From the NCBI RefSeq assembly GCF_040954835.1, contig NC_090709.1, positions 40,218,975-40,282,974 of the forward strand: a DNA stretch of 64,000 nt. Reading direction: 5' to 3'. A program made the translations under genes and the position numbers. Source of the DNA: Lepisosteus oculatus (Eukaryota; Chordata; Actinopteri; Semionotiformes; Lepisosteidae). The notes under the pieces were generated by a model. It was not told the origin of the DNA, ran no database searches, and saw only the letters and a list, made by a program, of their open reading frames with translations. This document shows, one piece after another, positions 1-64,000 of this stretch. Each line of letters opens with the position of its first letter. Position 1 is the stretch's first letter.

Positions 1-185
1 TGTCGCTGTCTCACTGAGCACTGCTACAATATTACTGAGCACTGTCATTATCACAGGTTTCCTGGCAGTCCAGATTGGCCTGTACTTCGTGTCTGTATGT
101 GACTCCCCTTATCACACTAGAAGCAGGAAGAAGCGCTTCAGGCAGGAGGCAGCGACTGTATCCGACACCATCAATATCATCTTGC

Positions 186-2690
186 CTTTCCGGTGACAGA
201 GGCAGCAGACGCAGGCGGAGGAGACCAGGGCCGAGAGCAGGGCGCAGACTGGAGGGACCCACACCAGCAGGGTACAGCACTCACGGTGGGGTTCAGTCCT
301 ACAGGTGGCATTTTCAGACATGTTGTTCAGTTGCTCTGGCGCTACAACAAAAATGTTGTAAAGATCAGAAGATTGCTAGAAGACCGCAGATTATTCTCAC
401 CATTCCATCCATCTCTTATCAAAGAGCCCCTTGTTGTCACAGTAAAACCCAGAACCTCTCCTGGAAACCCTGGGCTCAAGACAGGGCAGAGACAGAGAGA
501 ACAGGACTGTTCTCCTGGTACACAGGACACCAGAGCCAGTCCATCACAGGACGTCACTACACCAGAACTTCAGAACAGTTACAAGCTGTCCTGACAGGAA
601 ACAGGAACAGTCCATCACAGGACACACACACACTCACACAGCCTGGACAGCACACCAGTCCATCACAGGACACACACACACACCCTGGACAGCACACCAG
701 TCCATCACAGGACACAAACTCTCACACACCCTGTACAGGACACCAGTCCATCACAGGACACACACACACACTCACACACCCTGTACAGGACACCAGTCCA
801 TCACAGGACACACACACACACTCACACACCCTGGACAGGACACCAGTCCATCACAGGACACACACACACACTCATACACCCTGGACAGGACACCAGTCCA
901 TCACAGGACACACACACTCACACACCCTGGACAGGACACCAGTCCATCACAGGACACACACACACTCACACACCCTGGACAGGACACCAGTCCATCACAG
1001 GACACACACACACACTCCCACACCCTGGACAGGACACCAGTCCATCACAGGACACACACACACACTCCCACACCCTGGACAGGACACCAGTCCATCACAG
1101 GACACACACACACACTCCCACACCCTGGACAGGACACCAGTCCATCACAGGACACACACACACACTCACACACCCTGGACAGGACACCAGTCCATCACAG
1201 GACACACACACACACACTCACACCCTGGACAGGACACCAGTCCATCACAGGACACACACACTCACTCACACACCCTGGACAGGACACCAGTCCATCACAG
1301 GACACACACACACACACTCACACTCTGGACAGGACACTTAACAAAACTGTTCTCACCTCCTCCATGGAGCCTCAGCCTGGTGCCTTTTCCTATCTGTACC
1401 TCTCCCCTCTCTCTGGTGGTGCAGTAATACAGCCCCTGGTCTGTCTCTGTGACCCCCTCAATCCTCAGACTGGAGGAGTTAGTGGAGGGGTTCAGCACCA
1501 GGCTGAAGCGAGAGTCCGGTCTATTCTTGTAGTCAAAAGGCTCAGTCTGCTGCTCCACGTGGTTCTTACTGGCTAAAATCCTCAGAGCCAGGGTCTCCTT
1601 ACGCTGCAGAAACCAGGTGGTCTCGTGTCGGAGCTCGAGGTCACAGGGCAGGGTGACTGTGTCCCCCAGACTGACTGCTCCAGAGACCACAGCCCACACA
1701 GCAGCGCCTGCAGAGAATTCGGAAAGGACTTTATGCTGGTCTGGAAAGCATAGAAAATCATACTACATCATCGTAAGGCCTATTGGAGACTTTTTACATT
1801 CAGAATTAAAACAGTTTTCAAATTATAGCGAGTTGTGTTCCTATTGAAAATTGCAGAGCTACTTACAATGGCTAGTCGGTAATTATTAGTTGAACAAAGT
1901 CTGGCACTTTGCAAATACTGTAAGTAGGCAGTATGGCTTTTGGGGTCTGAAGCAGGAGGTGTCAGAAAAGTTACCGCAGGGATAACTGGCCAAGCGTTCA
2001 TAGCGACGTCGCTCTTCGATCCTTCGATGTCGGCTCTTCCGATCATTGTGAAGCAGAATTCACCACCAAGCGCTGGATTGTTCACTAATAGCGAACGTGA
2101 GCTGGGTTTAGACCGCCGTGAGACAGGTTAGTTTCGCCCTACTGATGATGTGTTGTTGAGAGTAGCGGGGCACCCCGAGCGAGTAAGCACAGAGTATGTT
2201 CATGTTAGTATTTCCGTACAGTGTAGTTAGATCTTCTGTTGCAGTCAAGCGGGGTCTGTTTTTGTACTTGAGCAATACTGTGGTAATTGTAATTAAGCTC
2301 GACAAACAGGGGGTTGCTTTGGAAATGTGAACACACACACAGACACACACACACACAGATACACACACACACGGTCTCTCAGCCCCTGTCCGCCGTCCAG
2401 CTCTGAACACCCGCACGAAATTTCATCTTTCCTCCTGTTCCGACTCCTTTATCAGTTCAACTGGGTGTAATTTGTATTACCCACCTTAGCAATTCTATTC
2501 GATGCCTTTATTTCTATTTTAATATGAAAATGTAGTTTTATACATTCGGCTTGAAAAACATGGATTGGCTGTACTAATGTCAGATCGGTGATAATAAATG
2601 TCATTTCTTCATGGATCGTGAGGACTGTAAAAACATCTCCTGAGAACAGGCAATCATGTCTTGAAAAACACTAGTCTTAAAGCAAAATAA

Positions 2691-2734
<44 letters not shown>

Positions 2735-3048
2735 TATTTTCAAAATGACGAAGCAGTTTATTTTTATCCTAAAATAAAGGATAAAATAAACTGGATTGTT
2801 AATTATAACGTTAAAGTTGATATCGCGGTGGAAAAGCAAAATACTTTTTTTTTTTATTAATTCAAGAGCAACATGCGCCAACCGAAATCTTGAACTTAAA
2901 TTGAACTAAAATTGCTTATTTCGCGCTCCTGACATTCTGACTGGGTCGTCTTATTAATAACATAGATCATAGCAGGTTGCAATAAAGGAAGAAAGGAAGA
3001 AAAAGCGAGTTACCCACAGGGTAAGAGCAGTAGAGTCTGTGCCTCCAT
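186..3048 (-). CDS. NITR-like V-set receptor, 3' end beyond the window
   Basis: Probable cell-surface immune receptor, read right to left. The leader exon is 3018-3048 (MEAQTLLLLP, donor gtgggt); it is the weakest call, chosen because it gives phase 1. The V-set exon at 1357-1707 is 351 nt, with Cys in TLPCDLE, TTWFLQR as strand C, DQGLYYC near the end and a J-like IGKGTRLRL tail. The transmembrane exon is 186-335 (phase 1 to 1), with hydrophobic core TLLVWVPPVCALLSALVSSA followed by CHRK. It ends in AAAG before gcaag, which fits a GC-AG intron; without splicing the frame would run to a stop at 112. Its V exon is the same length as, and almost identical to, the one at 18064-18414. The cytoplasmic exons should lie left of position 1. 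The family assignment is inferred from the V-J-like architecture; the ligand is unknown. Confidence 0.7.
590..1345. repeat. Minisatellite, about 47-bp unit, array 1
   Basis: About 16 units built on cctggacaggacaccagtcc followed by atcacagga and a short CA tract. It lies in the intron between the V and transmembrane exons of the left-hand receptor gene. The same unit in the same orientation recurs at 14560-15583 and 37840-38210. The open frames running through it are low-complexity artefacts. Confidence 0.95.
1937..2158 (+). pseudogene. 28S rRNA fragment, decayed
   Basis: This stretch follows the conserved 3' part of vertebrate 28S rRNA, including agttaccgcagggataactg, the segment around ttcatagcgacgtcgct, gatgtcggctcttcc, attgtgaagcagaattcac and ctactgatgatgtgttgttg. 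Relative to the standard sequence as I know it, about 10 bases are missing after ggataactgg, cca is gained after aattcac, and cca is lost before ctaatag. Similarity stops abruptly on both sides. It is an isolated copy inside the large intron of the left-hand receptor gene, not a working rRNA gene. Confidence 0.9.
2322..2372. repeat. CA microsatellite
   Basis: An imperfect CA dinucleotide tract in the intron of the left-hand receptor gene. Confidence 0.9.
2690..2731. repeat. TAA microsatellite
   Basis: About 14 TAA units. The apparent poly-Leu frame on the minus strand is an artefact of the tract. Confidence 0.95.
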
Positions 3049-5396
3049 GTCACGGCGCTGTGTCGTGTGTCTGTTGGGCGATAGAACTGGAAGAGTTTCT
3101 AACTTCCCACTTCGTGTACCTGTGTCGCGCTGTTATTGGCGAGGGGCCACTAAGATTGTATCAGGTGACCAAGAGACAAGTGATCTCTTCTCACACCAGG
3201 GCAGCTCTCTTTTTTACAATGTATTGTGAGAAAATCAATAGCACACTGCATTGTGACGGCCCAAATTAGCCGTAAATACACTACGTGATTCCTTTTTCTT
3301 GTGTTCCTGATGCTGATGCTCGGGTAAGGACGTCATTTTTTGAGTCAACTTAGTTGTTTCTTGTACTTGCCAGTGTAGTAGAACTGAATTCAATACCTTC
3401 ACAATAGCTTCATTCCATTCATTATACGAAATGCTAAACAGTGGCCCCTTAGGTCGCTTTTGGTGATCACTGAACATTCAAAATGAAGTAATTCTTTCAC
3501 GTGTGATTGTGCGGGGAGAGACTCTGAGGAGCGATCACTCTCACCTTTGAAGAATTAAGACTAAAAAATGTTTCTGTGTTGTTCAGCGCCAGCCGAGGCT
3601 CGAAAATAAAACACGGTCATCGTTGAACCTTCAGAGACGGATCAATATTTCCGCCGCCCCGCCTTTCTCCTTATTCCAGTAAGTACTGGTGTCGCTGGTG
3701 TGATACCGAGGAAATACTGCATTTCCAGTTGCGACATTCTGCAAAATAATATTGTAATGCTTCGGGGTTCACGTCGGCCCCCCACCTTCGGGGACTCGAA
3801 CCCGGGTCTCCGGCGTCACTCAGGAGGGACCCAGCCTCTTGAGCCAAAAGACAATCTCCCGTCAGCCCAGCGGCTGTGGCCCTGCTCTTACAGGGGAGGG
3901 CGGTGACGTCACCGCGCTGGTAAGCCGGCTCGCACAACCCGCAATGGTGGCCGTATGCGTTGCACTATCTCGAACCCCTGACCCACCTCAGGGAGCTCAA
4001 GGGGTTTAAAAATGTTTTAAAAACATTAAAACATTTTAGCGTCCCCCCACAGATCCCGGCCCAGCTCAGGAGCGACAGCTGCAAGATCAGTGTGACGTCC
4101 AGCCCAGGAAAACACCCGAGCCGCGCAGGCGCGTTGGAAGAACGGTTTTCTCTCGTTTTTTTTTTAATGATTTTTGTTTTTTAATTAAACGTATAGAATT
4201 TACAAATACAACTACAACCAGAGGATCAGAAACAGGTAGAAGAGAAAAAAAAAACAATAGAAAAAAAAGCCTTTAACCACCAGAGGTAATGTTGAAAATC
4301 ATGTGATCAAATTGTATTTTTTTTACATAGATCATGTTTTCCTTGCTTGATTATTTCTCATTTATATAATTTAAATAGTGTTTCAACACGCATGCGTTTC
4401 CTGTATAAAATAAAACCCAGCGCTCACTTTAAAAAAAAAAAACGCTTTTCTTTTTACAGCATTTCGAGAACCTCTGGTATTCCTGAAAAAGACATACACA
4501 AAAGCAGATAACTAACTCTAAGATTGTCTAAATCATTGAGTTTTTCAAGAACCAGAGCTATAACAGTCCTTAATACACAACTACAGCATTCCAAACCAAC
4601 ACTAAACAAACACTAGTATATACTGCTCTAACAAATAAAACCAAACATAATCATCAACTCCAAGAAGTGTTTCTCTCTGCGCCTCCGCGCTCAGCACCGC
4701 CCCCTGAGCGGGGAAGTCCCCGGTTAGTCACCGGTTTCACTGTCCCAGAAGGAGTCCGGACCACTGCGGGCGACAGCAGGATTTCAAGTACTGGAAATTA
4801 GAGAATAATAAAAAGAAAAAGAACTCGGGATGATGAATTTAAAGTAAAGGCGAGTTTTCTCGTTTTTCTCGGCAAAACAAGCCATACAGCTTTATACACA
4901 TGTACAGTTCTGGAGAGTGAGACACAGAGGGTGAGTTATTTAATTATAATAATAATAATATTTCCTTTCTCGCGCTGATCTGGGCTGACTTGAGAATAGT
5001 ACCTGCATATTCGTTTTGGTTTTGGGAAAGTAGCTATATTTTTTTAGATGTACTTCGCTCCTTGTGGTTGAACGGGCGCTGTAAATTGTACAAAACTTTC
5101 AGTTTCACTTTGACTTACTTCCCTGTTCGTAGCACGACTCGCCATTTTACAACGACACCATCAGTTAATCGCGGTTGATCGTTTCACTAAATTGTTTTCA
5201 AATGTGATATATCACAAATTCGGTTTTAAGGGACAATAAAAAACGTCCTGTAATTATTTAGGTAAAATTATACGCAGCTAACTAAACTAAACGGTAAGGG
5301 CATAAGGTTACAAATGAAAAGTGGTCATAAGCTAACTACCAGAGTTAGCAAGTTGATCCCAGAATCTCACCCGGCTGTGTCTTGATGGTATCAGCT
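3049..5396. other. Intergenic, between the first two receptor units
   Basis: Upstream of the left-hand gene and of the duplicated leader region, so both divergent units should have their promoters here or just beyond. It is AT-rich with poly-A and TAA tracts and holds one tRNA-like repeat at 3780-3856. I see no confident TATA box and no coding exon. Confidence 0.5.
3780..3856 (-). repeat. tRNA-derived SINE-like fragment
   Basis: On the minus strand, an A-box-like TTGGCTCAAGAGGC is followed about 45 nt later by the B-box GGGTTCGAGTCC, the spacing of a pol III tRNA-type promoter. There is no intact cloverleaf, so this is a tRNA-related repeat rather than a tRNA gene. Confidence 0.55.
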
Positions 5397-5922
5397 TCAA
5401 CAGCAGGGCCGGGCAGCTTGTTCCCCACCCCCACCCCCCTCTGTGTACAGAAGAGCCCCCTGTCCTGACTGGAGGAGCTCACCCAGCTGTGTCTGGAGAG
5501 AAGCCAGGGTATCGGCTTCAACCACAGGGCTGGGCAGCTTGTTCCCCACCCCCACCCCCCTCTGTGTACAGTAGAGCCTCCTGTCCTGACTGGAGGAGCT
5601 CACCCAGCTGTGTCTGGAGAGAAGCCAGGGTATCGGCTTCAACAGCAGGGCTGGGTAGCTTGTTCCCCACCCCCACCCCTCTCTGTGTACAGAAGAGCCT
5701 CCTGTCCTGACTGGAGGAGCTCACCCAGCTGTGTCTGGAGAGAAGCCAGGGTATCGGCTTCAGCCACAGGGCTGGGCAGCTTGTTCCCCACCCCCACCCC
5801 CCCTCTGTGTACAGAAGAGCCTCCTGTCCTGACTGGAGGAGCTCACCCAGCTGTGTCTGGAGAGAAGCCAGGGCTTCAACCACAGGGCTGGGATGCTTGT
5901 TCCCCACCCCCGCCCCCCTCTG
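5397..5922. repeat. Tandem repeat, about 121-bp unit
   Basis: About four and a half units that include gggctgggcagcttgttccc, a C-rich run, tctgtgtacagaagagc and a gaggagctcacccagctgtg segment. A lone copy of the unit is at 12990-13136. The array abuts the 1,187-bp duplicated segment at the tgtacagaagag sequence. Confidence 0.95.
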
Positions 5923-6656
5923 TGTACAGAAGAGCCTCACACTTCTTAATCCCTCAACACTTGCAGTTGTTTCCTCGTGTTCTACATTCACTGCTATGCA
6001 TGGGGTTTATCAGAATTTCTATCAAAACACCTTCTGTGAAACGGAAGACACTTGGTTTCTTGAATCTGTGTATGACATTTCCTTTAGACCTGGATTTAAT
6101 ATTTTACTATTAATTATCCAACACAAATAAAGAACTAAATAATTCACAGTAACAAAGAGAAGTTATAGATGTAAAAAAAATCAGTAGGTTCCATAATACT
6201 CTCAGGTTATCATGATGGATAATTAATCAATCTACACTGCCTGCAGTAATGGTGATTTGCAGGCCTACTTCAGTGTCATGTATTTACTGTGGATAATCGT
6301 GGCAGGACCATTAAAATGGAGTTCAGTAGGATCAGATGTTTCAGTTGCTGTCCCCCACTCTTGGGGTGTCACCCTGTGCACCCCGAGGTCTGTGAGAGAT
6401 CTGAAGGCTCAGGTTACAGTACAGCACACAGCCCTGAGATTCACTTATTCCACACCAGCGGCCCCGATGGATATATTGTATAAGATATTAAATATTATAA
6501 AATGTAACACTGTCTATAGGTGACAGAAAAAATGCATCACACAGAAACCCATCATTTAACAGAAGTCAGTGTTTTTATATCACGTTTGAAGACAGTCTTC
6601 AGGCAGTGAAGCACTGAACTCTAAAACAGCTCTGTGTTCTAGGGTCTGGCTGGACG

Positions 6657-6743
6657 ATGTGGAGGGTGTTGACTCTGCTCTGTGTCTCCTGCTGTCCTGG
6701 GGGTAAGTAGAGTCACACAGAGCTGAGAGCTCAGGTCTCAAGG

Positions 6744-6778
<35 letters not shown>

Positions 6779-7103
6779 CTAGTTGTGTTGCTGTGTCTCT
6801 CTCTCTCTAGTGTGTGTCTGTGAGGGGGTGTCTAGTTGTGTTGCTGTGTCTCTCTCTCCAGTGTGCATCTGTGAGGGTGTGTATGTGTGTATAATGCTGT
6901 ATTGTGTCCCTGTCTCCTCAGCGCTCCCACTATCGGTGCGTCTGGGTGACTCGGTCACTCTGCCCTGTGATGGGACCAGGGCTACTGGAATCCCTGAGGA
7001 GCAGCTCAGAATCCGCTGGCAGACTCCAGACAGATCAGTGCTTGGTGTCTCCAGTTGGAAACAGTATCCTGGCCCTGACTATAAGAGCAGAGCTGAGGTG
7101 TGA
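6657..7103 (+). pseudogene. Truncated V-set receptor unit (leader plus partial V)
   Basis: The leader exon 6657-6702 (MWRVLTLLCVSCCPG, donor gtaagt) and the V exon from 6922 match the intact gene just downstream. The V sequence runs through LPCDGTRATG and IRWQTPDRS to KSRAEV, then meets a stop at 7101-7103 where the tandem duplication joins. The second half of the V domain, including the YECYYR cysteine, is missing. The leader could still act as an alternative first exon for the gene at 7844, but the unit alone cannot form an Ig fold. Confidence 0.85.
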
Positions 7104-7843
7104 GCTGAGTGTACAGAAGAGCCTCACACTTCTTAATCCCTCAACACTTGCAGTTGTTTCCTCGTGTTCTTCATTCACTGCTATGCATGGGGTTTATCAG
7201 GATTTCTATCAAAACACCTTCTGTGAAACTGAAGACACTTGGTTTCTTGAATCTGTGTATGACATTTCCTTTAGACCTGGATTTAATATTTTACTATTAA
7301 TTATCCAACACAAATAAAGAACTAAATAATTCGCAGTAACAAAGAGAAGTTATAGATGTAAAAAAAATCAGTAGGTTCCATAATACTCTCAGGTTATCAT
7401 GATGGATAATTAATCAATCTACACTGCCTGCAGTAATGGTGATTTGCAGGCCTACTTCAGTGTCATGTATTTACTGTGGATAATCGTGGTAGGACCATTA
7501 AAATGGAGTTCAGTAGGATCAGATGTTTCAGTTGCTGTCCCCCACTCCCGGGGTGTCACCCTGTGCACCCCGAGGTCTGTGAGAGATCTGAAGGCTCAGG
7601 TTACAGTACAGCACACAGCCCTGAGATTCACTTATTCCACACCAGCGGCCCCGATGGATATATTGTATAAGATATTAAATATTATAAAATGTAACACTGT
7701 CTATAGGTGACAGAAAAAATGCATCACACAGAAACCCATCATTTAACAGAAGTCAGTGTTTTTATATCACGTTTGAAGACAGGCTTCAGGCAGTGAAGCA
7801 CTGAACTCTAAAACAGCTCTGTGTTCTAGGGTCTGGCTGGACG

Positions 7844-7930
7844 ATGTGGAGGGTGTTGACTCTGCTCTGTGTCTCCTGCTGTACTCGGGGTAAGTAGAGT
7901 CACACAGAGCTGAGAGCTCAGGTCTCAAGT

Positions 7931-7961
<31 letters not shown>

Positions 7962-10900
7962 CAAGTTGTGTTGTTGTGTCTCTCTCTCTCCAGTGTGTCT
8001 CTGTGAGGGGGTGTCTAGTTGTGTTGCTGTGTGTCTCTCTCTCTCTCCAGTGTGTGTCTGTGAGGGGGTGTCTAGTTGTGTTCCTGTGTCTCTCTCTCCA
8101 GTGTGTGTCTGTGAGGGGGTGTCTAGTTGTGTTGCTGTGTGTCTGTGAGGGGGTGTCTAGTTGTGTTGCTGTGTCTCAGTCTCTCTCCAGTGTGCATCTG
8201 TGAGGGTGTGTATGTGTGTATAATGCTGTATTGTGTCTCTGTCTCCTCAGCGCTCCCACTATCGGTGCCTCTGGGTGACTCGGTCACTCTGGCCTGTGAT
8301 GGGACCAGGGCTACTGGAATCCCTGAGGAGCAGCTCATTATCCGTTGGCAGACTCCTGACAGACCAGTGCTTGATGTCTCCAGTGGGAAACAGGATCCTG
8401 GCCCTGACTATAAGGGCAGAGCTGAGGTGTCCAGAGAGAAGATCAGACAGGGGAACTTCTCTCTCACCCTCCACAACACAAAGCTCTCAGATGAAGACTA
8501 CTACGAGTGTTATTACAGAGGGAACCATGATCAACTGCAGTTTCTCAATGATGTTCGACTCACTGTGACAGGTAACACATTCCAATACTTATCTTTAATA
8601 ACACGAATCACCTTTTGAACATACAGGCTCACGTCATACAATAAATCTTGAAACCACAGCTCACATTTTTGTGAGGCCGTGAGGATGAGGATGAGGCTGC
8701 CCGACAGTTTGCCCCACTGCACCCAGTCCTCATCAATCCAATTAAACATCCTGTTTGAGCCCCGAAACAGCCCTGGACCAGTGCTCTGGTCTTAAGGTAC
8801 CCGAGACATTGCTGCTCCCAGCTCTGCTCTTGGAGATCTGTAGAAACCCCAAACCTGTCGATTGGACCACAGTATAGCACAGTGCCCCTGCAAATTCATT
8901 CATTCCACTGCCGATACAGGAACAACAAACTTTAAACAACCACTTCCAGTTTAGTAACATTTCTTTTTCTTAAAGATATTCTAAAAAAATCATACAGTAA
9001 TCTTATACAGAATTGCACACTGTCCCTTCATCACTTCCTGAATCAGTTACTGAAACAGTTTTATGTGGTTACACAACTCGCAAACAAGAGAGAAACATGT
9101 GGCTCATCTAGTTCATTTAAGGTGCACAGTGGTCAGCATTGCTGGGGCTCTGGGTTTGATTCCAGATCTGTATTTTAGAAAACAGAATTCCACCTGCTTG
9201 GCCTGCAGGACTTTGAAGATTTAAACATTTAAACCTGCAGGTATCTTTCCTGGATGTGCAGGGAAACAAGACCGATCACATAAATCGTATGTTCTGAGGT
9301 ACAGATAATGTCAACAAATGTTCCATCCAGTTGTAGGCACCAACTCCATGGGTACTGTGTGCTCATGCGCCCTGAAAACATTGATTACATTACTGCTAAA
9401 CAGGAGCACATTTGAACTTTGTACATAATAGGGAGGTACCATAGTTAATTAGCAAAGTCCTAACATGTCCGTGCCCTCCCTAATGGAATTATTAATCAGT
9501 TGATTGTTATTTTAACAAATGATCAATTATAGACAACTGAAGTGTGAGTCTCTGCAGGACAACACTTGCCAAACAAGAAAACCCAATATTTCAAAAAGGA
9601 ATAGAGTTGTAATTCAGAAAACTTGCCCCTTTAAAAAAAAAAAACAAATCCTGGTTTCAGCACCTAATTTGTCTTTTAACATGATGAGAAAGCAGTCATC
9701 CTACGAGCGAAACGATGGCAAAGGATGTTGAGGTTTCGTTAACCTGACTAGATTTAGAGCCCAATAATTCAAAAGGCCACAGCCTCCTCTATATCCAACC
9801 TCTTCTATCCTTGTCCTCTGGGATGTGACCCTCTTCTCTGTTCTGTGAAGCGAGATGAATCCCATGGTGACTCCGTCTGTCTCTTTCAGTTCGGACAGAA
9901 AACCGCAGTGCAGTGTCTGGAGGAGATCTCTCAGTCCCTGTGTTTGATGACGATGAGGTGGAGGTGCTGTTTCACAACACTGTGGTTTATCCAAAGAGCT
10001 CAGACATGCAAAATGAGCATGTCTCAGTGCAGGAGGGATACCTGATCATACACAGAGTCACACAGGCTGATCAGGGCATCTACACTGTGAGAGACAGGAG
10101 AACCAAGAAGGCCGTCAGTGTCATCACTGTCACTGTCACTGTCAAAGGTGAGGAGAGCTCCTACACTCTCATTTCTCCTGTTCCTCAGCTTTGAGCTCTT
10201 AAATTACAACGGAGACAGAGTTGAACAGAGTATATCAAATAAAGTCAGGGTCCTGTCTACAGTTGAGAATGAAAATGTTATATTGGGGTGTTGAAAGACT
10301 CGAGGTTGACTCAAAATCTTAGGTGCAACAGAGAGATATTGAATACAGTTCAGAGAAGGACTCTCATCGATTTTAATCCAAAACTCTACCGTCTCTGTAT
10401 GTCCAGAATTAGGCCCTTTTCGTGTCAGAACTAAAACACATGACTAGTGATAACGAAGAATAAAGAAATATCCTTTAACCAAATACAGTAACATGACTTT
10501 TAAGCTGCATTCAGCATCCTGGGGTTTGGAAAGGCTCTTCATAAATAAGATTTAGTGGTAGTAGCAGTAGTAGTCCCATGTTTGTGAAATGTAAACTCCA
10601 AACATCACTAATCAGTCCAATTATGGTTATTGACTCTTAGAACAGAATTCAGAAAGATGTGCAGCTTCTCAACTTCTGCTAGCTGATCTGCTAGATCTTC
10701 AAGAACTTGAAACTATTTCCTCCTTTTACACTCATATCTTGAAATAAAGTGAAAACAGAAAATAATCAATTTATCTTTCTTCTGTTCATATTTAGTGTCA
10801 GACAACTCAGACAAACAAAATCTACATCATGGTGATAAAGGTAATTTTTCATTTTTTCCCCCAATTTAAGCCTTATTGCAAAATTAGGTACTGGTTTGTA

Positions 10901-11719
10901 GAAGGGTTTCCTTCCAGTCCAGCAGGAAAGTCCTGTTACAATAGGAGCTCCAGTCCAAGTCCAGTAGAACAGTCTGTTACAATAGGAGCTCCAGTCCCAG
11001 TGCAGTAGAACAGTCTGTTACAGTAGAAGCTCCAGTCCCAGTCCAGTAGACCAGTCTGTTACAATAGGAGCTCCAGTCCCAGTGCAGTAGACCAGTCTGT
11101 TACAATAGGAGCTCCAGTCCCAGTCCAGTAGACCAGTCTGTTACAATAGGAGCTCCAGTCCCAGTGCAGTAGACCAGTCTGTTACAATAGGAGCTCCAGT
11201 CCCAGTGCAGTAGAACAGTCTGTTACAATAGGAGCTCCAGTCCCAGTGCAGTAGACCAGTCTGTTACTGTTGCTGTGTTTCCCTGCAGACTCTGACCAGG
11301 GAGACAGGTCTACTGGTGTGACAGGAGGTGTCCTGGGAGCTGCAGTAGTTCTGGCAGCAGCAGCAGGATTTGGGATCTGGTGGTGTATGAGGAGGAGGAA
11401 GTGGCAGTATGGATCATCACTAGGAGGACACAAGGATGAGGGAGCCCCAGAGTCTGATCCTCTTCATACTACAGCACCAGGACCATCTGACCCCAGTGTG
11501 GACACTGCCCAGCACACAGACCCTCCAGTTCTGGGAGAGAGGAGCAGTGTGAGTTATTACACTGAGGACAGACAGGAATCCAGACACTCGGGTCTCCTGG
11601 AGGGACTCATTCCTGCTCAGTGTGTCTGTCAGACTCCGTCAGCTCTGTCACTGGTACTGCAGCCCAGTTCACACAGGGAACCCACCCAGAACCCGGGCCA
11701 TTCTGTGCTCTTTAACTGA
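7844..11719 (+). CDS. Two-Ig-domain transmembrane receptor, complete
   Basis: Five exons joined in phase 1 give 366 residues: leader 7844-7889 (MWRVLTLLCVSCCTR), V-set 8251-8571, second Ig-like domain 9890-10147, hinge 10796-10840, and transmembrane plus tail 11289-11719. The V domain has Cys in TLACDG, Trp in IIRWQT and YYECYYR. The second domain (GGDLSVPVFDDDEVEV to ITVTVTVKG) has no cysteine at all; DQGIYTV stands where D-x-G-x-Y-x-C is usual. The transmembrane stretch is VTGGVLGAAVVLAAAAGFGI, then MRRRK. The tail has two adjacent tyrosines (SVSYYTED) but no standard ITIM. It is probably a plasma-membrane immune receptor with unknown ligand. Its paralogue is the minus-strand gene at 29903-35749. 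A poly(A) signal follows at 11836. Confidence 0.88.
7965..8215. repeat. Intronic minisatellite before the V exon
   Basis: Four to five units of about 50 bp containing tctctctccagtgtgtgtct and gagggggtgtctagttgtg. Each unit carries a pyrimidine tract plus AG, so each resembles a splice acceptor. A shorter version precedes the truncated V at 6780-6880, and the inverted equivalent lies at 34680-34910. Confidence 0.9.
8572..9889 (+). other. Intron of the plus-strand receptor gene
   Basis: 1.3-kb intron between the V and second Ig-like exons. Unlike the equivalent intron of the minus-strand paralogue, it contains no V remnant that I can see. No other gene is recognisable. Confidence 0.6.
10915..11270. 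repeat. Intronic minisatellite, about 41-bp unit
   Basis: About nine units of ggagctccagtcccagtgca plus gtagaccagtctgttacaat, ending just before the acceptor of the transmembrane exon. The paralogous intron at 30765-31840 carries the same unit in inverted orientation with about 26 copies. Confidence 0.95.
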
Positions 11720-11835
11720 GGACATAAATGTGTTTTTGTACTGTACTGCTTTGGCCTTATAAAGTTCATTTAATATATTTAGCAAGTGTCTTTAGTCAGT
11801 CAAAAAAGCTCCTAATTCAATCCCAGATGTATTGA

Positions 11836-11841
11836 AATAAA
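11836..11841 (+). terminator. Poly(A) signal AATAAA
   Basis: A canonical AATAAA about 115 nt after the stop codon of the receptor gene ending at 11719, a usual distance for a short 3' UTR. Confidence 0.6.
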
Positions 11842-11999
11842 CATCTTCAATATATAGAGAACATGTATTAGAATTCATATTAATTAAATACAGTTATTTT
11901 ATAACGATCATCACGCACAGTTACACCCCTGAAACATCCGGTGGTGGTTATATTAATTGCAGACTTATATTAAAAAAGAGACAAATACTGATATTTGTT

Positions 12000-12320
12000 T
12001 TAAAGAAAAATATGTTATGTTAAGCTTGAGCCCCATCGAAAACAATACTAAAATATCGTTTGTAATACATTTAATTATTATAACGGCACGTGGTCTGGGA
12101 AGAATCCTATGTTTGAGCATATTTAAGTGGATGTAAACGACTCTTTCTACAGACGAACAAGTAATAGGTTTATTCCATGCTGAAAGTGGCGCGGACGTCA
12201 TCTTTATATAATTTGTTAAAACTTTTTTCAGGATGTGAATGTATTTTGTTATATGTACCCCTGACGATGTTTTGAAATGTTATATGGACTCTTGCTTGTA
12301 TTGTACTTTTCGTTATTGTT
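12000..12320 (+). repeat. Dispersed repeat, copy 1 of 3
   Basis: A diverged copy of a family shared with 21170-21410 and 40570-40940. The shared core runs from a gaatcctatgtttgagca-like segment through gatgtaaacg and tacagacga to cccctgacgatg and an AT-rich end. All three copies are in the same orientation. I cannot name the family. Confidence 0.6.
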
Positions 12321-12989
12321 TATGCATGAATATTTTTTCTCGGTGATGTTCGGTCAGCGAGAGTCCGGATACTCACTGCTCACGCCGGTCAGCCGCCTCC
12401 GAGGTTCAACTTCGGCGCCTCAAACACACCCGTCTGTTGAAAACCCGGCTACTTCATGGCCCACGGCGAGGTCAGACCCCAGTTAAGAGTCTTCAGGTCT
12501 CAGCTGAGACTCTTGTTATTATTATTAATTATAACGTGTCTATGAACACATGATCTATGAGCACCGGCGAGGGATTGTGACGTCAGAGGAGTCTGGCGAG
12601 CACAAGGGGGCGGAGCTAATGGGCTTTTCGGTGCCCGATTGGATTACTTTTGTTTACGTAATCAGCGCAGCGCCAGTGACCGAAGTCAACAAGAAGTAGT
12701 GGCAAGTATTAATCGCAGGTAACCAGTGGTTATAAATGTAATATTAACCCATCATAGCAATTAACGGCCCCCTTATGATGACCTCCATACCTAACGTAGG
12801 CTTTCCCAAGACCGTGTTCTAATTCATTTATTCAATAGGTCTAATAAATGGTTTAACAATATTGGATTTCAATGTGATCTTTGACCACAGACTGACACCT
12901 GTGAAAGCTGAAGGATTCAGCACTGCCTTAGACTCTACTTTGTACGATTAATGTACTTACACAGCATAGGAAAGTAAAATGTCCCAAAC
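12321..12989. other. Intergenic, no gene seen
   Basis: Moderately GC-rich at 12350-12480, then AT-rich. No splice-bounded reading frame with recognisable homology was found. Confidence 0.4.
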
Positions 12990-13136
12990 AAGTGGCTGTA
13001 CAGACGAGCCCCCTGTCTGTCCTGACTGGAGGAGCTCACCCAGCTGTGTCTGGAGAGAAGCCAGGGTATCGACTTCAAGCAGAGGGCTGGGCAGCTTGTT
13101 CCCCACCCCCACCCCCCTCTGTGTACAGAAGAGCCC
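12990..13136. repeat. Solitary copy of the 121-bp unit
   Basis: Matches the tandem repeat at 5397-5922 over its full length, including actggaggagctcacccagc and gggctgggcagcttgttccc. It shows that the unit disperses outside the array. Confidence 0.9.
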
Positions 13137-13564
13137 TTCATTTTACTTTTCATTGACCTGTGTGTTCATTACGCAAAGTGTCTGTTCCTCCGATCCCACT
13201 GTTACCAGTTTTAAACTGGAGCAGGAACGGACAGCCCTGCTGTAAGGAAAACCAGTTTCCTGTTGCAGTGGTGTTGTTGGGCCAGTAGGTGGCTCTCTAC
13301 GCCAAGCAACACCGATGGACTGATGAGCTGGGTTGTCCCGTCAGTAAGAGTGCTCATGACTTGAGAGATTTGTGAGTGGCAAAAGTAGACGCCAGTATCT
13401 TGCTTTTATTTTTGAGACAAGTGTCTAAAAAATAAATAAATTACAATGTAGAAAATAAGGCAGATGGGCCAAATATAGGCAGCCCAGAGTTCACGTCTCA
13501 TTTGCTAACTCAATTCACAGTACTGTACTCTCAGCTCTTACAGGTGATGCTCTGATTTACTGCA

Positions 13565-14022
13565 AACTGTGTGTGTGTGTGTGTGTGAGAATGTGTGTGT
13601 GCATTTGTGAGTCTGTGTGTGTTGTGCGTATGTGAATGTGCGTGTATGTTCATTTGTGTGTGTGTGTGAGTATATGAGTCTGTGCATTAGTGTGTGCAAG
13701 TGTTCGAGTGTGTGTGTGTGCACGCGCCTGCGTGTGTGTGTGAGTGATTGTATGAGTGTGTGTGAATGTGTGTGTAAGTGTACTGTATAAGTATTGTATG
13801 TGTGTTTGTGAGTGGTGTAAGTGTATGAGTGTGTGCGTGTGAATCTGTGTGGGCATTTGTGAGTCTGTGTGCATTGTGCATATGTGAACGTGTGTGTTTG
13901 TTCATTTGTGTGTGCGTTTATGAGTGTGTGTGTGTGAGAATATGAGTCTGTGCATTAGTGTGTGCAAGTGTTCGAGTGTGTGTGTGTGCACTTGCGAGTG
14001 TATGCGAGTGTGTGTGTGTGGC
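13565..14022. repeat. Long GT-rich tract with an internal duplication
   Basis: An imperfect TG tract of about 460 bp. The block gagtctgtgcattagtgtgt plus gcaagtgttcgagtgtg occurs at about 13675 and again at about 13943, so part of the tract was duplicated as a roughly 268-bp unit. Alternating purine-pyrimidine sequence of this kind can form Z-DNA. Confidence 0.9.
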
Positions 14023-14559
14023 CTCTATCTGCGTCACCTGCAGGGCTGACAGAGCTGAGCTACTGCACAGGATACAGGCTGTGGCTTCCTGTCAGTGCAG
14101 AAGTACATCACGCAGGGGGTCTGCAAAGCACCTCCGTGTGCTGTGTTGAATTCGCTTCTCATTTCGGTTTGCTGGCGAATGTAGACAATCCACACATCAG
14201 CAGCTTCCAAACTACTGCATTCCCGGTGTGGACAAACATCGCAGAACAATCAGGTTAAGTCTGACTGAATCTCCTGATTCAAGCGATATCTGTGTCCAGA
14301 GGGCTGGGATCTTTCCCGAACAGTAACATTAAAATTAATAAACACAGTGCAAGAGGAAGATACTGCAGGTGAAATTACAAATTTAATGATGACAAGAAGA
14401 AGATCTGAAGTTGTGTGACATAAATTAAATACATTTTGAACAACCACTGAACATTCGTTCAACAATTATTGAATAGTCATCCAACTTTTTTTTCCATTTC
14501 CGGGTTGACAAGGACCAAGAGTCTATCCCAGCAAGCAACAGGCACAAGGCAGGGTACAC
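14023..14559. other. Intergenic, no gene seen
   Basis: Unique-looking sequence between two repeat arrays. Its right end (gtctatcccagcaagcaaca) resembles the usual flank of the ctggacaggacaccag minisatellite in fish genomes. Confidence 0.4.
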
Positions 14560-14740
14560 CCTGGACAGGACAGCAGTCCATCACAGGACACACACACACA
14601 CACACACCCTGTACAGGACACCAGTCCATCACAGGACACACACACACACACACACACTCACACACCCTGGACAGGACACCAGTCCATCACAGGACACACA
14701 CACACACACACACACCTGGACAGGACACCAGTCCATCACA

Positions 14741-14784
<44 letters not shown>

Positions 14785-15583
14785 CCTGGACAGGACACCA
14801 GTCCATCACAGGAGACGCACACACTCACACCCTGGACAGGACACCAGTCCATCACAGGACACACACACACACGCACACACCCTGGATAGGACACCAGTCC
14901 ATTGCAGGACACACACACACACTCACACACCCTGGACAGGACACCAGTCCATCGCAGGACACACACACTCACACACCCTGGACAGGACACCAGTTCATCA
15001 CAGGACACACACACTCACACACCCTGGACAGGACAGCAGTCCATCACAGGACACACGCACGCACGCACGCACCCTGGACAGGACACCAGTCCATCACAGG
15101 ACACACTCACACACCCTGGACAGGACACCAGTCCATCACAGGACACACTCACACACCCTGGACAGGACACCAGTCCATCACAGGACACACACACACTCAC
15201 ACACACTGGACAGGACACCAGTTCACCACAGGACACACTCACACACCCTGGACAGGACACCAGTCCCTCACAGGACACACACACACACACACACACACTC
15301 TGGACAGGACACCAGTCCATCACAGGACACACACACACCCTGGACAGGACACCAGTCCCTCACAGGACACACACACACACACTCTGGACAGGACACCAGT
15401 CCATCACAGGACACACACACACCCTGGACAGGACACCAGTCCCTCACAGGACACACACACACACACACTCTGGACAGGACACCAGTCCATCACAGGACAC
15501 ACACACACCCTGGACAGGACACCAGTCCATCACAGGACACACACACACCCTGGACAGGACACCAGTCCATCACAGGACACTGA
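14560..15583. repeat. Minisatellite, about 47-bp unit, array 2
   Basis: More than 20 units of the same repeat as 590-1345, with CA tracts of varying length. The long open frame across it is low complexity and is not a protein. Confidence 0.95.
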
Positions 15584-15982
15584 CCAGGGAGGAACATGCA
15601 GACTCCTGCACCACCAGCTCGTCCAAGCTTTGGTCAGCACTTTAAACAACACGTTTTCCTTCAGATCTTTCGGTCCATTTCCCCTCCACTGCCCAGCACA
15701 AACAAGATACGGATTAGGAAACACAAATGAGCCGGAAACAAGACAAGCCAATGAAGCTGGGACGTACAAGCGCGTTGGGCTGCATTTCCCCTCAGATCTG
15801 CAGGTGTGCCTGGTCCACCCGCGGGGGAGCATCAAGAGCAGAGCAGTGAGGTGGGGCAGGGCGCGACCACTCTTCTATTCATATCCCCCCGAAGCCCCAG
15901 CCTCAGAGAGCTTCCTGTGAAACAGCACAGCGGGCGCGGGCAGGCAGAGAGGCGGGAGGAGAGGGGGATGACAAGCGCCGCT

Positions 15983-18900
15983 TCACCCTGACAGGTTCCG
16001 GGCTCGCGGCCGGGGGAGAAGATCGCTCCGCCCGCTTCCGGCCTCTCGGTCCCCGGCCGGCCTCATGATCTCGTACACGTCCTGCTGCCGTCCCTTCCCC
16101 TGGGGACACACACACAGAGGCTGGGCTCAGGAGACGAGCGAGGAAGACGCGGCGTGTCCCGTCTTGTGCCTCTGCAGAACATTAATGCTGGGATTCTCAT
16201 AGCCCTCCGGTCGGCGTCCCTGCCGCTGAAAGCAGACAGAGGCTTGCGATGTCCGGGTCACAGTATCCCACTGCGAACTGTGAGCTGTAACCGCCAGACA
16301 ATTCTAGGACCTCCGAGACAGAATGAGCAGAAGCCCAAGGACTGATCTAGGAGACACTGTACGAGGATGGGGTTTCTGTGTGCTGCTGACAGCTGCCATC
16401 AGTTATTACTGTGAAACAGGCCTCTCTCTGTGCTCACTGTGACACACCTGGGGTCTGAAGAATTTATTCCAGAAGACCAGTACTGCAACATGTGCTTGAA
16501 CTGCTTTGGTATCACTTAACATCCAAATGCCGAAACAGATGCGCAAGATATTCTAATTTTGCATTCTGCCACTTATGAAGGACAACTCAAAAACAAAATA
16601 CCTGCACGAGGCTTCTGTCTCCTTTTCTGTCCTGTGGCCGGCCTGGAAATTAAAACAAAACCTCATAAGACTGGACATAATTCCTCCATTCCTCTCTCTG
16701 CAACGTACACACAGTTACCTGTCTGTCTCAGCTGTGTGTAAAATACTGCTCCCGCTGTCAGTGTTTCACCCCACTGTCAGATCAGGAGCCCTTGGAGGCT
16801 AATAATTAAGCAATAAACAGGTCTCATGGCAAAGAATCCCAAAGAATTCACCTAGTTTCAATATTACAACTGCAGCAATAGGTTCTAAAATGATTTGATA
16901 AACATAATTTCTGCATACCATATCATAAAATTAATTTTTAAAGATTCCAACATATAGGAAGGGATCCACTTGAATCCCTTACAACCCCACCTGGGAGACA
17001 CACAGCGATCATTGTGCACCAGTAACCCCACCTGGGAGACGCACAGCGATCATTGTGCACCAGTAACCCCACCTGGGAGACACACAGCGGTCGTTCTGCA
17101 CCAGTGACCCCACCTGGGAGACACACAGTAATCATTCTGCACCAGTAACCCCACCTGGGAGACACACAGCGATCATTGTGCACCAGTAACCCCACCTGGG
17201 AGACGCACAGCGATCATTGTGCACCAGTAACCCCACCTGGGAGACGCACAGCGATCAATCTGCACCAGTAACCCCACCTGGGAGAGCTTGTCTATTAAAC
17301 TAGTTTGTTTATTAAAAGCAGCAGCGAAAAGGCTACTTTCTTATTTTATTTTTTTATTACACCAAAGACAAAAAAAGGTGTGCACAAAAGTACTTCTTGA
17401 AGGTTTGCAGCTATCAGCATCCAAGCTTCTTCGCAGTCTCAGCTCTCACAGAGCTGTGGTGTGCTTAGAGGTCAAACCTCACACACGTACCGAACAAGAG
17501 CACCAACTCATACAGAGAGAACTGCATTCTGGAAATGACCAGCAGCTGTGACCTGTCACCGGCCCTGGTCACCTTACTGAAGCACTCAACTGGAAATTCT
17601 TGTCAAGAGCGCCACCTACTGGTCGACCAACAGCATATAATTATATTTTTCTGAAATCACTGTTAGCATTGCGCACGGACAGTGTGCAGAGTGAACGCAT
17701 ACCTGGTCTGTCAAAGAGACAGAAGACGAAGCACGATGTCATCAGGGTGGAGAGAGGAGGAGCAACGATCAGGATGATCAGGCATGACCAGCCGATTCCA
17801 GAGGGATGTTCGCCATTTTCCTTCGATGATAATTCTAAAAAGAATTTTTGACTGTTTTTCAGATTTTTATTTTAAATTATTAAATTAGCAAATTATTTTC
17901 TTAATTTACGTATTGTTTTATTTTTTTACATTGATATCAGACTGGTGAGGTCAGTAAGCAGGTTGTTCTCTCCTACACTGATCCTCAGTCTGGTTCTGTT
18001 TCCGATGTGAATCTCTCTCTCTGCAGTACAGATCATCCCTCTTCACAAATAAACTGTTCTCACCTTCTCCATGGAGCCTCAGCCTGGTGCCTTTTCCTAT
18101 CTGTACCTCTCCCCTCTCTCTGGTGGTGCAGTAGTACAGTCCCTGGTCTGTCTCTGTGACCCCCTCAATCCTCAGACTGGAGGAGTTAGTGGAGGGGTTC
18201 AGCACCAGGCTGAAGCGAGAGTCCGGTCTTATCACGTAGTAAAAAGGCTCAGTCTGCTGCTCCACTTGGTTCTTACTGGCTATAATCCTCAGAGCCAGGG
18301 TCTCGTTACGCTGCAGAAACCAGGTGGTCTCGTGTCGGAGCTCGAGGTCACAGGGCAGGGTGACTGTGTCCCCCAGACTGACTGCTCCAGAGACCACAGC
18401 CCACACAGCAGCGCCTGCAGAGGTTCGAGAAAGGAGAGCATTTGGCTACTCGGCAGAGAAAATGGCGTTGCATGATCCCGAACATTCTTCTAGGGAGGGG
18501 AAAGTGGGAAAACTGCTTTCAGCCCAGAATCGGCACAGATTCTGCTGAACTCAACAGGACACCCAGCTGAGTTCATATAATGCCTTGCGAAAGGATTCTG
18601 ACCCTGGCAAAGATTCCACGCTGTGTTACTTTAAAGTTCGCAGTGATGACACTTCAAAGTAGCAATACAAATTTGTTGCAAAAAACGTCCACCTCCACAC
18701 GTTCAAAGCAAAACAGAAACAGAGGGAAGTAAGTAGATCATCCATAGGAAAGAAGAAAAGGAAAAGTCACGACTGCTTAAGTATTCCAAACCTTCGTTTT
18801 GCACTGGCCAGACGCAATTAATTCCAGGTGCACAAAACTATTTTAACACGTCGCACAAACGGTTGAGTGGCCTCTGTCGGTTTGCGTCAATTGAGTTTCT

Positions 18901-19450
18901 CACGATTTCTGAATGAACACACGTTTATTCATCTCTACTTCAAGGACCTAAATGTGAAAGCCAGCGAAAAAGCTAAATAAATCGAATACGCTTTGCAGCA
19001 CAGAGGATTCTCCGATCATTTCGGGAGGCAGCTTAAAGTTGGCTACAGCTGTTCTTCCTGCATGAACTGTGAACAGTACATCTTTAGTAATAAAGTATTA
19101 AGCTGCACAGAGAAATTAAGAGCCCATATTGCACTTTAATGTCTCTGTGCATTTTCTCTCCCTTTAGGGAAATCTTGAAATCCCACTATCTTGCAGAACG
19201 GCCTGGTTACAACGTCGCCAGACACCACACTTTTCACACAGAATGAAAAGCGCCAAGAACTTCTCTCCCCCTGCCCAAGCCTGGAGATTTCCAAAGTCAT
19301 GTTTTAAGTGTTCGAGTCTCCCTCATCATATCAGCCCTTGTCGTTGATACAGACGCTCCTGAAATAAATGTCATGACAGGACACCTTTGATGATTTAAGG
19401 TACTCACTGGCGGAGAGGAACAGAGCAAGGGGGCTGCACGGCGCCGACAT
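15983..19450 (-). CDS. NITR-like V-set receptor, minus strand
   Basis: Probable single-V immune receptor. Exons: leader 19408-19450 (MSAPCSPLALFLSA, donor gtgagt), V-set 18064-18414 (351 nt; TLPCDLE, TTWFLQR, DQGLYYC, J-like IGKGTRLRL) and transmembrane 17703-17834 (core GWSCLIILIVAPPLSTLMTS). These three join in phase 1. Two possible cytoplasmic end exons both start in phase 0: 16127-16225, with EGYENPSI and a stop at 16127, and 15983-16099, with QQDVYEIMRPAG and a stop at 15983. The latter aligns with the last exon of the gene at 22073-25229. A linking exon (phase 1 to 0) is expected between 16226 and 17702, but I could not place it, so the tail is incomplete. The YEIM and YENP motifs may be phosphotyrosine docking sites, which is inference. 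It is head-to-head with the gene at 22073. Confidence 0.75.
16982..17285. repeat. Tandem repeat, about 41-bp unit
   Basis: About seven units of agtaaccccacctgggagac plus acacagcgatcattgtgcacc, inside the predicted intron downstream of the transmembrane exon of the minus-strand receptor. No similarity to the other arrays was noticed. Confidence 0.95.
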
Positions 19451-19654
19451 CGAGCCCCGCCGTCTCGCTGGTGTGAGAGTGAGATAGAGAAGAGGCGTCG
19501 CTGCTCGGGGGGGCAGAATGAACTTGAACTTGGTCAGGAGTCACAGCTGTGTGGGTAGAGAGGACTGACCAATAGGCAGCAGCTCCTTCAGACCTGTCCC
19601 CTCAGTGAGCCACTCCTGACATCTCGCAGAAGACACCAGGAGGAGGGAGAACCT

Positions 19655-20712
19655 CCAGAACCAGGAGACCCCCGGACTAACTGGACAAGGTCTCTCCAGA
19701 ACCAGGGTCACAGACCCCCTGGACTAACTGGACTGGACCTCTCCAGAACCAGGAGACCCCTGGACTAACTGGACAATGTCTCTCCAGAACCAGGGACACA
19801 GACCCCCTGGACTAACTGGACTGGATCTCTCCAGAACCAGCAGGCGCCTTTACTAACTGGACTGGGGCTCTCCAGAACCAGCAGACCCCTGGACTAACTG
19901 GACAAGGTCTCTACAGAACCAGGGTCACAGACCCCCTGGACTAACTGGACTGGACCTCTCCAGAACCAGGAGACCCCCGGACTAACTGGACAAAGTCTCT
20001 CAAGAACCAGGGTCACAGACCCCCTGGACTAACTGGACTGGACCTCTCCAGAACCAGGAGACCCCCGGACTAACTGGACAATGTCTCTCCAGAACCAGGG
20101 ACACAGACCCCCTGGACCAACTGGACTGGACCTCTCCAGAACCAGGAGACCCCCGGACTAACTGGACAAGGTCTCTCCAGAACCAGGGTCACAGACCCCC
20201 TGGACCAACTGGACTGGACCTCTCCAGAACCAGGAGACCCCTGGACTAACTGGACAATGTCTGTCCAGAACCAGGGACACAGACCCCCTGGACCAACTGG
20301 ACTGGACCTCTCCAGAACCAGGAGACCCCTGGACTAACTGGACAATGTCTGTCCAGAACCAGGGACACAGACCCCCTGGACCAACTGGACTGGACCTCTC
20401 CAGAACCAGGAGACCCCTGGACTAACTAGACAATGTCTCTCCAAAACCAGGGTCACAGACCCCCTGGACTAACTGGACTGTACCTCTCCAGAACCAGCAG
20501 GCGCCTTTACTAACTGGACTGGGGCTCTCCAGAACCAGGAGACCCCCTGAGTAACTGGACCGGACCTCTCCAGAACCAGAGTCATAGACCCCTGGACTAA
20601 CTGGACCGGGACTCTCCAAAAACCGAGACCCCCTGAGTAACTGGACTGGACCTGTTCTAACTGGACCGGACCTCTCCAGAACCAGAGTCATAGACCCCTG
20701 GACTAACTGGAC
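19655..20712. repeat. Minisatellite, about 87-bp unit, higher-order
   Basis: About 12 units alternating a gagacccctggactaactgg half with a ggtcacagaccccctggac half. It lies in the roughly 2.6 kb between the divergent leaders at 19450 and 22073, so it may sit in or near a shared promoter region. Confidence 0.95.
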
Positions 20713-21169
20713 AGCCGCTCACTCAGGGCAAGTTGTATCGGACGCAGAAGTTCACATACGGCTTGAAAACACGAAAAAAAGGCCAGGAGTCCCATCCTGG
20801 GAGACAGCTGTCCTGCCACTGAAAGCGCAGTGGCAGGTGCACACAAGCAGTAGGCGTTTCATGGGCACAACAGACCAGACCGAGTTTCAAATGAAAACTA
20901 TTTTTAAAGGCTGACTTCCGCTCATGAGAGGAAGAGGAAACCCCAACCGAAGATGAAGGCCGTTCGCGTTCGGCAAATGGGCGGTTCACTTCCTTTCGAA
21001 TAAGCCCATTAGAAATGCATTTCTTAAACTTATCGAAGCCTGAAGGCACGTTACCGTTAAAAACGCTAATTCGCATTGAATTTTGAATGTTTCCCACTTA
21101 TGCAATTGTAAAGAAAGAGAATATGAAACTTAATATTTCATATTCCTCACTTTACCGAAGCAGCTGAAC
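20713..21169. other. Intergenic, no gene seen
   Basis: Part of the spacer between two divergent receptor genes. The minus-strand open frame of 124 codons here shows no family signature I know. Confidence 0.4.
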
Positions 21170-21410
21170 GCTTGGTAACCGTGGGAACCGACTCTGGGAA
21201 GAGTCCTGCGTTTGAACAGTGCGACGTAGATGTAAAGGCGTGTTTACAGACGACTTCGAAATGTAAAAACGTGAACGCTGTGCGGACCTCGTTTTTATTT
21301 ACTCTGTTTAAACTTTTGTCATGGCGTGCGTATCCCTGCCGACGTTATTGACATGTTACATGTTACTCCTGTCTGTGTTACATCTTTTTCTGTTGTTAAA
21401 ATAAAAAAAA
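21170..21410 (+). repeat. Dispersed repeat, copy 2 of 3
   Basis: Shares gaagagtcctgcgtttgaac, gatgtaaaggcgtgtttaca and gacgacttcga with the copies at 12000 and 40570. It ends in an A-rich, tail-like run. Confidence 0.65.
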
Positions 21411-21599
21411 CAAAACAAGAATCCTAGCACGAATCAAACACGATCGATACAATAACCAGATTAGGTCCTCGACGGTCTGCACTCTAAAACAGAGAATTCC
21501 TCGGGCGATAGAGCTGGTTTATAAAGTCAGGCCAGTCTGTTCTTGGCTATTTAAGCATATATGCTGTCCCCTAGTGACCAAACTGAGCTACTGCAGCGT

Positions 21600-22010
21600 G
21601 GGTTTCTTTGCCGCTGGATGACAATAGTAGCTCTTCCCAGGTCAAGGGGGATCCCCTCCACCACCCCCAGTGTGTACCCCTCCTGGGTGATGCGCCAGTC
21701 CGCTCAGGACACAGCAGCTCTCAGTGGGGAGGAGAGCAGAGGGATGGAGCCAGTTCAGAGAGGGGGGTTTATTAGGAGGCCATGATGGGTCAAGACCAGG
21801 GGGGTATTTGACCAGGACACTGGGGTAACACCCCTACTCTTCTCCAGAGACACCCCGGGATTGTTAATGAGCACAGAGAGTCAGGACCTCGGTTTGACGT
21901 CTCATCCGAAGGACGGCGCCTGTTTACAGTCCAGTGTCCCCCGTCACTATACTGGGGCATCAGGACCCACACAGACCGCAGGGTGAGAGCGCCCCCTGCT
22001 GGCCCCACTC
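21600..22010 (+). repeat. Dispersed repeat, same family as 27515-27955
   Basis: Matches 27515-27955 over about 400 bp, including gaccaggacactggggtaac, attgttaatgagcacagaga, agtccagtgtcccccgtcac and agagcgccccctgctggccc. It ends about 60 bp before the leader exon of the receptor at 22073. Confidence 0.9.
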
Positions 22011-22072
22011 ACACCTCCTTAATAAGCTTCAATGTCAGGTGTCATTTTTGCAGTGGTGAGACAGAAGCCGAG

Positions 22073-25000
22073 ATGGACGGACGCAAGGTGGGCTCTACTC
22101 TTTTCGTCACCTGTGAGTACTTATTCAGATCAGCATTTTACACCAAAAAGCCGCCTCAAAAGTCTTCCTTGACGTGCTGCGCGTTTTCTGGGCGCGCCGA
22201 TCTAGAAACGACACTTCACAATCTTTCCCGTCTTCAAATGAAGGCTCAAGTGTCAGTACGAGTAACTTAAAACACCTTTTCACCTTCTGTTTGTTTGTGC
22301 AGTTGTTTGAGAGCTTAGTTCTAGCCTTATTAGTACAGTAAACCTTTACTGAACAGAACTGACACTTGTCACATGTGGTTTCAATTAGTCACTGAAACAA
22401 GCTCTGCTTTCAAGTAACAAGCAACACACTTGGGAAACGAGCACAGAGAAAGACTTTATAGGTCAAAATTAAATGCAACAGAAAATGTAGGAGAAATATC
22501 CCGTAGTAAGAGTGTGGCATGAAATGGAAGTTTTCAAACACGCCGGTTAACTACATTCGATGTTTTTAAAATGGTGTTGGAATTTCCCTACTGCTGCTGC
22601 AGCTGCATATCTGCCTACAGACGTGCCAGATTCGAACACAGACAAAGCAACAGTGAGCTATTCCTCGAGAAGCAGAGAACTGTAATTTTTTTATTTTACA
22701 GCTATAATGTGCAACAAAACCTAGTTCCACGGTTTCTTCTAGGGTGAAGAGAAACAACGACTGCCTATTTCTCAGATTAGGGGGTTAAAAGAACATTTTT
22801 CAGGAAAATCTCTGATGGAAATATACAGCCATCTCAAACAACCCAAGACCATCTTACACTCCCAGATCTCTGAAATCAGATGCGAGAGTCGTCGGACATT
22901 CTCAGGACCGCCGAGCAACACTGAGTAACCAAATGCTCTCCTTTCTCGAACCTCTGCAGGCGCTGCTGTGTGGGCTGTGGTCTCTGGAGCAGTCAGTCTG
23001 GGGGACACAGTCACCCTGCCCTGTGACCTCGAGCTCCGACACGAGACCACCTGGTTTCAACACCATAACGAGACCCTGGCTCTGAGGATTTTAGCCAGTA
23101 AGAACCAAGTGGAGCAGCAGACTGAGCCTTTTTACTACGTGATAAGACCTGACTCTCGCTTCAGCCTGGTGCTGAACCCCTCCACTGCCTCTCCTGATCT
23201 GAGGATTGAGGGGGTCACAGAGACAGACCAGGGGCTGTACTACTGCGCCACCAGAGAGAAGGGGGAGATTCACATTGGACAACGGAGAAGACTTCAAATT
23301 GGTGAGAATAAAGCTATCTTCCCCCCCTAGGCATGTAGGTAGGTACTGGTACAGTTCAATGACCCAGAGTGAGGAGTGCACACTTTTTATACAGTAGGAA
23401 TAACTGGTAACAGGACAGTAACGAAACCATTTATCCATCTCCGATTTAGAAAACACGTTTCACGTAGTTTCCCCATGAACCACCACAGTGTATCAGCAAT
23501 AACCACTAACAGCTGAAGGACGCCTTGTTTTTGAAGAGGGTGTATTCTGTGTGGAAAAGAACAGAGTCCTGTTTCGGCTCACGCTACCGGTTCCGAGCTG
23601 ACAGGGAGGACCACAAGCGATCGGGCACGGGGTCGGCTATCTGGACAGCACCTGGGCCTTGGTGCTTCATGTGTCTCACCACCGCGCGACTCCTGGCTTG
23701 AAATTCAACGCCAAACCGAGCTAAATCGCAGAGACAGATGGGTTTGCTCTGCAGCAACGTCACTTGGATTCCAGAGATCACGGCATTCGTTTCGTGACCT
23801 ACTTCCACAGCGTGCTTTCTCAAGCGAGAATGTTGTGTGCGCTGACCTACGTGCCCCTGTGTTCATTCAAATGTCCAACCAGCACCAGCTTCACCATCTT
23901 CACCATCCTCCTTGTCTTTCCCAAACCCACTGACAATTTAAGTGGTGACGAAGTGGTGACGAAGTGGTGACGAAGAAGAAAATCACTATTTCCGATCAAA
24001 AAGAAAAAGAACGTGATCGAGATCAGATCGCGGGATCGTTATGCCTGTCGTCGCTAGAGACGACTAGTGAAGGAATCTGTGCACCGACTGATACACAATC
24101 GCACACACCTGACACTGCCACACAGCTGTGCACACACACGGATACACAACTTGACCCATCATGGCCTCCTAATCACCCCCCTCTCTGAACTGGCCCCATC
24201 CCTCTGCTCCCCTCCCCACTGATGGATGGTGTGTGGGGAGCGTTCTGGAGCATCATTCGCTGACTGGCACACTTTGGCTGCCGTGGCGTCACATTGGTGG
24301 CGGTAGTGGGATCCTGTGTGAACTGTAAACAGCTTCAGAAGAGGAATAATAAGGGGATTCTTATGTTTAACTTACTAGAGAAGGAAAGGGAGGCCCCCGG
24401 CCCTCCCCAGCACCCCGGAATCGGACTGCCCTGCCTGATCGTGCTGCTGTCGGCCCTCCCCCTGTCCGCCCTGGCCTCGTCCTGCTGCGTCTTCTTCATC
24501 CTCCTCCGCGGGAGAGGTAGGGCCGCCCTCTTCCTCCCTCCGCTGCGTGACAACTGCTCCCGACACCGATTTCCCGTCCTCTCAGCTCGGCCTCAATCTT
24601 TTCATAACAGGCAAAGGACAACGTGGCGCTCGGCACCGGAGCCCAAGACGGGATGCGGCACAGGTACGGTCCGTTCGGCCATTTCCAATGAATTCGGCAG
24701 CGTCGGGATATCTGACAGTCGCGCCTGGCAGTGTTGGGATTGTCCAAACCTGCGACAGAGCCTGCGTTCTCCATCCTTTCCAACGGCTGGTTTCGAGAAC
24801 TACTGAGATCACCAGATACAAGCCCCAAGCATTCCAGTTCCGAGCCTCTTGATACTGTGGTTGAGCACCAGGTAAGCGACACCTCGGGGTGCTCCCCTGC
24901 AGCTGTGGGGCCGTGCTCGCCAAGCCTGCGGGAAGAGACCGAGCCGAGGGGAGAGATCTGAAGCAGAGAGCAGGATTCAAGAACAGGGGCTGGAGCAGCA

Positions 25001-25229
25001 GAAACAAGTCTCGAAGCCGCAGTTGCCAGCGGTTGAGTTAAAATCTGTGTCACCAGGTCGGGCCACAGTCCCGCAGATTCCCCCCCAAAAAAGGAACGTG
25101 CGTCTTTCTCCACGCTGCTCGTGCGCGACTGAACTCTTGTGTTGCTTTCAGGGGGAGAACGGAAGTGCGCCGTACGAGAACTTGCACCCCGCCTCTGAGC
25201 CCCGACGACCCGGGGGCAGGGGTTTCTGA
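22073..25229 (+). CDS. NITR-like V-set receptor, complete candidate
   Basis: Leader 22073-22112 (MDGRKVGSTLFVT, donor gtgagt). V-set 22960-23301, with TLPCDLE, TTWFQHH, DQGLYYC and a degenerate J-like IGQRRRLQIG that lacks the GxGT core. Transmembrane 24379-24516 (GIGLPCLIVLLSALPLSALA), then a basic exon 24611-24663 (GKGQRGARHRSPRRD). These are phase-consistent. Downstream, a phase-0 exon near 24759 can be read two ways: a frame ending TAGFENY and stop at 24806, or, from 24761, an in-frame exon to 24871. The last exon, 25152-25229, encodes APYENLHPASEP and a stop. Including 24761-24871 gives 253 residues; skipping it gives 216. No charged residue lies in the membrane core, which argues against pairing with an ITAM adaptor. 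YENL is an ITIM-like or adaptor-binding motif; function is inferred only. Confidence 0.8.
23302..24378 (+). other. Intron between the V and transmembrane exons
   Basis: 1.08-kb intron of the plus-strand NITR-like gene. It has a short CA-rich stretch at 24095-24150 and no recognisable internal gene. Confidence 0.6.
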
Positions 25230-27514
25230 AGCCGTTCTCGGCCTCGCCAGGCGCAGCTCAAAGCCTCGAGGTTGAAAGCGTACCCCACCTGAAGTTCCTC
25301 TGCTCTTGTTTCCTGCCTGGCTGCAGTCTGAGAACTGCAGCTTACAACTGCGTCAGGCTTCAGCTTTGAGGAAGTGAGATTCGCTTAAGAACACAGGCGC
25401 TCAGGCCTCTGCAACCCATCTGTTCCAATCCACTTTGCCGCAGTAGTTTAACCGTTATTCTGATCCTTATATCCATCACTGGATGATTCCCAAGTGTCTC
25501 CAGGCGAGCTGCGGGACTTGGGGCAAGATTTGAGGTCAATATCCAGAGTTCATCACCAGCGTGACCGGGACTCCCCAGGCAGCGCGCCACCGGATTGGCT
25601 GTGCTCACAGAGGCACCTGCCGTTGCCGGGGCGCCGTCCGTGAGGGACAGGTCTCTTCTCCAATGGGCGCTGCGCTTTTTTACCTGTGAAAAGGAGTGGA
25701 CATATCAGAACCTGCCGGCACTTCCTCATTCTCCCCTGTGTGGAGTCAAGGGAAGGGTAACTCAACTACCACACACAAACAGGTATTCACTTGAACAGAT
25801 GCTGTATCATACAGAGCTTATTAAACTATAGAAGCAAATATAACAGTAGAAATCTGACTCTGGCCTGGAAACAATACTCCTTGATTTGGGAGCCGCAGCT
25901 GAGGGTTTCGCAAGATCTCTACAGACGAGCAGGCTTGCGGTCAGAGCTATGTGCTCTATGCCTCGGCTCTTTGTACCCTTTCACGGAACAGCAGCGCAAA
26001 ACCCCAAACAACAACCGTAAGAAAAAAAAGGTCACCGGAAGACAAGCACAGCAGATCTAGACTCCGGAAGACGGGGTGCGATTCAATTCAGAATCCTCAC
26101 TGGTGACATTTGAAGGAGCACACTTGAAAGGCAGCCAGTGTCAAAAGACTTGATGCAGTAAACTATACCCCTGCAATGAGTACAACGGTCCTGGTTAAAA
26201 GGCTTTCGCACAAAATCGAGAAGACCAAACTTCCACTGCAAGTCTTTAAAAGAGGCGGCGGGGATGCTCCGTTCTTTTTAAAGCAGATAAAACAACAGGA
26301 CGAAACACGCGCTTCACCGCAGCACCTCTTCAGAGGAATTCACAAATGTAAAAACTAAAAATGATACTTTTGACATATTTCCCACTGTGTCTCTCGCTAT
26401 TTGATTCTTCGCGTTTTAACGGAATTTAAATAAAAAAGTAATTCTACTTTAAAAGCAAGAAGAGAGGGAGCAGTATGAGACCATTTACTTTGGTGGATTA
26501 ACTATTTAGCCAAAATAACTAACAGATGAATAATAAAAACATGTCCTTTATCCAAATCAGATCTAACAAAATATAAAATAATATCAAAATCTTTCCATTT
26601 AACATTTACCTTTGAATGTTGAACAATAACATTTCGCAGATCCATTCAAAACAGTTTTGTATATATGCAGTGAACAAATATCACAAAGATTATAATTGCC
26701 CGTCAGGCCCTCTTCAACGTCATCTTCCGTCGACACGGGACCCTTCAACCCGTTTCCGGGTGTCATTCTAATGTTAGCAAAAGTTTACATACATGGGTGT
26801 AGCGTTAAAAAACTACCTTTGTTCAGTCTTGTTCTGCCATTTGTACACTTATATGTACAACTCCCTCCGGTTGTTGTATTTTCCCTTTTGTATTTACCAA
26901 AATAAAAACTTTTTATAAAACAACAACAAAAAAAATCTCTTGCCGGGGCTACTGGTCGCGTCTGTTTTTACGTCACTTCCGGGTAAGCGAACAGGCGCTC
27001 CGCGTTCCTGCGAGCGAGCATGCGCGCCTTACACCTGGATTAAATCAACGAGTTAGTGGGGAAAAAAAACGTACCTCAAAAGACACTCCTTTTACTTTTT
27101 TTTTTAATAACCCCTGCATGCACGTTAATATGTTATAGGGCCCCTCCTTAACACAGACTCTGGGCAGTTTCCACTCCGTTGAGGGGGGAATCTGGCATGG
27201 GAAGACAGGTCTGCTTGCACCAGTGACCAGGAGAGGGGCTCTTGGGAACAGGATCATTCAAGCCAGCGGGTCGCAGCTGCAAACAAAGATCTTTCCCTAA
27301 CCCCTCTTGAAGAAGGTTTCAGTTGCAGGAGAGAGCAGTGCCCAGGACGTGATTCTAGTGTTCTAGTCTCTGGTGTTCCCAGTCTCGTAATCGACCCCCC
27401 TCCGTCAGAGCGGCCCAGGCCTGGACCTGGAGACCCCCAGAGTAATCAGACCCACAGCTGGCCGCTCTGAATCCTGGGAGCAGCAGACCAGCAGGCTGTG
27501 GATCCCTGATGAAG
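25230..27514. other. Intergenic, no gene seen
   Basis: Downstream of the plus-strand receptor. 26870-26935 ends in an A-rich run after a TTTGTATTTACC-like segment, which suggests the 3' tail of a retroposed element. No coding exon is supported. Confidence 0.4.
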
Positions 27515-27955
27515 AATAATAATAATAATGTCTTACACTTATATAGCGCTTTTCTGGACACTCCACTCAAAGTGCTTTACAGGTAATGGGGATCCCCTCC
27601 ACCCCCACCAGTGTGCAGCCCCACCTGGATGATGTGATGGCAGCCATAGTGCGCCAGTACACTCTCCACACACCAGCTCTCAGTGGGGAGGAGAGCAGAG
27701 TGATGAAGCCAGTTCAAAGATGGGAATTATTAGGAGGCCATGATTGGTAAATGGGAAATTTGACCAGGACACTGGGGTAACACCCCTACTCTTCTCGAAA
27801 GACACCCTGGGATTGTTAATGAGCACAGAGAGTCAGGTCCTCGGTTTGACGGCGCCTGTTTACAGTCCAGTGTCCCCCGTCACTATACTGGGGCATCAGG
27901 ACCCACACAGACCGCAGGGTAAGAGCGCCCCCTGCTGGCCCCACTCATACCTCTC
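27515..27955 (+). repeat. Dispersed repeat with a tatagcgc start
   Basis: Begins after a TAA tract with acacttatatagcgcttttc, then aaagtgctttacagg, a start motif of repeats common in fish genomes. The rest matches 21600-22010. I do not know whether it is a SINE or a non-autonomous DNA element. Confidence 0.85.
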
Positions 27956-28379
27956 CCAGCACCAACCTTAGTTTTTCCCAGGAGTCTCCCCTCCAGGTAC
28001 TGACCAGGCTCACACCTGCTGAGCTTCAGTGGGTTACCAGTTGTGAGTTGCAGGGTTATTTGGCTGCTGGCCTGGAATCTTCCCTCCAGGCTCAGCTCAG
28101 AGGAAGTACCCAGACAAACATCACTTTATTGATAGAAAAATTTATTAAACGTGTAAAGATGTTGCACAGTAACAGTTTGCATTCAACATCCCAGCTTTAA
28201 GCCAGTTATATTAAGATATACAGCATTTTGAAAAAAACAAAGCTTTCTTACAGAGAGTTCCCCCAGTCAGAAGACAAATTAGAAGAGAACAGTAACACAC
28301 AGAGTACAGAAATACAGGAGGTTTTACTGAGAGCAGCTGGTACTGAAGAAAGAGAGAATTGTTCATCCAGAACTGTCCA

Positions 28380-29965
28380 GTCCACTGTCTGTCCCCAGTG
28401 TCCGATAACTCCCTCAGCTCCTGTCCAGACTGCAGTCTGTCCGTCCCCAGTGTCCGATAACTCCCTCAGCTCCTGTCCAGCCTGCAGTCTGTCCGTCCTC
28501 AGTGTCCGATAACTCCCTCAGCTCCTGTCCAGACTGCAGTCTGTCTGTCCTCAGTGTCCGATAACCCCCTCAGCTCCTGTCCAGACTGCAGTCTGTCTGT
28601 CCTCAGTGTCCGATAACCCCCTCAGCTCCTGTCCAGCCTGCAGTCCGTCTGTCCTCAGTGTCCGATAACTCCCTCAGCTCCTGTCCAGACTGCAGTCCGT
28701 CTGTCCTCAGTGTCCGATAACCCCCTCAGCTCCTGTCCAGACTGCAGTCCGTCTGTCCTCAGTGTCCGATAACCCCCTCAGCTCCTGTCCAGACTGCAGT
28801 CCGTCTGTCCTCAGTGTCCGATAACCCCCTCAGCTCCTGTCCAGACTGCAATCCGTCTGTCCTCAGTGTCCGATAACCCCCTCAGCTCCTGTCCAGACTG
28901 CAGTCCGTCTGTCCTCAGTGTCCGATAACCCCCTCAGCTCCTGTCCAGACTGCAGTCCGTCTGTCCTCAGTGTCCGATAACCCCCTCAGCTCCTGTCCAG
29001 ACTGCAGTCCGTCTGTCCTCAGTGTCCGATAACCCCCTCAGCTCCTGTCCAGACTGCAGTCTGTCTGTCCTCAGTGTCCGATAACCCCCTCAGCTCCTGT
29101 CCAGACTGCAGTCTGTCTGTCCTCAGTGTCCGATAACCCCCTCAGCTCCTGTCCAGACTGCAGTCTGTCTGTCCTCAGTGTCCGATAACCCCCTCAGCTC
29201 CTGTCCAGACTGCAGTCTGTCTGTCCTCAGTGTCCGATAACCCCCTCAGCTCCTGTCCAGACTGCAGTCTGTCTGTCCTCAGTGTCCGATAACCCCCTCA
29301 GCTCCTGTCCAGACTGCAGTCTGTCTGTCCTCAGTGTCCGATAACTCCCTCAGCTCCTGTCCAGACTGCAGTCTGTCTGTCCTCAGTGTCCGATAACCCC
29401 CTCAGCTCCTGTCCAGACTGCAGTCTGTCTGTCCTCAGTGTCCGATAACTCCCTCAGCTCCTGTCCAGACTGCAGTCTGTCTGTCCTCAGTGTCCGATAA
29501 CTCCCTCAGCTCCTGTCCAGACTGCAGTCTGTCTGTCCTCAGTGTCCGATAACCCCCTCAGCTCCTGTCCAGACTGCAGTCTGTCTGTCCTCAGTGTCTG
29601 ATAACCCCCTCAGCTCCTGTCCAGCCTGCAGTCTGTCTGTCCTCAGTGTCCGATAACCCCCTCAGCTCCTGTCCAGACTGCAGTCTGTCTGTCCTCAGTG
29701 TCCGATAACTCCCTCAGCTCCTGTCCAGACTGCAGTCCGTCTGTCCTCAGTGTCTGATAACCCCCTCAGCTCCTGTCCAGACTGCAGTCTGTCTGTCCTC
29801 AGTGTCTGATAACCCCCTCAGCTCCTGTCCAGACTGCAGTCTGTCTGTCCTCAGTGTCTGATAACCCCCTCAGCTCCTGTCCAGACTGCAGTCTGTCTGT
29901 CCTCAGTGTCTGATAACTCCCTCAGCTCCTGTCCAGCCTGCAGTCTGTCTTTCCTCAGTGTCTGA
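28380..29965 (-). repeat. 52-bp minisatellite derived from a receptor tail
   Basis: About 30 units of 52 bp (tgtccgataaccccctcagc, tcctgtccagactgcagtct, gtctgtcctcag). On the minus strand a unit reads SGQELRELSDTEDRQT, closely matching the cytoplasmic tail of the adjoining receptor (SGEEQRELSEAEESQ and LSEVSDTEERQTAG). Since 52 is not a multiple of 3, the frame shifts at each unit; the gene's stop codon lies in the first unit. The rest would be 3' UTR if transcribed. Confidence 0.95.
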
Positions 29966-32900
29966 TACCTCACTCAGATCTTCCCTTTGAACTGGAGGTG
30001 CCTCATTGTTTGTCAAACAAGCAGTGTCCACACTGGGCTCAGGTGGTCCTGGTGATAAACCATTAAGAGGAGCAGACTCCTGGCTCTCCTCAGCTTCTGA
30101 TAACTCCCTCTGCTCCTCTCCAGACTCCGTGTCTGCATGCTGCTGTATTAAATCATTAAGAGGAATAATCTCTGGGTCTCCCTCATCCTGGTCTGGCTGT
30201 CGTCCTTCTGGTGCTAATCCATCCTGCTGATTCCTCCTCCTCCTCCTCCTCCTCCTCCTACACCACCGGATCCCAAATCCTGCTGCTGCCAGAACTACTA
30301 AGGCTCCCAGGACACCAAATACACCTGCTATCACACCAGTAGACCTGTCTCTGTGGTCAGAGTCTGCAAGGAAACACAGCAACACCTGGATCACATCTAG
30401 ATCACAGTCAGTCTGTTCTCCATCACTTCCTGAAGGACACACTCTCACATCACATCAACCTGGAGAACATCTAGATCACAGTCAGTCTGTTCTCCATCAC
30501 TTCCTGAAGGACACACTCTCACATCACACCAACCGTGAGAACATCTAGATCACAGTCAGTCTGTTCTCCACCACTTCCTGAAGGACACACTCTCACATCA
30601 CATCAACCTGGATCACATCTAGATCACAGTCAGTCTGTTCTCCATCACTTCCTGAAGGACACACTCTCACATCATACCAACCTGGAGAACATCTAGATCA
30701 CAGTCAGTCTGTTCTCCATCACTTCCTGAAGGACACAGTCTCACATCAACCTGGAGAACAGGACTGTTCTACTGCACTGGGGCTGGAGCTCCTATTGTAA
30801 CAGACTGGTCTACTGCACTGGGACTGGAGCTCCTACTGTAACAGACTGTTCTACTGGACTGGGACTGGAACTCCTATTGTAACAGACTGTTCTACTGCAC
30901 TGGGACTGGAGCTCCTAGTGTAACAGACTGTTCTACTGCACTGGGACTGGAGCTCCTATTGTAACAGACTGTTCTACTGCACTGGGACTGGAGCTCCTAT
31001 TGTAACAGACTGTTCTACTGCACTGGGACTGGAGCTCCTATTGTAACAGGACTGTTCTACTGGACTGGGACTGGAGCTCCTATTGTAACAGACTGTTCTA
31101 CTGCACTGGGACTGGAGCTCCTATTGTAACAGGCGGTTCTACTGCACTGGGGCTGGAGCTCCTATTGTAACAGACTGTTCTACTGGACTGGGACTGGAGC
31201 TCCTATTGTAACAGACTGGTCTACTGGACTGGGACTGGAGCTCCTATTGTAACAGACTGTTCTACTGGACTGGGACTGGAGCTCCTATTGTAACAGGACT
31301 GTTCTACTGCACTGGGACTGGAGCTCCTATTGTAACAGGCTGTTCTACTGCACTGGGGCTGGAGCTCCTATTGTAACAGACTGTTCTACTGGACTGGGAC
31401 TGGAGCTCCTACTGTAACAGGACTGTTCTACTTGACTGGGACTGGAGCTCCTATTGTAACAGACTGTTCTACTGCACTGGGACTGGAGCTCCTATTGTAA
31501 CAGACTGGTCTACTGCACTGGGACTGGAGCTCCTATTGTAACAGACTGTTCTACTGCACTGGGACTGGAGCTCCTATTGTAACAGACTGGTCTACTGCAC
31601 TGGGACTGGAGCTCCTATTGTAACAGACTGTTCTACTGGACTGGGACTGGAGCTCCTATTGTAACAGACTGTTCTACTGCACTGGGACTGGAGCTCCTAT
31701 TGTAACAGACTGTTCTACTGCACTGGGACTGGAGCTCCTATTGTAACAGACTGTTCTACTGGACTGGAGCTCCTATTGTAACAGACTGTTCTACTGGACT
31801 GGAGCTCCTATTGTAACAGACTGTTCTACTGCACTGGTAGACTTAGCAACACTACATAATGAAGCTGCAATATTAAATTACAGAAACATTACCTTTATCT
31901 CTTTGATGAGGATTTTTTTTGTCTGACACTAGAAAAGAAGAGAAAGAAATCAGTTTTGTATTTGCTGTTGTGTCTTTTTTGAAGATATCTGACTGTGAAA
32001 AGAGGATATGGCTCTTTTTGTCTGGAAAATCTTCTTGATCATCTATCCAGAACACAGCCATACTGTGTGGCTGCAACAGTATAAACGTACAGACAACAGA
32101 GCAGACAATGTGGTGTAACTCACTGGTGTTGATTCAGATCAGGCACTGAACTGATTGTTCTAACTGGTCCACATGAATGTCTCATAATTCAAATTACTAC
32201 CCGAACATCATGAAAGCAGGACTTTTACCCAGTTCTACCTTGTAAGATATTACAAACATGAAAAGATCGACATCTTTCAGTAAACTGATTTCAGACTTAG
32301 TAACAGAAATGTAAATGATTTGTACGTAAAGATGTGAGGATTATATACTGTATTTTCGGTTTTAAAAACCAGGTGACAACAGAAACTTTATATGACCCCC
32401 TGTATTCTGTTAAAGGATATTTCTGTGCACATCTTCATCACCAGTCATGTGTTTAGGTTCAGCAGTGAAAGGATCTGATTCTGGAAACAGACTCCAGAGA
32501 TTTCTGGGGTGAATTCTATGAGTGTTTCCTCTCTATCATCTGTTGCTAGCTATTTCTCCTTCTCCAAACTGTATCCTGCATTTCTCTCAGTGTCAGACAC
32601 ACCTGAAATCTTCAATCAGCCTCGAATCTTTCAACACCCCAATATAACATTTCCATTCTCAGCTGTAGACAGGACCCTGACTTTATTTGATATAATCTGT
32701 TCAACTCTGTCTCCTTTGTAATTTAAGAGCTCAAAGCTGAGGAACAGGAGAAATGAGAGTGTAGTAGCTCTCCTCACCTTCGACAGTGACAGTGATGACA
32801 CTGATGGTCCTGTTCATCCTCCTATCTCTCACAGTGTAGCTGCCCTGATCAGCCTGCGTGAGGGTGTGGATGACCAGAGAGCCGTTCTGCACTGAGACAT

Positions 32901-35749
32901 GCTCATTTCGGGTGTCTGAGCTCTTTGGATAAACCACAGTGTTGTGAAACAGCACCTCCACCTCATCGTCATCGAACACAGGGACTGAGAGATCTCCTCC
33001 AGACACTGCACTGCGGTTCTCTGTCCGAACTGAAAGAGACAGACGGAGTCACCATGAACTTCATCTCACTTCACAGAACACCTGGATCTGCTTGTGTGGA
33101 TCAGCTGAGAGAAGAGGAGCCACATTCCACAGGACAAAGAGAGTACAGGCTGGATATAAAGGAGGCTCGGTGTACCAGAGGTGCTGGACAGTAAGTCACT
33201 CAGGGTGGAGGGGTGGGCAGGAGAGTAGAGAGGGACACGTGTGTGACTGTCCAGCTGGAGGTTGAAGACAAAGGACAGTGACCCCTGATTACAGACGAGG
33301 GGAAATGAGTCTGTCAGCTGGAGCTCCCAGGTGCTTCCAGGGGTGGGACACTACAATATCCAGTCTAGCATTTTAATGGGCGACGGGATTAGACACATGC
33401 TAAAATACTTGAAATGATTATTACAGACCCGTTTTCTTACTGACTCAACTGATTTCATGTAAATTCTGTTTCTGCTCTCTCATGTCCCTCATTTCTTTTT
33501 AAACTTGAATTAATCACAGTTTTGTATCCTCAAACCAAAGTGTTCTCAGAGAAAATACCGTACATTTAGTTCCATGTCACCCTGGCAGCTTGTGTGGGTC
33601 TCATGAGTAAGGAGCTCTGAGGTCCACAGGCAGGTGTTCTCATACCCTGATGTTACAATTTCACACAGCCGTGAACACCACTGAGACCTGACTGTGGCTC
33701 CTTAAATCTTACACCTGTGTGCGTGTTAAAATGAATCATGAACTACTTACTATTACAGAGGAAAACATTGTGTGACTGTAACCCGTGACAGTGAGTCCAA
33801 CATCACGAGGAAACTCCAGCTTATCATGTTTCCAGTAGACAGCAAACGCAAATATGGATCTAGGAGGCCCTGACCCAGCGAGTCCACCAGCTAGAGTCCA
33901 GAAGAGGTTGTGGACAAAGTGCTTCCATTTTCTAACGGCTTGTTCCTGCTGAAGTTCGCAGCGCTAACAGGCTGAGCAGACCAGACCAGACTCCTCCTGG
34001 GGGGCTCCCAGGCGCTCAGTGAAGATATATAATCCCTCTTGTGTATCCTGGGGCTGTCTGCTCCCAGCAGGAGGCGCTGGTGAGGCTTTGCTCCAAGTCT
34101 GAAGCCCTTGTGGGTTTTAGACTTCTTCTATAACAAGGATTGCTTTGCTCGGTGCAATGCTGTATAACGTTTTTAGAAATGTTTAACAAAGAAACGTTGA
34201 TGACCTGTTCGCTTCAACTTTATCAGAGTTAGGAATTAGTTTGGAGGGCACCCTAAATATATGTGTAAATGTAAACTATGAACTGTTTATTTGTAAGAAG
34301 AGGTAACAGAATGTGTTACCTGTCACAGTGAGTCGAACGTCATCGAGAAACTGCAGGTGATCATGGTTCCCTCTGTAATAACAATTGTATTCAGCTTCAT
34401 CTGAGAGCTTTGTGTGGTGGAGGGTGAGAGAGAAGTTCCCCTGTCTGATCTTCTCTCTGGACACCTCAGCTCTGCTCTTATAGTCAGGGCCAGGATACTG
34501 TTTCCCACTGGAGACATCAAGCACTGGTCTGTCTGGAGTCTGCCAATGGATTCTGAGCTGCTCCTCAGGGATTCCAGTAGCCCTGGTCCCATCACAGGGC
34601 AGAGTGACCGAGTCACCCAGAGGCACCGATAGTGGGAGCGCTGAGGAGACAGAGACACAATACAGCATTATACACACATACACACCCTCACAGACACACA
34701 CAGGAGAGAGAGACACAGCAACACACCTAGACACCCCCTCACAGAAACACACTGGAGAGAGAGAGACACAGCAACACAACTAGACACCCCCTCACAGACA
34801 CACACTGGAGAGAGAGACACAGCAACACACCTAGACACCCCCTGACAGACACCCACTGGAGAGAGAGACACAGCAACACACCTAGACACCCCCTGACAGA
34901 CACAAAGAAACAGACATATTCACAAACACATCTCTGCCCAACACATCATGGGCAGTGCCTTACCATCCATCCAGGAAATCTACAACACCAGGAGTCTGAC
35001 AAAAGCCACCAGAATTATGTCTGACCCCACTCACCCCAGTCATAACTTGTTTGTCCCCCTACCATCTGGCAGAAGGTTCCGGACACTCCAGTCGCACACG
35101 ACTAGACTCCAGAACAGCTTCTTCCCCAGAGCCGTCAAGCTGGTGACGCCCCCACTCCCTCCCATCATGCTGTGATCTCTCCTCACTGCTTCCTGTCCCC
35201 ACAACGACTGTACTCCAACACTACTACACACACGACACCTGAATGCAAGCCGAAACTGAACTTAAAACTGGACTACTTGTACTCTTTATTAATCACTGTA
35301 TTGTTTTTGCACTGTTCGTCGAATTACTTTTGCACTGTTTTTGTCCTGTTTGTGTACTTTTCTCTGCTGGCGTGTTTGCACAGTTTCTTCAGCACTGCAG
35401 AGCGATCAAGAGTGATGGTTACCTAGGACGATGACCTCAACTTCACCAAGAAGCTTCATCAGGCCTCCCATCCCTCTGTAATAACACTCGTACAGGCCAG
35501 TGTCGGAGAAGGAGGCCTGGAGGAGGCTCAGGGAGAAGTCCCCCTGTCTGACCTTCTCCCGGGACACCTGGGCTCTGGGCTCGAACCCGGGGCCGGGAAA
35601 GGCTCGTCCGCTGTGGAAATCCAGCACAGGCCTCGTGGGGGTTTTCCACTGGACGTGTAACTGGTCCTCGGGGATCCCAGCGGCTGGTGTCCCATCACAG
35701 GGCAGAGTGACCGAGTCCCCGACTGTCAGGAACACTGGGACTGGAGCTG
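29903..35749 (-). CDS. Three-Ig-domain transmembrane receptor, leader not found
   Basis: Minus-strand paralogue of the gene at 7844-11719. Exons: V-A 35423-35749 (TLPCDGTPAAG, VQWKTPTRP, LYECYYRG), V-B 34320-34640 (TLPCDGTRATG, IHWQTPDRP, YNCYYRGNHD), cysteine-free Ig-like 32778-33029, hinge 31893-31928, and transmembrane plus tail 29903-30363. All are phase 1 to 1 with intact frames (327, 321, 252 and 36 nt, then 461 nt to the stop). The membrane segment is VIAGVFGVLGALVVLAAAGF. The tail starts with nine arginines, is acidic after that and has no tyrosine. I found no leader upstream of V-A. V-A and V-B are separated by a LINE fragment, so they may belong to separate transcripts. Probable surface immune receptor; ligand unknown. 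Confidence 0.78.
30231..30260 (-). repeat. Coding GGA-type microsatellite (poly-Arg)
   Basis: A CCT/TCC run on the plus strand encodes nine consecutive arginines just inside the membrane in the minus-strand receptor. The plus-strand paralogue has only RRRK there, so length variation would change the stop-transfer charge. Confidence 0.85.
30391..30755. repeat. Tandem repeat, about 75-bp unit
   Basis: Five units of acatctagatcacagtcagt, ctgttctccatcacttcctg and aaggacacactctcaca, in the intron just upstream (minus-strand sense) of the transmembrane exon and adjacent to the 41-bp array. It is absent from the plus-strand paralogue. Confidence 0.95.
30765..31840. repeat. Intronic minisatellite, about 41-bp unit, expanded
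   Basis: About 26 units of ctgttctactgcactgggac plus tggagctcctattgtaacaga. In gene orientation it occupies the same intron and has the same sequence as the nine-unit array at 10915-11270. Confidence 0.95.
32100..32777 (-). other. Intron of the minus-strand receptor
   Basis: Unique-looking, AT-rich intron between the cysteine-free Ig-like exon and the hinge exon. Nothing else is recognised. Confidence 0.5.
33783..33850 (-). pseudogene. Decayed V-exon 3' fragment
   Basis: On the minus strand, KHDKLEFPRDVGLTVTG aligns with the ends of the intact V exons (NHDHLQFLDDVRLTVTG), followed by a donor-like GG/gttac. Nothing upstream resembles the rest of a V domain. It lies in the intron between V-B and the cysteine-free domain and suggests that a further V exon once existed here. 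Confidence 0.65.
34680..34912. repeat. V-intron minisatellite, inverted copy
   Basis: About five units of tagacaccccctcacagaca plus cacactggagagagagacac. Reverse complement of the array upstream of the plus-strand V exon (7965-8215), so it holds the same position in the gene. Confidence 0.93.
34930..35400 (+). mobile_element. LINE 3' end (reverse-transcriptase C-terminus and tail)
   Basis: The frame reads RIMSDPTHPSHNLFVPLPSG then RRFRTLQSHTTRLQNSFFPR and AVKL, the C-terminal zone of L2/Rex1-type LINE polyproteins. A stop and a TTTTGCACTG-rich 3' region follow. It is 5'-truncated and sits between V-B and V-A of the minus-strand receptor, where a leader for V-B might have been expected. Confidence 0.8.
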
Positions 35750-35774
35750 CTGAGGCTGAGAGAGACAGCAGCAC

Positions 35775-36950
35775 AGTTACACAACTGCACACACCCTCCG
35801 ACACACAGCTACACAACTACATACTGTACACCCTCAGACACACATCTACACAACTACACAACTGCACACACCCTCAGACACACAGCTACACACACCCTCA
35901 GACACACAGCTACACAACTGGACACACCCTCAGACACACAGCTACACAACTACACAACTGCACACACCCTCCGACACACAGCTACACAACTGCACAACTG
36001 CACACACCCTCAGACACACATCTACACAACTACATACTGTACACCCTCAGACACACAGCTACACACACCCTCAGACACACAGCTACACAACTGGACACAC
36101 CCTCAGACACACAGCTACACAACTACACAACTGCACACACCCTCAGACACACAGCTACACAGCTACACAACTGGACACACCCTCAGACACACATCTACAC
36201 AACTACACAACTGCACACACCCTCAGACACACAGCTACAGACACCCTCAGACACACAGCTACACAACTACACAACTGCACACACCCTCAGACACACAGCT
36301 ACACAGTTACACAACTGCACGCACCCTCAGACACACAGCTACACAGCTACACAACTGGACACACCCTCAGACACACATCTACACAACTACATACTGTACA
36401 CCCTCAGACACACAGCTACACACACCCTCAGACACACAGCTACACAACTGGACACACCCTCAGACACACAGCTACACAACTACATACTGTACACCCTCAG
36501 ACACACAGCTACACACACCCTCAGACACACAGCTACACAACTGCACACACCCTCAGACACACAGCTACACAGCTACACAACTGCACACACCCTCCGACAC
36601 ACAGCTACACAACTATATACTGTACACACCCTCCGACACACCTACACAACTACACAACTGCACACACCCTCCGACACACAGCAACACAACTACATACTGT
36701 ACACCCTCCGACACATAGCTACACAACTACATATTGTACACCCTCCGACACACAGCTACACAACTACACAACTGCACACACCCTCAGACACACAGCTACA
36801 CAGCTACACAACTGCACACACCCTCCGACACACAGCTACACAACTATATACTGTACACACCCTCCGACACACCTACACAACTACACAACTGCACACACCC
36901 TCCGACACACAGCAACACAACCGAACACACCCTCTGAGACACACAGAGGA
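35775..36950. repeat. Compound minisatellite upstream of V-A
   Basis: Dozens of short units (ctacacaactgcacacaccc, tcagacacacag, tacatactgtacaccc) with higher-order structure. In gene orientation it lies directly before a V exon, as the other V-intron arrays do, but with a different unit. The very long open frame through it is an artefact. Confidence 0.95.
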
Positions 36951-37839
36951 GAGAGAGAGAGACACACACACAACAACAACTAGACACGTTTTATATTTAA
37001 AAAAAACAGAATAAGAAATATCACTAAGCTACATACAGTCGGATGAAGTTTAACCCATTTGCATTGCTGAGCTGCACTGAACATCACTGCCCGGGTGGTG
37101 AGAGTGCGTCTCAGCTTTGTGCTTGGTCTCTGCATCACGCTTGTCGTATCCTCGGTCCTGCGCAGTGTAGGTTTACACTCTCACACTTACCCAACCGAAG
37201 AGCTGACAACAGCAGAGCTGTGCCTCTAAGCAGGGAGCAACCAGTCACTGGAGCAGGAAGAGAAAGACAACACAAGAGCCTGACTTTACACTGTCGTCTG
37301 ACAAGCTTTCTGGAGCTTCGCTGATCAGACAGTCCGGCTTAAACTTGTACATCAGATACCTACAGTAGCAGCGAATCCAGCAAAAAAAAAAAAGTCCTGT
37401 CCCTGGCCTTCTTTGCGTCTCAAAAACATGCGGAAAGGTTTCGGAATTTTTAGGTTTGCTCGAACTGTCCCCTTGTGAGGAAACCTGGTACCATTCGCGA
37501 TTCTGGGGTGTCTGCGGTTCGGTCAAACGCTGATTGACACGACACGACGACAAAGGCAAAAGGCAGCCGTCCGAAGATCGGAATCGGAATCAGTAGTAAA
37601 GAAACACCTGATAAACAAAAGTCAGGTTTGGCCGTTGACGAGCTGGGACAAGTCTCAGTCCAATCAAATGCATTTCGACCGTGGAAGAAGATTATAGTCC
37701 TAATCTCACTTTTGTCAGGTTTGGAGTTGACTGGCTACATTACACTGGACTTTCTACAGGGGCATTCAGTGTATTTAAATATATTGGATATCCATTCATC
37801 CAATTTCTAACAGCGTTATCCAGTACACCAAGACAGGGT
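36951..37839. other. Region upstream of V-A, no leader exon found
   Basis: I searched the minus strand for a leader. A hydrophobic frame ends at a phase-1 donor (TTGG/gtaagt near 37190) but has a stop and no ATG upstream. It therefore cannot be a normal signal-peptide exon. Confidence 0.4.
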
Positions 37840-38210
37840 TCACCTTGGACAGGACACCAGTCCATCACAGGACACACACATACACTCACACACCCTGGAC
37901 AGGACACCAGTCCATCACAGGACACACACACACACTCACACACCCTGGACAGGACACCAGTCCATCACAGGACACACACTCACACACCCTGGACAGGACA
38001 CCAGTCCATCACAGGACACACACACCCTGGACAGGACACCAGTCCATCACAGGACACACACACACTCACACACCCTGGACAGGACACCAGTCCATCATAG
38101 GACACACACACACTCACACACACACACCCTGGACACCAGTCCATCACAGGACACACACAGACACACTCACACACCCTGGACAGGACACCAGTCCATCACA
38201 GGACACATGA
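37840..38210. repeat. Minisatellite, about 47-bp unit, array 3
   Basis: About eight units of the same ctggacaggacaccagtcca repeat as arrays 1 and 2. It is preceded by an attcatccaatttctaacag-like flank, the usual start of this element. Confidence 0.95.
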
Positions 38211-40569
38211 TAAACTACAGCGACCCTCCTTAAACCACCGTGGGAGGGTCACTCGTGGGAGTCCTGACACCCGTGGTCCCCTTTGCAACGCGATCCAGCT
38301 GTAGGACAGGGATCTGGTAAAAAAAAAACCTCTGACACCCCAGTCTATACAGCGCCTGCGCACAGCTCCGTGAGGCTGACACGCCTAGAAACAGCTCAGA
38401 CGCTCTGAAGACCCCCCAACTCCTGAACTTCAACTCCCAGTGCGGGCGAGGATCCGAGCCAGATAACACGCGGTTCTTAGAAGATTTAACACTCACAGAT
38501 AGATGTCAGATGCCGAAACTAATTAAAAAAATATAGACTACAGTACCTCTACGTGCCCAGGGCTCGATTTAAAGAGCAATTGTTCTACTGATCTGGCGCT
38601 GTTTGAGCTTGAATTATCGTATATATTATATGCATCTTCCTAATGATTTCACTTTGCTTTTTTGTCTCCTCCTCGCCCCCACAAAAAAATGACAGAACAA
38701 TCAACTTTCGTTGTTAAAGGGAAAGTAGTTTCTTACTTTCGCATTCAAATCCGCCAACAATTTCATTGCGTCGAATTAAAAATTAACCGTTTTAAAAAAA
38801 TGCGATAGTTTGGATGGGGTCACTTAGAAGTGAATCTTAGGCAACATACAAGCCTGTTACCCGGAGAGTTTTGCTAAACAATTTCAGAATCTCCGAAAAC
38901 CTAAAGAAGACGAAGAGTCAAAACGAAACTTTAACTTTAACGATTTGCCCCTTCGAGAACATACAACACTAAAAACAAAACTTACGACCTTCACCAGAAT
39001 ACCAGAATATACAAATCCGTAAACGACACCGAGGAGTCTTTCTATTAAACGACCAAACCGAAATCACATCTGAAGACTTAAAACCAAAATGTCGCTCACC
39101 TGCGACACGTCCCGATTCAATCATTTCCCGCGGGGACACAGGTTCTCGGCAGTTAGAGGTTACCTTACTCTTAGAGGGAAAAGATTTTTTTTTTTAATAA
39201 GAAAAATCCAACTTCAGTAAATCGATCTTCGATGACAATGACAGCACTGTCGTTTTAATACCTGACAGAACACGAGCCCAGGGAAGCTGAAATGCAAATA
39301 TCCTGCCTCATTTGGGTGTGGAGGACGACTTGTTTTCCTATAAAGCCTGCAGGGTCTGTGATAACTGATCTAGATCTTCCTTGTGTGTTGTATCAGGAAA
39401 GAGAATCAGACGCGGAAATACAACTGAAAATAGCCCCCCCCCCCATTCTGCCCAGATTCTAGCCTTGAAATCCTGCGATCTCGGTATATTTTCACGCTAA
39501 AAACCGATGAAGACCACCGTTAGCACCAGGCAGACCCCCCCACAGAAGAACTAACCTATAGTCTATCGTGAGGGAATGCACGATCACGTTTTCTCAAGGG
39601 GCACCCCAAAACATTATCCCCAGAGCGGAATGCGGTTCATTGTTGAGCCCACGAGTAACTAAGAGAGAAACCAACAGGTGTCCCGTCGACCCACAGCAGA
39701 GAGCTGGCCTTGGACCGCCAGACTTGGTGTCGGTGTTCTCTTGCTTGAGTGAGAATCGCCTTTCTGTTGAGGATGATGATGATGATCTAGCGCGCCTGAC
39801 GACGACAGAACACGTCGTGGTGTTTTCAGTGGAGACCTGTGCGCCGTCGTACAAGCTGCAGACTCTAAAATCTGGCCCGGCTCCACCTGTCCGGACCACA
39901 TTTCACAGGTGCGCCTGAGAGCGCGCTCGCGTGTGGGATTCCAGTGGGGCTCGCTGTCGGACTGGAAGGCGTTATGGGGGTGATCAGGTCGGCCAGTCCG
40001 TCCCTGGGGTACAGCACCCTTTTTTGCGGACATTTTTACAGCTCGCTGTCTCAGGAGGGCCGGGACTATCGATAGGGATTCCAGTCAGCCTGGTGTCTCT
40101 CTCTTCTCCCCCCCGTCCCGCTGGGGAGCGTCACAGGAGCAGACAGACCCGAACCCCCAGATTCAGAGACAGCGGATGACTGACCTCCACCCCTGCCCCT
40201 GACTACACTCACCTACACTGTTACACCTGCAGTACTACACACACAGCTGGTTTTTCTCTCCTCACACCGCTCTGCACTGGCTTGTTTGTTGTTGCTGCTG
40301 TTGTGTGTTTGTGTTTTTGGTGATTCCTTTAATGTCTTTGCATCTGAGCACGCGTGCAAGAAAGCACCTCGTTGCGCTGAACCGAACCATCGTCGAAATG
40401 AATGTAGATGATAACTGTGCCTTTCGTGAATGTAGCTCAGAAACCACACGGCATATTATTATTATTTTTTGATTATGTCCTGTTGTCAATCTTCCAGGAC
40501 CGAGTTGCAAACTTATTGTGATATAAATACTTTTTATATTACTTCTTATGTTATATTTTTATATTGTTA
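38211..40569. other. Intergenic; one LINE-tail-like stretch
   Basis: No coding exon was recognised. 40250-40450 (gcaagaaagcacctcgttgc) resembles the 3' UTR of fish LINEs, which often carry a catttcgttgc motif. The rest is AT-rich and looks unique. Confidence 0.4.
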
Positions 40570-40940
40570 TATTAAAAAAAACTTATAGAAACTTCAATCC
40601 CATTGGAAACAATACAAAACTGGCCCCTGTATTTGACTTCATCATTATACTGGCACGCTGTTACAGTATATACGCAAGAGTCCGCTGTTTGAACATTTTA
40701 AAACAGATGTAAAGGCGTGTTTACAGACGATTTCGAGAGGTACAGTGAGGACATGAAAGCTTATCTTTATTTAACAATAAACTTCATTTTATATAGCGCC
40801 TTGAAAGGTGGCATCTCAAAGCGCTTTACTCTGTTTAAACATGCACCCCCTGACGATGTGATCGATATGCTTGTTATATGTGTACTCGTGCTCGTATTGA
40901 ATTTCCTTTTGTGGTTCAGATAAAAACAAAAACAAAACCA
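40570..40940 (+). repeat. Dispersed repeat, copy 3 of 3
   Basis: Shares agagtccgctgtttgaacat, gatgtaaaggcgtgtttaca and cccctgacgatg with the copies at 12000 and 21170. It contains an inserted tatatagcgccttg...caaagcgctttac element and ends in an A/C-rich tail. Confidence 0.65.
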
Positions 40941-41928
40941 AAACCAAAAAAAAACAAAAAACTTCTGAATCGAAAACTCTTGTAAGGAGCCCTTACGCCG
41001 AGGCGGTGTGAAAACCAGCGGTTTTATTTCAATTTTATTTAATTTCATTATCAATGAGGCAAATTAGGTTAGTTAACTTCACGGTATTTTGTTTTCCAGT
41101 TATTTGTTTGGATTTCAGCCCAACCAGACTTTGGCTCCGTGTCTTGCGATTGTTCTAGTCCTATGGGTACGGACAAAAAAACTGCCCTCTTCCTGTAATT
41201 AAACCCCGGTCGATGAGTTTAGATTTACATGATAAAATGTGAAAGGTTTTCCCTGTGCGCCCTGAAACTCGAACAAGACGTCCGTGGGCAAGTGACGAGA
41301 AACAGCTCCTGTGTCACAACAAACAGAGCGTTTGGGAGGAGGACACCCGACGTCTGTATTTAAATAGAGAAAATGACAGTTAAACGACCACAGGGGACAC
41401 ATTTCCTCATTCAGCCGCGCAGACACGTCTTCCTCGTCGGGAAAAGGAAGATGTCGCTCTACCCATGCTTCTTTGACAAGAAACGAGCCAAGTTTAGCTC
41501 CCAGTCCGAAAGACCACACTCCTTTCCGACTGGTGTGGACTCCTGAGACCAGTACCCACTTGTATGTCATATCTGTAATATATCCCGCAGAGTACAAACA
41601 GCGTATGAGCGCTTCAGATGTCCTGAGGTACGGTTTCAGACGCACTGCCCCCAGGAAGTCCAGAGTTGATCTTTCAGGTGTCGTGCAGATAAACTGCAGT
41701 TTCTACCGAGTCTTACAGTATGTGCATCTCCTGAACATCTCCTGCTGCCGGATCTACCGCTGTGATCATGAAGCACCTCCGGTCAGGACAGCGACTCGCC
41801 CATCTCTTCCTGTTTGAGTGAAGGGCGTGTGCGAACACAAGCTCCCGGTGGGGGGTTATTTTATCAATCTATCTTGTATGGCGTCTTTCGATTCTAGAGA
41901 CACTTTACACGCATTAACCCATTGCAGG
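40941..41928. other. No gene recognised
   Basis: A 148-codon open frame on the minus strand (41199-41645) has no motif I recognise and no convincing splice or poly(A) context. I treat it as unsupported. Confidence 0.35.
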
Positions 41929-42455
41929 TCCAGAGCCCAGCTCCTCTGTGGTCAGTCAGTATCGGTCAGTACCGTGTCCCTGCAGGTCCAGAGCCCAGCT
42001 CCTCTGTGGTCAGTCAGTGTCGGTCAGTACCGTGTCCCTGCAGGTCCAGAGCCCAGCTCCTCTGTGGTCAGTCAGTGTCGGTCAGTACTGTGTCCTGCAG
42101 GTCCAGAGCCGAGCTCCTCTGTGGTCAGTCAGTATGGGTCAGTACCGTGTCCCTGCAGGTCCAGAGCCCAGCTCCTCTGTGGTCAGTCAGTATCGGTCAG
42201 TACCGTGTCCCTGCAGGTCCAGAGCCCAGCTCCTCTGTGGTCAGTCAGTGTCGGTCAGTACTGTGTCCTGCAGGTCCAGAGCCCAGCTCCTCTGTGGTCA
42301 GTCAGTATGGGTCAGTACTGTGTCCGGCAGAACCAGAGCCCAGCTCCTCTGTGGTCAGTCAGTGTCGGTCAGTACTGTGTCCTGCAGGTCCAGAGCCCAG
42401 CTCCTCTGTGGTCAGTCAGTGTCGGTCAGTACTGTGTCCCGCAGGTCCAGAGCTG
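41929..42455. repeat. Tandem repeat, 57-58-bp unit
   Basis: About nine units of gtccagagcccagctcctct, gtggtcagtcagtgtcggtc and agtaccgtgtccctgcag. The tgtccctgcag/gtcc joint in each unit resembles an acceptor directly abutting a donor-like GT. It is open in all three plus frames because of its composition. Confidence 0.95.
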
Positions 42456-42927
42456 AGTAGTGTCTAAGAAATCGAAACTGAAACTGTGGATATGAAGAAT
42501 AAACAAGTCGTTTACTTTCGTTTCCCCTCCTGTCAAAACCACCACATTCTAGAAACCGGGCTCGGTCACAGAATAGTTTCTGTTCTGAGAATAGTTTTCT
42601 TTGCGTTTGATCAGGCGGCCAGCGATGTGCTCAAAGTGTGCCCCGCACTCGTCACGTGGAGTTTTATCGGAAACATGCTGAGGCTCACGGAGAACCGCAC
42701 TGAGCTGGCATGGTGACCACATACGACAACCCGTTACACAAGCGTGCTCACACACAACACAGCACAAGGTAGGTATGCCTGCAGTCTGTAAACGCAGAGA
42801 GAGAGAGACTGCGATAGGTGAACAGATGGACCAGTCTGGGCTGTTGTTTTTTTTCGGGGGGTGCAGGTAATATAAGCCCAGAGTCAATCATAGTCCAGTC
42901 ATTCCTGGACGCAACATCTCTCACAGA

Positions 42928-43563
42928 ATGACTGGCACAGATGCTCATCGTGGCGGGTGCAGAGAGAAGCTCCGAACAGCTGATCGTTTCACAGAGGATG
43001 AAACACACAGGCTTCAGACGTTTGTGTGGAGGTATTGGATTAAGGTGGGATTCCCTCTGCAGTGCAGAGGATGTCGTCTGGACTATCTGATCAACGACAG
43101 GGGCTACGCTACATTCCAGGGACAGCAGGACCATGTGAACTTCTCACAGGGCGGCAGTGATGAAGCACTTGTCTCTTGCTTTGTCAACTCGCCTGATGGC
43201 GGTGGGGAGAAGGGACAGATTGCTGTCAAAAGCAATCCCAGTGCTTCTCCTGGATACAGAAGCGCCCGTCCTTTCGTAAGCTCCCACACGTACCAGCTGT
43301 ACTCGCCGACGGAGGTGTTGAGCATCGGCTTCCTGGCCGCAGCCAGGCTGGAGAGCGTGGCCATCGACGTGGTCGAGCGCAAGGAGCTCAACACAGTCTA
43401 CATGCAAACTGCCGAAGCCGTCCTGGTGGAGAGGTACAGGGAGAAGAGAGCGTTAGAGTCCCTGAGAGGGAGGTGTCAGGTCCTGAAGATCAAGAAGGAA
43501 GAAGAACAAGCAGGGGACAACCGTGTGGGCGGAATGGAGAGACTGGCAGTGAAAAACGAGTAG
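42928..43563 (+). CDS. Candidate coding exon, unknown protein
   Basis: An open frame of up to 211 codons. Its second half (from about 43280) has GC-rich third positions and reads like real protein: TYQLYSPTEVLSIGFLAAAR, then ERKELNTVYMQTAEAVLVER and YREKRALESLRGRC, ending with a basic-acidic coil and stop at 43561-43563. The first half is less convincing and partly resembles antisense LINE sequence, so the true exon may start at an internal acceptor. A poly(A) signal lies about 640 nt downstream, consistent with a last exon on this strand. I do not recognise the family. Confidence 0.35.
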   Translation: MTGTDAHRGGCREKLRTADRFTEDETHRLQTFVWRYWIKVGFPLQCRGCRLDYLINDRGYATFQGQQDHVNFSQGGSDEALVSCFVNSPDGGGEKGQIAVKSNPSASPGYRSARPFVSSHTYQLYSPTEVLSIGFLAAARLESVAIDVVERKELNTVYMQTAEAVLVERYREKRALESLRGRCQVLKIKKEEEQAGDNRVGGMERLAVKNE

Positions 43564-44206
43564 ACCCCCCTGTCCGCTCCAGTCAGAAGGTGCAGAACTG
43601 CAGGTCAGTGCACAGCCGTCTAGTCCCTAGAGCCTCAAGACAGGAAGCTCTGTAACGGAGCGTCTGATGTCCGTTTTAGTCGTTGTGCATAAAACTCCAC
43701 TTTTTCTAGATAGCATCTACTTGGCTCATTTCTGTATTACATCTCCCTGAGCGAAACTTAAACCCTGAACTTCACTGAGGCACTGATGAGTGATGTACAT
43801 CAGGGGAGGCAGCGGATTCCTTTCGTGTGAGAGTCTTGAAATGCTTTTAAAGGGCTCTCTGTTTTATTTCCGTGCAGTGAACTGAAACTATTTAGTGATT
43901 AATTCCTGTATTGGTGTTCTCTCCATCTCTCTCCTGTTCTCAGTCTCTCTCTCTGCCTCCCTCCCTCTACCTCTCTCCCACCACCCTGACCAGGCACTTC
44001 GGAGACCAGTGCCTCCGGTCCCGCTCACCTCCCTGCCTTGGAATCCTCTACAGCTCCCCGGCGCCCCCTGCTGGTCGCCGCTGGCCTCCACAGCTCCTGC
44101 CGGATGGATCAGAGCCCCCGCAAAGCTACCGCTGTTTAAGCACAACACATCAGTCAAGAAGTGCAGATCTTGATGTGATCCGTTTCTCTCTGCTTTCCTG
44201 TGCCTT

Positions 44207-44212
44207 AATAAA
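44207..44212 (+). terminator. Poly(A) signal AATAAA
   Basis: AATAAA in cttaataaagaaactg, downstream of the candidate exon ending at 43563. It would close a plus-strand transcript. Confidence 0.4.
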
Positions 44213-44296
44213 GAAACTGCGATTTTACCCAGCCTGGTTCCATCAGTCTCTGTTCTGCTGCGCTCCTGTCTCTCTCCGACTCGGTATGTTCTAAGG

Positions 44297-44420
44297 CAGT
44301 GGTTCTCAAACTGTGGTACGCGTACCGGCAGTGGTACGTGGCGTGCCGACAAGTGATACGCCAAATGACCCTGGTACTGTGTCGTGTGCGCTGAAAAAGC
44401 TGGACGGGTTTTCATATTTT
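44297..44420 (+). mobile_element. hAT-type terminal sequence
   Basis: Starts cagtggttctcaaactgtgg then tacgcgtacc, the typical terminal inverted repeat and subterminal start of Charlie-like hAT elements. I could not find the matching inverted end, so the element is probably truncated or the end is too diverged. Confidence 0.5.
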
Positions 44421-45279
44421 GTATTTTAAAACGTGTCGAAGACGCAGCCTACGTCCTACGATACAGTGCGCGCTAATAGTTCAGTGGACACAAGAGATAC
44501 TCTGTAATTCTATACCACTATAGGGAATGCGTGCTACGGATGCAAGTGACCAATTGTATTTAAAAAAAGCTACTGTATCTCCAGCAAATAGGGAGAAAGG
44601 AGAATGTGCGTGATTTTGGAACAATGCTAACGTTGTAAACACAGGAATGCATAGAAATACGTGCTACGAACGCAGGTAATCTTGTGAGCACACGAAAGCG
44701 TGATAACGGAAAAATATTTAAGAACTGTTCTAATTTGCGAAAAATACACCGAGCGTCTCTGTGTTTCGCTCCCATGCGCATGAAATAAAAACTTTAAATA
44801 AATACGGAAATAAAAACGGAAACGCGGAAAAATGCAAGCTTGCGGATTGCTAAAGCAGGTAAGCTACACTATTTTTGAAGAACCTTATTTACCGTTGGCA
44901 AAAGAGCTGACACGTATTATGTGTAGAGAAAAGGCTGCTAAACAGCTCGACCTGCTGCCCCCCTGAAAGACACAGTCATTCATAGAATTATTGAAATGAA
45001 GGATTATATCAAAAGTGATATAAGTGATACACTGTTTTTCCACTATGAATATTATTCAGTATTTATACAGGTTTGAATACCGTGTGGTGGAGAAAAAAAG
45101 CACGTGTGTATTATTTTATTGTTGTTTCTCACTACGGCTGCTCCTACAGAGGCTGATTTGAATGTTTACAGTTTGAAAAGGGGCGATTTGACACTTTTTT
45201 TTTACTTTTCTGTGTTTCCTCACAAGTTACTCGAGTTCTTACGAGAGAAGGGTTTCAAAACATAAACCAGGCATGCGCG

Positions 45280-45560
45280 CTATGGGGGGGCGGGTTTAAG
45301 GTTCTGGTTGGTCAGAAGTCGCTGGGAATGACAGAGACCTCAACCTATCAGAGGAGCTGTTCCCACAGCCGGGCTATTTGAACCGGTGGGAGGGGTGAGT
45401 CGCCATCTTGGCTGCAACTTGTGTTAAAGCGGACAGGTGCTTCACTTGTACTGCAATCAAAGGCGTTTTTATGTAGCTCAGCAAACATTTGCTTTTGCTG
45501 GAAAGCCGATAGATTGTCGACGTGCTTTGTCGTCTTTTAAACTGTTCTAAACGAGAGGTG
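45280..45560 (+). promoter_or_regulatory. Promoter-like region with a GCCATCTTG motif
   Basis: A locally GC-rich stretch with ggttggtc and ctatcagagg elements, a YY1-type gccatcttgg at about 45412, then a donor-like gaggtgaat at about 45555. The layout suggests a TATA-less promoter with a short untranslated first exon. No downstream coding exon could be linked to it. Confidence 0.3.
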
Positions 45561-46730
45561 AATATTTTTAATGGGGAAGAAATGTTCGTGTTGCTGTGTG
45601 TTGATGTATCTGGTTACAGAACACAGTTCTGAGGAGTTGGGCTCGTCTGGTGTTTTGTGATGTGTAGTCCGTGGTGTGGCGTTTTGTGGTTTTTATATTT
45701 ATAAATATTTATCATTCCGTTGTGCACTTTGTATCTGAAGTGTTTTGGCACACGTTGCGCTGTTGACTCGTTTATTATACAATAGTTGCTCTGCGGTGAA
45801 AACACACATTATGTTCGTCTTTAGTGAGTTATCGGACCTCACCTGCGCCTGCCGTATTTTGCAAAACAGTTAATTTATTTGGAAACGGAGAAGTGAAGCG
45901 TTGTCAGCAAATACAGACGTGTTGTCGGATGTGTGTACTATGTGCTGTGCAGTGTGTGTCCGTACTTCTTGACAAAGGGATGGGCACTTTCTGATGCTTG
46001 AGCTTGGGTCCGTGTTATAAACAACATCCATTTTTTTTTGGTTCAGTTTACATTTTTATGTCTTGGATAGACTAGGGCTTTAATATTACCGTTCAAAGAT
46101 AATTACATGCTACAAGTAAAGTATTTTTGTTATGTAAAATGACATTTTCAACCCTGGATATAACGACACCGACCCACAGAAACCACGCAATGCCCTTATA
46201 ATAGAAAATATTTGTTTGCAGCGTTAATTAGCAACAGATGCCCCCAGCTGCTCTTAAAGTCATCATTACAAAAGGCCTGAACTTGACCGGGTGCTTCACT
46301 TTTACTGCAATAAAAAGCGTTTTTCTCCAAGGTAAGGGGAAAAAGTTATGTAACTTCACAAACATTTGCTTTTGTCATTGCGTTTTGCTGGAAAAACGAT
46401 AAATTATCACCGTGCTTCGTCGTCTTTTAAACTTCTCAACGCGAGGTGAATATTTGTAATGGGGAAAAAAAGGATCATTTGCTTTTTGCTGATTGGTTAC
46501 AAAGCACAGTTCTGGAAAGTTTAGGTTGCGTTGTGGTTTAGCTGGTGTGTGTGTATATATATATTATTCACCCGTTGTGCAGTTTCTATCTGAAGTGTTT
46601 TTGTCAGCGTTGCACTGTTGACTCGTTTATTACAAAATAGTTTCACTGCTGGAAAAACAAACAAAACATTAAATAGCGGAAGATGCACACAGCTACTCTT
46701 AAAGTCATCAATAAAACAGGTCTGTGACAT
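45430..46730 (+). repeat. Diverged tandem duplication
   Basis: Copy 1 (about 45430-46285) and copy 2 (about 46286-46730) share, in the same order, ggtgcttcac, caaacatttgcttttg, gtcgtcttttaaact, gaggtgaatattt, cacagttct, tatctgaagtgttttt, gcgctgttgactcgtttatta and cagctgctcttaaagtcatc. Copy 2 is shorter by internal deletion. Confidence 0.85.
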
Positions 46731-47689
46731 TATTTCTTTCAAAGACCGTATTGGTGTTATCCGCGCTGGCATAATGCGAATAGTTCATGATATAAAAACA
46801 ACCGGAAGATGAAAGCAGTAGATTGTTTTACTTTGTGTTGTTTGTAAATCCCTTCACTGTTAAAGAAAAAACATGTATTCAGAGGCAGCTACATTACACC
46901 CTCTCAAAAAACAGGTTTTTCTGATGCACATTAACATGAGTGAGAGTCAGAGAGAGTGTAGCTGAGACAGAGGGACTGTTCTCAGTTCTGTTTCTGTCTT
47001 GAGTCATTTTCACTCCACAGCTTCTCCCTGAAAACTGAGTCCTGCTGGTTTGTTTTACAGGCTTCTCTTATAAATCAACACCTAGGCTGTAGATGTGTGC
47101 TGTTTCTTATTACTTTATAGGAAAATCTCATCATTTGCAATGTAGTGGAGTATGTTTGCTAGCAAGATATCAGCGATTTTCAGTCAGAACCAGTGTTTTC
47201 TGTACACCAGGTGGAGTTTTGCACGAATGTCGGTTATTGTGCGAGACGTCGGTGTGAAATGGCGAGTGTGGAGTGACCAGGGCAGGTTGGGGTTCCAGTG
47301 ATGGATGGGGGTGCACCTGCAGGCAGTGGGCTGGTGAGGACTGTGTCTGTGGGCTCATGTGGTCGTGTTTGTGGACGGGTGTCTCAGAGGGGCCTTCCAG
47401 CAGGTTCTCAGGAAGCTCTTCAGGAAGAGAGCCGGCAGTGGTCTGAAGTGGATCTCCTGGACTCGCCCCTGACCGGTCTGCTCCCAGTCCTGGCCTGGAC
47501 TCTGGGATTCGCTGTGGGAGCTGAGTCTTGGGTCAGGAGTCGATGCTGACTCACACACTGAGAGACAGACAGGCGCCACCCCAACCCTGCTCCACCTACA
47601 CACAAACACACAGAGTCCTACACAATTGCAAATTTGGTTTGGGAAGCTCCAGGACAGGTCAGGAGGGACTGGGAATGTGGGGGCTGCTC
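46731..47689. other. No gene recognised
   Basis: AT-rich to 47160, then GC-rich with short open frames on both strands. No conserved domain or splice-consistent exon was found. Confidence 0.35.
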
Positions 47690-48110
47690 CCCCTGATGAT
47701 AGGAAATGGGACCAGGCAGCCAGGACTGGAGAGGGCGCCCCCAGACCTGCAGTTAGAGGACAGGGGGACAGGGGACCCCCCCATCAGCCAGGCAGGTAAG
47801 TGCAGAGCAGGTGAGTCTCTCCTTCGCTGGGTTTCCCTCACAGGTGACGCTGGTCTTCATCGGTCCTGCAGGGATGTGATCGGACCAATCTGGGATTGAC
47901 ACTCCGAGGGGGCAGAGCAGGAGTTGTCTCGGGGAGACCGACAGGATGTCCCGACTGCCTTCCTCCTCCTCCCTGCCTGCTGGAGGAAGAGGAGGATGAC
48001 GAAGAGCTACTGCTGACCCTGGTCCAGGTGGAGAGGGGATCTCCATCCTTTTGTTGGGGTGTGGGAGAGTGACCTCAGGGTGGTGTCCTGACCTGCTGTC
48101 TCTCCCTCAA
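47690..48110. repeat. Low-copy duplicated block, copy 1
   Basis: Shares gcccccagacctgca, gaagagct, cctggtccaggtggagag and gtcctgacct in the same order with 50620-50960. A short acidic frame (EEEDDEELL, against DDDEELQ in copy 2) is common to both but is broken by stops soon after. Confidence 0.65.
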
Positions 48111-48760
48111 GATTCTGGTCAGACTGCTGCCTCTAGACTCATGAAACATCATAGTCACTGCACTGGGTATTTAATATAATCGTCACTGCACTGTTTTCAT
48201 GACGAAGGACAGTTACTGTACTGTGTGTTCACTGTTATCACCACACTGTTTATTTAAATAATAACCACTGTACTGTGTGTTCACTAATCACCATACTGGG
48301 TATTCAGTATAATAATCACTGAACTGTTTTCATAATGAGGGACACACACTGTACTGTGTGTTCACTGTAATAATCACTGTTCTCTGTTTTTATTGTGAGG
48401 GACAATCGCTGTACTGGGTTTTTACTGTAATCACCATACTGGGTCTTCAGTATAATTGCTTTATTGGGTAATTGATGTTATAGTCACTACTCCATTTTCA
48501 CTGACAGACAGTTGTTGTACTGGGTATTTACTGTAAAATACTGTAAAAATCACTGTACCAGGTGTTCAGTATAATAAAAACTAGTGGGTGTTCACTATGA
48601 GAGGCAAACACTGTGCTTGGTATTCACTGTAATCATCACTGCACTGGGTGTTCAGTACAATAATAACTACTGGGTGTTCACTGTTATAATCACTGCACTG
48701 GGTATAATTTCACTGTACTGGGTGTTCAGAGTGCTGTCTGTTACTCACTGTACAGATCAG
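48111..48760. repeat. Degenerate CACTGTACTGGGTGTTCA satellite
   Basis: Loose repeats of cactgtactgggtgttcact plus gtaataat with a period of about 45-55 bp. They recur sparsely to about 49340. Confidence 0.8.
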
Positions 48761-49344
48761 TCCTGTTTTTCAGTTGTAGGTGGGCTCCTGAAAAGACTGC
48801 TGAGCCCAGAAGCAGGAGTGTGATTAGAGAGGAGGGACAGGTGAGGGGAGCTGTTTAAATCACCTGTGTGAGGCTGTCAGGGGCTGTGGGGCAGGGAGAC
48901 ACTGGGGGCTGTCGGGGGCTGTGGCGCAGGGGAGACACTGGGGAGGCTGTGGGGCAGGGGGACACTGGGAGGACGAGCTCAGTGTTGTCCCCATGAGGTA
49001 CCTCTCACTCATCCCTGCTGCAGCTGTGTGTGTGATTCCCAGGACAGAAGTGTGGAGCTCACAGAGCAGAGGAAGTCAGAAACTCCTGCTGGAGCACCTG
49101 ACTCAATATTCTGTACAAACAGGCAGAGAAATAACATGGAGCCCTTTTCTTGGATAGAAACTGCAATTCAGTTATCCGTTTTTTCTTGATTAATAATTTT
49201 GTGCTGTTTATTTGGAGAACTTTTCTCTAACAGACAATGTTTTTTGTGAATAGTTTTACTACAGATTCACTGTACTGGGTATTCACTTTAATGGTCAGTC
49301 ACTTCTACAGTCTCTTGAATATTTACTGGAAACTCACTGTAGTG

Positions 49345-49905
49345 GTTAGTCATTTTAGATAGATACTTTATTAATCCCGTGAGGGAAATTGCAGTGCAAC
49401 AGCAGCTTAACACACACAACAGCCACAGTGTAACGAATTATATAATAATAGTACAATACATACAATACAAGAGTTACTCACAGTCCGAACACACAAGAAC
49501 AAACTAGAACAGAACAGTACACAGAACATCGTATCACACATATGAATATAAATATAGATGTAACTATAGATATAAATATAAATGTATTGCACAGGTCCCT
49601 GGCATATATATATATTGCACAAAAAATGGTTGTAAACGGGAAAGGAAAGAGAACAGATGTAGCAGTAGATGTGTTCAGTCCAGAAACAGGTCCCTGTCAG
49701 TGTTGCCTCTGCCCAGACGCAAGGTGGATGTGTTGTACAGTCTTATGGCAGAAGGCCAGAATGACCTCCTGTAGCGCTCCCTGTCGCACCGTGGATGGAT
49801 CAGTCTATTCCTGAACGTGCTCTTCATTCCTGCAAGCCTGTCGTAGAGGGGATGGGAGAAGTTGTCCATGATGGCCTTTGACAGATTCACTAAGAAATAA
49901 CCTCT
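49345..49905 (-). mobile_element. LINE 3' end, antisense
   Basis: The plus strand begins gatagatactttattaatcc cgtgagggaaatt, a common fish LINE 3' tail. The minus frame reads MDNFSHPLYDRLAGMKSTFR then NRLIHPRCDRERYRRSFWPS and AIRLYNTS, typical of the LINE reverse-transcriptase C-terminus. 5'-truncated. Confidence 0.75.
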
Positions 49906-49974
49906 ACTGCACATTCACAAACTAGTAAGTTTCTTACCTCAATAATTACTGACTTGCATTTTCACTGTTAATAG

Positions 49975-50619
49975 TTAAACACTAAACCAGTGTTTTTCCT
50001 GAATATTCACTCCACTGCTGGTCCCAGTCTGGCGAGAGCAGGAGGACTGGGGGTACCACTGGAATCCTGAAGGAGAAAAAGTCAAGAGGGAGGACAGACA
50101 CCCCGACATCGGAGCTCTCTCCCAGTTGGACACCAGGAGCCCTGACGCCCTCATCCTCCCCCATCGGCTCCATCTCTCCGGTCGTCTCGTCTGGACGTCG
50201 GGCTCCAGGATCTCAGGGAAGGTTCCCTCCTCCCAGCCCGGCTCAGGCCTGAGGAGTCTGGAAGATCTGGGAGAAGCCAACAGGAAGAAACTCCTCCTGG
50301 ACCTCGACTCTGGGAGGAGCCCAGAGCCTGGACCCCCCTGGAGACTCGGGCTGGCCAGGAGGAGGAGGAGGAGCCCAGGGGTGTCAGGAGGAGGAGGAGA
50401 AGGAGCCCAGTGGTGCAACAGAAATGAAGGGGAGCCCAGGGGTGTCAGAACCTCTGAACGAGGTGAGGAAGGGGGAGAGAGAGCCTGTGGACAACACACC
50501 TGTGTTTCTCCAGGACGGGTCTCCAGAACAGCAGCTCTGGACCGGAGCAGTCGGGACTCGGTGGAGCACAGGCTGCCTTCAGGCCTGTTTATTCCCACCA
50601 GGAGCCTGGTCAGGCCCTG
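49975..50619. other. GC-rich open region, function unknown
   Basis: A plus-strand frame is open from about 50040 to 50707 and contains EDLGEANRKKLLLDLDSGRS and an Arg/Gly-rich stretch from GGA repeats. It has no ATG near its start, only TTG, and no domain I recognise. It could be an exon of an unknown gene or fortuitously open GC-rich sequence. Confidence 0.25.
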
Positions 50620-50960
50620 TACCAGGCAGGAGAGGGCACCCCCAGACCTGCACAGGACAAGGGGGTGTGTGACTGGTCGTACAAGATGGGACAGGGTACC
50701 CCCATAAGCACAGAAGGGTACAAGGTGCCAAACAGGTCACTCCCTGCCCGCTTAAGCCTGTGAGGGTGACGATGATGAAGAGCTGCAGATGCCCCTGGTC
50801 CAGGTGGAGAGCTGGACTCCTCCTGTCGGGGTGCCAGGGGGTGACCCTCAGGGCTGTGTCCTGACCTCCTGCTGTCTCTCGCCCACAAGGACCTGGTCAG
50901 TGTGCTGTTGACACTACGGTCTCGAACCCGAGTCCAGCTCGAGCACAAGGTCAGGTTAGT
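50620..50960. repeat. Low-copy duplicated block, copy 2
   Basis: Counterpart of 47690-48110, with the same order of shared segments. The two copies lie 2.9 kb apart in direct orientation. Confidence 0.65.
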
Positions 50961-51477
50961 CCTGTCACTCCTGTGTCACACCCAGGGCTGGAACCCACAA
51001 CCCTACTAGTGAGAGGAGAACTGTTAATGCTCCACCAGTATTGATATTGGTACATGATGAAATATTGTTCATTTTATTACCATTTATATTAGTCAAATTA
51101 GTTTATTAGCAGCACCAGCATTAGAATCTAATTATCGGTGCTGAATATGCACTACACCACCATCAGGAGCGGAAGAGAGTTCAGACATCTCTGATTCATT
51201 AACTAACTGGCTCCTCTGATTCTCAGGTGTAATATTGTACTGTTGTCATTATGGTCTCCTGCGAGCTCATCTTGAGAGACGAGTGAAGGTTGGGCTCTGT
51301 CTGAGATGACAAAGCTCAGAGAGATGACAGAGCCTTCAGACTCCTGAAACAGCTGCTCAGCCTACACCCCCGCCTCCTGCTCTCTGATGTCAACACCCAC
51401 AAACCACGGGATCAGGGGTCAAGGGTCAGGAGCGACTCCAGTACACGGCAGATTTCCTGTTTTCCTTAATTTTCCAG

Positions 51478-51507
51478 CATGTCCAGAGGCTGACGTTGGG
51501 AAGACGG
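51478..51507 (+). repeat. Isolated 30-nt micro-exon-like unit
   Basis: ttttccttaattttccag precedes catgtccagaggctgacgtt gggaagacgg and then gtaggag. It is the same acceptor-core-donor arrangement as the array at 54235-55575, almost 3 kb upstream of it. Confidence 0.75.
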
Positions 51508-51940
51508 GTAGGAGGGGGCTGTTCCCAGCCGAGGGTGAGGGAGACGGAGCCTGAACACTGCAGCACAGGTTCTGAGCACAACGGCGTCTCTCCAGTCGGT
51601 AACGCCTGTCTGCTGTGCTCTCTGGTCCGGTGTGCTTTGTTACTCGGCTGTCTCTCCAGTCAGGTCCTGGAGCACTGAGGCTCTGTCTGTGAATCCAGGA
51701 ATAATCCTGCGGTACCCAACCAGCAGTCCCAGGACTGAGCGGACTTGTCTGGGAGCGAGGCCGGGATCTCGTTGGCCCGGTGCTTGGACAGCCCAGTGGC
51801 CGGCGCTGTGCTCCAGGTGGACCGAACCGCTCCCTTCCCGCCCGGTCCCGCTCGGTGGGTCCCCCCCCCTTGAGGGACGTCTCGGTCGTTGCAGGCGCTC
51901 GGTCCAGGAGGGGGCGGTAGATGATGACGTCATCACCATG
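51500..51940 (-). mobile_element. Ty3/gypsy pol remnant, decayed
   Basis: The minus-strand frame includes VRSVLGLLVGYRRIIPGFTD and RASVLQDLTGE, matching the reverse-transcriptase/RNase H junction of gypsy-type pol as known from the family. CSEPVLQC follows in another frame. Stops and frameshifts show an inactive fragment. 51940-52430 may be further decayed parts of the same element, but I see no firm motif there. Confidence 0.65.
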
Positions 51941-52439
51941 CGCCCCTGGGAGGAAGTCTCCGCGGCCCCCTGGGGTCCAGAAGGCAGAGAGTTAACTGGA
52001 AGCAGACGTCCGGGCGTTTGGAGAGCAGCTGAGTGTTCACAAGGTCAGTTCGTGTCACAGTGTTCTTGCCAGAGGTCTGGTGGGCTGATCTGTGTGACTG
52101 TTCCTCGCCTCCCCAGTATGTCATCCGCCCGGGGCGCCTGCAGGTGTCGGGGGTCAAGTCCCCACAGAGTCTCGAACCTCCATCTCGCCTTCGTCGGGAC
52201 CAGAGCTCCGGGTTCTGCCCCGCTGGCTCACCGGTGGGGCTCGGCTCGGTCCAGTTTCACCAGGGTGTCTCGTTCTTCTTTCAGCTGCCTGGTCTGGACG
52301 AGTCGGGATTTGGGCCGGCCCTTTCTCCGTCGGCTCGATAACGCTGTGGTCTCGCCGCCCTCCCTCCTGACCAGTCCCAGAATGGAGCGGGAGAGGAGAC
52401 ACTGGTCAGGTCCGGTCGTTGGTCTGGCTTCAGGGTGAG

Positions 52440-53106
52440 AGAATCAGCATTGATCAGGGCGTTTCAAACCACGACACGAGTCAAATGTGCACTTGGACTT
52501 GGGAAACCTCCTGTTGACATCGCAGGATAGACCGAATTTCCAGGTACGTGCGGCGCTGTGTTCTGTAGTTCAGGACGAGGCAGAGGAGAAGTGACACTGT
52601 GAACAAGCAGGCCTGCTTTAGTTCAATAGAAAGATGACTCTCCGTTTCAAGATGGGTTTTGCCCACAAATACTCCTTGTGAACTCTGCACGTAGATCACG
52701 TCTCTGCGGTGAAGTATCTGCTGCACAATCGGTGCTCATTCGCTCATCACTGTGACTAGTGAGCAGGAAGGGCAGCTCCACATCGCGATGCCTGGGAACT
52801 CTCGCTCTCGCCCGAGGCCAGAGCAGGGGTTTCCAACCAAGTGGCGACAATTCAGTACTGCCAGGAAATTCACGACTTGGTGCTTAATTTGGAATTTGAA
52901 AAATCTTGTAAGATTGTCAATGAAGTTGTTACAGAGGTTTAACAACTGGGCTGAGAAATTGGGACTGCAGTTCATCTTGAAACGAGCCGTTGTGTTCGTT
53001 TTCTGTGTGATGAAGCCAGTCGCCCTTCACCACGGAGTCTTCCTCGGCCTCCACAGCTCCTGCTCCCAGCATGTCTCCGCGGGAGAGGCGGTCCGGGCGG
53101 GAAGGA
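52440..53106. other. No gene recognised
   Basis: Mixed sequence between the gypsy remnant and a short tandem repeat. No motif, exon or RNA gene was identified. Confidence 0.35.
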
Positions 53107-53255
53107 CCGGTCTGTCTCCTCCGGCCCAGTCGCTCCGCTCCCCTGGGCGCGGGCACAGTACTGGTCTCCTCCGGCCCAGTCGCTCCGCTCTCCTGGGCCA
53201 CAGGCACGGTACTGGTCTCCTCCGGCCCAGTCGCTCCGCTCTCCTCTCTCTGCGC
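53107..53255. repeat. Three-copy tandem repeat, about 58 bp
   Basis: Three units of ctggtctcctccggcccagt plus cgctccgctctcctgggc with minor changes. It is GC-rich and open in several frames by composition. Confidence 0.9.
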
Positions 53256-54234
53256 CTTGTCCTGTCTCCGGGGTCTCGATCGTCCGCAGCACAGTGAGGC
53301 ATTTCGCCTCGGACCACTCTCTTGCTGTGCCGGACCCCCAGCTGGGCGCGAGACCTGGGGGTAACGCTCGCTCGGTGTGGATATCGGGCTCCGGTCGGGG
53401 GGTCACTGACCTGGTCTCCTGGCCTGGGAGGATTCTGAACTGGACCCCAGAGAAACAGCTGAGAGCCCTGGACATCATCAAGAACAGCTCCCGGGCCCCA
53501 AGCAGACTCTTCAGACCCCATTCAGGGCTGGACATGAACATGGCTGGACTCAGGCGATATAAACCTCTGGAAAGCTGTTCCAGTTCAGGGCTCTGTGGGA
53601 AGTGCACCTCGTGTGTGTCTCCTGTGTTCTCCGCCATTGTCGTTCCAGTCGACCTGATCTCGAACCCTCACGGGACTGTGCTGGGACTCCTCTCATCCCG
53701 ACTCCTGGGAGCTCGTATCGGGATCTTGTGAGGAGTCCACCAGGATGGGTTCGGTGACTCCTCAGCACTACCCACGGCGAGCCTCGAGCTGGGTCCCTCG
53801 GTTCGGACGGTCCTGTCTGCTTCAGGGTCTTCCTCCTGATCTCCATGACCGCAGCGCAGGTCTTCCCAGCGGCTGTGTGCTGTCGGATCTTCCCACAGTC
53901 GTCACTGGGAGGATCCCCTCCCTGGAGTTAGAGGATCGCTGGTGTCACCTGGGTGAGTCAGGTGTGGGACGTATCTGAGTACCTTTCACTGGGGGGACGG
54001 GAGACACACTGGGGGACTTTCAGTGTCCCTTCTGTCCACATCCAGAGCACACAGGTGCTGTTTCCTTGCTTTCAGGGCCACTGTGGTCTGCAGAGAGCTG
54101 CCCTTCTCCTCTACACTCTACAGAGCGGGTTACCGAGCCCGGGAGCTGTCCAGGTCTGAGGTCAGTGGGCATGTCGGTTCGCAACACGTATGGGTGGAGA
54201 GATCGGGTATAGGCTGGACTCTCTCTGCTGTATT
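53256..54234. other. GC-rich unique region, no gene recognised
   Basis: Short open frames on both strands but no recognisable domain. It leads directly into the micro-exon-like array. Confidence 0.35.
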
Positions 54235-55575
54235 TTCCTTAATTCTCCAGGATGTCCAGAGGCAGACAGTGAGAAGATGGAGGTGGGATACTCTCTCCTG
54301 TCCGTCTTAATCCTAATTTTCCAGGATGGCCAGAGGCAGACAATGGAGAGACAGGTATAGTTGGGATTTGGGATAGAAGTTGGATGCTCTCCTGTAATCT
54401 TTTCCCTTATTTTCTAGGATGTACTCAAAATTGACAGTGGGAAGATGGGTATGTATGAAGATTGAACCTGTTCCTGTATTCTTTCCTAATTTTCCAGGAT
54501 CTTCTGAGGAAGACAGTGGCGAGACAGGTATGGATGTGAAGATGGAGTCGGGTTTGGGTGCTCTCTCCTCTCTTTTTCCCTAGTTTTCCAGGGTGTCCAG
54601 AAAAGTCAGTGGGAACACCAGTGTTGATGAAGTGTTGGGATGGAGGTTGAATGCTCTCTCCTGTCTTTCTTTTCCCTAATTTTCCAGAGTCCAGAGGCTG
54701 CCAGTGGGAAGATGCATATGGATGAGGTGTTGGGGTTGACATTGGAATGTATTTTTCCAGGTTGTCCAGAGGCAGACAATGGAGAGATCGGTATGTTTGG
54801 GATATAAGTTGGATGCTTTCTCTGTAATCTTTTCCCTAATTTTCCGGGATGTACTCAAAATTGACAGTGGGAAGACGGGTATGTATGAAGATAGAATATG
54901 GGAAGAGGTTCATTCCTAATTTTCCAGGATGTCCAAAAGCCAACAGTCTATGGATAGGAAGATAGATAGGGGATTCATGATCTGTCCTGTTTCTTTTCCC
55001 CAATTTTCCAGGATGGCCAGAGACTGCCAGTGGGAAGACAGGTATGGATGTGAAGATGGAGTTGGGGTTGGATGCTGTCTCCTGTTTCTTTTCCCTAATT
55101 TTCCAGGAGGTCCAGAAAAGTCAGTGGGAAGACTAGTGTGGAGGAAGTGTTGGGATGAAGGTTGATGCTCAGTCCTGTGTTCATGTCTGTGGTTTTCCCG
55201 AATGTCCAGAGGCTAACAGTGGGAAGACGGGTATGGATGAGGAGTTGGAATGGAGCTTGGATGCTCACTCCTGTCTCTTTTCCCTAATTTTCCAGAGTCC
55301 AGAGGCTGCCAGTGGGAGGATAGGTAAGGATGAGGTGTTGGAATTGACATTGGACTGTATTTTCCTTAATTTTCCAGGCTGGCCAGAGGCTGATAGTGGA
55401 AGACAGGTATGTATGAAGATTTGAAACCTCTCCTGTCTCTTTTTCCTAATTTTTCAGGTTATCCAGAGGCTGCCACTGGGTAGATGGGTATGTAGGAGGT
55501 GTTGGGATTGACATTGGACTGTATTTTCCTTATTTTTCCAGGTTGTCCAGAGCCGGCCAGTGGGGAGACGGGTAT
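54235..55575 (+). repeat. Tandem array of micro-exon-like units
   Basis: About 16 units of 73-96 bp. Most consist of a pyrimidine-rich cctaattttccag, a core of 28-32 nt such as gatggccagaggcagacaat ggagagacag, then gtatgg or gtatgt. Cores of exactly 30 nt with both sites intact start at 54325, 54498, 54761, 55012, 55458 and 55542. Read in phase 1 they give decapeptide-like WPEADNGET, SSEEDSGET, CPEADNGEI, WPETASGKT and CPEPASGET; the core at 55458 contains a stop. Units near 54688, 54850 and 55203 have lost a donor or an acceptor. Either a tandemly duplicated micro-exon or a minisatellite that mimics splice sites. Confidence 0.75.
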
Positions 55576-55899
55576 GGCTGGGAGTTGGGATGGAGGTGAG
55601 AAGCTCTTTCCTGTCTCTCTTCCTCCTTGTGTTGGTCTCTGTGACGTCTGTCTGTCTCTTGAGCTGTGTGTCTTTCTCTCAGTCCAGCTGCTTGTGCTCT
55701 GTAAAACACTACACTCCTGCAGTATTAAACAGGGCTTTTTGACTGTGGATTGCAGGTTTGATTCCAGAGGGGACACAGTCTTGTACCCCAGAGTGAGGTA
55801 CTTTGCTCAGATGGGCTGTTCTGATCATGGTTATCAGTGGCTGTACTGTAGGGAGTGGAGTGCTGACAATGGTGTACTCCATTCTCGAGAGTATTGTAC

Positions 55900-58000
55900 C
55901 TTAATACACTGACACGTCTGTGTGTTGAACTGTCACCTGAGCTGAACTTTGGTACTGCATGATACACCAGTGAGTTCTTTCCAATATTATATTTTAATAC
56001 CCTCACCTGTGTACTGTACCCACATCTCCACTGAGCTTTAATACGCAAAACCGGGGGAATTATCAAGCCTGTACCTCTCTTGTACTGAGCCTTTATTCTG
56101 AGTGACACACCTGTGTGCTGAGCTCACACCTGGACTGGACTGTAGTACTGAAACCAGTGTGCTGAGCTCTCACTTGTAGTGAGTGTTAATTCTCACATTG
56201 ACACACGAGTGCTGAACTCTCACCTTTACTGTGCTTTTATACTCAAGTGTGTACTGACCCCTCATGTGAACTGTACTATCATACTTAAACCAGTATAACC
56301 AGTGTGATACACCTGTGTGCTAAACCTTGACTGTGCTTTAATACTCAAACCTCTGTGCTCAGCTCTCACCTGGACTGGACTAAAATATTTAAACCAGTGT
56401 GCTGAACCCTCACTTGTACCGAGTGTTAATTCTCCCATTGACACACGAGCGCTGAACTCTCCCCTTTACTGTGCTTTCAAACCTGTCAAACTCAAACCTG
56501 TGTTGTAAACCTTCACACAGACTGGACTATTAATACTTAAACAAGTTTGGTGAACTGAGCTTTAATATTCAAGTGATACACCTGTGTGCTGAACTCTCAC
56601 CTTGACCGTTTTAATACTCAAACCTGTGTGCTCAATTCTCACCTGGACTGTACTGTAATACTCAAACCTGTGTGCTGAACTCTCATCTCCACTGTGGTCT
56701 AATACAAACTCCAAAGGGCTGCACTGCTGTCTGTGCGGTGTGGTAATACTCCAACCTAGAAACTAAACTCGCCTTGACTGTTGTAATTCTCAAACCTCTG
56801 TGCTGGGCTCTCAGCTGTACTATACTGATACTCTGTACTGTACTGTAATCCTCAGATAAGTGGACTCACAGGTCTGACTGGTACTAATTTACAATACTCA
56901 GACCTGTGTTCTGGACTCTCACCAGTACTGAGCTTTCATACGCAATGACATCTTTGTGTTGAATTTTCACCTGTACTGTACTATAAAACTTAAACCAGTG
57001 TGCTGAACTCTCAATTGCACTGTGCTTCAATACTCAGTGACACACCAGTATGCTGAACTTCCACCTGCAGTGTTCTTTAATACGTGAATCAGTGTGCTAC
57101 ACTCTTACCTTTTACTGAGTTGTAATACCTAATGACACACCTGTGTGCTTTACTCTCACCTTGACTGTTTAATACTCACACCTGTGTGGTCAGTTCTCAC
57201 CTGGACTCTAGCTTGTACTGACCTTTAGTACTCAGTGACACATCAGTTTGCTGAGCCTTCACCTGCAGTGTATTGTAATACTCAGATGTGTGTGTGTGCT
57301 GGATTCTCAACTTTCTGTGCCTTAATCCTGAAAGTGTTGTGGTCACCTCTCACCCGGACTGTACTAAAACACATCAACTAGTGCTTTTTTCTGTGCCTTA
57401 ATACTGAAACCTGTGTTCTGAACTCTCCTCTGCAGTGAGCTTTAATACAAAAACCTGTTTGCTTCTTTTTCGTCTGTAATGAGTGGTAATACGCAGATTG
57501 GTCATCTTTACTCTGGTCTTTTCTGTGCTTTAATCCTCTCATCGGTTTGGACATCTCTCTCCCTGACTGTACTAAACTACTTCACCCAGTGTGCTGAACT
57601 CTTGCTTGTACTGAGCTGTCATACTCAGTGACACAATCGTTTGTAGAACCCTCACCTGCAGTGTTTTATAATACTGAGCCCTGCATGATGAACTGTAACC
57701 TGTGCTGTTCTTGTGCAGTGCTCAGACGTGTGTCCTGAATGGTCTCCAGTACTGAGCTTTAATCCACCACAGCACCCCTGGGTGCTGGATTCTCACCTGT
57801 ACTGTACAATACGAGTTAAACCAGTGTGCTGCTCTCACTTGTGCTGAGCTTCAGTACTAGACCAGTCTGGTGAACCTTCACCTGTGGTGTTTTAATACTC
57901 AAATCTGTGTGCTGATCTGAACTGTTATAATACTCAGCCCTGTGTCATGTGCTGAACTCTCATCTGTACTGTTTTGTAACCCACAGACCTGTGTACTGTA
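55900..58000. repeat. Degenerate satellite, about 55-65-bp period
   Basis: Loose repeats of cacctgtgtgctgaactctc plus acctgtactgtactgtaata plus ctcaaacc, heavily diverged between units. No coding content. Confidence 0.85.
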
Positions 58001-58019
58001 CTGTGTTGTCATATATGGA

Positions 58020-58420
58020 CTGGTGTACTGAACCGTCACCTGAACTCTGGAAAACGAGAGTACCGGAGGTTTCGGGCCCGGAGTACCAGACTCGGAGACG
58101 GTTTATACCCCTGCACTATCAAACTACTGAACTCCCAGCCTCTCTCGCCTACGATCTGAACCTCACAGCGCCTTCTCTATAACCACAAACACACACACAT
58201 TGAAATCTACTTCTACCTTCCATGTCAAAAAGCTCACTCCACATCATTTCTGTCCTTTTTATTTCATTGTGTTGATGTTGTTGCACACTGCCTGTTGTCT
58301 CTGTCTTCTATTATACAATTGCATTGTTGTTTTTGTGTACTACTTATTGTCTGAGAGCCAGCTCACTAGCATTTCGTTATCCTATATACCTGTAGGTGAG
58401 TGTAATGACAATGAACTTGA
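58020..58420 (+). mobile_element. LINE 3' end inserted in the satellite
   Basis: gagtaccagactcggagacg gtttatacccc reads YQTRRRFIPLHYQTTELPAS, matching the LINE C-terminus (R-x-F-x-P, then AIRLLNS-like). A 3' region with catttcgttatcc and tgtaatgacaatgaac follows. It splits the satellite into two blocks. Confidence 0.65.
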
Positions 58421-60150
58421 ACAGTGTTGTAACAATCAGCCTCTGTCCTGTATTGCAGTGTTAATACTCAGACTTCAGGCTGAAAGTGTCCCCTGTCATC
58501 GATTGTAATACTGAGCCCTATGTGTGGTAATCTGAACTATCGCCTATAGTGTGTTGTAAAACCCAGACCGATGTAGTGTTGCAGTCTAATAATTGGACCC
58601 GTGTTCCAAACTGTCCCCCGTCATACTCCTGCCTGTGTACTGTACTCTGCTGTAATAATGTGCTGACATGTCACCTCGATCCTCTTGTATTGTTCAACCC
58701 TCTGTCCTGTGATGTGAACTGTCCCCTCTCCTGTTGTAATACTGAAACCTGTGTGCTGTACGACAGTGTAATAATTGGACTGCGCTGCTGAACTGTATTG
58801 TAGCACTCGGAGCTGGCCATGGTCCTGTGCTGTAATAGTGTACTTCTGTGTGCTGATCTGTCACCTCTATGGTGTTGTAATACCCTGACTTGTGGACTGT
58901 GCTTTAGTCTATTCAGTTGACCAGTGTGCCAACTGGTTCTCTGTACTCCACTGTAATATTCAGGTCTCTGTATTGTACTGCAATGTGAAGTGTCACTTGT
59001 ACTTTATTGTAAGATTCAGATCTCTGTATAGTACTCTTATGCGCATGGTCACCTGTACTTTAGTGTAATATCCAGGTCTTTATTGTACTGTCATGTACTC
59101 TCTCATATGCTGGGCTGTGTATTGAACTGTCTCCTGTACTTCATTGTAAGATTCAGATCTGTATTGTACTGTGAAGTTAATTGTCCTCTGTCCTCTATTG
59201 TCATATTCAGATCTTTGTATTATGGGCATTGTCACCTCTACTCTATTGTCATATACAGGACTCTGTATTGTACTGTGAAGTGACATGCCACCTGTACTTT
59301 ATTGTAAGGTTCAGATCTCTTTGTTGTACTCTTGTGTGAACGGTCACCTGTACTGCACTGTAAGACTCAGATCCCTGTAGTGTACTGTCACCTGTACTCT
59401 ATTGTATCATTCAGATCTCTAGTGTATTGTGAAGTGAATTGTTCCCTGTACTGTCATATTCAGATCTTTGTATTGTCATGTGAACTGTCATCTCTACTAT
59501 ATTGTAAGACTCACATCTCTGTATTGTTCTGTTACCTGTATTCCGTTGTAATATGCAGGACTCTGTATTGTATTGTGAAGTGAATTGTCCTCTGTCCTCT
59601 ATTGTCATATTCAGATCTTTGTATTATCATGTACACTGTCACCTGTACTCTACTGTAAGACTCAATTCTCTGTATTGAACTGTGAAGTGAACTGTCACCT
59701 GTACTCTATTGTCATACTCTGATTTCTATTCTAATGTGAAGTGAATTGTCCCCTTGTATACTATTTTCATATTCAGATCTTAGTACACATGAACATAGTC
59801 ACATCTCCTCTATTGTAATATGCAGGACTCTGTATTGAACTGTCACCTGTACTTTATTTTAAGATTCAGCTCTGTATTGGACTGTTACTTCATCACTATT
59901 GTATTCAGCTGTCTGGACTGTAGGCTGATGTCAATTGTCACTTGTACTCTATTGTAATATTCAGGTCTCTCTATTGTATGGTGATTTGAACTGTCCCCTG
60001 TACTCTATGGTAGTATTTTGCCCCCTGTAGGGTAGGGAGATGCACTGTCTCTTCTACGGTGTTGTAGTGTTTATCTTTGTATTGTACTCTCATGTACACA
60101 GTCATCTGTAATCTGTTGTAGTATTCCGCTCTCTGTACTGTCTATTGTAA
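58421..60150. repeat. Degenerate satellite, second block
   Basis: Related units dominated by attcagatctctgtattgta, ctgtgaagtgaactgtcacc and tgtactctattgtaatatt. The consensus shifts along the block, from the block-1 type to a bglII-like cagatct type after about 58900. Confidence 0.85.
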
Positions 60151-60799
60151 GACTTGTAGCTCAGACCTCTGTCCTAAACTCTTAGGAGAGGAAGTGTAAA
60201 ATCTCCAGGCCTGATCTCTTCCCTGGTACTGTCCTAGAACAACATGCCTACTCGTGTTTCACCTCTGTTGAGCAGCAGTGTTTACAGTTGGAGTTATTTT
60301 GCTGCTCAACAGTTTGTCATGTCCTGCTCCACTACTCTACTCTCCCTTAATCAGATCTGCCTTCTCTTCTACAGTAACCACCTCAAGCTGAGGTTATTGT
60401 GGACATGATGTGTGAATTGTCTGTGCTCAGCCTATATTCCTTTGCTATTCCCCTCGCAGAAGGAGGTCTTGTTTTGTCAATGTAGCCTGTGGGGGGTACC
60501 CCCATGTCGGATGCGTAAGAGAGCTGATGGACCGGTCACTATAGTAACCGCGCAGGGTGAGTGAGCGAAGACTGATGCACCTACTGCCTGTGGCCACGCC
60601 GTCTTCACTGCTCAAGGGTGAGGAACCCCACTCCCAGGAGTCAAACCCCAGGAGCGGAGAGGAGTGCGAGTCTGGGGCAGTCCTGAGGGCAGGGCTGCTG
60701 TCTCTGTGCTCAGGGTGATCTCCTCCTGGCTCTGTTTCATACTGCAGAAGTGTTACCCAAGGTGTGGGAACTGAGGTGCAGTAACAGCCTTTGTCCACC
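60151..60799. other. No gene recognised
   Basis: Includes a minus-strand open frame of 117 codons (60445-60798) without a recognisable motif. Confidence 0.35.
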
Positions 60800-61390
60800 A
60801 GCTGGTGTCTGACAGTGGGGGCGCAGAGATGGTCAGGTTTCCTTTCAATCTAATGCAGCTCCTTCCTCTCAGCTCCATGGTGCAGTCATCTGCTCCAGGC
60901 TGGCCTCATCTGATACTGGGAGATACAGGTGGGACAGTGCTGGAGTGTGTGTACAATGGGCCAAGGGAGGGGTACAGTCTCAACTCTCTGTTACTCTCAC
61001 TGGGACTGTCCTGCTTCATGAACTACATTTCCCAGCAGGCCATGAGGAGGATTGTGGCCAATAGGCTGCCTTCCCCTGGGTTGATAAGGTGCAGGTGTTG
61101 TCAATTGAAGCCTGCAGCCAGTGTATATAATAAGGAGCTCAGAAAAGAGAGAGCTCAGGGCCTGGTTGAACTCCTGCAGAGGGCTGGAGCCTGGAGGTGC
61201 AAGTTCATACATTCTGTGGATTTGTCACTGGGAAGGAAAAGGTTAAAGAGCAGGGAAACTGTCTGAAGCTGTGCTGAAGGAATATATATTGATCAACAAA
61301 CTGGGTTATTTTTAATAAGAGTTTTGTAACTCACTCTGCCCATTGTGTCAGTTTTGCTGCATTCTGACACTCCAGCTCATAGTGTGACAA
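60800..61390 (+). promoter_or_regulatory. Promoter or LTR-like sequence
   Basis: aactacatttcccagcaggc (a ZNF143/SBF-like element) at about 61020, CCAAT in ggccaataggc at about 61056, and a TATA-like gtatataataagg at about 61120. Spacing fits a pol II promoter, and the layout resembles fish retrotransposon LTRs. No matching second LTR was confirmed. The 153-codon open frame across it is not convincing as a gene. Confidence 0.35.
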
Positions 61391-62639
61391 ACTTCACTGT
61401 GACACTACGATGGTCCTGGTCACAACTCTGTCAGCTGACCAGCTGCAGAAACAGGATTGGTCAGGTGACAATTAAAAAGCAGGAAGTGGAGTCTCCCAGT
61501 GTTGCTGCAGCCAGAGCAGCGAGTGGAGGAAGGAGCTGCTGGAGAAGGAAGACCAGTTCACAGCTCTGTCTGTGTCCTTCCCAGCACAACCCCCTGCTCT
61601 CCTACAGTCAGGGCACGTGTTTCATCTCTCTCACTTCCACAGAGCTCAGCAGGACTGGTTTGCTTTAGACATCGTTCACATATGATCTGGGATATGGTGC
61701 ATGTCCTCTACTACCTATTTTCCTGTTTTTCCATTGATCTAGAGTGGAAGTTTGCTGGTGACCCTGTGACAACTCGCAGATTCTCCCCTCATGACGATCA
61801 ACCTTTCTCACCAGCCCAGCAGTGGCCCTGACTGACCAGAAGATAAAGCCAGTTGTTTTTCCAGCTCAGAGGGGACAGGAGACCTGTCCTGACCCAGTGT
61901 CCAGTTGACAGCCCCACTCCCCGTCCAAGTGAGATGCAGGCAGACGGCTCTCAGAACAAACACTTTCACAGCCAGGTAAGGAAGGTAAGGAAACGGTACT
62001 CTTTATTCACAGTTTGGGATAAAGCAGTCCAGAAACCAGAAGACAAACCTCTAGTTCTTCTGCAAACTGTTGATAGACATGCATCCAGACACAGCTCCCA
62101 GGCTCAGCAGTCAGACGACCTCCCCCTGACTCAGCTCTGCAGCTCTTCCCTCCTGCTCTGCTCAGCACAACTGCTCTCTGTCCCCAGCAGCACCAGACTG
62201 AAGGCCTCCCCTCCTGCCTTTTAACTGTCTCCCCACCAATCGTCTTCCACCAATTAGGCAGGTGATTATAGGCAGCAGGTTGTTCTCCTGGGCCTCGTTG
62301 GGGATGAAGGTCAGACCAGTGCCACTGTCTTGCCTGAACCTGCTGTGGTTTGGGAGAGGCGTGTGACGGGAAGGTGAAGTGGTTTTTGGGTCTTTCTGAT
62401 CCCATATTATAATCGGTGTTAAACCATTGCTGTAGTTTGTTTTGGGTCTCGGGATTAACCTTGCTGGATGTCCTACAGGCTCACCTTCCTCATCCTCTGT
62501 GTTGGGACTCAGTTGTTCCTGAAATCAATAAAAAATAAACCCAATTCAACTAGGAAAACTGTGTGATTAGTTTTCCAGGATGAGTAAAAGCATAAATGTT
62601 AAAATATGCAGAAAATTCAATGAAAATAAACAGCTTGTT
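61391..62639. other. Probably repeat-derived, no gene recognised
   Basis: 62220-62280 (ccaattaggcaggtgattat aggcagcagg) reads in antisense like the upstream part of fish LTRs. Open frames on both strands lack domain signatures. Confidence 0.3.
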
Positions 62640-62880
62640 TATCAGAGGCTTTGATCCCACAGCCCCAGAGTTAGAAGCCCAGAGCTCTTCCACTGAGCCA
62701 CAGTGTCTCTGTGAGTCTGGGGCTCCTGTGTGCTCTTGGTTTTCCCGGCTCAGGGTTCAAGACTGAGGGATAAAAGACAGACCGAATAAACTCTCCATCA
62801 GGACAGGAGCCAGTGGAGGAGTGGAGATGGTGCAGAACTCCTGAGCCCAAGGTTGCAGGTTCAAGTCCTGGCTGAGGTGG
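62640..62880. repeat. Paired tRNA-like unit, copy 1
   Basis: On the minus strand, cactgtggctcagtggaaga and later gctgtgggatcaaagcc form A- and B-box-like elements. On the plus strand, gtggagatggtgcagaactc and gcaggttcaagtcctggctg form a second pair. The two halves are divergent, and the whole is repeated at 62990-63240. Confidence 0.6.
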
Positions 62881-62989
62881 GTTTGCAGTGTGGTTCTCCC
62901 CAGCAGTGACAGGGTGAGAAGTAAAAGCCCACAGCTCTCGTGTCTTTATTTATCACCGTGTTACTGTTCACAAGAATTAAATTAACAAA

Positions 62990-63240
62990 AGCTCCAGGTC
63001 CTTCCAGGATTTGAACCCACAACCACCAGGCAGAAGTCCAGAGCTCTTCCCCTGAGCCACAGTGTGTCTTTGTAGATCTGGGGCTCCTGTGGGCTCTTGG
63101 TCTTCTTCCCAGTTCAGGGCTGAAACGGAGGGATAAGAGCCGGACCGAATCCCTCTCCCCTTGGGCCTGGAGCAGGTGGAGGAGTGGAGACGGTGCTGCG
63201 CTCATGACCAGAAGGTTGTGGGTTCAAGTCCTGGCTGATC
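62990..63240. repeat. Paired tRNA-like unit, copy 2
   Basis: Minus strand: tggctcaggggaagagctc and gttgtgggttcaaatcctgg. Plus strand: gtggagacggtgctgcgctc and gttgtgggttcaagtcctgg. Both B boxes (GGTTCAAATCC and GGTTCAAGTCC) are near-consensus. It is better preserved than copy 1. No full cloverleaf is supported. Confidence 0.65.
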
Positions 63241-63269
63241 CCTGGTAAGTAAACCAAGGTGAGTATGTG

Positions 63270-63985
63270 GGCAGGATGATGGGGAGGGGCTATTACTGGG
63301 GGGTAGTGGGGGGGGTGGAGGAGGCAGAGCAGGGCCAGGGGGAGGGGCAGCTAGTGGGGGGTGGGCTAGAGCAGGGTAGCTGCTAGGTTAGGCAGGGGGG
63401 TAGTGGGTGGTTAGGGTAGAGTAGCAGTAGAGGGAGGGGTAGTGAGTGGGTAGAGTAGGGTAGGGCTAGGATAGGATAGACAGTTAGGTGGGTGGGGTAG
63501 CACTAGGGGGAGGGGTAGCTCCAGTGGGGTAGTGGGGGGTAGGATAGAGTAGGGCAGGGCTAGGGAGAGAGGTGGGGGGTGGGTGAGTAGAGTAGGGCAG
63601 GGCTAGGAAGAGGAGCTGGGAGGGGTGACAGGAGGAGGCAGGGCTGGAGAGGTGAGGGAGGAGGAGTGGCCTGGGCCTGAGGGGGCAGGAGGAAGAGGAG
63701 CTGGGAGGGGGGCCCAGGCCAGGGTAGGAGGGAGGGGTGACGGGAGGAGGCAGGTAGGGGCAGGCAGGCAAGGAGAGATGAGGGGCAGGTGGAGGAGCTG
63801 GGAGGGTGGGGGTAGAGCAGGAGAGGAGGCAGGTAGGCAAGGAGAGGTGAGGAGGGAGGGAGGCCCAGGCAGGAGGGAAGGGGGAAGGAGGCCCAGGGAG
63901 GGGGGAAGTGCAAAACTTCTAAACTTCTTTTCTTTTGTAGGAGTGGAGGTGGGGGGGGGGGGGGTGACTGGGGCAGGAGGGTGGA
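63270..63985 (+). repeat. G-rich purine minisatellite
   Basis: Strongly strand-asymmetric GGGAGG/GGCAGG/GTAGGG sequence with many G runs and a final run of about 14 G at 63950. It can form G-quadruplexes in principle. Open frames on both strands are compositional. Confidence 0.9.
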
Positions 63986-64000
63986 GATGATGAAAGTTTG

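Follow-up and report, generated by a model that had tools for sequence, protein, structure and literature searches.

In the Xenopus CEACAM family, conversion of the ceacam N exons is described as limited to the exon coding for the binding domain and its splice sites, with poorly conserved flanking introns; the tails of partners are opposing, and putative pairs are oppositely oriented (PMC5112662). In SIGLEC11 and SIGLEC16, paired receptors arranged head to head, repeated conversion homogenises the region that encodes the V-set (PMC5701461). The NITRs, novel immune-type receptors of bony fish reported for extreme V divergence, form large clusters of genes with the exon order L-V-(I)-TM-C1-C2, and most members carry ITIMs; a one-V form exists with a J or J-like end, defined as FGXG, TXLX(V/L/I), or a combination of parts of these (PMC2442602). 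In salmonid NILT1/2, Ig exons are 96% identical in protein and tails 67% (PMC3022915). In the literature searched, no description of a system of paired receptors like those of the CEACAMs and Siglecs was found for fish.

The window analysed here is a stretch of 64,000 nucleotides from Lepisosteus oculatus (NC_090709.1, positions 40,218,975 to 40,282,974). It contains five Ig-receptor loci, each with a V exon, and both the orientation series (minus, plus, minus, plus, minus) and the two interleaved architectures proposed in the first-pass annotation were seen again. Family A, with a single V and a J-like tail, comprises A1 (minus), A3 (minus), and A4 (plus); family B, with a V and a domain lacking cysteines, comprises B2 (plus) and B5 (minus). 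The parts of these loci are the following:

186..341, minus strand: A1 transmembrane exon, type I backbone, from reading frame and splice sites; donor GC (AAAG/GCAAGA)
1357..1707, minus strand: A1 V exon with J-like GKGTRLRL; Pfam V-set E 1.2e-13
1882..2151, plus strand: 28S rRNA-derived fragment within A1 intron 1; Rfam RF02543, 121.6 bits
3018..3048, minus strand: A1 leader exon, conserved in A40050, an inverted copy at 40.05 Mb
6657..7101, plus strand: B2 duplicated leader (6657-6702) and truncated V (from 6922); 97% tandem duplication
7844..7889, plus strand: B2 leader exon
8251..8571, plus strand: B2 V exon, B7/BTN-like; Pfam V-set E 2.8e-13; open CDS
9890..10147, plus strand: B2 cysteine-free Ig-like domain D2; 0 Cys, weak Pfam matches only
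10796..10840, plus strand: B2 short hinge exon
11289..11719, plus strand: B2 transmembrane and tail exon; ITIM regex without a match
15983..16099, minus strand: A3 terminal tail exon C2, GKGRQQDVYEIM... (YxxM, no ITIM); phase 0
16602..16642, minus strand: A3 tail exon C1, phase 1 to 0; similar candidate in A40034
17703..17834, minus strand: A3 transmembrane exon, type II backbone
18064..18414, minus strand: A3 V exon; Pfam V-set E 2.7e-13
19408..19450, minus strand: A3 leader exon; phase-1 donor 5/7, complete CDS open
22073..22112, plus strand: A4 leader exon
22960..23301, plus strand: A4 V exon; Pfam V-set E 6.6e-10; likeness to A1/A3 falls past ~nt 300
24379..24516, plus strand: A4 transmembrane exon, type II backbone
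24611..24663, plus strand: A4 tail exon C1; 53 nt, phase 1 to 0
25152..25229, plus strand: A4 terminal tail exon C2, GENGSAPYENL... (no ITIM)
29903..30363, minus strand: B5 transmembrane and tail exon lacking tyrosine; a 52-bp minisatellite overlaps its 3' end
31893..31928, minus strand: B5 hinge exon
32778..33029, minus strand: B5 cysteine-free Ig-like domain D2
34320..34640, minus strand: B5 V exon; Pfam V-set E 5.4e-13
35423..35746, minus strand: B5 second full V exon (V'); Pfam V-set E 4.2e-8

No further Ig exon was found among nine ORFs from the 36-64 kb region checked by Pfam, and a scan of the whole window with profiles built from these same exons gave no match at E<0.05 beyond the parts listed. 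Among viral contigs, no relative of the A V exon was confirmed.

The A3 (227 aa) and A4 (216 aa) genes consist of five exons each and are open to the stop, with no frame break; an extra middle exon considered for the A4 tail was dropped, as C1 and C2 join in phase. The extent first given to A1 was corrected: the gene runs past the left edge of the window, and its tail exon, which carries VQYATL, lies ~1.7 kb outside (C14:40,217,275 downwards). The A1 transmembrane peptide is identical in A40050, and so is the type I tail; a C1 exon for A1 was searched for and not found. The A1 leader matches the phase of the V exon only via a weak donor (T/GTGGGT). An automatic leader scan overlooked the leaders of A1 and A4, which fell short of its hydrophobicity cut-off. 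The C2 tail exon of A3 differs from that of A40034 by one residue. Structure prediction for the A3 V exon was unusable (mean pLDDT 31).

The A genes resemble NITRs in their N-terminal V domain, and the NITR plan permits a one-domain form (PMC2442602). The TRLRL of A1 and A3 matches the J-like form, while RRLQI of A4 does not, and FGXG is present in none of the three; where NITRs have FGxG, the J motif here reads IGKGTRLRL, and, unlike NITRs, A3 and A4 have transmembrane segments without a basic residue (PMC2442602). A single V, a short C1 exon, and a phase-0 last intron are shared with salmonid NILTs, but the A V domains contain two canonical Cys only and lack the additional CX3C pair of one-domain NILTs (PMC3022915). 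The J-like end of the V domain is what would be expected if the V exons were gene segments for somatic rearrangement. This reading is extremely improbable: the J-like part lies in the same exon and is followed by a splice donor, and a search of the window for heptamer-spacer-nonamer signals gave 0 matches at the thresholds applied.

An ITIM regex matched all three type I tails (A1 and its relatives) and none of the five type II tails (A3, A4, and their relatives). Type II tails mostly contain one YEIM or YEN motif; in A40029 the tyrosine is lost, and the TQYENV of L034 is also compatible with an ITSM. The A3 and A4 transmembrane segments have no basic residue such as would recruit an activating adaptor, and activation would therefore rest on the YEIM/YEN motifs only. 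Judged from these motifs, the A receptors may be of opposing function.

The V exons of A1, A3, and A4 are 88-97% identical at the DNA level (A1 and A3 differ at 11 of 351 positions), while their introns and leaders cannot be aligned, and in five of six flank comparisons the match is no better than the best shuffle. Shared sequence continues for 13 bp beyond the A1/A3 donor and for 37 bp ahead of the A3/A4 acceptor. The same contrast is seen in synonymous divergence, with dS of 0.030 in the V exon versus 1.0 in the transmembrane exon for A1/A3, 0.074 (V core) versus 1.03 for A3/A4, and, across the three genes, 0.03-0.2 versus about 0.8-1.0 for the membrane exons. Inside the V exon, mismatches between A4 and A3 rise from 15/300 to 12/34 (Fisher p 1e-6), and those between A4 and A1 from 21/300 to 12/34 (p 1.5e-5). 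It could be supposed that purifying selection alone has held the V exons alike since old duplications: V domains are constrained, and in eight local V exons pooled pN is lower than pS in all three exon parts. But synonymous sites are almost unchanged too (2.5 changes at 86 sites for A1/A3), and the identity of A4 breaks within the exon; selection on amino acids is therefore insufficient, and we consider this explanation very improbable.

The first-pass annotation saw in the locus growth by inverted duplication. In the form of whole-gene inverted or tandem duplication, with V exons alike since the copies are young, this view accounts for some of the data. B2 and B5 are inverted homologues beyond the V exon as well (D2 and flanks 83%, D2 coding 90%), the order B2+ A3- / A4+ B5- is mirror-like around 20.7-21.5 kb, the flanks of A1 and its inverted copy A40050 are 98.9% and 97.5% identical, and A3 and A40034 can be aligned far downstream at 87-91%. 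Recent inverted duplication does not explain the likeness of A1, A3, and A4, because that likeness is restricted to the V exon, the introns and membrane exons being old and divergent, and because the same-strand pair A1/A3 is alike too. Applied to these three genes, whole-gene duplication is already contradicted by the exon/flank contrast, and as a general account of the alike V exons it is improbable. Since A1 and A3 lie on the same strand, inverted orientation is not required for sharing.

Strict alternation of five genes has a chance of 1/16. Along the chromosome, 104 merged A and B V matches gave 49 opposite neighbours out of 88 (permutation p 0.41, coin-flip p 0.17); the count took in 49 of 53 A matches and 57 of 76 B matches (genome match counts being lower bounds), and left aside matches on other contigs and, on C14, two A matches interrupted by a stop and one weak B match. 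Alternation as a functional rule is ruled out, as neighbours on the chromosome alternate no more than chance, and the strict series is not special in itself. Alternating orientation is best read as a local outcome of inverted block duplication. Shared divergent promoters, also suggested earlier, found no support; leader ATGs are separated by ~2.6 kb in the A3/A4 pair and by ~3.6 kb in A1/B2. The A3-A4 interval contains a minisatellite (19653-20653).

Exchange of V exons between backbones was followed genome-wide, with type I and type II labels assigned by eye from transmembrane sequences. In the 40.5-45.6-Mb group, all 20 cross-type pairs have V exon identities of 92.7-99.1%, and in none of them does a flank align over 300 bp (the 80 bp adjoining the exon being excluded), which also stands against whole-gene duplication; within types, flanks of >300 bp align in 10/16 pairs upstream and 15/16 downstream. 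In the local group, exon identity in 12 cross-type pairs is 79.7 to 97.1%, and in one of them the downstream flank aligns over 374 bp at 79%; long alignable flanks are found in only 1/9 within-type pairs, and the flank contrast does not separate backbone types there. AU tests on V exons, with 19 of 30 fetched A loci sampled, rejected type I as one clade (dlnL 362, p 1.8e-66), and seven local genes form one clade (99/98) in the V-exon tree. For the transmembrane exons, the local clade was rejected (p 0.03) and the type I clade was not (p 0.35), in a tree of 38 columns only, the best version of which has no single type I clade. At the DNA level, V exons are interchangeable between the two backbone types, the breakpoints lying at the exon or within it, and leaders, introns, and membrane and tail exons have histories separate from those of the V exons.

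The pooled pS of the eight local V exons is 0.322 in the 5' half, 0.091 in FR3, and 0.307 in CDR3 with the start of J, and an SPD variant is common to A4 and two otherwise distant genes, as a patchwork. The sharp edges close to both exon ends would suit a V exon that acts as a mobile cassette, entering other genes by ectopic duplication or template switching with no conversion of a resident exon. This is unlikely, since fully modelled A genes hold the V exon at one and the same place and phase, and sub-exon patches (the FR3 block, the A4 tail, the SPD variant) are easier to obtain by conversion of resident exons.

The A genes, we propose, are probably paired receptors of an NITR-like kind, in which gene conversion confined to the binding exon keeps that exon matched. 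Their backbones would belong to two old types, type I ending in an ITIM tail and type II lacking one, and repeated ectopic conversion between copies, some inverted and some on the same strand, would move the V exon across them; inhibitory and non-inhibitory receptors would in this way retain one binding face. The matching might in turn be driven by a pathogen or self ligand common to both receptors. The B genes, with a B7-like V and a cysteine-free domain, are interspersed neighbours of the A genes. Whether the system extends to a chromosome-wide NITR-like supercluster, where ITIM and PI3K/Grb2-motif backbones repeatedly receive copies of a single V exon, or of its FR3 core, from each other and so give opposing signals from one binding face, is in our judgement evenly balanced.

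The combination of a converted binding exon and divergent flanks is the signature described for ceacam301/303 of Xenopus, although CEACAM is another gene family, its non-inhibitory partners use ITAM or ITAM-like motifs where YEIM/YEN is found here, and in the present locus same-strand genes share the exon too (PMC5112662). The converted region of SIGLEC11/16 spans several exons, in contrast to one exon or part of it here (PMC5701461). If the proposal is true, tyrosine-motif tails without charged membrane residues would be a second route for paired receptors, and exon-restricted conversion would extend to NITR-like receptors. It would also offer a plan for ligand hunting, as a single V ectodomain would be expected to recognise what several opposing receptors bind. 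Among the eight local genes, similarity is high enough for direct measurement of conversion tracts.

The B2 gene (366 aa) has five exons, open to the stop with no frame break. Two leaders were read in B2 because segments 5922-6882 and 7109-8071 are 97% alike, and the double leader was corrected to this duplication; the first V has a stop after AEV. In B5, a leader like that of B2 was looked for and none was found; a possible relic of a third V lies at 33781-33828 (E 0.03). The V exons of B2 and B5 are 90% identical. In several family B pairs, the V exon diverges more than the flanks, and a tree test for exon exchange in this family was not significant (p 0.28).

When the B5 V exon was searched against PDB sequences, CD276, MXRA8, MOG, CD4, and BTN were among the top matches. 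The V is in this respect like that of B7/butyrophilin proteins, but a cysteine-free Ig-like domain comes after it, and we know of no B7/BTN protein with such a domain behind the V. In the SLAM/CD2 family, the cysteine-free V-like domain is the membrane-distal one; in family B, it is second, behind a cysteine-bearing V. The cysteine-free domains of B2 and B5 match V-set below Pfam's cut-off (E 0.008 and 0.0008), and for one of them the best Pfam match is the herpes gE model (E 0.0016).

The search covered the 1.2-Gb genome (813 contigs), with the window at C14:40,218,975-40,282,974. The kinds of receptor present would fit a bony fish. The first-pass annotation had described two interleaved gene architectures, and this description was borne out: in the window, loci of family A (A1, minus strand; A3, minus; A4, plus) alternate with loci of family B (B2, plus; B5, minus). 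In family A genes, a leader is followed by a single V exon whose end is J-like, then by a membrane exon and a pair of short tail exons; A3, with a predicted length of 227 aa, and A4 are complete. In family B genes, of which B2 is complete, the V is B7/BTN-like and is followed by an Ig-like domain lacking cysteines (D2), a hinge, and a membrane/tail exon. Genome-wide, nine of 12 D2 matches have zero cysteines, and three have two or three. Two exon positions were as follows:

3018-3048, minus strand, leader of A1
35423, minus strand, edge of V', the second full V exon of B5

In a self-comparison of the window, the likeness among A1, A3, and A4 was limited to the V exon. Of 351 positions, 11 distinguish the V exon of A1 from that of A3; A3 and A4 differ at more, and the first 99 bp are the same in all three. 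Flank similarity scored no higher than the best shuffle in five of six comparisons, the exception being 37 bp upstream of the A3/A4 acceptor; the A1/A3 likeness extends 13 bp past the donor. Membrane-exon dS among the three genes is 0.8-1.0, while V-exon dS is 0.030 for A1/A3 and, against A4, 0.19-0.20 for the whole exon and 0.07-0.08 for its core. Past nt 300 of the A4 V exon, mismatches jump from 15/300 to 12/34 against A3 (p 1e-6) and from 21/300 to 12/34 against A1 (p 1.5e-5). Old duplicates carrying a young V exon, with a break inside the A4 exon, thus point to gene conversion.

The A3 V exon used as a query matched 53 places in the genome, 51 of them on C14. Across eight local V exons, the DNA of the block from RPDSRF to LYYC is little changed (pairwise pS 0 to 0.17), and the 5' halves and tails are more divergent than this block (pooled pS 0.322 for the 5' half, 0.091 for FR3, and 0.307 for the tail). 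An ASPD/DSPD DNA variant is common to A4 and two otherwise distant genes. Thirty A loci were then taken with 1.5-kb flanks, and their membrane exons were sorted by eye into two backbone types, I (including A1) and II (including A3 and A4), both of which occur in the 40.0-40.25-Mb cluster and in the 40.5-45.6-Mb group. Exons and flanks were compared for every same-group pair among 16 loci, leaving out the 80 bp adjoining the exon; the 50-75 bp upstream of the V exon are often common between A loci. In the 40.5-45.6-Mb group, V exons were 92.7-99.1% identical in 20 of 20 cross-type pairs, none of which had a flank alignment longer than 300 bp; flanks of within-type pairs aligned over more than 300 bp in 10/16 cases upstream and 15/16 downstream. 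The exon/flank contrast does not separate the types in the local group, where exon identity in the 12 cross-type pairs is 79.7 to 97.1%, one pair has a 374-bp downstream match (79%), and long flanks are found in one of nine within-type pairs (A1 and A40050, its inverted copy at 40.05 Mb). When 19 V exons were placed in a tree, the seven local genes grouped as a single clade (99/98), and a clade uniting type I was rejected (p 1.8e-66). The short membrane alignment rejects a local clade (p 0.03) and does not reject a type I clade (p 0.35), though its best tree does not unite type I.

Exchange of the V exon between A copies by ectopic conversion is well supported by these data. Copies, some inverted and some not, would swap the exon, and the tracts would stop at or within it because the introns are already unalignable.

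Type I genes (A1, A40050, A40009, and L036) have a phase-0 last exon with an ITIM: VQYATL in A1, whose tail is identical to that of A40050 across 54 residues, LQYATL in A40009, and LQYATI, followed by an ITSM-like TTYAEI, in L036. Small-database searches relate the tails of A1 and A40009 (E 4e-12) and of A40009 and L036 (E 3e-6). In type II genes (A3, A4, A40034, A40029, and L034), the phase-0 last exon has no ITIM and at most one tyrosine motif: DVYEIM in A3 and A40034, PYENL in A4, and TQYENV, which also fits the ITSM pattern, in L034. The tyrosine is lost in A40029, whose tail weakly matches that of A4 (E 0.05, small database). PI3K is recruited by YxxM, and Grb2 by YxN. Taken with the V-exon likeness, the tail motifs indicate that one binding exon is common to the inhibitory-looking A1 and the ITIM-free A3 and A4.

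The A genes of the window resemble CEACAM and Siglec paired receptors as outlined in PMC5112662 and PMC5701461. By analogy with Xenopus CEACAM and with Siglecs in the same sources, selection may retain the exchange, since a non-inhibitory partner that matches an inhibitory receptor could help withstand pathogens that target the latter. A literature search outside subscription journals for conversion between paired receptors gave mainly papers on mammal and frog CEACAM, Siglec, CD300, KIR, and FcR and no fish paper by title, a weak hint that such conversion may be new for fish. Judged by sequence, membership of family A in the NITRs is plausible: the single V, ITIM, and C1/C2 tail-exon organisation, and the J-like end in A1 and A3, agree with NITRs as outlined in PMC2442602, but the FGXG form is absent. 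NILT identity does not fit, as family A lacks CX3C.

Between the inverted copies B2 and B5, dS is 0.048 in V and 0.18 in D2, and their V-D2 introns are barely alignable (score 36 versus a shuffle maximum of 29). A tree test for exon exchange in family B was not significant. In a distant B group (L066-L080), V exons of several pairs diverge more than their own flanks, at synonymous sites too (L077/L079: exon 89.4%, flanks 96-98%); over 55 pairs, pooled pS is 0.122 and pN/pS is 0.46. One possible explanation is V exchange with diverged donors.

Strict alternation, as shown by the five loci, has a chance of 1/16 for five genes. For C14, 49 of 53 A and 57 of 76 B V-exon matches were merged to 104; 49 of 88 within-cluster neighbour pairs lie on opposite strands (strand shuffling, p 0.41; coin flips, p 0.17), so the alternation is a local pattern. 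The suggested growth by inverted duplication was upheld in part. The order B2+ A3- / A4+ B5- is mirror-like, with midpoints of homologous parts between 20.68 and 21.46 kb, and wherever neighbouring A genes on C14 lie on opposite strands, they are divergent (ten of ten pairs, five of them from copies of one palindrome). An old inverted block duplication fits both observations. The likeness among A1, A3, and A4, confined to the V exon, is not accounted for by recent inverted duplication.

This palindrome, of ~60 kb and order B- A- A+ B+, has five copies (L019, L021-L028, L030) dispersed across 15 Mb of C14, and identity of the V flanks between copies reaches 99.8%:

C14:43.88-43.94 Mb, palindrome copy
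C14:53.71-53.77 Mb, palindrome copy
C14:55.36-55.41 Mb, palindrome copy
C14:57.76-57.82 Mb, palindrome copy
C14:58.51-58.57 Mb, palindrome copy

Several smaller features lie within the window genes. A1 intron 1 contains a 28S rRNA fragment (1882-2151); the 98.9% identity of the upstream flank in the inverted copy suggests that the fragment is older than the 40.05-Mb inverted duplication. B2 owes its second leader and its truncated first V to a recent partial tandem duplication (5922-8071, 97%). In B5, the sequence at 35000-35300, between both V exons, presumably resembles a LINE 3' end, and a third V exon may have left a remnant at 33781-33828 (tblastn E 0.03). A minisatellite at 28385-29967 (52-bp unit, ~30 copies) overlaps the B5 3' coding end, from which it appears to have grown.
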